Assembly (NCBI GenBank): GCA_032622095.1 | Contig: CP136069.1 | Span: 31,624,342-31,688,341, forward strand | DNA: 64,000 nucleotides | Origin: Siphonodentalium dalli | Taxonomy: Eukaryota > Mollusca > Scaphopoda > Gadilida > Siphonodentaliidae | Reading direction: 5' to 3' | Shown here: in pieces, positions 1 through 64,000 of the stretch | Layout of the letters: each line of letters opens with the position of its first letter | How positions within the stretch are numbered: the first letter of the stretch is position 1 | Position numbers and translations under genes: made by a program | Notes under the pieces: generated by a model | Database searches by the model: none | Told to the model about the DNA's origin: nothing | What the model saw: only the letters and a program-made list of their open reading frames with translations

Positions 1-162
1 AATGTACATGTTCCAGAATGTTTAAAGACATTGTCACTATAAAACACCTGATGTAGATTCGTTTTTAATAACCTTCTTTATAGCTCATGATTTATTATAT
101 GACTGATAACAAAAATACCCACAGACTCTTAAAGACTACCTATTTGGTCTTGACTGTTCACC

Positions 163-404
163 CAGGCCTGAGAATAAGGTGCCTGTTATTTGCAGAATGA
201 AGTTCCTTGAGGGTGAATTTAGTGACGCTATCCCGCATAGTGGCTAGCATCACTAAATTCACCTTCTGGTGACCTCATTCTTCTTAGGCTTCATCTTCTC
301 AGAGGGTGAATTTGGTGATGCTAGACTGGTATGCGGGATAGTGTCACTAAATTCACCCTCTGGGACCTCATTCTACAAATGACAGGCACACTAAACTCAG
401 GCTT
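163..404. mobile_element. Family B hAT-type MITE (long-end variant, partial)
   Basis: Palindromic core GAATGAGGTCCCC-AGAGGGTGAATTTAGTGA in both orientations, ending CACTAAACTCAGGCTT. This variant has CAAGCCTGAGTTTAGTGTGC ends. Target duplication not found. Confidence 0.8.
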
Positions 405-420
405 CATGAACATCTCCATT

Positions 421-674
421 CAAGCCTTGAAATAGTGTGCTTGTCATTTGCAGAATGAGGTCCCCAGAGGGTGAATTTAGTGATGCTACCCCGCATAGCG
501 GGTTAGCATCACCAAATTCACTCTCTGGTAACCTCATTCTGCTGAGTTGTTAGCAGAATGAGGTCCCCAGAGGATGAATTTGGTGATGCTAGCCTGCTAT
601 GCGGGGTAGCATCACTAAATTCACCCTCTGGGGACCTCATTCTGTAAATGACAGACACACTATTTCAAGGCTTG
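421..674. mobile_element. Family B hAT-type MITE, complete, double hairpin
   Basis: Starts CAAGCCTTGAAATAGTGTGC and ends with its inverse, CACACTATTTCAAGGCTTG. Two internal hairpins. Flanked by perfect 8-bp target duplications TCTCCATT (413-420, 675-682), which places it in the hAT superfamily. Confidence 0.93.
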
Positions 675-721
675 TCTCCATTATTTGTTGTAATTTCTAA
701 CTTTTCTATTTTCATGCGCAG

Positions 722-829
722 CTGATATAGGAAAGACATCTGATAGAATGAATGATTATAAAAAAATTATAGGAACACTGAAACTGCCGAAAACTAGCTT
801 TGGATCAAATCAGAAGAAGGAAGTTGCAG
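722..829 (+). CDS. INPP5E: INPP5E exon a (window exon 1)
   Basis: Acceptor ATGCGCAG precedes it and donor GCAG/GTGTGT follows. It reads [20 protein letters not shown] and continues to [17 protein letters not shown]. The 'R..DY..I...L.LP' pattern is the helix that precedes the GDLNF motif in INPP5E. A hAT MITE ends 47 bases upstream of the exon. Phase is 2 in and 1 out. Confidence 0.75.
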
Positions 830-3800
830 GTGTGTATAAGTTTTCTCTTTTTTAAAGAGAATTAGCCTTAGTATTGTGAATATTAAAGATGCCTAATCCG
901 AATTAACACTCCCAAATTACTATTTATTTGGCTTCATGCAGCTTCAGGGGTAAAAAATATGTGATTTGAGTTGAGGAACCCACCCATCAAAGCTCAAGAG
1001 TGATCAGATATCGATTTTTAAAATCTACTATCTTTCACCACTGGTTCTTTTTGACGGCCTGGCCAAAAGTCAACGAGATGACGGTCTCTGACCAAATTGT
1101 GGATGAAGATGGATAACTCTAAAATCAAGTGGCTTTGGATATTAGACATGACCTAATATTGTTGAACAAAATGTTGATAAATAACAGGTTTTGGGCAATA
1201 GTTGACTGCGGTTAGAATTATTTTTGGGCAATTAATTTATTCTGATAACTGAAGCGGCCTTTCATAAAATTTTGTTGTTGGAATCTGATGATATGGGGAC
1301 CTTCAAATCAGATTTAGTACCTTTAATATCATAATATATAATATATCTCTGTTGGTCAGGATAAACCCCGTTAACCAATTATTTTAACCCTTTCTATTCT
1401 AAATACTCAATGACAAGTAGTTCTCTTAGGAAATGTTCAGATAATAAATACAACAATGTTCTTTGTTGAACTTAATATCTGAACATATCCCACCACTGAA
1501 TATGAATCACTCATGCATTATCATTTCATCTGGCTGTCGTCTTTTCATATATCCTTAACCCTTTACCCAACAAACCGGCCAAAACCGGCCAAATAAAGCT
1601 TCAACAGCCTAAAATATCTTCGGTCTGTCTCAATAGAACCATACAAATATGGATATCATTGGAACCGGCTCCTTGACCACATTGTGATAGTTACAGTTAT
1701 GCCCTGTGCCAATGCATTATCTTATATATGCGAGTCGACCATAGGTCGCCTCGCATATATAAGAGAATGCATTGGCCTAAAAAAAATCTTTTTTTAACAC
1801 TTTTTACCATTTTTTCTTACATTCTTTAACAATTTTATAATTTTTAATGTGTTAAGCCAATGCATTCTCTTATATATGCGAGGCGACCTATGGTCGACTC
1901 GCATATATAAGAGAATGCATTGGCACAGGGCCGTTCTGTTGGGTAAAGGGTTAAAGGCCCATTTCATTTTCGAGTCACTGATTTTTTTTATGGTTCCTTG
2001 ATTCGCTATTTTAATAAGAATCTATGCCATAAAATATGATTAAAATACTATAATTCATCACCATTTGGAACGTCAGTGTCCCAGAAGATGCCCATAGAGT
2101 AATAGAAAATAGTTGAAATCATATAAACATTTCCCCCATTGCGGCTCCCAGAATGCAACAGAATTCAAACTCAGATATATAGTTATTCCCTTTCCATTGA
2201 AAATATTATACTTTGCAGTAAATCCAGATAAAACTTAAAACACAGAAAACATGTTGGTATCTCAACAAAAACAATATGTTCACAGTTTGTTAGTTGATAA
2301 TGTTTTGGAGCTTCCTCTTTCAAATGGTATATAATATGGCATATATTTTATACGGGGGTTCAAAAATTAAGTGGGCCTTTAACATCCCTCCAAATGAATA
2401 ATAGACCATTCCAATGTATACTTTTATAGTCGAATGGGAGAATCCATTTAGTATAGAAAGGGTTGAACTAGGCTCCTGCGAATATTCGATATTCGATTCG
2501 AAAGTCAAATTCGATTCGAATTCGAGTCGAAATTGCCAACTCGAAATTTTGAATATACTATGACGGAAAAGTAGGCTGTTTCAGGACAAGTACACATGTC
2601 GATCTTAGCTGTTTGTGGCATTTAATTCCAGAAAATTATGTATATATGCACATTAAAATTCTTATTGTATATAGCCAACAATTAGCCACGATAGGACAAC
2701 TAAATACGTCTGAATTATATAGCTTTAAAATGGTAGCAAAAGCTAGCAGATAGCCAATGGACCGACGACGCAGTAAATTATAATACCTATGAGACTGGGC
2801 AACCGATAGCGTTATCCATCGTCTATTCAATTCCGCGTTGTGTAATATGGGTGAGAATGTAAACAACACATGTTCCTGGTGTTGAAAAGTGCATTTTGTC
2901 ACTTCTCTTTTGAAGTTGACTTTCAGTTTCAGAGTTTTCTTTTACAATGGACAAAATTTAAACATGATAAAGCTGCAGGCACGTGTGATGAATGCAACAT
3001 GCATGGTGTATAAATCGCAAGCATCTGGGACAATGACCCATCTATGGAATCATCTGTTCAAGAAGCATCAACCAATACATGAAGGGGCTACACTGCGACT
3101 GTTGTTGCGTCTTCAAGTTTATAACAACGGGTGTTTCCGAATGCCGATATGCAATTTTGCATGTACATGCAAACTGTAGAAATTTCGTGTGATTTTAGTT
3201 TGATAATCCGTTTAGTGGTAATATATTAATCGTTGTGATGGCCGCATGGACGTTTTAATCTGCTTTGTTTTCTTGACAATTATAAATTGGAGTTAATAGT
3301 ATATCAAACTTCATGCATGTAGTTCATAGAACGTTTCACAAATAATCTAATCGTTGACAAAACATACCTAATTGAGAATGTAACACACAGATATGATTCG
3401 ATTCAATATTCGATTCGATTTCGTGAATTCGATTCGATATTCGATTCGATCAAAATATCCAATTCGCAGGACCCTAGGTTGAACCAAATTGTTCCCTGTA
3501 TAGAAGCATTTTGTAACTATGTATTATCTGTACAAGTTTCTGATAACACTCAAGTACAATCATTTTGTGTGTTGCTACTGGTAACGTAATCTCGTCCATT
3601 ATTTTACAGATGATGTGACGTCAAAGTTTGACTGTGTGTTCTGGTTGGGTGACCTTAACTTCCGAATTGAACGACAGCTACGGACGACAGTCGAGGAACT
3701 AGTCCACTACCTCTATTCACAGGAACATCCTGATTACGATTATCTGCTGAAAGAAGACATGCTGACGAGGTTACTCACAGAAGGTCAGATTCATAAAACA

Positions 3801-6800
3801 AATCATTTGAAGATTTATCTAGTATTCATGACATCGAGTTATTTGCAGAGTGAGGTTCCCAGAGGGTGAATGTAGTGATGCTATCCTGCAAATTCACCCT
3901 CTGGGGAACCTGATTCTGCATGACCTTGTCTGCTATGGGAGGCATAGACTCAGATTGAAGTTCTCAAATGGTGAATATTGTGATGTACACCCATTGGGAA
4001 CCTCGATTATGCAATGTGTCGTCTGCCAATTTGGGGATATAGAGAAACTAAACTAAAAAAAATAGAATCTTTGTGAAGAAGTTTCTATAAAATTTGATGA
4101 TAAAGAAATTTCCAGAGAAGATGAGGCCTAAGCAGAATGAGGTCCCCGGAATGTGAATTTAGTAATGCCAGCCCACTATGTGGGATAGCGTCACTAAATT
4201 CACCCTCTGGTGACCTCATTCTGCAAATGACTGACACACTAAACTCAGACTTGACTGACGTCAAAAGACACCTATCAAAATTATGTCTTTGGCCTTCGTT
4301 CAAGAATTTTTATTATTTTATCGACATTTTGATGTAATCCTATGCATGTATACAAATAATTAAACTTGTCTTCATTTTCAATTCAGTGCCAGTATGATCA
4401 TGAATGTCCATGTATCTCTAAATGGGGCCCTTTTTTTCTTCAGGGGAATGTTTCAGTGACTTCCAAGAGGGCAGAATCAAATTCAAGCCAACTTATAAAT
4501 TTGACTTCAATACAGATAAATATGATACATCTACTAAGAACAGAATACCTGCATATACGGTGAGTTCACATTATATTACACACCTGTGGTTGTATTCTCA
4601 GTATATAAGCTGGATCCTTATACGGTGAGTTCACATTATATTACACGTCTGTGGTTGTATTCTCAGCAAGGCTTGAAATAGTGTGTCTGTCATTTGCAGA
4701 ATGAGGTCCCCAGAGGGTGAATTTAGTGATGCTACCCTGCATAGCAGGCTAGCATCACCAAATTCACCCTCTGGGGACCTCATTCTGCAAATGACAGACA
4801 CCCTATTTCAAGGCTTGGCAATGTAAACAAAAGTTTTGGTCACAATTTATAAATCTTTTGACCAATGACTGGTCATAGTAGAAATGATTGATTAATGAAA
4901 TGAAATTCAATAACAGTTTAGTGAATATTGTTGGAATATCATGTAACATCCATGGTTATTACAGGAAATATAATAAACAGACTTTATTGGAGTCCGACTG
5001 GTAAGAGTGTGCTGTTTTGTGTAGTTTGTTATTTGCAGTGAAACAACAAATTCACCCTCTGGGGACCTCATTCTGCTTACACCTCAGCAGAATGAGGTTC
5101 CCAGAGGGTGAATTTGGTGATGCTAGCCCGCTATGCGGGGTAGCATCACTAAATTCACCCTTTGGGGACCTCATTCTGCAAATGACAGACACACTATTTC
5201 AAGGCTTGATTACACGTCTGTGGTTGTGTTCTCAGTATATATGCTGGATCCATTGAAGTTGGAATTTTTAGTCAAGTTTTTTCAAAAACTCAACTTATGC
5301 ATTGGCGAGGTCGGTAGGCGGGTTGGCATCTTGGCTTCCGGTCGGGTGCGATAACATTAGTGCAATAACTCAAACGTCAACCGATTTCATTCATATTTGG
5401 TATATGGGTCTGTTGCAACAATATCTTGAATGAGTTCGAAAACCAGGTTTGTCAAATCTTTTATAATAATAATTATATTTGTATAGTGCTTATCCCCAAT
5501 ATGAGAGTTATGGGACTTAATTTTTCTATTTTTAGCGATTTTTATGGTTTGCGACCATTAGCGCGATAACTCAAACAAACTTTGACAGATTTCAATGATA
5601 TTCGGTATATGAGTCTGGGATCACCTCTAGATGGGATCTTTTGAATTAAAACAATTTTCAATGAAAAACATGGCCGCTGGCTGTCATTTTGGATTTCACT
5701 CTTTGTATGACTACATCCTTTAGCACACCTTACAGGTCACATTACGTTTCCCAAAATTTGTGAAAAAAAACATGGCTGCTGATGCACACCCCTTGTTTTT
5801 TCTACAGTGGAATTTGGTATGTACAAATACAAAAGAAAATATAGGCAGAATATTAATAAATGTACACACTCTATTTACTCTAGCTTGCACATTCTACATA
5901 CAGGCACAGCAGCTTGCATTCAGAACTTACAAACAATGCAAAGAACTAGATCGGGACATGTCCTGACTTAGGCTTGTTCACACACTGGGGGAACCAGTCA
6001 GGCATATTTGCAGGAATTGACTTAAATGTCATCGATGTGCTAAATATGAAGTATAAACTATGTGTAGAATTTACAGTTACTAGTATATGTGGGCAATCCC
6101 CGAGGCCTGCACATCTATTTAGTACCATGGGAACCTGTGCACCTGCGATTATGAGGTCCGTTCGACTTTTTGTAGTGGAGCTCTACCTCTTTTTCGACTT
6201 AGAAGTTTTTGCAATATGCACGATTTTGTCCGAGCTTTTATTCCTACATTTTCCAGAAATTTTCTTTTAAACTTGGTACATATATTTAGTATCTTGGGAA
6301 CTTAGGCCAAACAAAAAAATGATATTTGATTCTCAGGCATTTTTTTTGGAAAATCAATGCGGAATTGAGGGTTTTATTTTTATTTTTTTCTGCCCACCGA
6401 CTGTTCGATATTTGAAACATAACTAATTTCCGTGTGAGAGCTCACTAAACTCAGGTTTGGTTTTAATGGATTCTAATAAACTGCACCATGAATGAAATTC
6501 CTTTCGGTATCAAGGTCTTTCCAACTTTAATGTATTTCAGGATAGAATACTCTTTAGATCAAAAACGAAGAATACAGTATCTTGCTTCCACTATGATGCT
6601 GTCATGTCTGTTAAAGTCTCAGACCATAAGCCAGTATACGCCATCTTCGAAACAGTCATCAAACCGTTAACGGGAGACAGGTAGGTTCCACTATGATGCT
6701 GTCATGTCTGTTAAAGTCTCAGACCATAAGCCGGTATACGCCATCTTCGAAACAGTCATCAAACCTTTAACGGGAGACAGGTAGGATTTGGTTTACTCTT

Positions 6801-9800
6801 TATTACTTGCGCCAGTCCATGCTGGACGCAAGTAATGTTTTCGGTGCGGATCTTTGTCTGTTGTCTGTCCTTCCGTGAATATCTTACGTCATACCGGAAG
6901 TACATACTGTAAAGAATGCACACGGAATAATATGAAATGGTTGCATCAATTGTAATTTAAATCAACATATATACTTAATTTGCATTGTTATCTGGTTTTA
7001 TTTTGGTTATAAATCGTTCATAAATGAACAATATTGAATGATTTCTTTCTGGAAACTGATCAAGACGCGATGACATCATGACGCACATCAGGACGTCACA
7101 AGCTACATGGGCGCGCAAAACACCAGACATGATCGCGTCGATGTCCAGACAGCTGAGACCCGTATTGCACGGGCAGGCTAAACCATTCTAACCGCCAACA
7201 ACTTCGTGTTCTATTATTATAAATATATATATACTGCATGAAAATAGTACTGCCCATTAGAAGACTATGTTATGTAACTTGAAACACGGGAAATGTGTTT
7301 AGATCATGTCTAAAAGATGCACGCGGAATAGTTTTTTTTTTCGCAGAGACAGTGAGGTGCGAACATATTTTTGGAAAGTTTCTTTGAAGTTCAAAACATT
7401 TTCGAAAGATCATGGTACATATAAATCATGTCCGGCCAAACAGTCGAGCGCGTGGTTCAATTGAGAAACAATTGCACTGAAAAATGTGAATGTTGAAACA
7501 TACGGATTATTAAATGCCTTATTAATTAACTGGGAAAACAACCTTTCTCATTTTCAACGCAATAGACATTTTGATGATATGTTCCCGAAGACTGTATAGA
7601 TCAGTCGCTATAAGGGCATGCTCACATTGACACACTGTTCGCGTGGTCGCGTGTCTTTTATTTATTTGTGTCGGTATTTGTAACTTACTTGTGCTATGAC
7701 ATACACGCTTGACATCATTCTAGTCAAACTAGTAATTTAACCCAATTGGTATATAATATATATTAGCATCATCGGCAATCAATCATCTTCACACCCTTCA
7801 TGTAAACGATGTCTCTATTGTTCTATAAATATGTCAAACAACTCCTACGTATCATTAGTGTAATAGATCAACTTGAAATAGTCTGTCCGTGTACACAAAT
7901 ATTTCAACAATGAATGAACTGAGATTTGATATCTAGATTTGTTTTTATCGATCTCTCAAACGAGGAGCCAACACCCGTGGTTCAAAGTGGTGTTGGTAAG
8001 ACAAAACAAAACATGTCAAATGTGTGATGTGCGCTAGTATAGGCAGCTCCAGTGAGTGCATTCTAGTTTACTAAATGGATTCTCCCAACCCAGTTATAAA
8101 ATTATATATTGGAATGGTCTATTATTCATTTGAAGGGGTTTTCAGGAAAAGTAAGCAGACAGATAATACAAGTGCAGAAGGAGTTCTATTTATTGGAGGT
8201 AAATGTTCAGATAATAAGTTCAACAAACCTTGAACTTATTATCTGAACATTTCCTAAGGGATAACTCCTACTCAAAGAGTATTTGGTTTAGTATAGAACT
8301 ATGTGCCAGTAAATCCAGCATAAGTCGGGGTTCCTTTGATGGTGCACATCTTTTTAGCTGTGATCAAATCTCTATCTGGCATAATATTGTGCAGGAAAAT
8401 ATACTATTAAAGCAATTATGGAAATTTCCTTCAAAATATCACTTCCTGGTTTTCACAATTCAACTACTTTTTATAGATTTAATTGAGTTTTTAGAAATAT
8501 TTTATTCTGTTCAAAAATACGTCACTTAATTCTGAGGTACAACTTATCTCCCTTTGAACGTCAACAGTAGTATAGTTCAGAAAAGATGTCTAGTTCACTA
8601 TAAATGCACAAATATGGTGCAGAATATTCGTAGAATGAGGTCCCAAGAGGGTGAATTTGGTGATGCTACAGTGCACAGTGGGCTAGCATCACCAAATTCA
8701 TCATCTGGGGACCTTATTCTGCATGGCCTCGAACACAGATCTAAGTTCCCAGATGGTGAAGATTGTGATGTGCACCCATTGGGCACCTCGATTATGCATT
8801 GCATATATCACCTACCAATTTGGGTTTATGGAGAAAAAAAAAGAAAGAAACTTTCTAAAGAAGTCAAACTTTCTAAAGAAACTAAATAAGATTGTTAATT
8901 TGATAATAAAGATATTAAGTAGAATGAGGTCCTCAGAGGGTGAATTTAGTGATGCTAGCCTCTGGGGAGCTAATTCTGCAAATATTCGGTACTATATTTT
9001 GAGACCTGGTTCCAAACCTGGCGTAAATTTGCATATAATCCAGATAAACCAGGGTATGGAATTTATTTTAAACTTGTATTTTCAGCTACAGACTGCCACT
9101 AGCTGCAGGCCATTTTGACAGATCAGTGTACATGGAAGGTAAGAGATTAAGATTACTTCTAGTAATGATGGATGGGGAGTAGACTTGAGGCATCAATGGA
9201 AAAAATTAACAGTGTGCATGAAGCCTGAGTTTAGTGTGCCTGTCATTTGCAGAATGAGTCTCCCAAAGGGTGAATTTAGTGATGCTATCCCGCACAGTGG
9301 GCTAGCATCACCAAATTCACCCTCTGGGGACCTCATTCTGCATGGCTTCATCTGCTATGGGAGAATAGACTCAGATTGAAGTTCCCAAATGGTGATGAAC
9401 ACCCATTGGAAACCTTGATGAGGCCACAATAAAAAAATTGATAGATTTCATCCACTTTTTTTTATAAGGTGGGGGGACCCTCTGAGGACCTCATTCAGTA
9501 TAAATAATAAGGCGGAATCGGGGGTCGAACTATCAATTGCTCAATGCATTGATGGAAACATCAGCATGTCCAATAAATTATTTGTATAATGATATTTGTT
9601 ATGGGGGAAACAGGAAGACAGCCCGGCAGGGCTATGTTCCCCCCCAGCAATATACTGAATTATTCTAGTTATATGTTTAAATTATTGTACTATTCATATG
9701 TATATTGTAAATAAAATTATCCTATCCTCTCCTATTAACCAATTTATCTGTCGCAATGTTACCCTGGAAAGATATGGGCATTACCTGTACCTCTCTCTGA

Positions 9801-11733
9801 TATAAATTTTGTGATGAGAATGTCTTTGAACTTTTGAGTTCAATATTATATGTGGGGAACAAGTGCATTCACAGATACCTCATAGGGATGAAGACAATGA
9901 CACAAAGTATATTTTTTGTATATATTAATTTGAAATAGAAACACATATTGAATTAATTGATATATTATTTAAACTTTTAAACATAGGCCCACTAAATGGG
10001 CAGATAGATGTGCACCAATACATGTACTGTCCTGGTGATGGGTGAAATGCTAATTCAAGACAAAATTTGACAACATGATTAAATTTGAACAGATTTCTAT
10101 GAACTTGTTCAGTAACTCATTTATGAAAGTTTCCTTTGCTATCCAGGATGAGTCAGGAATTAGATGTTCACTATAGCTATTCCAAATTTTGATTGTGATA
10201 TATGTATACTCAAGGAAGCCAACATGTACTGATATATATGTATATTGTACAGTATGTTCATAAGAATTACACTTGCTTCGACCAGCACTTACAGTTACAC
10301 GGAATTGGGACGGCATATCTGCACCGACTGAGCGGCGTTGTCCAGTTTTTCCCTTGTGTATAGATTGTAAACATCAACCACTGTTGTCGAATCATCGACC
10401 GTGCACCCATACCAATCTTTTATTGTATGGGTGCCGGCCGATTGCAATCTTAAAATTACGAAAACCATTTGTTTTTTATTTTATTTTCCCACGTGCTATT
10501 GTGTTTACAATGAGTATAGAATTACGCCCCTTGGAACTGTCGGTATAAATTGCGGATAATTTTCATATCCGGCTTTTTTTTTTTTTTTAAACAACGCAAG
10601 TTTATCTCGGCAATACATATCAGTCCAGTGACAATTTTTAGCATTAATACAAAAAATCGGGGCGGGCCGTAAAAATCGGGGCGAGCGGGGATGAAAAGCT
10701 AGCAATTTTTTTTATAATGGCCTTATGCAATGTGTCGTCTGCCAATTTGGGGATATTGAGAAACTAAACTAAAAAAGAAATAGAATCTATGTGAAGAAGT
10801 TTTTAAACTTTCCAGAGAAGATGAGGCCTAAGCAGAATGAGGTCCCCAGAGGGTGAATTTAGTGATAATTGCCCGCTATGCGGGATAGCATCACTAAATT
10901 CACCCTCTGGGGCCCTCATTCTGCAAGTGACAGGCACACTAAACTCAGGATTGGTGTGCATGCAGGGATATACATAGAATGATAAAAGTGTGTGAATGGG
11001 TTTGTCGACACGGCACGGTTACCAGCACAGGATATAGTGTGTCTGACACTTGCAGAATGAGGTCCCCAGTGGGTGAATTTAGTGACGCTATCCCGCACAG
11101 CAGCCTAGCATCACCAAATTCACCCACTGGGAACCTCAACTGCTATAGGAGAACCAGGATAACATTGAAGTTCCCCAGTTGAAGTTGGTGATGTTCACCC
11201 CTTAGTCACCTCTATTATGCAATTTATCTTCTGCAAATTAGGGGCTAATGGGCTCACCTGATGCTTCCCCCGTTCACTGAACATTTCCTAAGGGAACTAC
11301 CCATCAATGATTATTTAACATAAAAAGGGTTAAAATTTATCTATAGGTAGCTTAGTTATCCTGCATTCTTAACTTTTGATTTTATGTGAGAGAATCAGCC
11401 AGTGATCATGATAAGCCAGTGTCTTTATACTATAGAGAGAAAGTAGTGATAACCTACATCTCCGTCAAAGATATCTTGGACACTGAACCGTTTCCCGTTT
11501 GATGGTGCGCAAACGTACCGTACCAATATAATAAAATAAAAACAAAATCTTCTAAAATGCGGAGCATGAAAGATATTACCAATAGTTCTGTGTCCATGAT
11601 ACTTATTAGGAGATACATATTTTGGGTAAGAAAATATTATATTGTTATTGCAGCTTGTAAAAGAAGAGCAGCCGACCAAAAAGCTCCGGACGATAAATCA
11701 GAGAAGAAGAGTGCTGTCTGCAGCATCCAATGA
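722..11733 (+). CDS. INPP5E: INPP5E-like inositol polyphosphate 5-phosphatase, 3' six coding exons (partial)
   Basis: Six exons join in frame: 722-829, 3610-3783, 4444-4559, 6541-6680, 9086-9138 and 11654-11733, giving 222 residues and a stop. Every junction is AG/GT and phases match. Seen motifs of the 5-phosphatase fold, in order: [10 protein letters not shown] (catalytic Asp and Asn), [24 protein letters not shown], and [10 protein letters not shown] (catalytic Asp-His pair). The downstream block [20 protein letters not shown] and a terminal CaaX box CSIQ match the C-terminal layout of INPP5E rather than OCRL, synaptojanin or INPP5A. The family removes the 5-phosphate from PI(4,5)P2 and PI(3,4,5)P3; the prenylated INPP5E acts at the primary cilium membrane. 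Only the second half of the catalytic domain is here; the 5' exons lie left of the window. Introns are full of MITEs, and two exon 3' ends are tandemly duplicated. Confidence 0.87.
887..1322. mobile_element. Family G TTAA-flanked MITE
   Basis: Flanked by TTAA on both sides (883-886, 1323-1326). Ends AGATGCCTAATCC and its partner GGTACT. Reverse-orientation relative of 48839-49212 and 56729-57292. Confidence 0.8.
1430..1495. repeat. Short hairpin repeat, family D
   Basis: AGGAAATGTTCAGATAATAA and its inverse around a small loop. Confidence 0.7.
1559..1950. mobile_element. Family C piggyBac-like MITE (CCCTTTACCC ends)
   Basis: TTAA-CCCTTTACCCAACA ... TGTTGGGTAAAGGG-TTAA. Internal hairpins built from CCAATGCATTCTCTTATATA-TGCGAG and its inverse. 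TTAA targets and CCCTTT ends fit the piggyBac style. Confidence 0.88.
1953..2380. mobile_element. Family F TTAA-flanked element
   Basis: Reads AAAGGCCCATTTCATTTTCG ... GTGGGCCTTTAA. Its left TTAA is the same TTAA used by the preceding family C element. Shared interior with 18773-19021, 34033-34615 and 60047-60815. Confidence 0.75.
2469..3476. mobile_element. hAT element relic, 1.0 kb, with BED finger remnant
   Basis: Ends TAGGCTCCTGCGAAT and ATTCGCAGGACCCTA, with perfect 8-bp target duplication GGTTGAAC (2461-2468, 3477-3484). The interior at about 2970-3080 encodes a BED-type zinc-finger pattern: TCDEC in one frame, then [20 protein letters not shown] in the next. A frameshift breaks it, so it is a non-functional fragment of a hAT transposase start. 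Confidence 0.88.
2970..3085 (+). pseudogene. Broken BED zinc finger of hAT transposase
   Basis: Residues [15 protein letters not shown] match the C-terminal half (L..HL..KH) of BED fingers; the CxxC half lies in a different frame just upstream. It sits inside the hAT-flanked element and the remaining transposase is absent. Confidence 0.6.
3610..3783 (+). CDS. INPP5E: INPP5E exon b with GDLNFR motif
   Basis: Acceptor TTTTACAG and donor GAAG/GTCAGA. The exon encodes [20 protein letters not shown] followed by an acidic helical stretch ending RLLTE. GDLNFR is the signature of the Mg-dependent 5-phosphatase active site. Length is 174 bases, phase-compatible with both neighbours. A B-family MITE begins about 55 bases after the donor. 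Confidence 0.9.
3839..4253. mobile_element. Family B MITE, long variant
   Basis: Two B hairpins separated by a unique middle with GGGGATATAGAGAAACTAAA and a TTTGATGATAAAG stretch. Left end truncated; right end CTAAACTCAGACTTG. Lies in the INPP5E intron after exon b. Confidence 0.85.
4444..4559 (+). CDS. INPP5E: INPP5E exon c with PTYKFD...YDTS motif
   Basis: A strong polypyrimidine tract and CTTCAG precede the exon; donor is ACG/GTGAGT. It encodes [20 protein letters not shown] then [18 protein letters not shown], the conserved substrate-loop region of 5-phosphatases. The last six exon bases plus the donor and 54 bases of intron are duplicated in tandem just downstream (4619-4676). Confidence 0.9.
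4554..4676 (+). repeat. 65-bp tandem duplication across INPP5E exon c donor
   Basis: TATACGGTGAGTTCACATTA at 4554 recurs at 4619, and the two copies run in parallel to a TTCTCAG motif. A third, partial copy lacking the donor lies at 5209-5253. The second copy carries a complete ACG/GTGAGT splice donor. MITEs interrupt the array after copy 2. Confidence 0.9.
4677..4817. mobile_element. Family B MITE, single hairpin
   Basis: Near-perfect 141-bp palindrome beginning CAAGGCTTGAAATAGTG and ending CACCCTATTTCAAGGCTTG. Inserted in the second copy of the 65-bp donor duplication. Confidence 0.9.
5028..5208. mobile_element. Family B MITE, left-truncated
   Basis: Internal hairpin and right end CACACTATTTCAAGGCTTG intact; left end degraded after TTATTTGCAG. 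Confidence 0.85.
5300..5760. repeat. Diverged ~195-bp tandem repeat of dispersed type
   Basis: Two diverged units share GCGATAACTCAAAC, GATTTCA..ATATT.GGTATATG and GTCTG. The 3' side carries an 'AACATGGCCGCTGGCTGTCAT' type block also found near 42,140, 43,360 and 55,340. No coding potential supported. Confidence 0.6.
6541..6680 (+). CDS. INPP5E: INPP5E exon d with SDHKPV motif
   Basis: Acceptor TGTATTTCAG and donor GACAG/GTAGG. It encodes [11 protein letters not shown], then [20 protein letters not shown], then [21 protein letters not shown] carries the catalytic Asp-His. The last 95 bases of the exon plus the first five intron bases are repeated exactly once as a 100-bp tandem copy at 6686-6785. 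Confidence 0.92.
6586..6785 (+). repeat. 100-bp tandem duplication of INPP5E exon d 3' end and donor
   Basis: Copy 1 is 6586-6685 and copy 2 is 6686-6785. They differ at only two positions (CCA/CCG and CCG/CCT), both third-codon synonymous. Copy 2 repeats the SDHKPV coding region and its own GACAG/GTAGG donor. Reading through donor 1 meets TAG in frame, so copy 2 is probably intronic. Confidence 0.95.
6786..8199. other. INPP5E intron, no gene seen
   Basis: Contains a perfect short palindrome TTACTTGCG...CGCAAGTAA (6801-6837) and a part of a dispersed repeat with CTAAATGGATTCTCCCA (8071-8150). Otherwise I see nothing assignable. Confidence 0.5.
8200..8258. repeat. Short hairpin repeat, family D
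   Basis: AAATGTTCAGATAATAAGTT followed by its inverse ending TCTGAACATTTCC. Similar hairpins at 1430-1495 and 20010-20074. Confidence 0.75.
8625..9010. mobile_element. Family B MITE, long variant, degraded ends
   Basis: Two B hairpins (8636-8722 and 8921-8977) flanking the middle with TTGTGATGTGCACCCATTGG. Ends just upstream of INPP5E exon e. Confidence 0.8.
9086..9138 (+). CDS. INPP5E: INPP5E exon e (short)
   Basis: A 53-base exon with acceptor TATTTTCAG and donor GAAG/GTAAGA. It encodes [17 protein letters not shown], matching the post-catalytic 'PLAAGKFDR..Y' segment typical of INPP5E. Phase 1 in and 1 out. Confidence 0.88.
9221..9500. mobile_element. Family B MITE, right side degraded
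   Basis: Starts AAGCCTGAGTTTAGTGTGCC; one intact hairpin, then the middle segment and a remnant CTGAGGACCTCATTCAG. Confidence 0.8.
9501..10722. other. INPP5E intron, no gene seen
   Basis: AT-rich intron. I see an AT-rich stretch with CCTATCCTCTCCTATT near 9720 and T-tract near 10570, but no supported gene or complete repeat. Confidence 0.4.
10723..10953. mobile_element. Family B MITE, left-truncated
   Basis: Middle segment (GCCAATTTGGGGATATTGAG) plus right hairpin and end CACTAAACTCAGGATTG. Confidence 0.85.
11030..11250. mobile_element. Family B MITE fragment
   Basis: Left hairpin with TGTGTCTGACACTTGCAGAA, then a diverged middle with TTATCTTCTGCAAATTAGGGG. Confidence 0.8.
11654..11733 (+). 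CDS. INPP5E: INPP5E terminal exon with CaaX box
   Basis: Acceptor GTTATTGCAG, then [20 protein letters not shown] and AVCSIQ before the TGA at 11731-11733. CSIQ fits a CaaX prenylation signal, and the basic KRR/KK residues just before it suit membrane binding. I saw no AATAAA in the ~190 bases between the stop and the TTAA-flanked repeat at 11,933, so the 3' end is not placed. Confidence 0.85.
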
Positions 11734-11932
11734 TGATGAGCTGTGTGTGTGAAAAGCTGGGGCCACTTTCATTTGGACACAGCTACCCCTCAAAGATATG
11801 TCCTTTCATGATCAATACCCATTATTCATCGTGTGGTGCCTCAGTTCAGTCTAGATCAAGGACAATAGAGTGATGGCTCTACTTCAACCAGGCACATCCT
11901 GAATTCAACTATTATAGTTTAACCCTTTCAGT

Positions 11933-12369
11933 GCCAGGTCCGATTTTTGTATCAACCCATATACCCTGTGCCAATGCATTCTCTTATATATGCGAGTCGA
12001 CCATAGGTCGCCTCGCATATATAAGAGAATGCATTAGCCTAACAATTTTTCATTATTTGTTATTATTTTTTACAATTTTTTACAATTTTAATAATTTTTT
12101 CTTATATTCTTTAGCAGACATATTTTGTAGGTTTAGTGCCTGGGAATCTTACGTTTTTCATGGGCATCAAAATTATTACTATGAATACTTGGTGATAGTT
12201 TTGAGTTATAACACGTCCCTAAGGTTTTATCCAGTTTGTTTTTAAATTCGCTATAGCGTGCTTAAGCATACCCAATTTTTTTTGTTTTGTTTAATTTTTA
12301 ATTTTTTTAGGGCCGATTTTACAGACCGTAAATTAGGGCCGATGAGATCGGCCCCTGGCACTGAAAGGG
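11933..12369. mobile_element. Family C piggyBac-like MITE (CCCTTTCAGTG ends)
   Basis: TTAA-CCCTTTCAGTGCCAGGTC ... GGCACTGAAAGGG-TTAA. Contains the CCAATGCATTCTCTTATATA hairpin module. Close in its ends to 60820-61026 and 61343-61486, which use a different interior. Confidence 0.88.
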
Positions 12370-12605
12370 TTAAAAATGACTCTTTTTCACATTCAGTCAC
12401 ATAGTCTCGTTGTCGAAAATAGTATTGATTAACTGCTGCTTCAAGTCCCTGTTTGGTCACCGGTAAAAATATGGCACATTGTTAAAGACTTGGGACATGT
12501 ACCAGCATGGAGTAAAGAATAGGATCATGGTAGTCACTGTCTGACGTAGAAGCCTTCTAAAAGTGGGATGTATGTCGTAGCCTGAATTGATATTTTCTCT
12601 TATGT

Positions 12606-15600
12606 CATATTTCCGCTAAAGGAAGCCGTTCACACTGAACTATATGGATAGATGTCCTGCGTTTGTAAAACCATAGTAGAAAAGGGGTTAACTTTTTGTG
12701 TGTGGTCGCCTACGGTACCTCGCGGTCTTGCTCGGATTAGTCACGCATGCGCAGTCCCAATATAACCGACTGAATCCGCCAGTTTATTTTCTGCTACCAA
12801 AGAGAGAAGTCTAAAGGGAGTATTGTTCCGAATTTGTCGTTTAACAACTAGACAACAAATTCAATTTATCGATACAATAATTACTGGTCGCCTACGCGTT
12901 AGTTTTTAGAATTATTGTTTCGAATTCACGGACTGTTTCGCTTCAAAACATACAATTGTTCCGTGTTTTCGAATAGGCGGCGGACTTAATATTTTTCGAA
13001 TCTGAAAATCGACATTTCGCCATAATCAGCCGCCATTTCAAGGCCTTACGAGGCGCATAGACTATTGTGAACAATTCATCTATGTAATTATTATAGAACC
13101 TATAAGGTATGATATAATTTGTCAGATATAAAAAATGCCACGTGTTTGTTACCGGAAGTCTCCTAATTTAGTGGGAATTTATTTACGCGTGGACATTTAT
13201 TTAGCAATAATTACCATCGCTACTGACGCTATTTATCATAATGTTATGAACTACATTCTTTCTCATAATACTTTGTTGTTTTATGGCTCAATACAACTGA
13301 TCCAGATGTGTTGGTCACATTTGAACTTAAAAGTTGATTACAATTTACATCTGGGTTTATCAATTCAATGTAAAAACAGTAGTGTCATTATTACTTTAAT
13401 AAATTGACAGAGATTGATATTGGACAAGTGTTATAATTATGTTCATGGTTTGATTCTCGTAACGGAGCATCACCTTCAATGTAACAATCTCAGCCATGTG
13501 CTAGCGGACCGGGGATTGCACCCTGGTCAGGGTATTCTGACAGAAATCAGAACTCGGTCCGATACCAAGTTTGTCAGGCTAACAAGTCCCATTTGAGATT
13601 ACTGAATAAAATCCGAATGCAAATGCCGATTTTCCCCATTACAACACATGTTCAAGTATGTTGTCGTGGGTGCACATGTGCACACCTAGGTGTGTGCATG
13701 TTACAGAACACTACTGGAGTCGCTAGATCTCATCTAAACAACATGCTTTCACAAAATACTTTGTGTTTTCTGTTTTAATACTGTCACACATGTCTCCTAT
13801 GATTTAGATGTGTTGGTCGACGCTTGAATTTATCAGACTACAGTTTATCAATATCAGAAAAATAATGACTGTTGTCGTACTAAGATTCGTTAGTGTCATT
13901 AATTTCAGACAGGGATTGACATCTGACAGGAGTCAGAATTCTGTTGAGTACATGATTCGATTCTCTAACAGTGCTTCAACTTCACTGTCAAAATTTATAA
14001 CTGCTGGCTTTTAATGATTGCAAGCATGACACTAAAATTAATCGTGATGACAGTTTCACTATTGTCTCAATTCCAGATTTTAGTTATTCTGAATTGTATC
14101 CAAAAATTAACCCATCCTTTCAAAATTGCCGGGTTGTATCTCGACAAAATGGTGTCTCCTTCCGGAATACAAACATAATTGCTTTCCTTCCTGTGTAGGT
14201 TTACCGAAAAGAAGCGGGGGGGGGGGGGGGGCTGGATTACTACGATTCTGGATATGGCTCTAATTGGGACACAAAATTACAAATCATGGGTGCTCCGGTT
14301 TGCATTCTCTAGAGTAAGGCAAGAGGCTTATCGTCACTCTGACGGTGTTTACTCATGGTTTCACTATCTAAAAAATATATTTGAAGATACTTTGGTTTGA
14401 ACAACCTTTCCCCTTCTTGATTCAATTATGTGAATGATTCCAGCCTGACAGGTATTTAGAGTCGTGGTGACTTGACCCCTCCAGGTAACTGGCCCACTGG
14501 CAATAACTGGCGACCGTGGCCTGGATGACGTTCCCCAATGAATAACGATATAATAGCAGTGGTATTCCAAGACGAGGAAGGTGGGGGGAGACATTATTTA
14601 TGACAAGTAACCATATCAAATGTGAGCTTGGTACAAGAACAGGCTGTACATCCAATACAGCATGTATTGTTCATAAAGGGCATGGTAGGTATTTTGAAGG
14701 TATTCATGGACTAGTTGGAGTCTCAATGAATTTTAAAATATATACGTGTCCCGACCTTTCATACCGTTGATATGGCGAATATACTTCACACACGAATGAA
14801 GCATATTTACATGGAAAGCATTTATATTGCCATGTGTCCCACGACCACTGCCAATAGCCTTTCCGACAAGAGGCCATCAGCATGGCTCTCATACTTCTAT
14901 TGCCCATATCAATTTGATTATCTGGCACATAGACAATAAAACAGGCAAAGACGTTTGCGCTGTCCAGCTAAGCTTTCGAGGAAGCTCATTGACCAGCATT
15001 ACCGACCTTTCCTAAGACGCAGGCAGGGGACCACCCCGTTCGAGTGGCATCCCATCCCCATGGCACAGATGCCCGATCATAAGGGCCTGAAGCCATGCTG
15101 CCAACTGCGCATTTCGGTCTATGCTGTCCTCTCTTCCTTAAACATGCCATAAGCGGGACCACTTAGGTCGGGGGAGTTCTTCTCTATCTTGGCTCTTCAA
15201 ATTAAAATAAAACAACATTATAAAGGGATGTGTATCCTTTACTAGGAGGATGATAATTTCATTCCTTTCCTTCCTAGGGGAGCCATTTTTAGAGCGGGTC
15301 TTCCCCTAGTTTGCTGCATGCTTCACACTAACCGACCTATCACACACCTAGGTCGTTCTGCTGCATGTTTGGGGGGGCAGAGGCTCAGACCTGAATATTC
15401 CGTATGGTGACCGTGAAAATTTACCTGTGTTCATCATCTGACTACATTTTACATCATTTGAACTGATTTCGGTTGTAGAAGGCGCACCTTCATTTCTTAG
15501 AATCGGATCGCGGTGGGTATTCCGCTGGGAACGCGGACTGCTCTCAGGTGCCTAGTGGTCGTGATGGCCTAATAATAGTAATGTGTGTGGATTTAGGCTG

Positions 15601-17230
15601 AACATAATACTTGTGATTGCACATTTTGCTGTCTGTCTCCATTCCAAAGGATGGTGCTCGTTGGGAAATTAATACTTGTACCGACACTATTGTTTTGGCA
15701 CCTGAGAGTAGCGGTTTGCTTTCTCATCGGATGCTCTGGTCACCTGCGGTGTTCGGCCATGTTCTCTGAGGGGCTATATATATATCTTTAATGATACATT
15801 GGATTGTGCCAGGGATCTCTGCTCTGGCTCCGACCATTGGATTGTTGGGCGCAGCTTTAGTAGGGTCTTCTGACATGATCACTTATATATCACCATGATA
15901 TATCTATTATATCATTTTATATATCTATATATGCGAAAGATTTGTGTCACCGGGTTTCTGCAATGATATCTTGTGAAACGGTGATACATAGGTACCTCAG
16001 AGACATGAGACATGTTCTCTGTGGGGTTGTATATCTATATTTAGTGATACGTTGGATCATGACAGGGAGCTGTGATCTGGCTCCGCCCATTAGATTGATG
16101 GGCGCAGCTTTGGAAGGGCCTTCTGACATGATCTCATGAGGAAAACTTAATATGTATATCCCCCGGATATATATATTATATCATTTTATATATATATATA
16201 CGCAATGTGTATATTGTGATACATAGGTACCTCAGGGACATGTGAACGTGTGATAACTGTTCTAAGGGCAGGACCAGTTCACGCTCCTCCGGTGACGTAT
16301 CAATTCGTTGGTTCAACCAATTCGTGGGGATACGTCTGGTGGAGCTGCAGGGGTACTTGGGACCTCCAGGCCATTTGGCCCCCACCAGACGCTAGCGGTT
16401 CTGGGCGCTAAAGCTGCCAAATAATCGAGTGCGTACGTATCAACACCGGCTGGATGGCCTTAGGCAGCTTAAGCGTAGGGTAGGGGCCGTACCCATGAGG
16501 TAAAGCGCTGAGTCCCCCTGGTCACGATCGAATTAACGACACGGCCTTGCCTGCCACTCCTCCGTGAAGGGATCGGAGAAAAATGACCTCTCCCCACCCT
16601 CCAGCTTGGCCAGGATATTAGCTTGGGCATGACCACCTGCAGCATGCGATGGTGGGGGCTCCCTCTGATCCGATGGCTTGACTCGCTTATAGTTGTATAA
16701 CCCATTGGGGCTGGTGGGCTCTCCATTTGATACCTGTACCATAGATTGGGCATCAGGTTATCTGCCATTTGCATTGGTGAACAGCAGTTAGTTAAACTCT
16801 TAATGTTGGTTGTCTTGCCATCTTTGGAGTGGGCCTCCTCCAGTGCAGGTCGTTATGTCGCTAAGGCGGAGAGGGAGTTAGTCTCCTCGAATCTCAAAAT
16901 CGGCTGGATGCTTAGAACTGACGGATGAAGAACAGAGAATTGCTCGGTTCGCTCGCAATTCTGAATTGAATGGCACCACCTGGGATGTTGCTTCCAAAAA
17001 CAAGGGGGGGAGGTACATGTTTGGGCAATATAGCACTCTAATTATATGAGTTATTTCACGTACCTAATCATAACAGATTCATTAAAGAGTTCATATTTAG
17101 GTACAATCTGTTTTAGAAGAGTGCATTCCCTCCAAAATTTGGCTATTAACTTTATTGCTCGTGCCTCCTCCTGGGCTTGCATTCTAATCCATATAGTTCA
17201 GTGTGAACGGCTTCCTTTAGCGGAAATATG
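12606..17230. mobile_element. Large inverted-repeat element, ~4.6 kb, unclassified
   Basis: A perfect 43-bp inverted repeat (CATATTTCCGCTAAAGGAAG... at 12606-12648 and its inverse at 17188-17230). Just inside the left end, 12649-12790 is repeated inverted at 17345-17496, beyond the right end. The interior (roughly 14.2-16.9 kb) is GC-richer and has frames of broken coding look on both strands, plus a ~240-bp diverged tandem repeat (15,770-16,235). I recognise no transposase or recombinase. Confidence 0.65.
15770..16235. repeat. Diverged ~240-bp tandem duplication
   Basis: GGCTCCGACCATTGGATTG...GGGCGCAGCTTT and CTTCTGACATGATC recur after about 240 bases, with GATACATAGGTACCTCAG repeated too. 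Lies inside the 4.6-kb element. Confidence 0.75.
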
Positions 17231-17560
17231 ATATTTTTAAAAATATAATATATATTTCCTTAAAGAAAGCCTGAACACTGAACTATCATAGGGCCCTCCC
17301 ATGGCGGTGCCATTCCCAACCCCGCAACTCGCCAATCTCCTGATTGAGTTGAAAATAAACTGGCGGATTCAGTCGGTTATATTGGGACTGCGCATGCGTG
17401 ACTAATCCGAGCAAGACCGCGAGGTACCATAGGCGACCACACACAAAAAGTTAACCCCTTTTCTACTATGGTTTTACAAACGCAGGACATCTATCCATAT
17501 AGTTCAGTGTTCAGACTTTCTTTAAGGAAATATATATTATATTTTTTTAAATATCATGAT
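17228..17560. mobile_element. ~330-bp MITE related to the large element
   Basis: Inverted ends of about 58 bp (ATATATTTCCTTAAAGAAAG... AACACTGAACTAT). Its interior TGCGCATGCGTGACTAATCC and CTATCCATATAGTTCAGTGT match the left subterminal part of the 4.6-kb element inverted. It abuts that element's right end. Confidence 0.75.
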
Positions 17561-17640
17561 AGGACTATAGCTGTTGAAAGTGACATCAAACCCCAATTAA
17601 CTAACTAATTACTGCTCGTTAAGTGATATCGATTGAATTG

Positions 17641-17768
17641 GGTGATTAAATAAGAATTGATAATAAAGTGACGTGAACACTCCTTAGGGTGAGAATTGAG
17701 AATGATTAAATGAGAATTGAGGATAAAGTGATGTGAACACTCCGTAGGGTGATTGAATGAGAATTAAG
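17641..17768. repeat. ~66-bp tandem duplication
   Basis: GATTAAAT(A/G)AGAATTGA..ATAAAGTGA(C/T)GTGAACACTCC twice in tandem. Confidence 0.75.
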
Positions 17769-17900
17769 TTGTAATTTTCTTAAATTTTATATGGCAGCCC
17801 TCGACATTATTGTTAGTTATATTTGAATTATATGCAGCAATTTTATTTGGTGGAAAAATTTTGCTGTTTGTTTATCGCCGATTAAATTGTCCCGTATTAA

Positions 17901-18155
17901 ACCTTTCATGACTGGAGCTGTGCTGATATAGCATTAAAGATCCTGTGCCAGTGTATTCTCTTATATATGCAAGTCTCCCACAGTGAGACTTGTATATATA
18001 AGAGAATGCACTGGCTTACAAGGTCAAGGTAATTATTGTTGGGCCAATGAATTCTCTTATATATGCAAGGATTCCTATGGGAGACGCACATATATAAGAG
18101 AATGCATTGGCACAGGGTTTTCGCAAAATTTCAGAAAGCTCCAGTCATGGAAGGG
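17901..18155. mobile_element. Family C piggyBac-like MITE (CCTTTCATGA ends)
   Basis: Starts ACCTTTCATGACTGGAGCTG and ends CCAGTCATGGAAGGG-TTAA. Two hairpins from the TGCATTCTCTTATATATGC module. Confidence 0.85.
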
Positions 18156-18184
18156 TTAAGGACTTAATCTTTACAATTGTGCTA

Positions 18185-18237
18185 CAGTAATGCCCAAAGT
18201 AAAGTGGTTAAGTGGTCAATTACTTTAGGCATTACTG
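18185..18237. mobile_element. Family A palindrome, internally deleted
   Basis: 53-bp remnant with intact CAGTAATGCC and GGCATTACTG ends flanked by TA. Confidence 0.75.
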
Positions 18238-18298
18238 TAGTTCAGACACTGTATTTTCTAAAATGGTTTGATGGTTGTGGTTGGGGTTTTTGGTAATA

Positions 18299-18375
18299 CA
18301 GTAAAACCTCTCCAAACCGAAGACCCTTCGGACCAGCCCTTCTGTTCAGATTAGAAAGTTTTATGTGCACTGTCA
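18299..18375. mobile_element. Pogo/Tc1-like end, truncated
   Basis: TACAGTAAAACCTCTCCAAA-CCGA matches the left end of the 22977-24866 element; no matching right end seen. Confidence 0.65.
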
Positions 18376-18772
18376 TTTACATCATGCTCCATTCAAAATA
18401 TTTGTTCTCTGATTAGTGGCCGATCACATGTTAGTTTCAATTCATGTTTTATGTTAATGTTTTGAGAAAAATATAGAGATAAAGAATCTCAGAATTGAGA
18501 AACATACATGATGATTTACTAAGTTTGCCCATTTTATAATGATCTCACTGTTTGTGGTTTGGTTGTAAAACTCTCAAGCCTCATTACGATTGAAGTTAAA
18601 TTTTACCACAGTCTCATATTTCAGACTCACATATATATCAAGGTTTTCGCTAGAGAGAAATGGGTCCTTTTTAGGGTCCCATTCCCCTAATAAGCCCATA
18701 TTTCTCCTTCTGACCTATTCCCCTACCTGATACACAATTCATTATCTATAACACATGTGTATGTCCCATTAA

Positions 18773-19021
18773 AGGCCCACTTAATACTGTTCGAAATATA
18801 TGCCATATTACATGTATATACCATTCGAAGGGGAATAACTCTATATCTTAAAGATATGTTTGTATGATTTCAACTATTTTGTATTACTCTATGGGCGCCT
18901 TCTGAGACACAAGACGTTCCAATTGGTGATGAACTATAGTATTTTAATCATATTTTATGGCATAGATTAAAACAAGGCACTATAAAAAAAATAATCGGTC
19001 ACTCGAAAATTAAATGGGGCT
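18773..19021. mobile_element. Family F TTAA-flanked element, deleted
   Basis: TTAA-AGGCCCACTTAAT ... AAATGGGGCT-TTAA, with shared interior GATGAACTATAGTATTTTAA. Confidence 0.75.
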
Positions 19022-19270
19022 TTAAATAAAACCAACATGGAATGATAACAGAAAATAGTTTTAAAATAACGATGACCATTAGCAAACCATTTTATGGTAA
19101 ATTAATACTTTTTAACGATAGTTATTGCCTTATTTTTTATTCTGCCTGGTTTAAAGTCATATTATGTGCTGGTAGTCTAATAAAGCATGTTGCTATGTTG
19201 GTATCCCAATTTGTACTGATCTTTTAAACCTTTCAATTTGTCAAAAATAAATTGTGATTCCTTGAATTAA

Positions 19271-19414
19271 CCCTTTACCCAACAAAATGGCCAAAAACGC
19301 CCAAATAAAGCTTCAACAGTCTAAAATATCTTCGGTCTGTCTCAATAACACCATACAAATATGGATATCATTGGAACCAGTTCATCCAACAGGGCCGTTT
19401 TGTTGGATAAAGGG
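19271..19414. mobile_element. Family C piggyBac-like MITE, short
   Basis: TTAA-CCCTTTACCCAACAAAA ... GTTGGATAAAGGG-TTAA with the hairpin module deleted. Confidence 0.8.
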
Positions 19415-19481
19415 TTAATCTACATATACTACCATAGATTTTGATAATTTGGGTGTATCTTATGGCCTGATTTATTAGATC

Positions 19482-19530
19482 TCCCCCCCCCCCCCCCAGC
19501 AGCTATAAGGGTCCCACCCCCCCCCCCCCC
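19482..19530. repeat. Poly-C tracts
   Basis: Two runs of C interrupted by AGCAGCTATAAGGGTCCCA. Similar homopolymer G/C runs occur at 14214-14231, 27624-27650 and 54186-54219. Confidence 0.9.
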
Positions 19531-19711
19531 AACTCCTAGCAGAAATCATGTATATATATATACACTAGATATTATCAAGAGAGTCTTGATTGCCAACTCA
19601 TATGATTACTCATTCATTGTTATCACTCATTCATTAACAGAGAGCCTTCATTGCTCATCCATCAAGCTGCTACTTTTTAAAATATTCAACACCCTTTATG
19701 TTTTATATCTA

Positions 19712-19924
19712 CAGTAATGCTCTAAGTAATCGACTTCTTAACCACAGTAGAATTATGGGTAACTTTTCAGGATTTAGTCGGAAATATGGCTTGTTGCCAT
19801 TCATCGGAAAGCTCTCCCCGAGAGCTTTCCGATGAATGGCAACAAGCCATATTTCCGACTAAATCCTGAAAAGTTACCTATAATTCTGCTGTGGTTAAGA
19901 AGTCGATTAATTAGAGCATTACTG
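19712..19924. mobile_element. Family A palindromic MITE, complete
   Basis: Starts CAGTAATGCTCTAAGTAATC, folds on itself around GAGCTTTCCGATGAATGGCA, ends GCATTACTG; flanked by TA. A ~213-bp near-perfect palindrome of Tc1/mariner style (TA target). Confidence 0.9.
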
Positions 19925-20009
19925 TATGTCAGCCTAATAATCAAAGAACATTTCCTAAGGGAACTAACTACTCATCAATGAGTATTTAGTATAGAAAGGG
20001 TTATCCAAT

Positions 20010-20074
20010 AGGAAATGTTCAGATAATAAGTTCATAGGTCATTTGTTGAACTTATTATGTAAACATTTCCCTCA
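20010..20074. repeat. Short hairpin repeat, family D
   Basis: GGAAATGTTCAGATAATAAG and inverse GAACTTATTATGTAAACATT. Confidence 0.7.
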
Positions 20075-20445
20075 ATAAATAAGACTTCTGTACTTTTATT
20101 TATCTGTCTTCTGCTTATATTACCTGTACATCCCTGCAAATGAGTAAGACCATTCCGATGTGCACTTTTTAACTGACTGGGAGAATCCATTTAGTATAGA
20201 AAGGGTTACTGTTGGGACAAGAATATTTATTTTTAATGGCCGATATGTGTGGCTGTTACCCTTTATTTACTAAATGGACTCATCTGTCAGTTATAAAAGT
20301 GTATATTGGAATGATCTATTATTCATTTGGAGGGATGTTTAGAAAATATCAGTAGACAACAGGCAATACAAATGCGTAAGGATTCTTATTGGGAAATGTT
20401 CAGATAATAAGTTAAAACGTGTCTAGATGTTTTGTTTATCATTTC

Positions 20446-20832
20446 CAAGCTTTGAAATAGTGTGTCTGTCATTTACAGAATGAGGTACCTAGAGGGTGAA
20501 TTTAGTTATGCTACCCCACACAGTGTGCTAGCATCACTAAATTCACCCTATGGGGACCTCATTCTGCCTAGGCCTCATGATGTCATGAAGAGATATATTC
20601 AAGAAGACTGATTTTAAACACATCAAGAAGTATGAGACTGATCTCAAATTAACATTGTTTTTAGTTACATTTTCCCCTTCTGTTTAGTTTCTATATCCCC
20701 TAATCTGCAGAAGATAAAATGCATAATCGAGGTGACTAATGGGTGAACATCGCCAACTTCAACTGGGGAACTTCAATCTCATCCTTCTGGGGACCTCATT
20801 CTGCCCATGACAGACACACTATTTCAGGGCTT
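20446..20832. mobile_element. Family B MITE, long composite
   Basis: CAAGCTTTGAAATAGTGTGT ... CACACTATTTCAGGGCTT with a middle segment related to the long variant. Confidence 0.82.
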
Positions 20833-21052
20833 TATCATATCGATACCTATCATATCAATATTAATTCTGGTCTATGCTTGTGCTATATATAGCCTATACT
20901 GTTATTTATTTATTCCGTCCTGTTCAATACATTATGTGTTTCATGTGACTTGAACATCTAGACATGGATATGTGGAGTAGAGAGGGACATGTTAGTGGAT
21001 ATGTTTGGGGATTTTCCCCAACATCATTGTTGAGAAGTTTAAATGCATAGTC

Positions 21053-21305
21053 CAAGCCTTGAAATAGTGTGCCTGTCATTTGCAGAATGAGGTCCCCAGA
21101 GGGTGAATTTAGTGATGCTACCCTGCATAGTGGGCTAGCATCACCAAATTCACCCTCTGGGAACCTCATTCTGCTGAGTTGTAAGCAGAATGAGGTACCC
21201 AGAGGGTGAATTTGGTGATGATAGCCCACTATGCGGGGTAGCATCACTAAATTCACCCAGGGGGACCTCATTCTGCAAATGACAGATACACTATTTCAAG
21301 GCTTG
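21053..21305. mobile_element. Family B hAT-type MITE, complete
   Basis: CAAGCCTTGAAATAGTGTGC ... ATTTCAAGGCTTG with perfect 8-bp target duplication GCATAGTC (21045-21052, 21306-21313). Confidence 0.93.
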
Positions 21306-22974
21306 GCATAGTCCGGTTATATTCAAGTTGCATTAAGTTTGCCAAACTTTATAGAGTAACTTTCACTTAGATTGACATTGAAAGTGAATTCCATCCTTGT
21401 TGAATTTGTGAATTGATCCTTGTTGAATTCGGCTTTATCCAATCGAGTCAAGCACTTTCTAAATATAACCTGGTTATAGAATTAAAAATGGCAGCAAAGT
21501 TCATTCAAGTCACAGAGAAGGAAACCAGTGTTAGAATTCTAAGCTGAATCCATGCACTTTTACTCTCCCAATTGAATGATCAATTATTGACAGTAGTTAA
21601 GATCACTAGGCTCCAAGTCTGGAAATTGGACTATGCCTTTAATTTGCACATCCCCCTCTTCTGCCACCTTGCATAAGATTTTTCATAGTATTATTGTAAG
21701 TTTTATAACTGGAAAATGTTTGTCATCCAATCTTTTATTACAGTATGCTGGAAAAAAAAGCTGAAAGCTACATTGTGTCTTGAAACTTTATAAAAAATTG
21801 AAAATGTTTGACCCCGAGGACTTGGTGGGTTCATGCAAAATTACATAAATTTTATGAAAGTCTGTAAAACAACTATCATCAACAAGTACATAAAAATATA
21901 TCTATTTTCTTCTTATTTCATTCTAAAGTAGCATTCAGGCGAGCCGTTGCGTTACAGACAATAACACAAAGGCGTTCAGATGGCTTCGATGCATCCCGTT
22001 ACATTGTATCAGTTAACACAAGCGATGTAGAGATTCTATTTTCAAAGCAACGTTAGGCTTAATGCATACCTTATATTAACGTTTCTTGTTTTCAATCGAT
22101 AAAAGATGGCAACCATCTTTGAAGCAAAGGAAAATGGACTTTGAGTCAATTTATGTCAATAAAGTGTTAGTTGTTGGGATTTGACATCATCCTAGAACTA
22201 TTAATTTATTACATATGGATTGACTTACAATAATGCATTTATTTATTCTAATATCAAATTATTAAGCTGCAATTATTAAGAAAGGAAGCTCTGCGTTATA
22301 AAGCAACGTATACACTCGTGTGAACAGTTACACAGACAGCAGATCGTGTCAATGCAACGTACAGACCGACGCAACATACTTGTCTGAACACTTCTTCATA
22401 TCTCTCCAATGATACCAAAGTTTAATAAAAACTTAAACAAGTTTAGATTAAACTATTTGAACTTGTTGACAATTCGCTATAACAGATTTGTTTACAAAAT
22501 AATGGTTTCAACACGTGAAATTTCGTTAGAAATAATGAATATATTTAAAGAACAAATTTTTATCTATTTCTCCATGTTCTGGGTGGTGATATTTTACATT
22601 TTATTATAGTTTTATAGTTTTTGCACATTTACCCACCATGAGTGCTGTGGGTTCCTTTAATTGAAAACACATATTTTACACTGAATGTTAAAATATCGTA
22701 CCAATCTCAACCTAATTTCCAGTCGGAAATTTTCAACTGCCGTCATAATGACAAGCACATACATAATGACAAGCACATACTGATACAAACATGCATCGGT
22801 CATTTGCACTTTTTCGGCCAGTTATTGACCGTGACCGGATGCTTATTCCCAGACTTGGCTGTCAGTCATGAAGTTTCTAAATAATAAAAAAATTTGTCTC
22901 CATTTTCTGAGGGTGAAGAATTGAAGTTTTTTGCTTTGACAATAACACTTCCGTTATGCCTTGATTTATGCATG
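21306..22974. other. Unassigned stretch, dispersed repeat M in part
   Basis: 22082-22330 (GTTTTCAATCGATAAAAGAT, TTAGTTGTTGGGATTTGACA) matches 57296-57535 and partly 58195-58325, marking dispersed family M. At 21929-22055 there is a short open stretch behind an AAAG acceptor-like site, which I could not assign. Confidence 0.5.
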
Positions 22975-22976
22975 TA

Positions 22977-24866
22977 CAGTAAAACCTCTACAAACCGAAA
23001 ACCCTTTGGACTGGCCCTTCTGTTCGGTTTAGAGAGGTGTTCAGTTTATAGAAAATCACACTACGATCCGAATGTATTGACGTCTTTACTATGAGCTGTC
23101 AAAGCACAACCAATCATTTTTGATTAATTTAACTTTATTTAATAAAGTACCAAATAAAATATAAATAACAATAGATAACACATGGTTATAATACAATGCA
23201 CCTAAATTATACCTGCATGTGTCTATTAATTAATCAACTCTTCCCTAAATGAGCCCTTAATAGTGCACATTGAAAACTGGATGCAGGAAAATTACCTAAG
23301 TGATGTCCATTGACAACGTAATGGGAATGTCTGTTGCTGCTTGCAAGTAAACAACTTGGATTAACTGCTATATTTGCATTAATCATTGTGCCCATAATTA
23401 TGTCACAAAAGATCTCCATTAATCCTAAAAGTAGGGCTGGACGATATTAACGAAAATAAAAACCGTGATTTTTGGAAATTAAAACAGCGGTTAATGATAT
23501 AATCGCAGTTTTTTTTTTCAAACAGATACTAGAAACTGAAAACAATTTCTCACTGTTCGCTAGAATCACATCATTGTCATTAATTTTGACAAGTTGACGT
23601 CGGGAATAACATACACAACCACTCAACCAGTGACAACCTCATGCTCAATCGATTATTCGGAATGAAAAGTAAATTCACTGGTTAAATTCCGCTATTCGGA
23701 CAATTTCGTTCCGGTGACTTGACAAATTCTGGTATATACCAGTAATTAATAAAACCATTATCTCGTCTATGCCAAAACTAAAAGTGTTCTATACTATAGT
23801 ATCCTTTTCTAACTCGGTATGTTCAACTATGTTGAGTAAATATATATGTTATTCCCGATGACACTTGCGTCGCTTGACAAATGGAAATGTGGTTTACCGT
23901 CAAGACAAATTTGACAATGAGGTTCAGTCTTTTAGCGAAGTCCAAACACACGTAGTACATAACTTTTGGAATTCGGCCAAGCAAGGACACCATGTATTTT
24001 TGGTCGGGTTTGAAGCCCTAATTCTATACAATTGGTTTTAACCAATCGCATTGAGTGGTTTCTTCTAGACAAGAAGAGGGCGGCATCTTCGCCCATTTAT
24101 TATTTTGATTGACGGTGCATGTGCATCATTGTACTGAAGGAAGAGGCGTGGCATAACTGTCATTCATATTGATCTATCACCTGATCAGTCGTCGATTCAT
24201 TTGGTGAATTCTCTTGTAATAAATATTACGCAGGGAAGTCGGAGGGTTTGTGTAATATTGTGAGCGAAATGGGGACGTATTCTGGGTTTTCATATTCACC
24301 TAATTTCGTTAGTCGTTCTAAACGTTGTTTACTATGATGATTGAATATTGAAAAAATCAGGACATGGGATTTAGTTGGAATTTAAAACTTAAATAACTCG
24401 ATTTAGGCTTGAGTTAAACTATTTGTTTGTATACGCTTATGATTGGCTGGCACCCACTGATTGTCAACGATATTACGATTATTTTAGTTTAGACGATATT
24501 ACTGACGATATTGAAATTTTAACCGGGTATTGTCGATTAATCGGGAAACCGCCCAGCACTACCTAAAAGTTGTGTCACTAGTGTCAGCCCAACTCATGGC
24601 AAAGGTGATAAAAAGCTCACACCAACAGTGCAACTTTTGAATTAACATGTTGTGTTGATTGGTACTGTTCCGCATCCCGCGTTTGGCTTTTGGAGGTAAA
24701 AATTAATGTATTCGTTCACTTGTGGACTGGAAAAGCCGTCAGATGTTCGGAATAGAGAGTTTCCGGTTTATAGTGGGAATTGTTAGTGATAATGCATTTG
24801 GGTGAATTATGGAGATATGGAGAGGGATTCAGTTTATAGAGGGTCCGGTTTGGAGATGTTTTACTG
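22977..24866. mobile_element. Pogo/Tc1-like element carrying a nested hAT element
   Basis: TA-CAGTAAAACCTCTACAAACC ... GGTTTGGAGATGTTTTACTG-TA; TA target and CAGT ends fit the pogo/Tigger style. Interrupted by the hAT element at 23432-24561; without it the host is about 0.75 kb and non-coding. Confidence 0.8.
23432..24561. mobile_element. hAT element, non-autonomous, 1.13 kb, nested
   Basis: Ends TAGGGCTGGACG and CGCCCAGCACTA, flanked by perfect 8-bp duplications CCTAAAAG (23424-23431, 24562-24569). No transposase frame seen. Confidence 0.9.
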
Positions 24867-25000
24867 TACAATTTTTTATTAATTAACATACCGCATGTCT
24901 ACGAGATTGACTTTATCGTCCCTTTAAGGACCCTTTTACACAATCTGCCATATGTTTGATGTGTTTGATATTTTTTTGCCAACAGGCAGTCCTGAAAATA

Positions 25001-25240
25001 TGGTGCTGGACATTTGTAGAATGAGGTCCCCCAGAGGGTGAATTTATTGACGCTACCCCGCAGAGCGGGCTTGTTAATTTTATAATAAAGATACTTTCCA
25101 GAGAAGATGAGGCCTAAACAGAATGAGGTCCCAAGAAGGTGAATTCAGTTACGCTACCTGCACTGCAGGCTAACATCACTAAATTCACCTTCTGGGGACC
25201 TCATTCTGCAAATGTCTGGCACGATATTTTGAGGTCTGCT
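25001..25240. mobile_element. Family B MITE, long variant, degraded
   Basis: Two B hairpin arms and ACTTTCCAGAGAAGATGAGG middle; ends in GCACGATATTTTGAGG. Confidence 0.78.
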
Positions 25241-25393
25241 AACAGGTGACATTTCTGCTGCCGACTGAGTGATACTGCCTTGTTTTGTAGACCATGTTTC
25301 CTGTATTGACGACAGCTTGGGATTACGACTTAGATGCTCTCAGTATGATGTAAATCCAACCCATTCTTATCCATTCAGAAATAAAATGGTTAA

Positions 25394-26096
25394 CCCTTTT
25401 AATGAGGTTCATGGTGGGAGCTGTTCTGGTGCAACATTCAAGATCCTGTGCCAGTGCATTCTCTTATATGTGACCCGCCATATCAAATCCAGTCGTAAGT
25501 CGGGATTTTTATTACCCTGTGCCAATGCATTCTCTTATATATGCGAGTCGACCATAGGTCGCCTCGCATATATAAGAGAATGCATTGGCCTAACAATTTT
25601 AAACAATTTTAATAATTTTTTCTTGTATTCTTTAACAATTTTATAATTTCACCCATATAGAGCCCCAGACAAACATGAGCAGACGACACTCTTCTACATG
25701 CTTCTATATATGTGTGGGGCTCCCTGCAGGGTAATGGATGTTTTTTTATTTTATGTCCTAAAAATTGTAAGAAACATTTATTTAAAAAAAATGATGAAAA
25801 ATTGTTAGGCCAATGCATTCTCTTATATATGCGAGGCGACCTATGGTCGACTCGCATATATAAGAGAATGCATTGGCACAGGGTAAAAAAAATCCCGACT
25901 TACGACTGGATTTGATATGGCGGGTCACATATATGCGAGTCTCCCATATAAGGGAGCCTCGCATATATAAGAGAATGTCCTGGCTCACAAGATCAAGGTA
26001 AATATTGTTAGGCCAATGTACTCTCTTCTATATGGGAGGCTCCCTATGGGAGACTTGCATAAATAAGAGCATGCATTGGTACAGGGTTGCGCCAAA
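25394..26096. mobile_element. Family C piggyBac-like MITE with nested element L
   Basis: TTAA-CCCTTTTAATGAGGTTC at left; right end degraded after GGTACAGGGTTGCGCC. The left hairpin module is split at CTCTTATAT by element L (25470-25928). Confidence 0.75.
25470..25928. mobile_element. Element L, nested inverted-repeat element
   Basis: GTGACCCGCCATATCAAATC ... GATTTGATATGGCGGGTCAC, apparently duplicating ATAT of its target. Carries its own CCAATGCATTCTCTTATATA hairpin arms. Second copy at 53179-53579. Confidence 0.8.
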
Positions 26097-26136
26097 GTTT
26101 TCTGTAGGTATTGGGATCACTCAATTATTGCTCAAA

Positions 26137-26390
26137 CAAGCCTTGAAATAGCGTGTCTGTCATTTGCAGAATGAGGTCCCCAGAGGGTGAATTTAGTGAT
26201 GCTACCCCGCATAGCGGGCTAGCATCACCAAATTCACCCTCTGGGGACCTCATTCTGCTTACAACTCAGCAGAATGAGGTTCCCAGAGGGTGCATTTGGT
26301 GATGCTAGCCCGCTATGCGGGGTAGCATATCTAAATTCACCCTCTGGGGACCTCATTCTGCAAATGACAGGCACACTATTTCAAGGCTTG
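26137..26390. mobile_element. Family B hAT-type MITE, complete
   Basis: CAAGCCTTGAAATAGCGTGT ... TTTCAAGGCTTG with perfect target duplication TGCTCAAA (26129-26136, 26391-26398). Confidence 0.93.
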
Positions 26391-26676
26391 TGCTCAAACA
26401 AGTCCCAAAATGAGACATTCAAAATGATTAGTTTGATGAGCTGCCCATTGGTAGCTAATAATACATATTGTAGTGATTATAATAGAAAATGAATGAGATA
26501 ATTTTGAAATATCCAAACCTGCAATAGAGACACTGATGTGTCAGGTGTGTTCCTTGTCAAACATAGAAGATATATGACGTTACTCTGTGGATATCTAATC
26601 CACTTTTATTGATCGTAGTAAAAGTACCATCATCATGGATATTTTAGTACCATCATCACACTGATCATCATACATA

Positions 26677-26841
26677 CAGTAATGCCCTAAATAATCGACT
26701 CCTTAATCACAGCAGAATTATGGGCAACTTTTCAGGATTTAGTTGGAAATATGGCTTGTTGCCATACATCAGAAAGCTCAATTCGAAAAGTTACCCATAA
26801 TTCTGCTGTGGTTAAGGAGTCGATTATTTGGGGCATTACTG
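26677..26841. mobile_element. Family A palindromic MITE, centre deleted
   Basis: CAGTAATGCCCTAAATAATC ... GGGGCATTACTG flanked by TA. Confidence 0.85.
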
Positions 26842-26938
26842 TATTTTCTGGGAATTGCTAAGTAAACAAATTTATTTCCTCCACCAGTTGTCTGAATATT
26901 CTGGCTGCATCTAGTGCAGCTGATATCCCAAGTGTGGA

Positions 26939-27149
26939 CACGCCTTGAAATAGGGTGTCTGTCATTTGCATAGTGGGCTAGCATCACTAAATTCACCCTC
27001 TGGGAACCTCATTCTGCGGAGGTGTAAGCAGAATGAGGTCCCCAGAGGGTGAATTTGGTGATGCTAGCCCACTATGCGGGGTAGCATCACTAAATTCACC
27101 CTCTGGGGACCTCATTCTGCAAATGACAGACACCCTATTTCAAGGCTTG
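26939..27149. mobile_element. Family B hAT-type MITE, left arm deleted
   Basis: CACGCCTTGAAATAGGGTGT ... CACCCTATTTCAAGGCTTG with perfect target duplication AGTGTGGA (26931-26938, 27150-27157). Confidence 0.9.
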
Positions 27150-27404
27150 AGTGTGGACAGAGGAAACACCATCCAGATAGTATTCGTTTACTCTGTGAGA
27201 GTTTTGTTTCGTGTAATGTTACTAATTGTCGTTCACTTTTTGTTTTGTAGTTAAGATTAATTTTGTAACAAGAATATTTATATTATATATTTATCTAAAC
27301 TAATCATGTTCCTTTATTGATCAATTTTATCTGGTTCCAAACAAAACAATAGGGCAAGCAGAGACAGAGAACATGCCACCACATTGTTGTAAGGCATGGT
27401 ATAG

Positions 27405-27985
27405 CTATAACAGACAGTGTTATCATAAAACACCGATTCGCAACATTATAAGGTCAGGTCATGGGGGGTATACTTAACGGACATTCTTATCATAAACCGG
27501 CCATTGACAGACAGTGTTATCATAAAACACCGATTCGCAACATTATAAGGTCAGGTCAATGGGAGGTATAATTAATGGACATTCTTATCATAAACTAGCC
27601 ATTAACGGACAGTGTTATTATAATGGGGGGGGGGGGGGGGGGGGGGGTATAATTAATGGACAGTCTTATCATAAACCGGCCATTAACAGATAGTATTATC
27701 ATAACCCCCATTAATAGATAGTGTTATTATAAACCGGCCATTAACAGACAGTGTTATCATAAATTGACCATTAACAGACAGTCTTATCGTAAACCGGCCA
27801 TTAACAAACAGTCTTATCATAAACCCCCATTAACAGACTGTTATCATAAATCAATCACTAACGGACAGTGTTATCATAAATCAACCATTAATGGACAGAG
27901 TTATCATAAAATAATTAACAGTGTTATCATAAAACGCCCATTTAAAAATCATAAACCGAGGTATAATTAACAGACATTGTGACAT
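27405..27985. repeat. ~30-bp minisatellite
   Basis: Many units of CATTAACAGACAGTGTTATC-ATAAACCGGC with variation, interrupted by a run of more than 20 G (27624-27650). Confidence 0.9.
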
Positions 27986-28200
27986 AACCCTCTGGGGACC
28001 TCATTCTGCAAATGACAGGCACACAAAACCAAGCCTTGAAATAGGGTGTCTGTCATTTGCAGAATGAGGTCCCCAGAGGGTGAATTTAGTGATGCTACCC
28101 CGCATAGCGGGCTAGCATCACTAAATTCACCCTCTGGGGACCTCATTCTGCAAATGACAGACACCCTATTTCAAGGCTTGCACAAAACTCAGGCTTGAGA
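27986..28200. mobile_element. Family B end interrupted by another family B copy
   Basis: ACCCTCTGGGGACCTCATTC...GGCACACAAAAC is the right arm of a long-variant copy; its final CACAAAACTCAGGCTTG resumes at 28181 after the nested insertion. Confidence 0.85.
28030..28180. mobile_element. Family B hAT-type MITE, single hairpin, nested
   Basis: A perfect-ended 151-bp palindrome CAAGCCTTGAAATAGGGTGT ... CAAGGCTTG with 8-bp duplication CACAAAAC (28022-28029, 28181-28188). The best single proof of the family's boundaries. Confidence 0.95.
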
Positions 28201-28280
28201 GCATCCTGTATGAAGCGTGAGAACCACTCATAGAACTGTGTTGGTGTTGGCTTCAATAACCACAAAGGTTGAGAATCATT

Positions 28281-28639
28281 CAGTGTGTCATTTGCAGAAT
28301 GAGGTCCCCAACAGGTGAATTTAGTGACACTATCCCGCACAGCAGGCTAGCATCACCAAATAATTTGATAATATTTGATAATAAAGAAACATTCCAGAGA
28401 AGATTAGGTCCCCAACAGGTGAATTTAGTGACACTATCCCGCACAGCAGGCTAGCATCACCAAATAATTTGATAATATTTGATAATAAAGAAACATTCCA
28501 GAGAAGATTAGGCCTAAGCAGAATGAGGTCCCCAGAGGGTGAATTGAGTTATGCTAGCCCGCTATGCGGGATAGCGTCACTAAATTCACCCTCTGGGGAC
28601 CTCATTCTGCAAATGACAGGCACACTAAACTCAGGCTTG
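28281..28639. mobile_element. Family B MITE with internal tandem duplication
   Basis: A 104-bp unit (28305-28408, 28409-28512) is repeated without a difference that I can see; the right hairpin and end CACTAAACTCAGGCTTG follow. Confidence 0.85.
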
Positions 28640-29106
28640 AAGCTTGAGCATCCTTCATAGAACTGTGTTATGCTGTAGTAACTCCGAATTGGTCGTTATC
28701 CCATGCAGTAACTCACAGAATCCTGCTGCGTCACATTCACTCTCTAATTAGTGTCCTGCGATTGCATCAAATCAAATTTCAATTCTTGTTCAGTCTCTGA
28801 ATTTAATGGAATCATATTTGATATTGAGTAGTCAGTTTTGATTTGATTCACACTATATGAATGCCGCTATATTCTCATAAGCTATCGTCTACCAAATCTT
28901 CAAAGAATAAAAATAAAAGACAATAATTGTGAATTTCATCATATATTGGAATCATCTTCGACATTACCCCATGAAAGTGCATGTACAACATTTTAATTTG
29001 ATGTCAAACAGTCGTAGACTCGAAATCACTTGTGATGACCTATCATGAAGTCTATGCACTATTCATGATCACATGATAAGAAGCTCTTGGCCAAATGAGC
29101 CCTTAA

Positions 29107-29457
29107 CCCTTTACCCAACAGAAGGGCCCTGTGCCAATGCATTCTCTTATATATGCGAGTCGACCATAGGTCGCCTCGCATATATAAGAGAATGCATTGG
29201 CTTAACACATTAAAAATTATAAAATTGTTAAAGAATGTAAGAAAAAGTGTTAAAAAAAAGATTTTTTTTAGGCCAATGCATTCTCTTATATATGCGAGTC
29301 GACCATACACGGGGCATAACTGTAACTATCACAATGTGGTCAATGAGCCGGTTCCAATGATATCCATATTTTTATGGTTCTATTGAGACAGACCGAAGAT
29401 ATTTTAGGCTGTTGAAGCTTTATTTGGCCGGTTTTGGCCGTTTTGTTGGGTAAAGGG
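29107..29457. mobile_element. Family C piggyBac-like MITE (CCCTTTACCC ends)
   Basis: TTAA-CCCTTTACCCAACAGAA ... TTTTGTTGGGTAAAGGG-TTAA, opposite orientation to 1559-1950, second hairpin arm partly lost. Confidence 0.88.
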
Positions 29458-29943
29458 TTAAATCATGTTGTTAAATATCCAACAGTTTTCTCAACTTATT
29501 TGGGATATAACATCGCATGTTTAAACAGAAATGCCGCTTTTTTATGTCACCAAGAACATACTTTCGAAGTCACATACAAGTCATAACTTGTTATGTGTTA
29601 AAACGCGGGCATCATTGAACATTTATCCTTTGTGCTGTGACTAATTTTCCACATTAATCAATCAAGCATTTGAAAGAAACAGATCTAATTAAATCGCGAA
29701 AATATGGCCCATTATCTTGTTGCTCTGGTATCCCGCGAAAATAACGCGTATCGCAGGGCCCACTATCTTGTTGCTCTGGTCTGAATACGTGCCTATTCAC
29801 CTGGCATAGGGTTGTATGAGTACAGAGTACATTGTATCTCTTCCGGATTGTTCTTGGTAAGATAGATTGCTGCTAGGAATATTCTATTTCTTGATTTCTG
29901 AAATTAGATGAAATTAAATTCAGTTCTAAAAATATATATATAA

Positions 29944-30183
29944 CCCTTTTATGATGGGAGCTACACTGGTGCAGCATTAAAGACATGTGCCAGTGCATTC
30001 TCCTATATATGCGAGCCTCGCATATATAAAATAATGCACTGGCTTACGAGATCAAGGTAAATATTGTTAGGCCAATGCATTCTCTTATATATGCGAGGCG
30101 CCCTATGGGCGACTTGTATATATAAGAGAATACATTGGCACAGGGTTTTCGCAAAAATTCAGGAAACTCCAGACATGGAAGGG
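29944..30183. mobile_element. Family C piggyBac-like MITE (CCCTTTTATGA ends)
   Basis: CCCTTTTATGATGGGAGCTA ... CCAGACATGGAAGGG-TTAA; left TTAA has mutated to ATAA. Confidence 0.82.
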
Positions 30184-30468
30184 TTAACTGAAATGGCTCG
30201 TTCGAGCCCCAAAACTAAGCAAACATAATTTTGTAAGTGGTATCTCGAAACATACCTACGTGGAAGATTTCCAAACAAGTTCATCAAATACAGCACTGAA
30301 AATACGGGTTTTGTTTCGTAAATTTGAGATTGTTATGTTTATCCCATTTAAATTGTTTTAGTCAGCGATCGCAAAAAATTGCAATTGTTGACCACGGGAA
30401 ATAATCTGGAGCTGTCTTAGAAAAAATGAAGAGAAAGCAGTGCGTGACGTTTTTGAATAACATGTTAA

Positions 30469-30838
30469 AGTGATGTGAAACACTCTGGTTGGGTGATCAA
30501 ATATAAATGGTGAATATTTTTGCTCAAAGTAGCTATTTATACGAATATTAATACAAAGTTACAGCACACACACCGTCATTCTTATATATTAATTAAATGC
30601 AATGATTCTCGACGGCGAAATAATTTGCATTAGTTTATCACCGATTTTCGCGTCCCGAATCGAGATGTAAATATTTACAATTAAGCGTAGTTCAGATGGT
30701 GATATCTATGGAGTGGTATGGTCGATTTCTTTGAGATTTTTGGTAATGCTAGTAGAATGCTATATTCCCACAGTTGGAAATATGGCCTGGGTACTAACTT
30801 ATCAGTTTCTTGCACCAGAACAAGTCCATAATATGTCT
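30469..30838. mobile_element. Family K TTAA-flanked element
   Basis: TTAA-AGTGATGTGAAACACTC ... TCCATAATATGTCT-TTAA. Inverse of 59611-59980 and 60438-60722. Confidence 0.82.
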
Positions 30839-30982
30839 TTAAGATAATGAAATATATATTTTCTGGACATTTTCGATTTCAATTTTCAATTTTCCGATGA
30901 CTGAATGTCACAGTTTTTCTTTCAGGGGCCTGAACATTTTGTTTGAAGTTGTATTTTTTATGACTTCAATGTGTCTTTCTGG

Positions 30983-31048
30983 GACATATATAAGAGAATG
31001 CACTGGCACAGGATCTTTAATGCTGCACCAACTCCCCTCATGAAAGGG
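30983..31048. mobile_element. Family C element end fragment
   Basis: GGACATATATAAGAGAATGC-ACTGGCACAGG ... CTCATGAAAGGG-TTAA, right end only. Confidence 0.75.
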
Positions 31049-31418
31049 TTAAAGAAAAACAAGCTAGAGTATAACAAGCCTAAAGACTGAAGGTATATCT
31101 CTGACATTTTTCATCTGAGCCACTTGATATCCTTGAATTTCAAGGCAGAAAAAAAGCCATACAAATAGCTTAAAGGCATGGATGGCCTTCACGGTGGGTA
31201 TACTGTTACAATAGTTAAAAACCGCTATAAACAAAGAATATTAATATAGACAGACTTCGTTCTTATACCAACCATAAATATCGCATAAATATATGTTATT
31301 GTCAAGTTTGTATATGTAAAAAAAGCCAAAAATGTTACAGAACCTGGTTTTGGTTACATAACACAGCATACAAACTTGAAAATAACATACTAATTACGCG
31401 ATATTTATGATATGAACA

Positions 31419-31673
31419 CAAGCCTTGAAATAGCGTGTCTGTCATTTGCAGAATGAGGTCCCCAGAGGGTGAATTTAGTGATGCTACCCCCGCATAGCGG
31501 GCTAACATCACCAAATTCACCCTCTGGGAACCTCATTCTGCTTACACCTCAGCAGAATGAGGTTCCCAGAGGGTGAATTTGGTGATGCTAGCCCGCTATG
31601 CGGGGTAGCATCACTAAATTCACCCTATGGGGACCTCATTCTGCAAATGACAGACACACTATTTCAAGGCTTG
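31419..31673. mobile_element. Family B hAT-type MITE next to POLR1H exon 3
   Basis: CAAGCCTTGAAATAGCGTGT ... TTTCAAGGCTTG; target duplications TATGAACA / TATGTACA match 7 of 8. It ends 23 bases from the exon border. Confidence 0.9.
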
Positions 31674-31696
31674 TATGTACATGTATGTGTACTCAC

Positions 31697-31806
31697 CCGC
31701 ATTTAGGACATGAGTAGAACACCGTTTGACCTTCATCTGCTGACCTAGTTTGTCGAGTTGTGTACGTCATCCCATCTCCTCCACACTTACTACATTTCCT
31801 GTCGAT
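31697..31806 (-). CDS. POLR1H: POLR1H exon 3 (TFIIS-like ribbon)
   Basis: Acceptor CGTTTACAG. Encodes [20 protein letters not shown] then [17 protein letters not shown]. The reading frame meets TGA directly at GGG-TGA, yet GGGTGAGTAC is also a good donor. A B-family hAT MITE with its target duplication lies 15 bases past this boundary. Confidence 0.92.
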
Positions 31807-34800
31807 CTGTAAACGCAGAAAACAAAAGATGTATTCAGGGTTCCAAACATCCAGTTACAACAACAACAACACAAAACACCCATTAATTTAACTTCTTTTT
31901 CTGCTGCGTTCTGTTGAAAATGTTTGAAAACGAAATACAGTAATGTGCTAAATAATTGACTCCTTAACCACAGCAGAATTATGGGTAACTTTTCAGGATT
32001 TAGTCGGAAATATGGCTTGTTGCCATTCATCAGAAAGCTCTAAGTGAGAGCTTTCTGATGAATGGCAACAAGCCATATTTCCGACTAAATCCTGATAAGT
32101 TTCCCATAATTCTGCTGTGGTTAAGGAGTCGATTATTTAGGGCATTTCTCAATGACGCAAACCAGACCTAAATTGCTTTTTATGAAGTGGAGGCTTCAGT
32201 TATTGCTTGATAAACCTTGGAAACATTTGTGTAAATATTATCGTGATTTGGACAGATTCATACAGACGCAAATTATGTGAATGTAGAGGGTGTGTGATTA
32301 CAGAAGAGTAACGGGAAGGACTCGGTCCAAAACAGCATCGCCCCAACTGATATCCCAAGCCGTTGTTGACCGAGATGACTTGGTCTATTATTTTACATGT
32401 GGATTTAACTTGACGGTTTTGCGTCACAATCAATTTTATGCAGTGCCAAATGACAATACCCTTACATTACTTAAACCCTGAAATTGTTAAAAAATATAAC
32501 ACAATTACGATTCCTTGACTTGATCGACTTATATCACCATATAAAACATTCATAACTTAAAAAAGAGGTTGCACCACAGGTGCTGGGATACCCCCATGGT
32601 GAAAATTTAAATATTGGCAGGTCGGAAATCAAATTGTGAAAAAAAATGTGATGAACGGACAATTTACTGGACAATTCTAATGAAAGACGGAAGGAAATCC
32701 AACATTTTCTGATAAAGAAAGAGGGATAACTCTTGAATAGAAAATGTGAACAATGTCAATGAACACTCTTTTGAAAGCCCTCATGAAATTAACCTTCTTT
32801 TGAAAGCCCTCATGATGCCAAAAGTGAATACAAAATTTCATCGAGATCCAATAACCATGGTTGAGATATATGAATGGACGGACAGAAATCCAACGTTTTC
32901 AGATAAACAAAGAGGGATAACTCTTGAATGGAAAACGAGAACAATGTCAATGAAACCCCTTTTGAAAGCCCTCCTGATGCCAAATGTGCATACCAAATTT
33001 CATCGAGATCCAATAACCATGTTGAGATATATGAGTGGATGGACAGAAATCCAACATTTTCAGATAAACAAAGATGGATGATTCTTGAACAAAAAACGTG
33101 AACAATGCCAATGAAAATATTTTTGAAAGCCCTCCTGATGCCAAACCTCATGCATACCAAATTTCATCGATATCCGATAACCCATGGTTGAGATATATGA
33201 GCGGACGGATGCACCAACGCACAGCTAGATGGACGCATGTAATCCAGTATACCACCCATCTTTTGGGATGAGGGTATGATTATTTACTGATTTACTAAAC
33301 ACTGCTAGTGGATATTCGCTGTTGGTTAATGGACTGAGGTTTTCCCCCAGTGGCTACAGGGGTACCATTCCCCCAACTGAGAAAGAACAATAGGCATTAT
33401 AAGATAACAATTTACTCACCAATGGCCCTACTGCAGATTCATCCTCAGTGTTTAATTGCTGTGGTCTTGGAAACGTTATTTTCGTCTCAATCTCAACATT
33501 TTCAAAATCTGTCAATACGATGAGAAAACTTTTTGAACAAGGCTCAAAAGAACTTTTTTTTTACTGCCTGTCAAAATGACAGGCACCAAATGGATGATGT
33601 TGGTTATTTCAAAATGGTGCATGTCAAATTTTCAGATGTACTGTTTGAGACAGTATTTAAATTTCCAATTGACTTATTATTCGTCAATGATGCGCACATT
33701 TTAGTGAGAGTTCAATCGCCACCCAGGAAAAAACCATGTTATTTTTGTTTTCAAAAGTTCAAAAACTTTATGTTGATTAATAAATACACATGCAATTCAC
33801 AAAATAGATAATTATATTCACTCTGAATTGATCTGAATTAAAAAAGAACTATGTACCCAAACAGATGCAGTCTTACAGATTGTTAAAAAATTTGCATTGG
33901 ACAAAATGTCCGACTGATACAGAAGTGCACTGGACATAAGCTATTTTTCGTCGGACAATAAACGTGACGGACCACAAAGTTTGAGCCTTGATTTTGAAGC
34001 CAATTATGATGCATCATTAACTAAAATTTTAACCGGGCACTTAATTTTCGAACCCCCAGATCACATTATATATAATATACAGTAATGCTCTAAATAATCG
34101 TCTCCTTAGCCACAGCAGAATTATGGGTAATTTTTCAGGATTTAGACGGAAATATGGCTTGTTGCCATTCATCGGAAAACTCTCACTGAGATTATTTAGG
34201 GCATTACTGTATGCCATATTATATACCATTTGAAAGAGGAAGCTCAAAAGTATTGTATTTTCAACTTATTTGATTTAATAAACTGTGAACATGTTGTTTT
34301 TTGTTGAGACAAAGACGTCTTTCCTGTTCTAAAGTATCTGCACAAATATATTATTTTAAATGGAAGGGGAATAACTCTATATATTTAGATATAGAGTTAT
34401 TCCCCTTCCATTAAAAAATAAACTTTAGTTTGAATTCTGTTGCATTCCGGGAGTCATAATGGGGGAAATGATTTTATGAGTTCAGCTATTTTCTATTACT
34501 CTGAGACACAGACGTTCCACATGGTGATGTATTCATGGTGATGTATTATAGTATTTAATCATATTTTATGGCACAGATTGTTATTAAAACCATACATCAA
34601 GGCACTATAAAAAATACTTCAATCTAATCCCAGGTTTCACATAGCAGTTGAGGTCAAAGCAGAATGATGATAACAGAGCGTCGCATCAGAACTAAAGTGT
34701 TCTATCTCCATATTTTAATTTTTGTGGGAAATCGAGTTTAAAGTTTGAAGGTACCCAATCTCATCCAAAAGGCAAAAAAATTCCAAATTTTCTAAGTCGA

Positions 34801-37010
34801 AAACCCCCCCAAAATTATAGCAAAAATTATAATTTTGATTAGCTATATAGATGTTGCAAATCACCAACATGTTAGGAACAATATCCCAGAGTTTCAAATC
34901 TCTACGTTTAAAACTGTAGGAGGAGTTGATTACACCATGAAGGTACCCAATCTCGGACGCACTGACGGACGGACGAACAAATGGGTAGATATGTGGCTCC
35001 GACCTATGTGGCTAGAAATGGTAATGTGGCTTTAGTTTTTATGTGGCTTCTCAAGTAGCCATAAAATTTTATGTGGCTATCAAGTAGTAGATAGTGATAA
35101 AACTCCAGATTATGGATTCATAACATGTTGGAATTATAGCAGAAGAAGCTGATTAAAACTCAAAAACTTGCACACAGCAACTGGGACAGTGGAATAGGAG
35201 AAACTGACAGATCCGTGATTGGGTGGCTAGCCACATAAATGTCAGTCAGTGTCCGACATCTCCTATTGACAGGTCATGGATGTCTAATTTTGATGGACTT
35301 TTTGTTTCCAAATTTTGAGTGACTACAAAATTAAATAAGCTGATTAGGCCAAATAGATCATTTTTGAACGTCCATCTGAAAGCTGTTACGTGGCTAGCCA
35401 CGCAACGGAAGTTATGCACATAAATATCCATTTTACACAATCTTAGCCACATAAGTAGTCATTAGTAAACATGGACGCACGCACGTATGGACGCACGGAC
35501 AGACAAGGATCATTTCTATAGTCCTCCGACGGAAACGTAAATTTTTTTTTATTTTTTTTGCGCCATAGTGGTTTTTGTGTTTTTTAATCATATAAACGTG
35601 CAAAAATCCCAAATTGTGCCATTTTCTGTGTTATTTTAACCAAATAATTATCCTAGAAATAAGATGTTCATACCTAGGAGTGGGAAAGCATTATTTCCAA
35701 CCAGTCACTTCGCTGGCAATCAGCAAATTTTGGGTCTCATAGCTTTCTATTGAAGATCAGAGATAGAACCTTTTAGGACTCAAATTTATTTAATCATGTG
35801 GTACAAAATAAATAGATTCATTGGTCCACAGTGGAGATAGAACAATATACCACTGTCAAAAAATTGAGTTTTTGAGATTGAACAGATGTACACAGCCTCT
35901 CATTCAAATTTGGTATATGTTAGACACGATATCTGGTGATTTTCGGACAGGAAATCCCGCACCGAATCAAAAGATACCAATATCTCATTTTCCCGCCAAA
36001 ATGGAGATAGAACAGTTTAGTTCTGACATGACGAGAGGGTAAATTTGGTGATGCTAGCTGCATGTTCAAAATAGTCTTACAGGGTCCCAAAAAAAACTGA
36101 TGTAACTTCTCCAGGTCTGGAAGTGTGAAAATTCAGCTGCAATAGCTGAAATCAGCAATCCTAGATTATACTCTCCAGCTGGTAAGTTTGATACAACAGC
36201 AGTAATAAACAGAAGTTGTAATTAAATTGGCGCTAAAAGATTTTGCATGACCTGATTTGACCTTACGGATTACTACGTTAATTCACTCATTTAAGCTGAT
36301 TCACAGACCTGCGGCTGACAAATGTGGCCAATGCATGCAGCTGGTTGCGGCCGATGCAGTTTAATGCATCCAAATTTTAAAAGTTGATATTCAGTAATGC
36401 CATAAATAATCGACTCCTTAACCACAGCAGAATTATGGGGAATTTTTCAGGATTTAGTCGGAAATATCTCAGTGAGAGCTAAGTTTAATTCCGATGAATG
36501 GCAACAAGCCATATTTTCGACTAAATCATGAAAAATTACCCATAATTCTGATGTGGTTAAGGAGTCGATTATTTAGGGCATTACTGTAATGGTTCACAAC
36601 GTTGCGCCTATATCCCGATAGCCACATGCATCAGCCGCAGGTCTGTGAAAGCAGCTTTAGAAAAAGAATGATTGCATCTGCAACCAGTTTTTGATTCGCA
36701 TTTGCACAATTATGTCGTGTTGCATAAAATTTATCAGCTATCATAGCTGAATTTTCACATTTGCCAGACCTGTTAATTGAGAGCAATGTTAAAAGTCTCC
36801 ATATTAGGCTTTAAGCTTGGGCAGAATGCAGATGTATGCATAACTTACTAGATTGTTACAGAACCCACCTGTGATTTTTACCTCGAAATCACACTGTTTG
36901 CACTTAACCTGGGGTGTGATTCCTGGTAAGGGAAGTACAGTGCCGCACTCAGGACAGAAATCCAAATCAGACTCGAACAAATTCGATCTCGTAACCTTCT
37001 TTGTTGTCAT
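31697..37010 (-). CDS. POLR1H: RNA polymerase I subunit RPA12 (zinc ribbon), three coding exons
   Basis: Minus-strand exons 37010-36869, 33508-33420 and 31806-31697 join in frame to 113 complete residues plus the first two bases of codon 114. Two zinc ribbons are visible: C19-C22/C37-C40 (CPECG...CKQC) at the N-terminus, and C82-C85/C110-C113 at the C-terminus. The C-terminal ribbon carries RSADEGQT (98-105), the acidic loop that enters the polymerase active site for transcript cleavage. This pairing defines RPA12/ZNRD1 (family length about 120-126). Start chosen at 37010 because the residues before DLDFCPECG have the expected length and the exon has its own acceptor upstream, implying a 5' UTR intron. 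The C-terminus is uncertain: after C113 there is either an in-frame TGA (31694-31696) or a donor GG/GTGAGT leading to a last tiny exon that I cannot find. Confidence 0.92.
31938..32150. mobile_element. Family A palindromic MITE
   Basis: CAGTAATGTGCTAAATAATT ... GATTATTTAGGGCATTTCTC; right terminus mutated. In the POLR1H intron. Confidence 0.85.
32700..33200. repeat. ~140-bp tandem repeat, three to four units
   Basis: Units carry GGATAACTCTTGAATGGAAA, TGAAAGCCCTCCTGATGCCA, ATTTCATCGAGATCCAATAA and GACAGAAATCCAAC.TTTTCA. The short open frames it creates are repeat artefacts. Such units are of a dispersed invertebrate type. Confidence 0.88.
33420..33508 (-). CDS. POLR1H: POLR1H exon 2 (linker)
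   Basis: Acceptor ATTGACAG and donor TTG/GTGAGT. Encodes the low-conservation linker [20 protein letters not shown] then [10 protein letters not shown]. The phase joins both zinc-ribbon exons without a stop, and 'DFE' is the usual start of this linker. Confidence 0.85.
34033..34615. mobile_element. Family F element with nested family A copy
   Basis: TTAA-CCGGGCACTTAATTTTCG at left, hairpin GAATAACTCTATATATTTAG in the centre, degraded right end. Family A copy at 34080-34209 sits in its left part. Confidence 0.75.
34080..34209. mobile_element. Family A MITE, right arm deleted
   Basis: CAGTAATGCTCTAAATAATC ... ATTATTTAGGGCATTACTG at a TA site inside a family F element. Confidence 0.85.
34616..36391. 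other. POLR1H intron 1, no gene seen
   Basis: Holds ATGTGGCT-rich and GACGGACGGACG-type dispersed repeat text (34,950-35,500) typical of invertebrate repeats. I see no exon in it. Confidence 0.45.
36392..36586. mobile_element. Family A palindromic MITE
   Basis: CAGTAATGCCATAAATAATC ... ATTTAGGGCATTACTG; loop rearranged. Confidence 0.87.
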
Positions 37011-37021
37011 CTCTATTAAGT
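36869..37021 (-). CDS. POLR1H: POLR1H first coding exon
   Basis: Acceptor ATTTTTCAG at 37022-37030, an 11-base UTR remnant, then ATG at 37010-37008. Encodes [20 protein letters not shown] followed by [10 protein letters not shown] and [13 protein letters not shown]. Donor is ACAG/GTGGGT. The acceptor shows that at least one non-coding exon lies upstream. Confidence 0.9.
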
Positions 37022-37330
37022 CTGAAAAATAAAAATGTAATTTAAGGAATTGCTTTTGGGTTTTGTTTTGTACACTATGACCATGTACCCAACCAATCAA
37101 TGCCATAACAAAATTGTAGCTAAAATGCTATTCAACGTCTGATTGGCTATAATTGGAAGGGCTATATATAGACAGATCATCTCTAAAACAATGCAGTTGC
37201 AGCTAGTGCACCCGAAGGCTGACTTTTGCATATTAAATTTTCAAGATAATTACGTACCATCTCATCCGTTTGTTTAAATCCCTCCCTCCCAAAAAAAAAG
37301 ACTTTTAAAACTTGGGAATAACAGGGTCTA

Positions 37331-37548
37331 CAGTAATGCCCTAAGTAATCGACTCCTTAACCACAGCAGAATAGTGGGTAACTTTTCAGGATTTATTCGG
37401 AAATATGGCTTGTTGCCATTCAATCGGAAAGCTCTCAGTGAGAGTTCTCCGATGAATGGCAACAAGCCATATTTCTGACTAAATCCTGAAAGGTTACCCA
37501 TAATTCTGCTGCGGTTAAGGAGTCAATTATTTTTTTAGGGCATTACTG
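37331..37548. mobile_element. Family A palindromic MITE
   Basis: CAGTAATGCCCTAAGTAATC ... TTTTTTTAGGGCATTACTG, TA-flanked, about 300 bases upstream of POLR1H exon 1. Confidence 0.9.
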
Positions 37549-38311
37549 TACATCCCCAAACTGTACATCCCCAGGTGTGTGTGACATGTGTCATTTCAGT
37601 GACGATCGGTATTTATCAATGGTTATTTTGCCCAATCTCAGAGTTATTTAATTAATTTTATTAACATATAATGGTATATTTGCTGTTGTAAGAATGCACT
37701 TTATAGTTTTGTCACCCGTCACCAAGGTGATGCATAAATGTACATTCACTGAAATGACATACTACTATTTTACTACATTTAGTAGGCTCAAACAGCATCA
37801 CTGAAATCACACCAGTGATCTATCCCAAACAATTATTACAGCAGAAAGTAGCCTTTATATTTAGGTATAGGCCAGTATAGGCATACATTTTCAACAAGAT
37901 TATTTAATGGGTTTGAGTTATTTCATTGGACAGAAAAGTGTTAATTCCCTAGCCCTGCCCCTTCCTGACCGGTCAACCCCTTTTCAAAAAATCTTCTTCC
38001 CGGTCACATACTAGTATGAGGACAAAATATAAGCTACATATGCCTGATGACTATGAAGGGAAAGAGTTATGCCCCTGGCTCCATGCATATTTGACCTGGT
38101 GACCCAATTTGAACAATCTGAAACCCAGTCACCCTTAAGGACCCTTAATACAAAATACAAACTAAATAGGCCTGATGGTTCTGGAGATAAAATGTGAGAG
38201 AAGGGAATGAGTTATGTCCCTGGCTCTGGCCCTATTTGACCAGCCCATTTGAACAAATCTGTATACCTTTGACCAAAGGATCATCTACACCAAATATGAG
38301 CCTATTTGGTA

Positions 38312-38482
38312 CAGTAATGCCCTAACTAATCATCTTCTTAACCACAGCAGAATTATGGGTAATTTTTCAGGATTTAGTTGGAAATATGGCTTGTTGGCAA
38401 CAAACCATATTTCCGACTAAATCCTGAAAAATTACCCATAATTATGCTGTGGTTAAGGATTCGATTATTTAGGGCATTACTG
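38312..38482. mobile_element. Family A palindromic MITE, loop deleted
   Basis: CAGTAATGCCCTAACTAATC ... TATTTAGGGCATTACTG, TA-flanked; the GAATGGCA loop is missing. Confidence 0.88.
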
Positions 38483-38609
38483 TATATCGGTTCTGGACAA
38501 GGAGTGATAACTATAGCCCCACCGGAGACTTCCGTCCCAGGTGAGCTAAAAATGATGATACACCAATAGAGTATGATGGCCAGAGCAGCATATATACATG
38601 TAATATTAA

Positions 38610-39001
38610 CCCTTTACCCAACAAACCGGCCAAAAACGGCCAAATAAAGCTGCAACAGCCTAAATTATCTTGGGTCTGTCTCAATAAAACCATACAAATA
38701 TGGATATCATTGGAACCGGCTCATTGACCACATTGTGATGGTTATAGTTATGCCCTGTGCCAATGCATTCTCTTATATATGCGAGGCGACCATAGGTCGC
38801 CTCGCATATATAAGAGAATGCATTGGCCTAAAAAAAATCTTTTTTTAACACTTTTTACCATTTTTTCTTACATTCTTTAACAATTTTATAATTTTTAATG
38901 TGTTAAGCCAATGCATTCTCTTATATATGTGAGGCGACCTATGGTCGACTCGCATATATAAGAGAATGCATTGGCACAGGGCCCTTCTGTTGGGTAAAGG
39001 G
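38610..39001. mobile_element. Family C piggyBac-like MITE (CCCTTTACCC ends)
   Basis: TTAA-CCCTTTACCCAACAAACC ... CTTCTGTTGGGTAAAGGG-TTAA with both hairpin arms, nearly identical to 1559-1950, so probably recent. Confidence 0.92.
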
Positions 39002-39848
39002 TTAAAGGTGGATTATCTCTTTGTAAACATATATTATATAGTTACCGGGGTATAAAATATTAGATCTGAATCGAAGACTCCTGTCCGGAAATGCTTCTAT
39101 CGATTAATATTCATTTTATTTAGAATATTTTCTGGTCTAAGAAGGTGTGGTTGTTTAGCTAACGAACAATAGTGGTTACTGTTAACAGAGACCAGAAATT
39201 TTATTGTGCTATTTTGTCACAAATAAACGTTAATTATACTCATTATCGCTGATAACTATGGAATAAACAATACAACCAATCAATCTGGGACATTTGACGT
39301 TCGGTGTGTAGACATAGGAACAGCCTAATGCTCTCTATCGCTATATGGTATCACCCGAATGGTTTGTTTTAAAAATAGACAAATAAACGGTCCCAATAAA
39401 ATTTCAAAATAAAATCAATATTAATTGATAGCAGCCTTTCCGGACAGGGGTCTTCAGTTCATATATTTACTATTTTATACCCACGCAACTATTTCAAATT
39501 TGTTATTTAGAGAGATAATCTATCTTTAACAGCTGTGAAATAACTTAAATATGCATTTTCATTTGGGGAGATAAATATTAGATCTGGCAATACAATTGTA
39601 GAAGTTTTGCATGCATACACAATGTTTGTTTTTTATTGATTAGTTCTGTTTGGAATTGACGGTGTGTTTTCTCCTGCAGTCTGTCCAACTAGCCGGTTCT
39701 TGGCACGAATTTAAGTTTCAAACAGTTTATTATATATTGTCACAATGTGTATCCAATTTGTAAAATAAAGTTTTTACATGAGCGTTTGGCATTGGAATTT
39801 TAGGAATAACTTCATGCGTTTGAGAATTATCGTTAGAAGTGAGGTCAT
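39002..39848. other. Intergenic, nothing assigned
   Basis: AT-rich. A weak internal inverted similarity around TTCCGGACAGG (39,085 and 39,440) suggests an old element. No gene seen. Confidence 0.4.
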
Positions 39849-40272
39849 CAAGACTGAGTTTAATGTGCCTGTCATTTGCAGAATGAGGTCCCCAGAGTGT
39901 GAATTTAGTGATGCTACCCCTAAGCACCTCATTCTGCTTAGGCCTCGTCTTCTCTGGACAGTTTCTTTATTAACAAATTTCTATAGAAACTTCTTCACAT
40001 AGATTCTATTTCTTTTTAAGTTTAGTTTCTCCATATCCCCAAATTGGCAGATGACACACTGCATATTGAGGTTCCCAATTGGTGTACATCACAATATTCA
40101 CCATTTGGGAACCTCAATCTGAGTCTATGTTTCCCATAGCAGATGAGGCTATGCAGAATGAGATCCCAAGTGGGTGAATTTGGTGATGCTAGCCCACTAT
40201 GCGGGATAGTCACTAAATTCACCCTCTGGGGACCTCATTCTGCAAATGACAGGCACCTTATACTCAGGCTTG
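39849..40272. mobile_element. Family B hAT-type MITE, long variant, complete
   Basis: CAAGACTGAGTTTAATGTGC ... TTATACTCAGGCTTG with perfect 8-bp duplication GAGGTCAT (39841-39848, 40273-40280). Shows that the CAAGCCTGAGTTTAG variant is hAT too. Confidence 0.93.
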
Positions 40273-40520
40273 GAGGTCATATTCTTAAAAAAAAAAAGAT
40301 CCACTTGGGAAGCATTATATCAATAGAGCAGTCCTTCAAAATTTACCATGGCAATAAGCAACGCCGTGGCAACATGTGGAATTTAACAGGCCACAGCATT
40401 AAATTTGCCGTGGGACAATTTTACTTCGAGGGCTGAACAGTGATGCATTTGTTAAAGTGGAGCGTTTGTCTTAAAATGTTTTATTTTTATTTTTTAACTT
40501 GTTTTCTTTGAAACAAGCCA

Positions 40521-40850
40521 CTGGCTGAAGGGGTCACTCTCACAGTTAGGGTACACAGGTTTTGAAAATGTGCTTAAGGGTACACAGGGTTTGTAATCAG
40601 CACTAATGCAGTTACTTTCTGTGTTCCTCGAAGTCTGGCACACATCAGCATTTAATTTTCAGTTCATTTTAATTTTCATTGGAACATATACAATTATTCT
40701 CTAACAGAAATCATGGCAGACATGAAAACTAAAATTCATTTAGAATGAGATTAAAAAACCTGTTTACCCTTCAGCACATTTTCAAAACCTGTGTAACCTT
40801 CAGCACTTTTTTTGGTGAGAGTAAACCCCTCAGCGCCACACTGGTTTGAA
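40521..40850. mobile_element. ~330-bp inverted-repeat MITE
   Basis: CTGGCTGAAGGGGTCACTCT...GGGTACACAGGTTTTGAAAA is mirrored by TTTTCAAAACCTGTGTAACC...TAAACCCCTCAGCGCCACAC. Family not assigned. Confidence 0.7.
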
Positions 40851-41029
40851 TGCGTCTAAGGTACACTGGGACAATGAAAAATATCAGAACACCACACAAT
40901 CCACTCTTTGATTCTTCTGACAATGCACACTGTATGTATACCAAATTATCCCTAAAAGAACGATTATCAAATGTATGGACATGATGAAACATGTCATTAC
41001 CCCATCTAAAACACAGATCTTTGGAGTAT

Positions 41030-41320
41030 GAGTATATAATTGGTCTTCAGACTATAACTAGGTCTTCCGTGAGGTATTATTTATTCGAGTAATTAGACCT
41101 TCGGAGTATTTGACCTTTGAACTATTTGGCCCTTCGGATTATTAATAATACTTTGGACTATTGGGTCTTCGACGTATTTTATGCCTTCGGAATATAGCAT
41201 ATTCGAAGCATTGGACCTACAGAATATGCGACCTTCATAGTATTGGACCTTCATAGTTTTGGAGTTTCAGAATATCAAACCTTCGGAGTATTGTATCTTT
41301 GGAATAAAGGTACGTAACCT
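41030..41320. repeat. ~15-bp degenerate minisatellite
   Basis: Roughly fifteen units of the form TTGGACCTTCGGAGTAT with variation. Confidence 0.8.
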
Positions 41321-41479
41321 TCATTTCTGGCACAGTCCTTTTAAACAGTGACAGCGATAAGATGAGAAGATTAAAAATTAATGTGTCAATGACACTGTAG
41401 CTCAACTTGGGAAGGAGTTAATTTGCTGCTGAGCAATGAATAGAATGATAAAGAAGGAGGAAAGTAAACTAGAATTCAC

Positions 41480-42550
41480 CCCGAAAATCCATATGAAGTT
41501 TGGTGATAATCGGATGAGAGATGTGGTCTGTCAAACTATGCAGGATTTACCTCCCTTGATGATGCGGTAAGACCGCTGCTACCAGCGACATTTCACCCAC
41601 ATTTGGTGGACTTCCGCGATATTAAAATATATACTAAGCGAACAGAGCAACATGCTGCCCTTGTTAAGCACACAAAATATCGAACAAAATTTGTATAAAT
41701 TTTGGACCTTATGTTTGAAAAGTCGATCCCACTAAAACCGAAGAACTGCATGTATTTCGAAATGGTGTGATTCGGTTCGGTTCTCGGATTATTTTATCAT
41801 CACAAAAGTATAAACGCATGTGTACGACATTGTCACAACTCGAACGGCAAGTCAAACACAAGAGTTCTAATTTGCTGCAATTTTGACGAGTAGCTCTGAT
41901 TTTCCATTCTGTCATTATGTTTTAGTGTGGGAATTGTTCTCAAAGCACATAGAAATTTGTTTACTTTGGAGCGATCGGGTTTCGGCATTTTTGCGGGAAA
42001 ATCCCATGCTAAATATAGAAACATGGACTAGTACCCAGACGGTCACAGAGTCAGAAAGGAAGCATGACTGGTGCGCTCTGGAAGAGATTGGTGGTCTGTA
42101 GTGTGCGTCAAAGGATTTAGTAATACAAAGAGTAAATTCCAAGATGGATGCTGGCGGCCATGTTTTTCAACGAATTTCGATCAAAATAGGAGGCTCCCAT
42201 CTAGAGGTCACTCTGAAGATCCATATGAAGTTTAAAGATGATCGGATGAGAGTAGGCCTGTAGGGAGTGTAGGGTGTGCCAAGGATTTAGTTATACAAAG
42301 AGTAAATTCCAAGATGGCTGCTGGCGGCAATGTTTTTAAACAAATTTCGTTCAAAATAGGAGGCACCGATCTAGAAGTAAAACCGAACATCCATATGAAG
42401 TTTGGTGATGATTGGATGAGGGATGTGGTCTGTATAGTGTGCCAAAGGATTTAGTCATGCCAAGAGTAAAATCAAAGATGGCAGCTGGCATCGTTCAAAT
42501 ACGATAATTCCCATCTACAGGTGATCTCAATCGTGCCTGCAAAATTAACA
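41480..42550. repeat. Dispersed repeats I and J
   Basis: 41,540-42,100 matches 57,555-58,120 inverted (family J; ACCGCTGCTACCAGCGACAT, ACTCGAACGGCAAGT, AGCGATCGGGTTTCG). 42,110-42,550 is a ~170-bp tandem repeat (family I; CCATATGAAGTTTGGTGATG, GATGGCTGCTGGCGGC). Confidence 0.8.
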
Positions 42551-44139
42551 AATGATCCGGCCATAAATAAGGGCTGTATAGTTAGATCCATTTGATCTTA
42601 GTGTCATGGCTTACGCCATCTAAGATCCATGGCGTGCTTGAAAGAACATAGGCGACTATGATTCCTATAAAAGTAACAATTAGGACCAACGCACATGTAT
42701 TTATCAACTAAATACTAATACAAGTGTGAAACCATCCACTCACCTACGTGTCATTTATCCTTAAAATCCGACAAATAACAGAACGTAAACACTGACATGT
42801 CGTGTGTTCGTCGACCATTGCATGTGACCCGTAATTTCATGAATCCCCCTGTGAGTTCCCCGTGCGCACGGCAAGGTAATCACATGCGTTCACATTGAGT
42901 GTACAATTCAGGTTGCCCTGATACAATTCAAGTTGAGGGGAACTACAATCTGCGCATGCGTGTAGTTTTTACAAATTACCAACTCCAATTTGTTACACAT
43001 GCGTACTGTTAACATCCTGGTACAGTAATGCGAGTTGCAGAATCATGTTTGCCATGCACGAACTGCACATAGTCATGTGATATGTTAGCTCCTCCTGCTT
43101 CGGCCATTTAACCACGTTTTGTCAACATGTTTTCCGACTGGATTTTTGGATTAAATTATTACGGAATTATACACACGTTCTGGTAGGTGTCAGAGCTAAT
43201 ATATATTGCAATATTGTTAACATTAATGACTATGTTAGTTGATTCTTAAAAATAAGTGTATTTAAAAAAATTAGCTACTCGCCAAAGCTGAAGCGCCACG
43301 GCGGTCTTAAATATAGATCGATGGAATACTGTATAGTGTGCCGATGGATTCAAATTTGAATGCATGATGGCTGCTGGCGGCCATGTTTTTCATCAAAATT
43401 TGGAAATTTTTTATAGCTCCCATCTATAGGTCACCCTGGAGCTACATATGAAGTTTAGTGAAGATCGGTCAATTAAGGGATGCGGCCTGTAGGGCGTGCA
43501 TGCCTAAGGAAATTGTTGACACACAGATGGATGCACGGACGACGGATGCCAACCCATGGCAATAGCTCAAACTTTACATTGTAAAGGTGAGCTAAAATTG
43601 TTATTAGTCCGAAATTCTAACTTTCGTGAACTTTAATTTTGAAGAACAACAAATTGGGATTCATGAATTTTTTTCACCAAAAATGTTTCCTCTCCATTTT
43701 CCCATTTCAAAGGAATTTACCTGCTTAATCAAGTTAATAAGACAGAGATATAATAAATTATCTGTAGGAAATATGATTTTATACAATATGCCCGAATATC
43801 ATATAAATAAAACAAGAATTTCACGGAGGCAACTCTCTTCTCAAAACGTAAAACGTAAACATCAAACACGTGTTCATAACCATGTGTTCATCACGTGATT
43901 AAAATCTTTAAAAAACACGCACACGGAACTGGATCTGAATAGTAAATAATCAAGCTCGCCCAGCGTCGAGAATTTCTCACGGTCAATCTGTCTTTTTGCC
44001 AAAACTGTTTAGTGAAGCTTATTTTACACATCAAGCATGAAATAAATTAATAATATTTCAAATAATAGTATGTCCTAGCAGAAGAGGCAGCTAGCTATAT
44101 GATCTTATAATTTAAGTACCCTCAATCAATTTACAACTA
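42551..44139. other. Intergenic, repeats only
   Basis: 43,300-43,600 is another family I copy ending with a GACGGATGCC...GGTGAGCTAAAA tail. The rest is unassigned; open frames here have no recognisable motif. Confidence 0.45.
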
Positions 44140-44350
44140 TGGAATTGAATTACCCTGCTCTGAAATTGAATTGCTCTGGTGTGAAATTGAATTGTTCTGC
44201 AGTGAAATTGAATTGCACTGCAGTAAATTGAATTGCGCTGAAGAAAAACTGAATTGCACTGCAGAAAACTGAATTGCACTGCAAACATTTTTTTAATTAC
44301 ACTGCAGCCAAATTGAATTGTGTGGCAGTGGAATTGAATACAGCGTAATT
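44140..44350. repeat. ~20-bp minisatellite
   Basis: About nine units of TGCAGTGAAATTGAATTGCA-type sequence. Confidence 0.85.
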
Positions 44351-45082
44351 GATTTATAAGGCATTAAATTTGTTATTTAGTTATACAAGCATGTGTAAAG
44401 ATTAATCTAATTGCAGTAAAATATATTTCCATATAGCCAAACAAATTCTGCTATGTATTCTGAATTGAGCGCACTGTAAAATAGAGCAAATATGATGTTA
44501 TACTACGACAATTGGCCAATACAAGCGAAAGCTTAAAATAGGCCTGAAGGTAAATCATAAGGGGTGGGGGTAAATCATGTTGGTATTTGTATGGTCTAAA
44601 GATAAAATCAATTACATTGCAATTAATTTTTATAAATAATTTCTAGTGTATAAAATAACATGTTTGGAAGTGCTATACAAAATATAACCCGTGTATTTGT
44701 GTCCAGCAGTATTGCGTGAACGATTCTTTTGACAAATATGTTTTAAGCCGTTTTTTGCTCTTCTCCTCATTGACTTTTCCAAAAGGCCTCTGGTCTACCT
44801 GCCGGCATCTCACTTTGACTTGTTTTAGTCATTCTGGTGTGCCAGGTTTGGTGTTCACCACATCTGGACAACGTGTTACCTGGTCAGACACCCACTTAGC
44901 AAATATTGCTTACACATAAAAACATGTTTGGAAGCGCTATACAAAATATGTGTTTTTATTTTATATTGAATGTTCAATGCATTTATTTCATACAGTTTTG
45001 ATGTTTTAGAGCGACCGTGCAGCTGGAGGGACGCTAAAAATATTTTTTGAATGATAAAAATGATATTCCTTCAGTATTTACA

Positions 45083-45160
45083 ATCTCTACCAGAGCGCAC
45101 CAGTCATACTTCCTTTCTCTTACCGAGTCACCAAGGGAGGTAAACCCTGCATGGAGTTTG
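45083..45160. repeat. Family J fragment, centre deleted
   Basis: CTCTACCAGAGCGCACCAGT joined directly to CACCAAGGGAGGTAAACCCT: both ends of family J without its middle. Confidence 0.75.
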
Positions 45161-45502
45161 CAGTATTTATGGCAGTGTTCATTTTTTAGCCAATTCTGAT
45201 TTTTTTATTTTTGGCCAAATTAAAAAAAACTTTGGCCAAATTAAATTCTCATTTTATTATCTCACAATTAATAAATATATTTGTTTTATTTAACATCTAA
45301 CATTCTATATAATTATTGACATACCTTCAAATGTGATTCTCATGTCACTCCCGTTACAAAATCAATTTGGGTTATCAAATTAGAAATCTGATTTTGGGTT
45401 AAAAAAACTTTGACAAAATGTAATTTTTTGGGCCATTTTCGAAAAAAATTGGCCAATTTGGCCTGTGACAGCATGAACCCTGATTTTTGGGTCTAGTTTA
45501 TA

Positions 45503-45719
45503 CAGTAAAGCTCTAAGTAATCGACTTCTTAACCACAGCAGAATTATGGGTAACTTTTCAGGATTTAGTCGGAAATATGGCTTGTGGCCATTCATCGGAA
45601 ATTAAGCTCTCCCCGAGAGCTTTCCGATGAATGGCAACATGCCATATTTCCGACTAAATCCTGAAAAGTTACCCATAATTCTGCTGTGTTTAAGGAGTCG
45701 ATTACTTAGGGCATTACTG
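45503..45719. mobile_element. Family A palindromic MITE, complete
   Basis: CAGTAAAGCTCTAAGTAATC ... ACTTAGGGCATTACTG, TA-flanked. Confidence 0.9.
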
Positions 45720-46416
45720 TATCTTATATACAATTATCAGGGGGTTCAAACAATAATTGGGCCTTTAAGACTACACAGATCAGCTAAATCATGCCACAAA
45801 TCTCTACTCTGGCTACACGCAGAGATCATACTCCACCAGTCGAAACCAGCAGGGAACTGTTTGATGTTCTGACGGGGAACTTTAGGCAAAAGAAAATTAA
45901 TTGTCCAGTTGGGGTTACAGGTCAGAAAACATTAGGGTCGGTAGGTAGGCTTAAAATTTAACATATTAAATAAATATTTATTATGCTAATTTTATTGCTT
46001 TCTCTTCTGCCTTGAAATTCAAAATCATTTGACTGAGAAAAGTTTTCATTGCATTCATTCGTTTTGTATATGATTCATATACTTTGAGAAAGAAATCAAC
46101 AGATTTTTGGACATTGAAATGTGTGTATTTTACATTTTATCTACTACCTACATAATGTGATGAAAATTTCAAGACATTTGATTTGTACATGTACATGCAT
46201 TACCATGAAAAACATGTTTATGATACAGGGTTTTAAATAGGGTCGGTAGGGAAACACCAACCACAAATATTTTTTTATTGGCCAAATCTGAACATCCCTA
46301 TAATGTAAAATAAACCGTTTCAATTTATAGTTTTATAAATATATGTGTACATGAACATTATCAGAGATATACCGTTAGTCTTTACACTTGTTATATTCTA
46401 GCTTGTTTTTCTTTAA

Positions 46417-46620
46417 CCCTTTTATGATGGGAGCTGGGCAGGTGCAGTATTAAAGATCCTGTGCCAGTGAATTCTCTTATGTATGTGAGTCTCGCATATA
46501 TACTAGCAAGAGAATGCACAGGCTTACAAGGTCAAGGTAAATATTGTTAGGCCAATGTAATTCTCTTATATATATGTGAGGCTCCCTTTGGGCTCCCTGT
46601 AATGTAACATTTGGGAAAAT
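46417..46620. mobile_element. Family C piggyBac-like element, left part
   Basis: TTAA-CCCTTTTATGATGGGAGC with two hairpin arms; the right end is lost where a second repeat begins. Confidence 0.75.
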
Positions 46621-46663
46621 AATGCAGGTTATGTAGATAAAAAAATGTATTTTATAGTATGTG

Positions 46664-46813
46664 GAGGTCCCAAATCTAGATTGCATGATTATGGCGACGT
46701 TTGTGAGCCAATTTTGCTCTGCATCACTAGAATAATGAAATTGACCCCATGTAATCAATTTGTTTCAAAATCGGCTCACAGAAGTCGCCTAAATCAAGCA
46801 TCGGGACCTTCAT
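46664..46813. mobile_element. ~150-bp inverted-repeat MITE
   Basis: GGAGGTCCCAAATCTAGATT...GCGACGTTTGTGAGCCAATT is mirrored by AATCGGCTCACAGAAGTCGC...GCATCGGGACCTT. Family not assigned. Confidence 0.7.
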
Positions 46814-47269
46814 ATACTGTAAAATACATTATTAAGGAACATTGGGAATTAATTGTAATATATTACATGAATGATTTTTTCAATGTCATAAAGTTCCGCA
46901 TCAGAACATCTAAAAGAATCCAGGTTTTAACTGGTTGGATATGATCTCAACAGACATAGCCGGAGTAGAGATTCATAACATGATCTAAGATCAAACCACT
47001 ATACAAAAATAATATAATCCCAACTGCTCATGTCAAAATGTCCCTGGAGTCTCTACAACAGAGGATTCGTGAGACGAGGAAATGAAAAATAAGAAATCAA
47101 GTGATAATCAGCTGATAAGGTTTAATTTGATATTAATATATTTATATATATGAATATAAATTTCAAGAAAGTAGATGTTGAAACATTAAAAATATTGTAG
47201 ATCATGACTGCAAAAAACATATAAAGATATAATAAATATATAGAAATGCACAAAAATATTAAATGCTAT

Positions 47270-48002
47270 AAGGCCAAAATGTTTTTTAAAAATTATTTGA
47301 GTCTCAGACAATTTTTTTTCTGAATCAATGAGAGAGGGAGGACTTTATTTTTATTTTTTTTCTGAATCAATGAGAGAGGGAGGACTTTATTTTTATTCTG
47401 AATCAATGAGGGAGGGAGGACTTTATTTTTATTTTTATTCTGAATCAATGAGAGAGGGAGGACTTTATTTTAATTTTTTTTGTGCACATTGTAAGCATGG
47501 ATCATGATAGCTTCTATTATCTAGTAATAGTCAGAAAATATTGAGGGAACTTTGTTTTGCATATACACTCATTTAATCTGATATTAAAATTACATTGTGC
47601 TACTAGTAAACCTGTATGACACAGGGATTACCTATAATGTTCTAATGCCCCTTATATTCCAAATTGTTATTGTTGTCTATAAATTGACACCTCTACATTA
47701 TAACATGTGATCCTAAATTTCCTCCAGTGTCTTTCAATTGTTCTTGTGTTACAATGTTCTTTGTCACTATGTGTATACATGATTGTCAATCTATCAATCC
47801 CAGAGATATGTTAAAAGTTCATGTATATTGCAATTAATGTTCAATACATGTGGAAATGTTGGTAAAAACATACCAAAATAATTGAAAAAAGAATATTTTT
47901 TTTTTTGCTTTTTCAAAAATGAAAATAAAACGTCCAATGCGCGCCATTTATTTCAATGCCGCGGTGTCTGAGACTCAAATAATATTTTTTATTTGGCCTA
48001 AT
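47270..48002. mobile_element. ~730-bp inverted-repeat element with internal tandem repeat
   Basis: Left end AAGGCCAAAATG...TTTGAGTCTCAGACA is mirrored by TGTCTGAGACTCAAATAATA...ATTTGGCCT. Inside, TGAATCAATGAGAGAGGGAG-GACTTTATTTTTA repeats four times (47,315-47,480). Confidence 0.75.
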
Positions 48003-48838
48003 CATCAATAATTACATGGAATGTAATCAATAAAATTATCTCCAATATTAGTGAATATATATAGAAAGATATTTTCACATTTAATATAAAGGACAATCAA
48101 TAAAGACTACATGTATATCATGCGGAATTTTATTTTTTTTAGTATTTCCCCAAAAACGTTAATTTAATTATTATGTATGAGCTGCCATTGTGTGTCAGGA
48201 TGGACAAGCCCGCTTTCTTGGTGGGACAAGTAATGTGTGTCCTGGGAGGCATAATGTGATCACCCATAACTTGGAAGCATGATTGTGATGAATACATCAA
48301 AATTTGTTATCAGTTCAACACGTGCACCGGTTGAAGAAAAAGTTTATATAAATATATCTCTGGAATATTGTCCAAAGGGACATCATCTTAAAGAACCAAT
48401 GTCGTCCTCAAGGCATATTCAGCCAGGTAATAATTTCATTTTGAAGACAATAGATTGGAAATTTCATGTAGTATGAATTGGTATATAAATATAATCTATA
48501 AAAATTACAATATATAATATTAATAAATAAATGGTATTGAATCACAGTTGACTATAATTGTTTAATTGTCATATATAAATGCATTAACATAGATTAACAG
48601 AGATAATATCACAGAAAAATGACTACAATTGGATATCACAGAAGAATAAATGCTTGCCTCATCAATAAGCTGAAAACAATCGTTCAGATTACGTCTCTAG
48701 ATGTCCCATTCAAAGCCAATATCTATGAAGGAGTAGGTACTCCTAAAATGATGTATCTGATGACAGTTTCGGTTTCTAATCGTTCGTGAAGGTAAATGCA
48801 TGTCAGTGGGCATGAAAAATAGTACTGAATGAATTTAA
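48003..48838. other. Intergenic, no gene seen
   Basis: AT-rich; nothing assignable. It lies downstream of the membrane-protein gene's stop and could hold its 3' end. Confidence 0.35.
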
Positions 48839-49212
48839 AGGTACACAATCCGATTCGATGGTCCCCATATCATCAGATTCCAATAACAACGACAATTCTT
48901 GAAATGCCACTTCAGTTATCAGAATCGATTAATTGACAAAAAATAATGCTAACCGCTGTCAGCTATTGTATAAAATTGCCCACAAAGTGTTATATATCAA
49001 CATTTTGTTTAACGCAATTTGGTATCGGGAGTATGTCGGTTGGCATTTGTTGAATATTTGCTAGGCCAGGTGGTGAAAATAATAGATTTCAAAAATTGAT
49101 ATCTGATAACTCTGAGCTTTGATGGGTGGTTTCCTCAACTCAAATCAAATATTTTTTACCCCCGAAGCCAAAGAAATAGTAATTTAGGATCGTTAATTTG
49201 GATTGTGCATCT
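48839..49212. mobile_element. Family G TTAA-flanked MITE in 3' flank of membrane-protein gene
   Basis: TTAA-AGGTACACAATCCGATTC ... GGATTGTGCATCT-TTAA. It lies 48 bases past the stop codon of the minus-strand gene. Confidence 0.85.
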
Positions 49213-49259
49213 TTAAACACCGGTCAGGCAGGTGACAGTTGTTGATTAATTTCCAATCA

Positions 49260-49370
49260 TCACTTCATCTTTTTGTCTTCACTGGGCGAGATGCTTGAAT
49301 CTCTACTTGTCGATGGACTAATGGACCTCAGAGACTCAGGTGGTTTGACAGAACCGTTTCTTTTTCCCAC
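49260..49370 (-). CDS. Membrane-protein gene, terminal exon
   Basis: Acceptor TATTGACAG, then VGKRNGSVKPPESLRSISPS and TSRDSSISPSEDKKMK before TGA at 49262-49260. Phase 0 fits the previous exon. The Ser/Pro-rich, basic-acidic tail suggests a disordered phosphorylatable C-terminus. The linking intron is about 2.8 kb, so assignment rests on phase, acceptor quality and an open frame. Confidence 0.7.
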   Translation of the reverse strand: MGKRNGSVKPPESLRSISPSTSRDSSISPSEDKKMK

Positions 49371-52300
49371 CTGTCAATATTTGTTTAAAGAAAGCACATT
49401 TAATAGCAAACAAATACAAATGGACATGGATTTTGAATAAAAAACTAACTAAATAACAACAACATTCTATCCAGTCTATGTAAACATACACTCAGATTCA
49501 TAATGATACTGAGTCTATTGCATTCCCATCAACTTTTCATTTCTGAACAGTTGTGGGCTTCCCCCAAATTACATCACACCGCGCTAATTATAAATCGGAA
49601 ATTAGTTGTGATTGACAGGTGTAAACATGGTCACGTGCCAGTGCCGTCATGGCCGCTTCAACCCTGTGAAGCCGATTCTAAGAATCGGAATTAATAGTTG
49701 TAGGGTTTGTGACTTTTCGTTCGGCAGTTGTTTTACTGACAATAAAGGGAAACAGCTTCCGGGATCCAAAATAAAATGTACAATAACTAAGACAGATCTA
49801 CTTGAAATTATAAAAAATGTCAATTTATGTGGATTTCTTGGACTCAGAAGATCTCAGAACGAATTATTTTTAGATTGGCCAGGCGATTTGTCGCCCATGT
49901 TGTCAAAAAATAACACAAATCAACGGCCACGAATAAAAAATACATGAATGTCGGGACTATCTGATAAAACAACTACAGAACTAAAAAAAAGTACCTTGAC
50001 ATAAAAAAACGATCTATCAGTTCCCCAGTACCGTAGCACCACCGCAGCCAAAACGAGCGAAGAGCAACACAATTCTACCACCAACGCCACCGAAACCCAT
50101 CCGACATTACACAGCCGTATTATTAGCTCCAATGATTGTACCAGTTGTACCCAAATTACAGTTGCCTGCAATCCACATTCCGGTGATTCTTGATTTTAAA
50201 CTTTCGACCGCTCGTCAACAATCTATTTTATTTGTCGATTTGTGAATTTCTCTTCCGGTATAACATGACGTCATGTATACTATTTTTAACAACCTTTAGC
50301 CACACCTTCGGAATTTCAACACCAAGAGCACGTGACATGTTACTAGTTTTTTATTGGGGCACACATTTCTTGGAGCTAAGTTTTGATTGGCGGTAATTAC
50401 AAGGAATCCCGGGTTTGGGAAATGAAAACTGAACGAAAGGTCGTCAGACCCACTATTTTTTATATGTGGGTATGTAGTTTACTCCAGACTGCATTCTATC
50501 CTATTATTCATACGCCATCTTTGAAATCCATTTCCACTTTCACATTTAATGCAGCTTGTGATATTTCAGCAGGCTCCATGTTGGCCAAAGATTTTAATTT
50601 GCCAATTATTTTGCCATATGAAAATAATTTTTGTTAAATTTGTTTAGCAGTTGCCAAATGTTATCGTTTTCTGCAATATTGAGTATTATGTTTCAACCAT
50701 CACAGTTAAACCCTTTCATGACTGGAGATTCCTGAAAATTTGCTAAAACCCAGTGCCATTGCATTCTTTTATATATGGAGTCAACATAGGACACCTCGCA
50801 TATATAAGAGAATACATTGGCCTAACAATATCTACCTTGACCATGTAAGCCAGTGCATTCTCTTATATATGTGAGGCTTCCTATGGGAGACTCACATAAT
50901 TATATAAGAGAATGAACTGGCACAGGGTCTTTAATGCTACACCACAATAGCTCCCATCATGAAAGGGTTAACAACTTTTGTTATCTTCGTAAACATGATG
51001 ATTTTTCTTTTACTCAGGTATCGATGGATACAGTGACAGTGAAAAGCCTTGACATAGAGTGTCGGACATTTGCACATGCATCACCAAATTCACCCTCTGG
51101 GAACCTCATTCTGCTTAGGTCTCAACTGCTATGGGTCCTAGGATCACATTGAAGTTCCCCATTTGAATTTGATGATGTTCACCCATTAGTCACCTCATTA
51201 ATGCATTTTATCTTCTACAAATTAGGGGATATAGAAACTCAACAGAAGGGAAAAAGAAACTATAACAAAAAGACTATAGATACTTCCCAGAAGATGATGC
51301 CTAAGCATCAGTAAATTCATGGGGTAACATCACTAAATTCACCTTACAATATTTTAAGGCTTGGATAGTGATCTGGAAGCCGTCAATTATTAATAATTGT
51401 TTCTCGTTTATATCATAGAACAATAAACCAGTCATCGAACAATAAAATTGTATAAGGGCTGCTTCATAGAGAGCGCACCTGGAAACAAAGAGGACTAGCA
51501 ATGTAAACATCACCGCCATGCATAAACCTTCATCGGTCAATATGTGAAGTGTTTTGCCAAAACATTTGCCAAATGAAATATTTTTTGCTATAAATTGTAA
51601 ATTATTTTTGCATTTGGCAAGTGGCAGCGTAAACCCTGTGTTTCCACCTCAAATTTTACATAGTAATTTCTCACTTTTGTCACATTCTGATACTGATGTA
51701 ATAGTATAGTAGTATCCCTGCACATATGTCCAACAAAAATATCAAAACATATCTTCAATATAATAAAGCCGTATATATAGTTTAGTGTGCCTGTCATTTG
51801 CAGAATGAGGTCCCCAGAGGGTGAATTCAGAGATTCATATCGTATATCGGGCTAGCATCACTAAATTCATCCTCTGGGGACCTCATTCTGCTAAGGCCTC
51901 ATCTTCTCTGGAAAGTTTCTTTATTATCAAATTTCTATAGAAACTTCTTCACATATATTCTATTTTTTTTAAATTTAGTTTCTGTATATCCCAATTGGTG
52001 CACATCACGATATTCACCATACTGGAAACTTCAATCTGAGTCTATGTATGCCCCCATAGCAGATGAGGCCATGCAGATTGAGGTCCCCAGAGGGTGAATT
52101 TGGTGATGCTAGCCCACTATGTGGGATAGCGTCACTAAATTCACCCTCTGGGAACCTCATTCTGCAAATGAAAGGCACACTAAATGCAGGCTTGATTCTC
52201 ACCTTGTCTGCCATCATGATATCAGTGTCTTTGGTTCCAGCTTCCAGAGCAGATTTAATGTCTTTATCCATCCCCGGGACACTCATGTCGCCAAACACCT

Positions 52301-55300
52301 AACAAAGGAGAACATAACATATGACATATAGACACAACACTCATGTCACCAAACACCTACATTGTAGCAAAGGAGCATTAACATATAGCCGCAACACTCA
52401 TGTCACCAAACACCTACATTGTAATGCCCTAATTAATCGACTGCTTAACCACAGCAGAATTATCGGTAACTTTCAGGATTTAGTCGGAAATATGGCTTGT
52501 TGCCATTTATCGTAAAGCTCTCCCCGAGAGCTTTCCGATGAATGGCAACAAGCAAAGGAGAACATAACATATAGCCGGGACACTCATGTCACCAAACACC
52601 TACAGATACATTGTAGCAAATGAGAACATAACATATAGCCGCAACACTCATGTCGCCAAAAAAAACTAGCAAAGAAGAACATAACATGTAGCCAGTATAC
52701 TCATGTCGCCAAACACCTAGCACAGGAGAACATAACATATAGTCGGAACACTCATGTTGCCAAACACCTAGCAAAGTAGAACATAACATATAGTCGGAAC
52801 ACTCATGTTGCCAAACACCTAGCAAAGTAGAACATAACCGGGCCCATTGCCCCCATCTGCCCCCTGCACTGGCGCCCCTGCTCACCTGGCAGAATAAGAG
52901 ATTGCTCAGTGCCAAGTTCCGGCCATATTATGTCTGTTTCTATCATGCGTTAATTACGGCCATATTATGTCTGTTTCTATCACACGTTAATTCCGTGTAT
53001 ATTATGTCCATTTCTATCACTAGTTAATTCATGGCATATTATGTTCATTTCTATTATATGTTAATTCTGGGCATATTATGTCCGTTTCTGTCAAGCATTG
53101 CTGCCATAAAAATAGGGTCAGAGCAAAGAATCACATGACCTAATTTAAACCAACCAATATGCATTCAAGTTCCACATTGTGACCCACCATATCAAATCCA
53201 GTCGTACCATGTGCCAATGCATTCTCTTATATATGCGAGTCGACCATAGGTCGCCTCGCATATATAAGAGAATGCATTGGCCTAACAATTTGTTACAATT
53301 TTAATAATTTTTTCTTGTATTCTTTAACAATTTTATAATTTCACCCATACAGAGCCCCAGACAAACATGAGCAGACGACACTCTTCTATATGCTTCTATA
53401 TATGTGTGGGGCTCCCTGCAGGGTAATGGATGTTTTTTATTTTATGTCCTAAAAATTGTAAGAAACATTTATTTAAAAAAAAATGATAAAAAATTGTTAG
53501 GCCAATGCATTCTCTTATATATGCGAGGCACAGGGTAAAAAAATCCCGACTTACGACTGGATTTGATATGGCGGGTCACATATATGATTGTAAATATATC
53601 TCAATGATTGCCAAATCTGCCCCAGGCTCAGATGTTCAGATATATAGAATATGTAACTCGCTTATACTGCCATTGCTCAAGTCTGAGTTTAGTGTGCCTG
53701 TCATTTGCAGAATGAGGTCGCCAGAATGTGAATTTAGTGATGCTATCCCGCATAGCGGGCTAGCATCACCAAATTAACCCTCTGGCGACCTCATTCTGCT
53801 TAGACCTCATCTGTTATGGGAGACATAGACTCATATTAAAGTTCCCAAATGGTAAATATTGTGATGTACACCCATTGGGAACCTCGATTATGCATGTCAA
53901 CCGCCAATTTGGTGATATAGAGAAACTAAATAAAAAAAGAAATAGAATCTATATGAAGAAGTTTCTATAGAAATTTGATAATAAAGAAACTTTCCAGAGA
54001 AGATGAGGCCTTAGCAGAATGAGGTCCCCAGAGGGTGAATGTTGTGATGCTAGTTTGCTATAAGGGATAGTGTCACTAGATTCACCCTCTGGGGACCTCA
54101 TTCTGCAAATGACATGCACATTAAACTCAGGCTTGCCATCGCTTAAACTGATATGAGCATCTTTTGGGCGAGGCTCTGATGAGATGGGGGGGGGGGGAGA
54201 CCCCCCCCTGTCCCTGGAGCTTGTTTAGTATAGCTGACATACCTCTATGACAGCGCCATCTGGCAGCCTCAGGAAGTGTCGATAGAGTTCCCTTAGACCA
54301 TCGAGGTGCAGTGTGTGTATCGACACGTGGGTCGTTATTTCTTTCTCCTTTACAGCTTTTGTTGTTTCATTCCCATTTCCATCCGTAACAGTTTCTTCAC
54401 TCTGTAAGTTGATTGAATGGTTACTTCAGTAAAATAGTAACCCTTTCACGAATGGAGCTGCGCTGGTGCAGTATTAAAGATCATGTGCCAGCGAATTCTC
54501 CCATAGGTCTCATAGGGAGCCTCGCATATATAAGAGAATGCACTTGCTTACAAGGTCAAGGTAAATATTGTTAGGCCAACGTATTCTCTTAAATATGCGA
54601 GGTTCCCTATGGAGACTCGCATATGTAAGAGAATGCATTGGCACAGGGTTTTCGCAAAATTCCAGTCATGAAAGGGTTAAGGTGACACTGAGGTGACCAA
54701 GTTTTTCACCCTCCGAAAAATCTCAAGAGCGCAACTCTCCATCAATCAGAATACGTGTTTTAGTAATAATTATTCAACTTGAATTGCAATTGATGATAAA
54801 ACTTACATCTTCCTCCCAAATGTAATCGTAAATTGCTGCTTTACGCCGCTCTCCTTCTTCGCCCCGCCATTGCTCCGCCTTCCTGATGATGAAATTCAGC
54901 TCCTGATTGGACAGTTCAAGGTCATATGGTACAAAGAAGTCATCTTCCTCACCATGCAGTCTCCAGAAAACGTCCAGCATTCGACCGTTGTTGTGTAATC
55001 TGTTAAGGTAAGTCATATCTACAGTAATGCCGTAAATAATCGACTCCTTAACCACAGCAGAATTATGGGTAATTTTTCAAAATTCAGTCGGAAATATGGC
55101 TTGTTACCATTCATCAGAAAGCTCTCAGTGAGAGCTTTCCGATGAATGGCAACAAGCCATATTTCCGACTAAATCCTGAAAAATTACCCATAATTCTGCT
55201 GTGGTTAAGGTGTCGATTATTTAGGGCATTACTGTAAGTGCAGGAGATGACGAGATCAATACAGTCTAGGCAGATAGCTCAGAACAAATGTTGGCTGCAG

Positions 55301-58300
55301 TTCGTGCCAAATTATTTAGTCATGCAGAGAGTAGAATCAATGATGACTGCCGGAAGCCATGTTTTCTTTTATAAAAAATCATTAAAATTTTATAACTCCC
55401 ACCTAGAATTTTCAAAACATAATCTCCAATAAATGTGGGCTGCAGGGTGTGTCGTGAAATTCAAGATGATTTATAAAAAAACATGTGATGGCTCCCTCTG
55501 GTGGTCACCCTGAAGTACCATATGAAGTGTGGTGACGATCGGATGACGGATGTGGCGTGTACGGTGTGCAAAATGCCAGTCTCCAGAAGACGCTAATCTG
55601 TTAATGTATGTCATACCTAAGTTTCGGGTGTTTGCATCTTCACAGCACTACTATGAAACATGCAGGTGTTGTTTAAGAGTGAGTATCTATTTTTTCAATC
55701 CTAGTTTTTTTATATCGAGTACAGATCTGTCAGATCTGACCTCTGGAAGTACATAGACTATATATCTGTCAGATCTTACCTCAGAAAGTACAAAAAGTAC
55801 ATAGACTATATATCTGTCAGATCTTACCTCAGGAAGTACATAGAGTATATATCTGTCAGATCTTACCTCAGGAAGTACATATAGAGTACATATAGAGTAC
55901 ATATAGAGTACATATCTCAGGAAGTACATAGAGAACACATATGTCAGAGCTTACCTCAGGAAGTACATAAAGAGTATACACATCTGTCAAAGCTTCACTC
56001 AGGAAGTACATATAGAGTAAACATCTGTCACAGCTCAGCAAAGGTGGTACATATATAGTACAGATTACCCCAGGAAGTACATATAGAGTACATATCTGTC
56101 AGAGCTTACCTCAGAAAGTACACAGAGTACAGATCTTACCTCAGGAAGTACAAAATGTACATATCTGTCAGATATTAACTCAGGAAGTACATATAGAGTA
56201 CACATATGTCAGAGCTTACCTCAGGAAGCACATATGTCAGAGCTTACCTCAGGAAGTACATAAAGAGTACACATATGTCAGAGCTTACCTTAGGAAGTAC
56301 ATATAGACAGGAAGTACATATAGAGTACAGATCTGTTAGAGCTTACCTCGGGAAGTACATATAGAGTACAGAGCTTACCTCAGGAAGTACATATCTTACC
56401 TCATGAAGTACATATAGAGTACAGAGCTTACCTCAGGAAGTACATATAGAGTACAGAGCTTACCTCAGGAAGTACATAGAGTACATATCTTACCTCAGGA
56501 AGTACATATAGAGTACAGAGCTTACCTCAGGAAGTACATATAGAGTACAGATCCCGACATGAATGAAGTGAAGCAGTAGAGAAACAGGGTGATTAACAGT
56601 CCTCCGAGACCTGACCCCTGTGACCTCTCGAAGTGCCACCACAGTTTAGCACAGTCAGCGATGGCCTCTGTTCCTCCCTGATATATGTGACGCTGTCAAT
56701 CAAAATATTTATGGATAGAAACAGTTAAAGGTACTCAAACCGATTCGATGGTCCTCATATCATCTGATTCCAACAACAACAACATTTTTTGAAATGCAGC
56801 TTCAGTTATCAGAATCGAGTAGTTGCCCAAAAATAATGCTAACCACAGTCAACTGTAGTATAAAATTGCCCAAAACCTGTTATTTATCAACATTTTGTTC
56901 ATCAAAATACGCATTAGTTATCAGAATCGATTAATTGCAACAAAATAATGCTAACCACCGTCAACAATGGTATCAAATTTCGCAAATTGTTTTATTTATC
57001 AACATTTTGTTCAACGAAATATGGCCGTATTATCACTTGAGTATCACAAAATTTTGCCGTATTATCACTTGATTTAGAGTTATCAATCTTCATCCACAAT
57101 TTTGTCCGAGACTGTCCATTTGATGACGTTTTTCTGGGTCACAATTAATTTCACATCTCGAGAAATAACATATCTTCTAAAATTGATCACTTTGAGCTTT
57201 GATGTGTGGGTTCCTCGACTCAAATTGAATATTTTTTACCCCTGAAGCCAAAGAAATAGTAATTTAGAAGCGTTGATTCGGAAAATGCATCTTTTTCTTG
57301 TTTTCAATTGATAAAAAATGGCGGCTGTCAGCAAAGTGAAGGAAATTCAACTTTTATTTATCTGTCATATCAATAAATATTTAGTTGTTGGAATTTGACA
57401 TTATCACACAATTCGTACTTAATCAGATAGATTGATTTGCAATATTGCATTTATACCAATACCGAACTTATCGGCTGCAATCGTAAGCTCTCAATTATAA
57501 TATATTGCACCGTGTCAGTGGTTTAAAGCAGAAAACTGATCATGTCATTGCACAATCTCTACCAGAGCGGACCAGTCATACTTCCTTTCTGACTCTGTCA
57601 CCGGCTGGGTACTGGTCTATGTTTCCATATTTAAAACATGGGATTTTCCAGCAAAAATGGCGAAACCCGATCGCTCCAAAGTCAAATTTTCTATGTGCTT
57701 TTAGAACAATTCCCGCACTAAAACATAATGGCAGTCGGCAGAATGGAAAATCAGAGCGGCAGTTTTGTTGATGATTTTCGCAAGCTACTCATCAAAACTG
57801 CAGCAAATTAGAACTCTTGTGTTTTACTTGCCGTTCGAGTTGTGACAATGTCGTACACATGCGTTTAGACTTTTGTGTTGATAAAATAATCAGAGAACTG
57901 AATCACACTGTTTCGAAATATAGTTCTTCAGTTTAAGTGGGACTTTTCAAACTTAAGGGTCCAAATTTATCCAAATTTTGTTCAATATTTTGTGTGCTTA
58001 ACAAGAGCAGCATGTTGCTCTGTTCGCTTAGTATATATTTCAATATTGCAGAAGTCCACCAAATGTGGGTGAAATGTCGCCGGTAGCAGCGGTCTTACCA
58101 AGCCATCAAGGGAGGTAAACCATGCATGGAGTTTAGTCATTGCAATGGACCAATGAAACAGAACAACATAGTGTGGGCTGCAGGGTGTGCTGATGACAGG
58201 TTTGACATTATCACACAATCCATATCTTACAGATAGATTGATTTGCAATACCAAACTTATCGGCTGCAATCGGAAGCTCTGAGTTACAATACAATGCACC

Positions 58301-61300
58301 TGTGTCAATGGTTTAAAGCAGACATGTCATTGTAATGGAAACAGAAACAACGTAATGCAGTCATCTGAAGCAAGAAAAAAGACTTAATAAGTCTTTCCTT
58401 AACATTTGCTTAGTATTTGAGAACAAAAAGAAACAAGCCATATTTCCAACTAAATCCTGAAAAATTACTCATAATTCTGCTCTGGTTAAGGAGTCAATTA
58501 TTTAGGGCATTACTGTAATCCTCAGCATTTGCTTCTCATTTGAAGACTTAATTTCACGTTCCTTAACATTTGCTTAGCATTCAAATGCTTGCTTTTAGTA
58601 TTTTTTCTTGCTAAACATATGAATGTTAATAAATATTATTCTTTAATATTTTAATGCTATATAAAAGGATGATATTGTCATTTGATCTCATTGTTTTTAA
58701 ATTAGAACACAGTCATTTGTTACCGCATATATAATATGCACTTATCATGGTTGGTAGGAGTTATAGTTTTGAGGAAAGAAAATATAAATTTTCGCTATAT
58801 ATATCTTGAATATGTAAAAACCTATCTACAAGAGTAGGATATGTCTATCTGTCTGTTCAAGATTTTTCTCCCATACCAATTTTAATCAAATTTGGTGTGG
58901 TGAGACGCTGTACACTGGCAGATTTCATAAGGGCATTAGATTTTCAAAATTATGATTTGAAAACAAATCAATTTGAAAACAAATCAATTTGACACGTTCA
59001 CTGCCAACGCCCATTCAATTACATGCAAAAAGTGTGAGATAACTGTAATTAGTCGGCAGTGAACATGTTAGATTAAAAAAAAATCTGTTTTATTAAACTG
59101 AGCAAGGAGTTAAAGATAAAAAATAATATTGAAATGTTGAAATGATAAAAATGTGTGCAAAGCGCTGAATAAAGGCCTCATCTTCTCTGGAAAGTTTCAT
59201 TATTATCAGATTTCTGTAGAAACTTCTTCACATAGAGTCTATTTCTTTTTTAGTTTAGTTTCTCTATATCCCCAAATTGGCAGATGACACATTGCATAAT
59301 CGAGGTTCCCAATGGCTGTACATCACAATATTCACTTCAATCTCAGTCTATGTCTCCCATAGCAGATGAGGCCATGCAGAATGACGTCCCCAGAGGGTGA
59401 ATTTTGTGAAGCTAGCCTGCTATGTGGGATAGCCTCACTAAATTCACCATCTGGGGACCTCATTCTGGAAATGATAGGCAAACTAAACACAGGCTCGTTC
59501 TCCTCTTGTGAGATGTGAGAATTAGTTACACTCAGCTAGCACTTGTAAATAAAAATAATCCTCCTCATCTCACACGAGGACAAAAAACATACGCTACTCA
59601 GAACAGTTAAAGACATATTATGTGCTTGTTCGGGTGCATCAAACTGATAATTGTATTCAGGTGCTATGCCAACTGGAGGAATGTGGCATTATACTAACAT
59701 CACCGAAAATCTCAAGCAAATCGACCGTACCACTCCATAGAAAACATCGTCTGAACTATGCTAAATTGTAAATATTTACTACTCGAATCGGGACGCTGCT
59801 ATCGGCGATAAACTAAGGAAAACGATTTCGCCATCAGCAGTCACTGCATTTAATTAGTATATAAGAATGACGGTGTGTGTTGTCAATTTAGATATAATAT
59901 TTGTAAAAATAACTACTTTGAACAAGATTGTTCTCCATAAATTTCTATTTGATCACCCTACCGGAGTGTTTCACATCACTTTAACTATTGTCTTTATATT
60001 GAAATATCAAACTAATTGTCCATGTTATTGATTTCTGCCGAGTTAAAGGCCCACATAATTTTCAAATCCCCAGATAACATTATATAAGATATATGCCATA
60101 ATATATACCATTTGAAAGCGGAAGCTCCAAAAAATTGTATTTTCAACTTAATCGATGTAATAAATTGTGAACATGTTGTTTTTGGGGAGATATCGACATC
60201 TGTTATGTGCTAAAGTTTCTGCACAGTAGATTATTTTCAATTGAAGGGGAATAACTCTATATATTTAGATCTCGAGTTTTTCCCCTTCCATTGAAAATAA
60301 ACTACAGTTTAAATTCTGTTGCATTCTGGGAGCCATAACAGGGGAAATGATTTTATGATATCAGCTATTTTCTATTACTCTATAGGCACCTTCTTAGACA
60401 CAGACGTTTCAAATGGTGATGAATTATAGCATTTTAAAGACATATTATGTACTTGTTCAGGTGCGTGAAACTAATAAGTGGGTACTCATGTGCTATACCA
60501 ACTGTGGGAATGTAGCATTCTACTAACATCGCCGAAAATCTCAAGAAATCGACCATACCACTCCATAGATATTACCATCTGAACTATGCTTAATCGTAAA
60601 TATTTACATCTCGATTCGGGACGCAACAAACGACGATAAACTAATGCAAAATGATTTCACCATCGGGACTCATTGCATTGAATTAAAATATAAGAATGAC
60701 AATGTGTGTGCAGTAAATCACTTTAATAATATTTAATGGCATAGATTGTTTTTAAAACTGTATATCAAGGCCCTATAAAAAAAAAAAATCGGTGACGCGA
60801 AAATTAATTGGGCCTTTAACCCTTTCAGTGTCAAGTCCGATTTTTGTATCAACCCATATTTCCTTGATCATTTTTCAAATTTATTGATTATAATAATATG
60901 ATACATTGATGGAAAGAGCTCTTAGAGCTCTTTCAATCAATGTATCACATTATTGTAATCAATAAATTTGAAAAATGATCAAGGAAATATGGGTTGATAC
61001 AAAAATCAGACTTGGCACTGAAAGGGTTAAACGATAATTATATAACTAACCTGCAGCATCAGATCAATCACAGCTATTAAGTAGGGGTCAAAAAAGGTCA
61101 TGATGCCAAATGCCATGATGAACTTTGACCCCAAGTCAGGAAGGAATCCAAACAATCTTTGACAGATCCAAGAGAAGCAGATCAGCAGCGTAAAGACGAG
61201 AATATTCATGAGCGGACCTAACACTACCATGGCGATCTCCTCCCGGGTATGCAGCAACGTACCCTGGTAATTCAGGTTGACGGTGTACGGCAAGAAATCA

Positions 61301-63906
61301 AACCTGAAAACATCAAACAGCATATTAATATCCATCCCTTAATCCTTTCAGTGCCAAGTCCGATTTTTGTATCAACCCATATTTCCTTGATCATTTTTCA
61401 AATTTATTGATTATAATAATGTGATACATTGATGGAAAGAGCTCTTAGATGGATTGATACAAAAATCGGACTTGGCACTGAAAGGGTTAACTAACACTAT
61501 TTCTGATTGGGCATAAGCCGCCATGTGATAATCCGGGAAAAAGTAATATTGGTCATATTGGACTCCAAAGTGTGCAATATTACTTTTTTATTGGGACTCT
61601 GTGATGTCATAAATTAACTATTGCGAAATGAATCGGTGAAATTGTGATGCACGCACAACACTGGTGGATTTAGCAGACGTTTCACTTCCGCATTGAGTTT
61701 TTTTTTCATTTCCGTGTTTATTGTTCCAAATCATGCTTTCTGATGAGAATTAAGTGCTGACAAATACCAAAAGTAACCACTAGGTTTTATAATAATTTAT
61801 AAAATGAACAGGTATGGTGTAATATAACTGTCACAGTTGGACATTTGTTATTCATTGAAATCGATAAAAGAAGTATAATTGATTTTGATAATCGAATTCA
61901 AGCCTTGAAATAGGGTGTCTGTCATTTTCAGAATGAGGTCCCCAGAGGGTGAATTTAGTGATGCTACCCCGCTAGCATCACCAAATTCACCCTCTGGGAA
62001 CCTCATTCTGCTGAGATGTAAGCATCGAATTAGGATTTTCAGAGTTCAGAGAACATGGACATATTCAGAAAAGAAAATTTCTTGTTCACATTGTTTCCGT
62101 ACCATTCAATTTCATACCATTAAACCTCGAACAACAGAAACTTGTTGTTACCAACAAAAACTTACCCATGCCAACAAATGGCTCATTTTTACGGACCTAA
62201 ATCACTGTTACCCGCACATCTACCTCTGATAACGTGGCTTTATTATGATAGTTAAAGTATCCATTCTTGCTTTATTTTAGCACGTGCTAAAATAAAAGCC
62301 ATGGTTTAATTTGTAGCCTTTATCTACATAGTAGGTGATGGATATACTTACTTATTAACAGGGATTGTTACCGCCTGTAAGCATGATATACTTACTTATT
62401 AACAGGGATTGTTATCGCCTGTAAGTACAGCCACTGTGCCAGATAGTGGAGGTACGTTCTGATGAAGAAGACGACGATAAGCATCAACAACATGCCCCAA
62501 AACTCTCGACTTCTCCACTGCGACAGCCCCATCTCTGATAAAAACTGCCGACTTATGTATTTCAGCTTCTCATTTCCTTTTGATTCAGGTCTGCCCATTC
62601 CACTAAAGGGAGAGCTGTAAAAAAAAAATTCGGTGATGTAAAGTTTAAAAAAAATAATTGGCTTAGATTCTATTTCTTTTTTAGTTTAGTTTCTCTGTAT
62701 CCCCAAATTGGCAGATAACACATTGTATAATCGAGTTCCCAATGGGTGTACATCACAATATTCACCATTTGGGAACTTCAAACTGAGTCTATGTCTCCCA
62801 TAACAGATGAGGCCATTCAGAATGAGGTCCCAGAGGGTGAATTTGGTGATGTTAGCCTGCTGTGTGGGATAGCATCACTAAACTAACCCTCTGGGGACCT
62901 CATTCTACAAATGACAGGCACACTAAATTCAGACTTGACATGTATGTTTCCTATTTCATTACTATTACACCAATGGTAAATAATATCGGGATAAAATGAA
63001 GTAGATAGGACATATTAACACTGATTTGGACAAATATTATTCATGTAAAATTTTAACAAATGTCAGGGTGGTAGGGCTGTAACGATTCATCATGAATTCA
63101 AAGTATCACGATACACTTTAAAATGATACATGTATCTTATTGGTGTCTTGTGTATTATGATACAGGGAATCAAGTAATTTCTGAAGATGGGATTGTGTAA
63201 AAGAACAGAACCTGCAATGCTCTCTCAAGTTTACATGTCTATTACAGTAATGCCCTAAGTAATTGACTCCTTAACCACAGCAGAATTATGGGTAACTTTT
63301 CAGGATTTAGTCGGGAATATGGCTTGTTGCCATTCATCGGCAAGCTCTCGGGGAGAGCTTTCCGATGAATGGCAACACGCCATATTTCTGACTAAATCCT
63401 GAAAAGTTACCCATAATTCTACTGTGGTTAAGGAGTCAATTACTTAGGGCATTACTGTATGTGTATTTGATTCATCTAGCTATTAAACTGCATGATATCT
63501 TTGGTCCAGAATAACATGTAGCCTGGGTGTTGGAAATTCAGTTGGTAAATCATTTGAGAACACTAATTTACTAATTTAGTGTTTCGAGCTATGAATTGTA
63601 TCATTGATCATGTGTTGCGATTTGTATCTGAAGATGGGAATATACTTTTATAACTGAGTGTGAGAATGCATTTAGTATAGAGAGGGTTGAATTAAAACTT
63701 TGACTTGACATAGATTTTCTTACATAACTTAATTGACTAATAATCTAATAACAGAGTTGTCTGTACCTGACGGAGAATGTATGCTGCTCGAGTTGTTCGA
63801 GATGAGTAAGATTCCTGCGTTTCTTCCTCGGGTTTAGCATGTTAGTCTGTGGCATCATTGTGTACTTTCTCTTGTGGTAAACATCAGCTGCATTACTGAG
63901 ATATCT
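49260..63906 (-). CDS. Multi-pass membrane protein of unknown family, 3' eight coding exons (partial)
   Basis: Minus-strand exons 63906-63767, 62614-62396, 61303-61051, 56692-56526, 54999-54807, 54401-54243, 52298-52203 and 49370-49260 join in one frame, all with AG/GT borders, and end at TGA. Layout of the ~445 residues: a basic leader (NPRKKRR), a first hydrophobic span near FWGMLLMLIVVFF, two more within exon 3 (VVLGPLMNILVFTLLI and FIMAFGIMTFF), a fourth in exon 4 (LGGLLITLFLYCF), then a long charged, presumably cytosolic region rich in conserved-looking motifs (RLHNNGRMLDVFWRLHGEED, KAEQWRGEEGERRKAAIYDY, LHLDGLRELYRHFLRLP) and a Ser-rich tail. I do not recognise the family. Consistent phases and codon pattern make it a real gene; function is not assigned. 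Two of its exons have expanded into minisatellites at their borders. Confidence 0.85.
49612..50189 (+). pseudogene. Degraded open frame, unknown product
   Basis: One plus-strand frame stays open from ATG at 49612 to 49947 (111 residues, with CQCRHG, CRVC and LDWPGDLSP), then resumes in the same frame past a TGA and a TAA to 50189 (SEEQHNSTTNATETHPTLHS, CTSC). The steady frame over ~190 codons with two stops suggests a decayed gene or retroelement frame. I recognise no family. It lies in the large intron of the minus-strand gene. Confidence 0.3.
50711..50967. mobile_element. Family C piggyBac-like MITE (CCCTTTCATGA ends)
   Basis: TTAA-(A)CCCTTTCATGACTGGAG ... CCCATCATGAAAGGG-TTAA with hairpin arms. 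Confidence 0.87.
51043..51363. mobile_element. Family B hAT-type MITE, degraded
   Basis: AAAGCCTTGACATAGAGTGT ... TTTTAAGGCTTG; flanks GACAGTGA / GATAGTGA match 7 of 8. Confidence 0.8.
51782..52194. mobile_element. Family B MITE abutting a splice donor
   Basis: Long variant with both hairpins; right end CTAAATGCAGGCTTG stops at 52194. The next eight bases, 52195-52202, are the first eight bases of the intron on the minus strand (GTGAGAAT). The left terminus is truncated, so the matching target copy is not visible. Confidence 0.87.
52203..52298 (-). CDS. Membrane-protein gene, exon 7
   Basis: Acceptor TTTGTTAG and donor GACAAG/GTGAGA, phase 0 at both ends. Encodes VFGDMSVPGMDKDIKSALEA then GTKDTDIMMADK. 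Its 5' 20 bases with the acceptor recur about seven times upstream (52,299-52,845), and a hAT MITE abuts the donor on the other side. Confidence 0.85.
52299..52845 (-). repeat. Minisatellite of exon 5' ends with splice acceptors
   Basis: About seven further copies of the exon 7 start (minus strand TTTGCTAG/GTGTTTGGCGAC-ATGAGTGT) spaced about 52-60 bases: near 52349, 52410, 52598, 52657, 52709, 52761 and 52815. A family A palindrome fragment (52421-52552) has inserted in the array. One unit has lost the motif to an A-tract. Confidence 0.92.
52421..52552. mobile_element. Family A MITE fragment inside acceptor minisatellite
   Basis: GTAATGCCCTAATTAATCGA ... CTTTCCGATGAATGGCAACA; right arm missing. 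Confidence 0.85.
52918..53095. repeat. ~40-bp minisatellite, five copies
   Basis: Units of the form GGCATATTATGTCCATTTCT-ATCA..GTTAATTC repeated five times with some divergence, directly beyond the acceptor array. Origin unclear. Confidence 0.85.
53179..53579. mobile_element. Element L, second copy
   Basis: GTGACCCACCATATCAAATC ... GGATTTGATATGGCGGGTCAC. Interior nearly identical to 25470-25928 but lacking one hairpin arm. Confidence 0.82.
53678..54135. mobile_element. Family B hAT-type MITE, long variant
   Basis: CAAGTCTGAGTTTAGTGTGC ... CATTAAACTCAGGCTTG; flanks CCATTGCT / CCATCGCT match 7 of 8. In the intron after exon 6 of the membrane-protein gene. Confidence 0.9.
54243..54401 (-). CDS. 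Membrane-protein gene, exon 6
   Basis: Acceptor AACTTACAG and donor ATAGAG/GTATGT, phase 0 at both ends. Encodes an acidic/polar linker (SEETVTDGNGNETTKAVKEK) followed by ITTHVSIHTLHLDGLRELYR-HFLRLPDGAVIE, which looks structured and conserved. Confidence 0.85.
54441..54676. mobile_element. Family C piggyBac-like MITE (CCCTTTCACGA ends)
   Basis: CCCTTTCACGAATGGAGCTG ... CCAGTCATGAAAGGG-TTAA; left TTAA mutated to GTAA. It begins 40 bases upstream of exon 6's acceptor. Confidence 0.85.
54807..54999 (-). CDS. Membrane-protein gene, exon 5
   Basis: Acceptor CCTTAACAG and donor GAT/GTAAGT. Encodes LHNNGRMLDVFWRLHGEEDD, FFVPYDLELSNQELNFIIRK and AEQWRGEEGERRKAAIYDYI-WEED. The acceptor was chosen because the alternative TAG 19 bases upstream gives an in-frame stop. 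A family A palindrome ends 21 bases upstream, so the branch-point region is transposon-derived or nearly so. Confidence 0.85.
55022..55234. mobile_element. Family A palindromic MITE at the exon 5 acceptor
   Basis: CAGTAATGCCGTAAATAATC ... TATTTAGGGCATTACTG with TA flanks. Its left end lies 22 bases upstream (minus-strand sense) of the exon 5 acceptor. Confidence 0.92.
55235..55600. repeat. Family I dispersed repeat copy
   Basis: GTCATGCAGAGAGTAGAATC, GAAGCCATGTTTTCTTTTAT and CCATATGAAGTGTGGTGACG-ATCGGATGA match the tandem repeats near 42,110-42,550. Confidence 0.65.
55735..56525 (-). repeat. Minisatellite of exon 3' ends with splice donors
   Basis: About 25-40-bp units reading (minus strand) GTACTCTATATGTACTTCCT-GAG/GTAAGCTCTG. 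Each unit equals the last ~25 bases of exon 4 plus its donor. I count 15 units with an intact CTTACCT(N)AG complement besides the real one, and several degenerate units. The array begins exactly at the exon border and runs into the intron. Confidence 0.95.
56526..56692 (-). CDS. Membrane-protein gene, exon 4 (fourth TM span)
   Basis: Acceptor GATTGACAG and donor CTGAG/GTAAGC. Encodes RHIYQGGTEAIADCAKLWWH, FERSQGSGLG and the span LLITLFLYCFTSFMSG ending SVLYMYFLR. The final ~25 bases plus donor are the founder unit of the repeat array that fills the next ~800 bases of intron. Confidence 0.85.
56729..57292. mobile_element. Family G TTAA-flanked element
   Basis: TTAA-AGGTACTCAAACCGATTC ... GATTCGGAAAATGCATC. 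Includes an internal duplication of the AGTTATCAGAATCGA.TA.TTG segment. It starts 37 bases from the exon 4 acceptor. Confidence 0.78.
57296..58325. repeat. Dispersed families M and J
   Basis: 57,296-57,535 and 58,195-58,325 are family M (TTGATTTGCAATA, TTATCGGCTGCAATCG). 57,555-58,120 is an inverted full copy of family J. Open frames here belong to the repeats. Confidence 0.75.
58434..58515. mobile_element. Family A half element
   Basis: Only the right arm, CAAGCCATATTTCCAACTAA ... TTTAGGGCATTACTG, inside a repeat with CCTTAACATTTGCTTAG at both sides. Confidence 0.8.
58984..59072. repeat. Short inverted repeat (GTTCACTGCC ends)
   Basis: ACACGTTCACTGCCAAC and its mirror GTCGGCAGTGAACATGTT enclose ~55 bases. 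Confidence 0.65.
59172..59497. mobile_element. Family B MITE, left-truncated
   Basis: GGCCTCATCTTCTCTGGAAA middle then hairpin and AACTAAACACAGGCTCG end. Confidence 0.85.
59611..59980. mobile_element. Family K TTAA-flanked element
   Basis: TTAA-AGACATATTATGTGCTTG ... GTGTTTCACATCACT-TTAA, 370 bp. Confidence 0.87.
60047..60815. mobile_element. Family F element with nested family K copy
   Basis: TTAA-AGGCCCACATAATTTTC ... AAAATTAATTGGGCCT-TTAA. Family K (60438-60722) has entered one of its TTAA sites. Confidence 0.85.
60438..60722. mobile_element. Family K element nested at TTAA
   Basis: TTAA-AGACATATTATGTACTTG ... GCAGTAAATCACT-TTAA (60434-60437, 60723-60726). Confidence 0.85.
60820..61026. 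mobile_element. Family C-type piggyBac-like MITE, near-perfect palindrome
   Basis: TTAA-CCCTTTCAGTGTCAAGTC ... CTTGGCACTGAAAGGG-TTAA. The two ~100-base arms are almost exact inverses around AGCTCTTAGAGCT. Ends 24 bases from the exon 3 donor of the membrane-protein gene. Confidence 0.9.
61051..61303 (-). CDS. Membrane-protein gene, exon 3 (two TM spans)
   Basis: Acceptor GTTTTCAG and donor CTGCAG/GTTAGT. Encodes FDFLPYTVNLNYQGTLLHTR, then two hydrophobic spans separated by QRLFGFLPDLGSK, ending PYLIAVIDLMLQ. It lies between two TTAA-flanked hairpin elements, one 21 bases from its donor and one about 36 bases from its acceptor. Confidence 0.85.
61343..61486. mobile_element. Family C-type MITE, one arm deleted
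   Basis: TTAA-TCCTTTCAGTGCCAAGTC ... ACTTGGCACTGAAAGGG-TTAA. Same family as 60820-61026, on the other side of exon 3. Confidence 0.87.
61487..61898. other. Intron, no gene seen
   Basis: An inverted pair around AAAAAGTAATATTGG / GCAATATTACTTTTT (61,538-61,590). Nothing else assignable. Confidence 0.45.
61899..62023. mobile_element. Family B one-ended copy with intact target duplication
   Basis: CAAGCCTTGAAATAGGGTGT at left, then one hairpin, ending CTGCTGAGATGTAAGC without the normal right end. Still flanked by perfect 8-bp ATCGAATT (61891-61898, 62024-62031). Confidence 0.85.
62352..62439 (-). repeat. 44-bp tandem duplication of membrane-protein exon 2 3' end and donor
   Basis: On the minus strand TTACAGGCGATAACAATCCC...AATAAGTAAGTATATC occurs twice in a row, spaced 44 bases. 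The copies differ by a few bases. Copy 1 holds the used donor (62396/62395) and copy 2 a second identical donor (62352/62351). Confidence 0.92.
62396..62614 (-). CDS. Membrane-protein gene, exon 2 (first TM span)
   Basis: Poly-T tract and TTTACAG acceptor; donor AATAA/GTAAGT. Encodes SPFSGMGRPESKGNEKLKYI, a linker, then EFWGMLLMLIVVFFIRTYLH as the first membrane span. Read-through of the donor gives an immediate TAA. The last 26 or so exon bases with the donor are copied once in tandem (62352-62395). Confidence 0.85.
62662..62937. mobile_element. Family B MITE, left-truncated
   Basis: Middle segment CCCCAAATTGGCAGATAACA, hairpin, and end CACTAAATTCAGACTTG. Confidence 0.85.
62938..63244. other. 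Intron, no gene seen
   Basis: A TAGGGCTGTAACGATTCATC stretch at 63,071 resembles a hAT end (compare TAGGGCTGGACG), but no partner end is seen. Confidence 0.4.
63245..63457. mobile_element. Family A palindromic MITE, complete
   Basis: CAGTAATGCCCTAAGTAATT ... ACTTAGGGCATTACTG, TA-flanked. Confidence 0.92.
63767..63906 (-). CDS. Membrane-protein gene, window exon 1 (basic leader)
   Basis: Acceptor TTTATTGCAG and donor GTCAG/GTACAG. Encodes RYLSNAADVYHKRKYTMMPQ then TNMLNPRKKRRNLTHLEQLE and QHTFSVR. It contains Met codons but has a good acceptor, so the true start is probably in an exon right of the window. Confidence 0.75.
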
Positions 63907-63972
63907 CTGCAATAAAGAAAAAACAATCCATAGTATAAAAACAAATACAAACTATGGTGATCGACAATTGCA

Positions 63973-64000
63973 CAATGAGGACCACAGAGGGTGAATTTAG
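63973..64000. mobile_element. Family B MITE start, cut by window edge
   Basis: CAATGAGGACCACAGAGGGT-GAATTTAG is the left hairpin arm of family B; the rest is outside. Confidence 0.7.

Follow-up and report, generated by a model that had tools for sequence, protein, structure and literature searches.

The window, by which we mean the whole 64,000-nucleotide stretch of Siphonodentalium dalli DNA analysed here (contig C9, 31624342-31688341), carries ten confirmed coding exons, compared with the 17 counted in the initial annotation. On the plus strand, exons b, c and d of an INPP5E-like gene match 2xsw (E=6e-31), and this homology together with reading of the splice sites places exon c at 4444..4559 and exon d at 6541..6680. 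On the minus strand, a membrane gene occupies positions 52203-63906 and comprises seven exons with proper splice sites that maintain a single frame throughout. Three of these exons, read within this one continuous frame, are relevant here: exon 2 (62396..62614), exon 4 (56526..56692) and exon 7 (52203..52298). Searches of Pfam and PDB with the membrane gene yielded no match.

The initial annotation of this DNA described five tandem duplications, each said to straddle an exon-intron border. All five are present where it placed them, as established by TRF for four and by reading of the sequence for the array at exon c, and the borders are indeed included: the exon-intron junction lies inside the unit at all four donors, and the array at exon 7 contains the acceptor plus the exon start. 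At the exon c donor (4554..4666, plus strand), a 65-bp unit is made of 6 nt of exon and 59 nt of intron. Copy 1 spans 4554-4618, copy 2 is truncated at 4666, where palindromic foldback (MITE-like) elements occupy 4667..5208 within it, and a third, partial intron-side copy starts at 5209. The exon d donor is crossed by two copies of a 100-bp unit (6586..6785, plus strand, 98% matches) with 95 nt of exon and 5 nt of intron. On the minus strand, a 44-bp unit (30 nt of exon, 14 nt of intron) is present in 1.9 copies across the exon 2 donor (62341..62425), and a 32-bp minisatellite of approximately 25 copies, whose unit joins the last 26 nt of exon to 6 nt of intron, lies across the exon 4 donor (55725..56551). 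The exon 7 acceptor array, also on the minus strand and delimited by TRF, has a 51-57-bp unit and consists of a proximal part (52279..52423) and a distal part (52614..52838) past a foldback insertion. TRF returns 54 rows for the window, including four of the five duplications; the 65-bp duplication at exon c is absent from these rows and plain in the sequence. A genome search that skips simple repeats found one weak match to the exon 4 minisatellite elsewhere (72%, contig C4).

The foldback element itself is approximately 92 bp in length and is often paired at 103-bp spacing (450-644, 4667-5208, 26166-26361 and 31448-31644). It is very common across the genome, with at least 172 matches from 40 scored of 2894 candidates. 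Direct repeats of 27 bp that differ at a single position (4640-4666 and 5209-5235) flank the cluster that interrupts the exon c array.

To extend the analysis beyond the window, exons of conserved families were located exon by exon elsewhere in the same 2.23-Gb assembly (9 contigs). An exploratory set contained 60 kinesin exons. The second set comprised 35 HECT, 23 myosin and 42 further kinesin exons, for which the rules were noted and the list fixed before sequence was fetched, and the third comprised 35 voltage-gated-channel exons chosen before their sequence was seen. Locus L128 overlaps L049 and was excluded, giving 194 loci in total. Of 123 kinesin matches, 111 were listed, the other 12 being 11 from recent gene copies and a single neighbouring match, and 102 of the 111 were fetched. 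Matches to UCH were left out of the sample, as were ligand-gated channels, which were replaced by voltage-gated channels because their matches were mostly single open frames and thus unsuited.

Several of these families have features of their own. Ligand-gated channel genes have undergone a very large expansion over many contigs, with mostly single open frames of ~350-500 aa among the 150 scored of 822 candidates. A HECT-domain fragment, matching residues 232-285 in 101-aa frames, occurs on 7 contigs; the same range and frame length recur on many chromosomes, and from these two features the fragment looks as if it were borne by a mobile element. At 274.2-275.5 Mb of contig C4, similar myosin-head matches cluster on both strands and are probably recent gene copies. 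A search of the assembly for molluscan haemocyanin gave no match, a result that is uninformative as to taxon.

A detector and control points (250 and 350 nt) were set beforehand, and after 160 loci had been seen these were exchanged for TRF, which was adopted because it allows gaps, and for random intron points. TRF was run at score thresholds of 60, 100 and 150, with the main count taken at score 100 and a period of at least 20. A donor was counted as spanned when the first unit of an array extended across it, with 15% slack in unit length, and a mirrored rule was used for acceptors. Where no donor site was predicted, as at three loci, the donor was left out of the TRF count (156 of 159 retained) and was assigned the match end in the permutation test. 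Exon edges were taken from our own scoring with splice-site weights rather than from annotation.

Under the first-unit rule, 17 of the 194 donors are spanned by an array, compared with a permutation mean of 3.47 for random intron points in the same loci (maximum 12 in 5000 trials). Approximately 1 in 11 sampled exons therefore ends in a tandem repeat of its own last bases and the start of its intron. As read by eye, eleven of the arrays are in kinesin exons (L010, L030, L033, L049, L051, L057, L119, L123, L130, L135 and L145), four in HECT exons (L075, L081, L093 and L095), one in a myosin exon (L101) and one in a channel exon (L193). Their units are 28-95 bp in length, their copy numbers range from 2 to more than 18, and they are spread over ~15 genes as judged by place. 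By set, the counts are 6/60 for the exploratory exons, 10/99 for the second set (p=1e-5) and 1/35 for the channel exons, which taken alone exhibit no excess. Restricted to exons chosen blind to sequence, the count is 11 of 134 donors where 2.4 are expected, though the switch of repeat finder came after an initial inspection of the data. The pre-set detector gave 7/100 donors in the second set (5 tagged, with L075 and L119 added by inspection); the switch to TRF brought in L081, L093 and L095, each of which was then verified by eye.

The TRF count at score 100 is 16/156 donors against 2.2 expected, an expectation based on 37 intron arrays whose units total 2406 bp in 172,866 bp, and the runs at scores 60 and 150 agree. 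A harsher expectation derived from array coverage is 5.5 donors (p=1.4e-4). Donors are thus enriched in arrays about 3- to 7-fold over the intron background. The proposal in the initial annotation that duplications affect exon edges more often than chance is borne out beyond the window by the 17 of 194 donors against 3.5 expected, and the window arrays are not a local oddity, since donor arrays recur in exons sampled elsewhere in the genome.

Acceptors yield a different result. The mirrored first-unit rule gives 4/194 against 3.95 expected, TRF at score 100 gives 3/157 against 2.2 expected, and inspection gives five (L093, L138, L139, L149 and L185, with L139 detected by the offset detector only). 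Donors differ from acceptors with p=0.002 by TRF and p=0.008 by inspection. A local mechanism favouring exon edges, as had been suggested for the window, is partly supported: the edge bias is real elsewhere, but it is mainly a donor bias, with acceptors near background. At four loci (L134, L049, L186 and L075), arrays stop 30 nt or less upstream of an acceptor and do not enter the exon.

The position of the duplicated segment relative to the donor was also examined. Coverage by first units increases along the end of the exon, reaching 8.7% at -3..+6, and then drops to 5.7% at +6..+20, 2.2% at +20..+40 and 1.2% at +40..+80. A second rise, to 3.5% at +80..+150, shows that the intron background is uneven. 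When gaps are allowed (TRF), none of the 11 sample units longer than 35 bp has an intron part of more than 30 nt (p=4e-4 versus a uniform distribution), and the same is true of 13 of 14 once the window arrays are added, the exception being exon c with 59 nt. Measured without gaps, only 6 of 10 of these sample units remain within that limit; L033 (32), L093 (34), L119 (51) and L135 (51) exceed it. The TRF figure is preferred because L119, L135 and L093 contain one-base or other small differences that halt an ungapped match. With gaps allowed, the duplicated segment ends mostly 5-30 nt past the donor, a placement that is not beyond doubt. Copy 1 is under selection, so similarity lasts longer on the exon side, and units rich in exon sequence may be favoured as a result. 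If selection acted on splicing context, long intron parts would be expected, contrary to what is observed.

The frame runs on to the exon-proximal donor, and the authentic exon and splice site are intact, with the additional copies on the intron side. In six arrays, the donor positions of the intronic copies carry 73 mismatches in 853, compared with 180 in 2394 for the rest of the unit (p=0.33). The consensus used for L095 has no GT, which is lost in nearly all copies of that array; without L095 (subtracted by hand), the counts are 48/718 and 133/1991. In 19 of 21 arrays, splicing at the second donor would interrupt the reading frame or shift it, only L049 and L145 keeping an open one, and the 44- and 32-bp units of the membrane gene are not multiples of 3. 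Because the extra donors are not conserved and a second donor would disrupt the frame, the copies look neutral. Positive selection on the extra donors was rejected for want of conservation, and as to the earlier suggestion that the duplications are kept or expanded, the same counts do not support selection as the cause. Copy number differs in three of four comparisons between recent paralogues: there are 4.2 copies at L075 but 2.2 at its paralogue L165, the L093 acceptor array has 3.8 copies and L164 approximately 2, and L049 and its two paralogues have 14.5, 14.5 and 11.5. In the fourth, L101 and L161 have the same two copies in common, as for an old shared duplication.

Arrays of the same anatomy, with a tandem unit spanning an exon-intron boundary, have been described in amphioxus as mirages, in Adh3, in the globins BflGb6 and BflGb9, and in PGBD5 and troponin C (PMC3902484 for the last two), and their origin has been called unclear. 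Three features of mirages recur here, namely the unit across the boundary (five window arrays, plus 17 donor and 5 acceptor arrays in 194 loci), the intact authentic exon and splice site with copies on the intron side, and instability of length, seen between recent paralogues. In the text consulted, the amphioxus mirages are presented case by case, at both boundaries and without a rate or background, whereas the present arrays come from a 194-exon sample of a 2.2-Gb genome, whose nine contigs of 190-301 Mb do not match Branchiostoma, and are donor-biased. At 231.98-232.01 Mb of contig C1, there is a long 26-bp satellite with the donor consensus CAGGTAAGT in many units, which is possibly a run-away mirage.

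Two other systems bear a likeness to these arrays. Human segmental-duplication genes contain internal tandem repeats with units of ~30 bp, some at exon-intron boundaries and variable between paralogues, and they thus share with the present arrays their minisatellite units, location and paralogue variation; as far as the accessible text of PMC2812944 goes, the human repeats were ascertained in recent paralogues, are associated with novel introns and altered transcripts, and are reported without a donor bias. In the Rogers model (as cited in the parts of PMC3087553 at hand), introns are gained via tandem duplication of AGGT-containing exon sequence, and excerpts of PMC4974935 describe intron gain by tandem duplication in potato RdRp. 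As in the arrays described here, coding genes thereby acquire additional splice signals through tandem duplication. Unlike intron gain, the arrays as read from sequence appear to lie within existing introns, with an existing donor multiplied and no new intron seen. The sections of PMC7931591, PMC3296678 and PMC4039745 that could be consulted describe no arrays at exon-intron borders, and a literature search, with many subscription papers outside its reach, found neither a genome-scale rate nor a donor bias for such arrays. The structure itself is already known in amphioxus; what is new, and from a different genome, is a rate measured relative to background, together with the donor bias and the position of the breakpoint.

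Several explanations might account for the excess at donors. The main rival to the one we favour holds that exons duplicate often in general, owing to chromatin, base composition or germline transcription, and that events within exons are purged while donor-crossing events survive and acceptor-crossing events are less tolerated. It draws support from the finding that no array lies wholly within an exon at 159 loci, from the ungapped intron parts, whose lengths are nearer an even spread, and from a comparison of kinesin and HECT exons (15/136) with myosin and channel exons (2/58, p=0.10) that hints at an effect of gene class on array rate. However, units should then be distributed evenly about the donor, whereas intron parts measured by TRF all fall at 5-30 nt, coverage is down to 1-2% by +20..+80 and there is little excess at acceptors, and we consider this account doubtful. 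Neutral survivorship alone, in which duplications arise evenly everywhere and those wholly within exons are removed, correctly predicts both arrays at the edges of exons only and intact exon-proximal copies. It also predicts that donors are spanned no more often than intron points, which is incompatible with 17 observed against 3.5 and renders it improbable.

The donor motif might instead act simply as DNA, a target for cutting or slippage to which splicing is irrelevant. Among background array units, donor-like sites of score >=3 occur in 7/40 on the sense strand and 4/40 on the antisense strand, compared with ~6% of random segments, and sense intron sites of this score are spanned in 7/162 cases (antisense 2/169, real donors 9/101). 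At score >=2, the counts are 14/355 sense and 5/371 antisense. Yet at score >=4 only 3/149 intron sites are spanned (sense 2/68, antisense 1/81) versus 7/72 real donors (p=0.015), and just 2/40 background units on each strand hold such a site. For the idea that intron arrays are hidden donors, these same unit counts give little support at score >=4 and some at score >=3. Pairs of CAGGTAAGT at 21-51 spacing number 1943 genome-wide against 666 for the reversed motif, although they are pairs within long arrays rather than events, and this count, dominated as it is by such arrays, was set aside as evidence. A weak effect of the donor sequence itself is possible, but the motif as the whole explanation is unlikely. 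That selection retains extra donors as spare splice sites would agree with the multiplication of donors rather than acceptors; given that the donor positions show no extra conservation relative to the other bases of the unit and that use of a second donor would mostly disrupt the frame, we find this very improbable. Tandem repeats are error-prone in assembly, and artefact or chance must be considered for that reason. An assembler is blind to splice sites, however, the copies have diverged, and the same 67-bp duplication is present in two gene copies, which makes an artefact scarcely credible.

The data are best fitted by a process that favours duplication close to the 5' splice site, and we infer that the excess at donors is mutational in origin. 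Our best explanation, to which we give about even credence, is that these are mirage-type minisatellites arising at mutational hot spots associated with functional 5' splice sites, followed by minisatellite turnover. A short DNA segment straddling a working 5' splice site would be duplicated in tandem, with the copies landing on the intron side and the exon-proximal copy retaining the intact exon and donor. The array might afterwards expand or contract as a minisatellite via unequal exchange. The trigger may be DNA breakage, or backward jumps of the polymerase, a short way past the donors of transcribed genes, with the upstream stretch re-copied in repair; R-loops, paused polymerase or spliceosome-associated events are candidate sources. 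The breakpoint position and the donor bias suggest the break or stall half of this scheme, and the copy-number change between paralogues supports the turnover half. An alternative in the initial annotation, the capture of spliced RNA ends, is not supported, since an unspliced exon-intron junction is present in every donor unit read. More tentatively, splicing or coupled transcription could mark DNA heritably, making 5' splice sites germline hot spots of tandem duplication, with ~1 donor in 11 carrying an array as a genome-scale indel signature.

Until now, mirages were an unexplained peculiarity of a handful of amphioxus genes. Should ~9% of donors in a second genome carry them, with duplications that tend to stop shortly beyond the donor, the question of how they arise could be tested by counting, and the evidence would point towards mutation tied to transcription or splicing. 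Mirages also provide sequence from which new introns could form, and they can mislead gene annotation.
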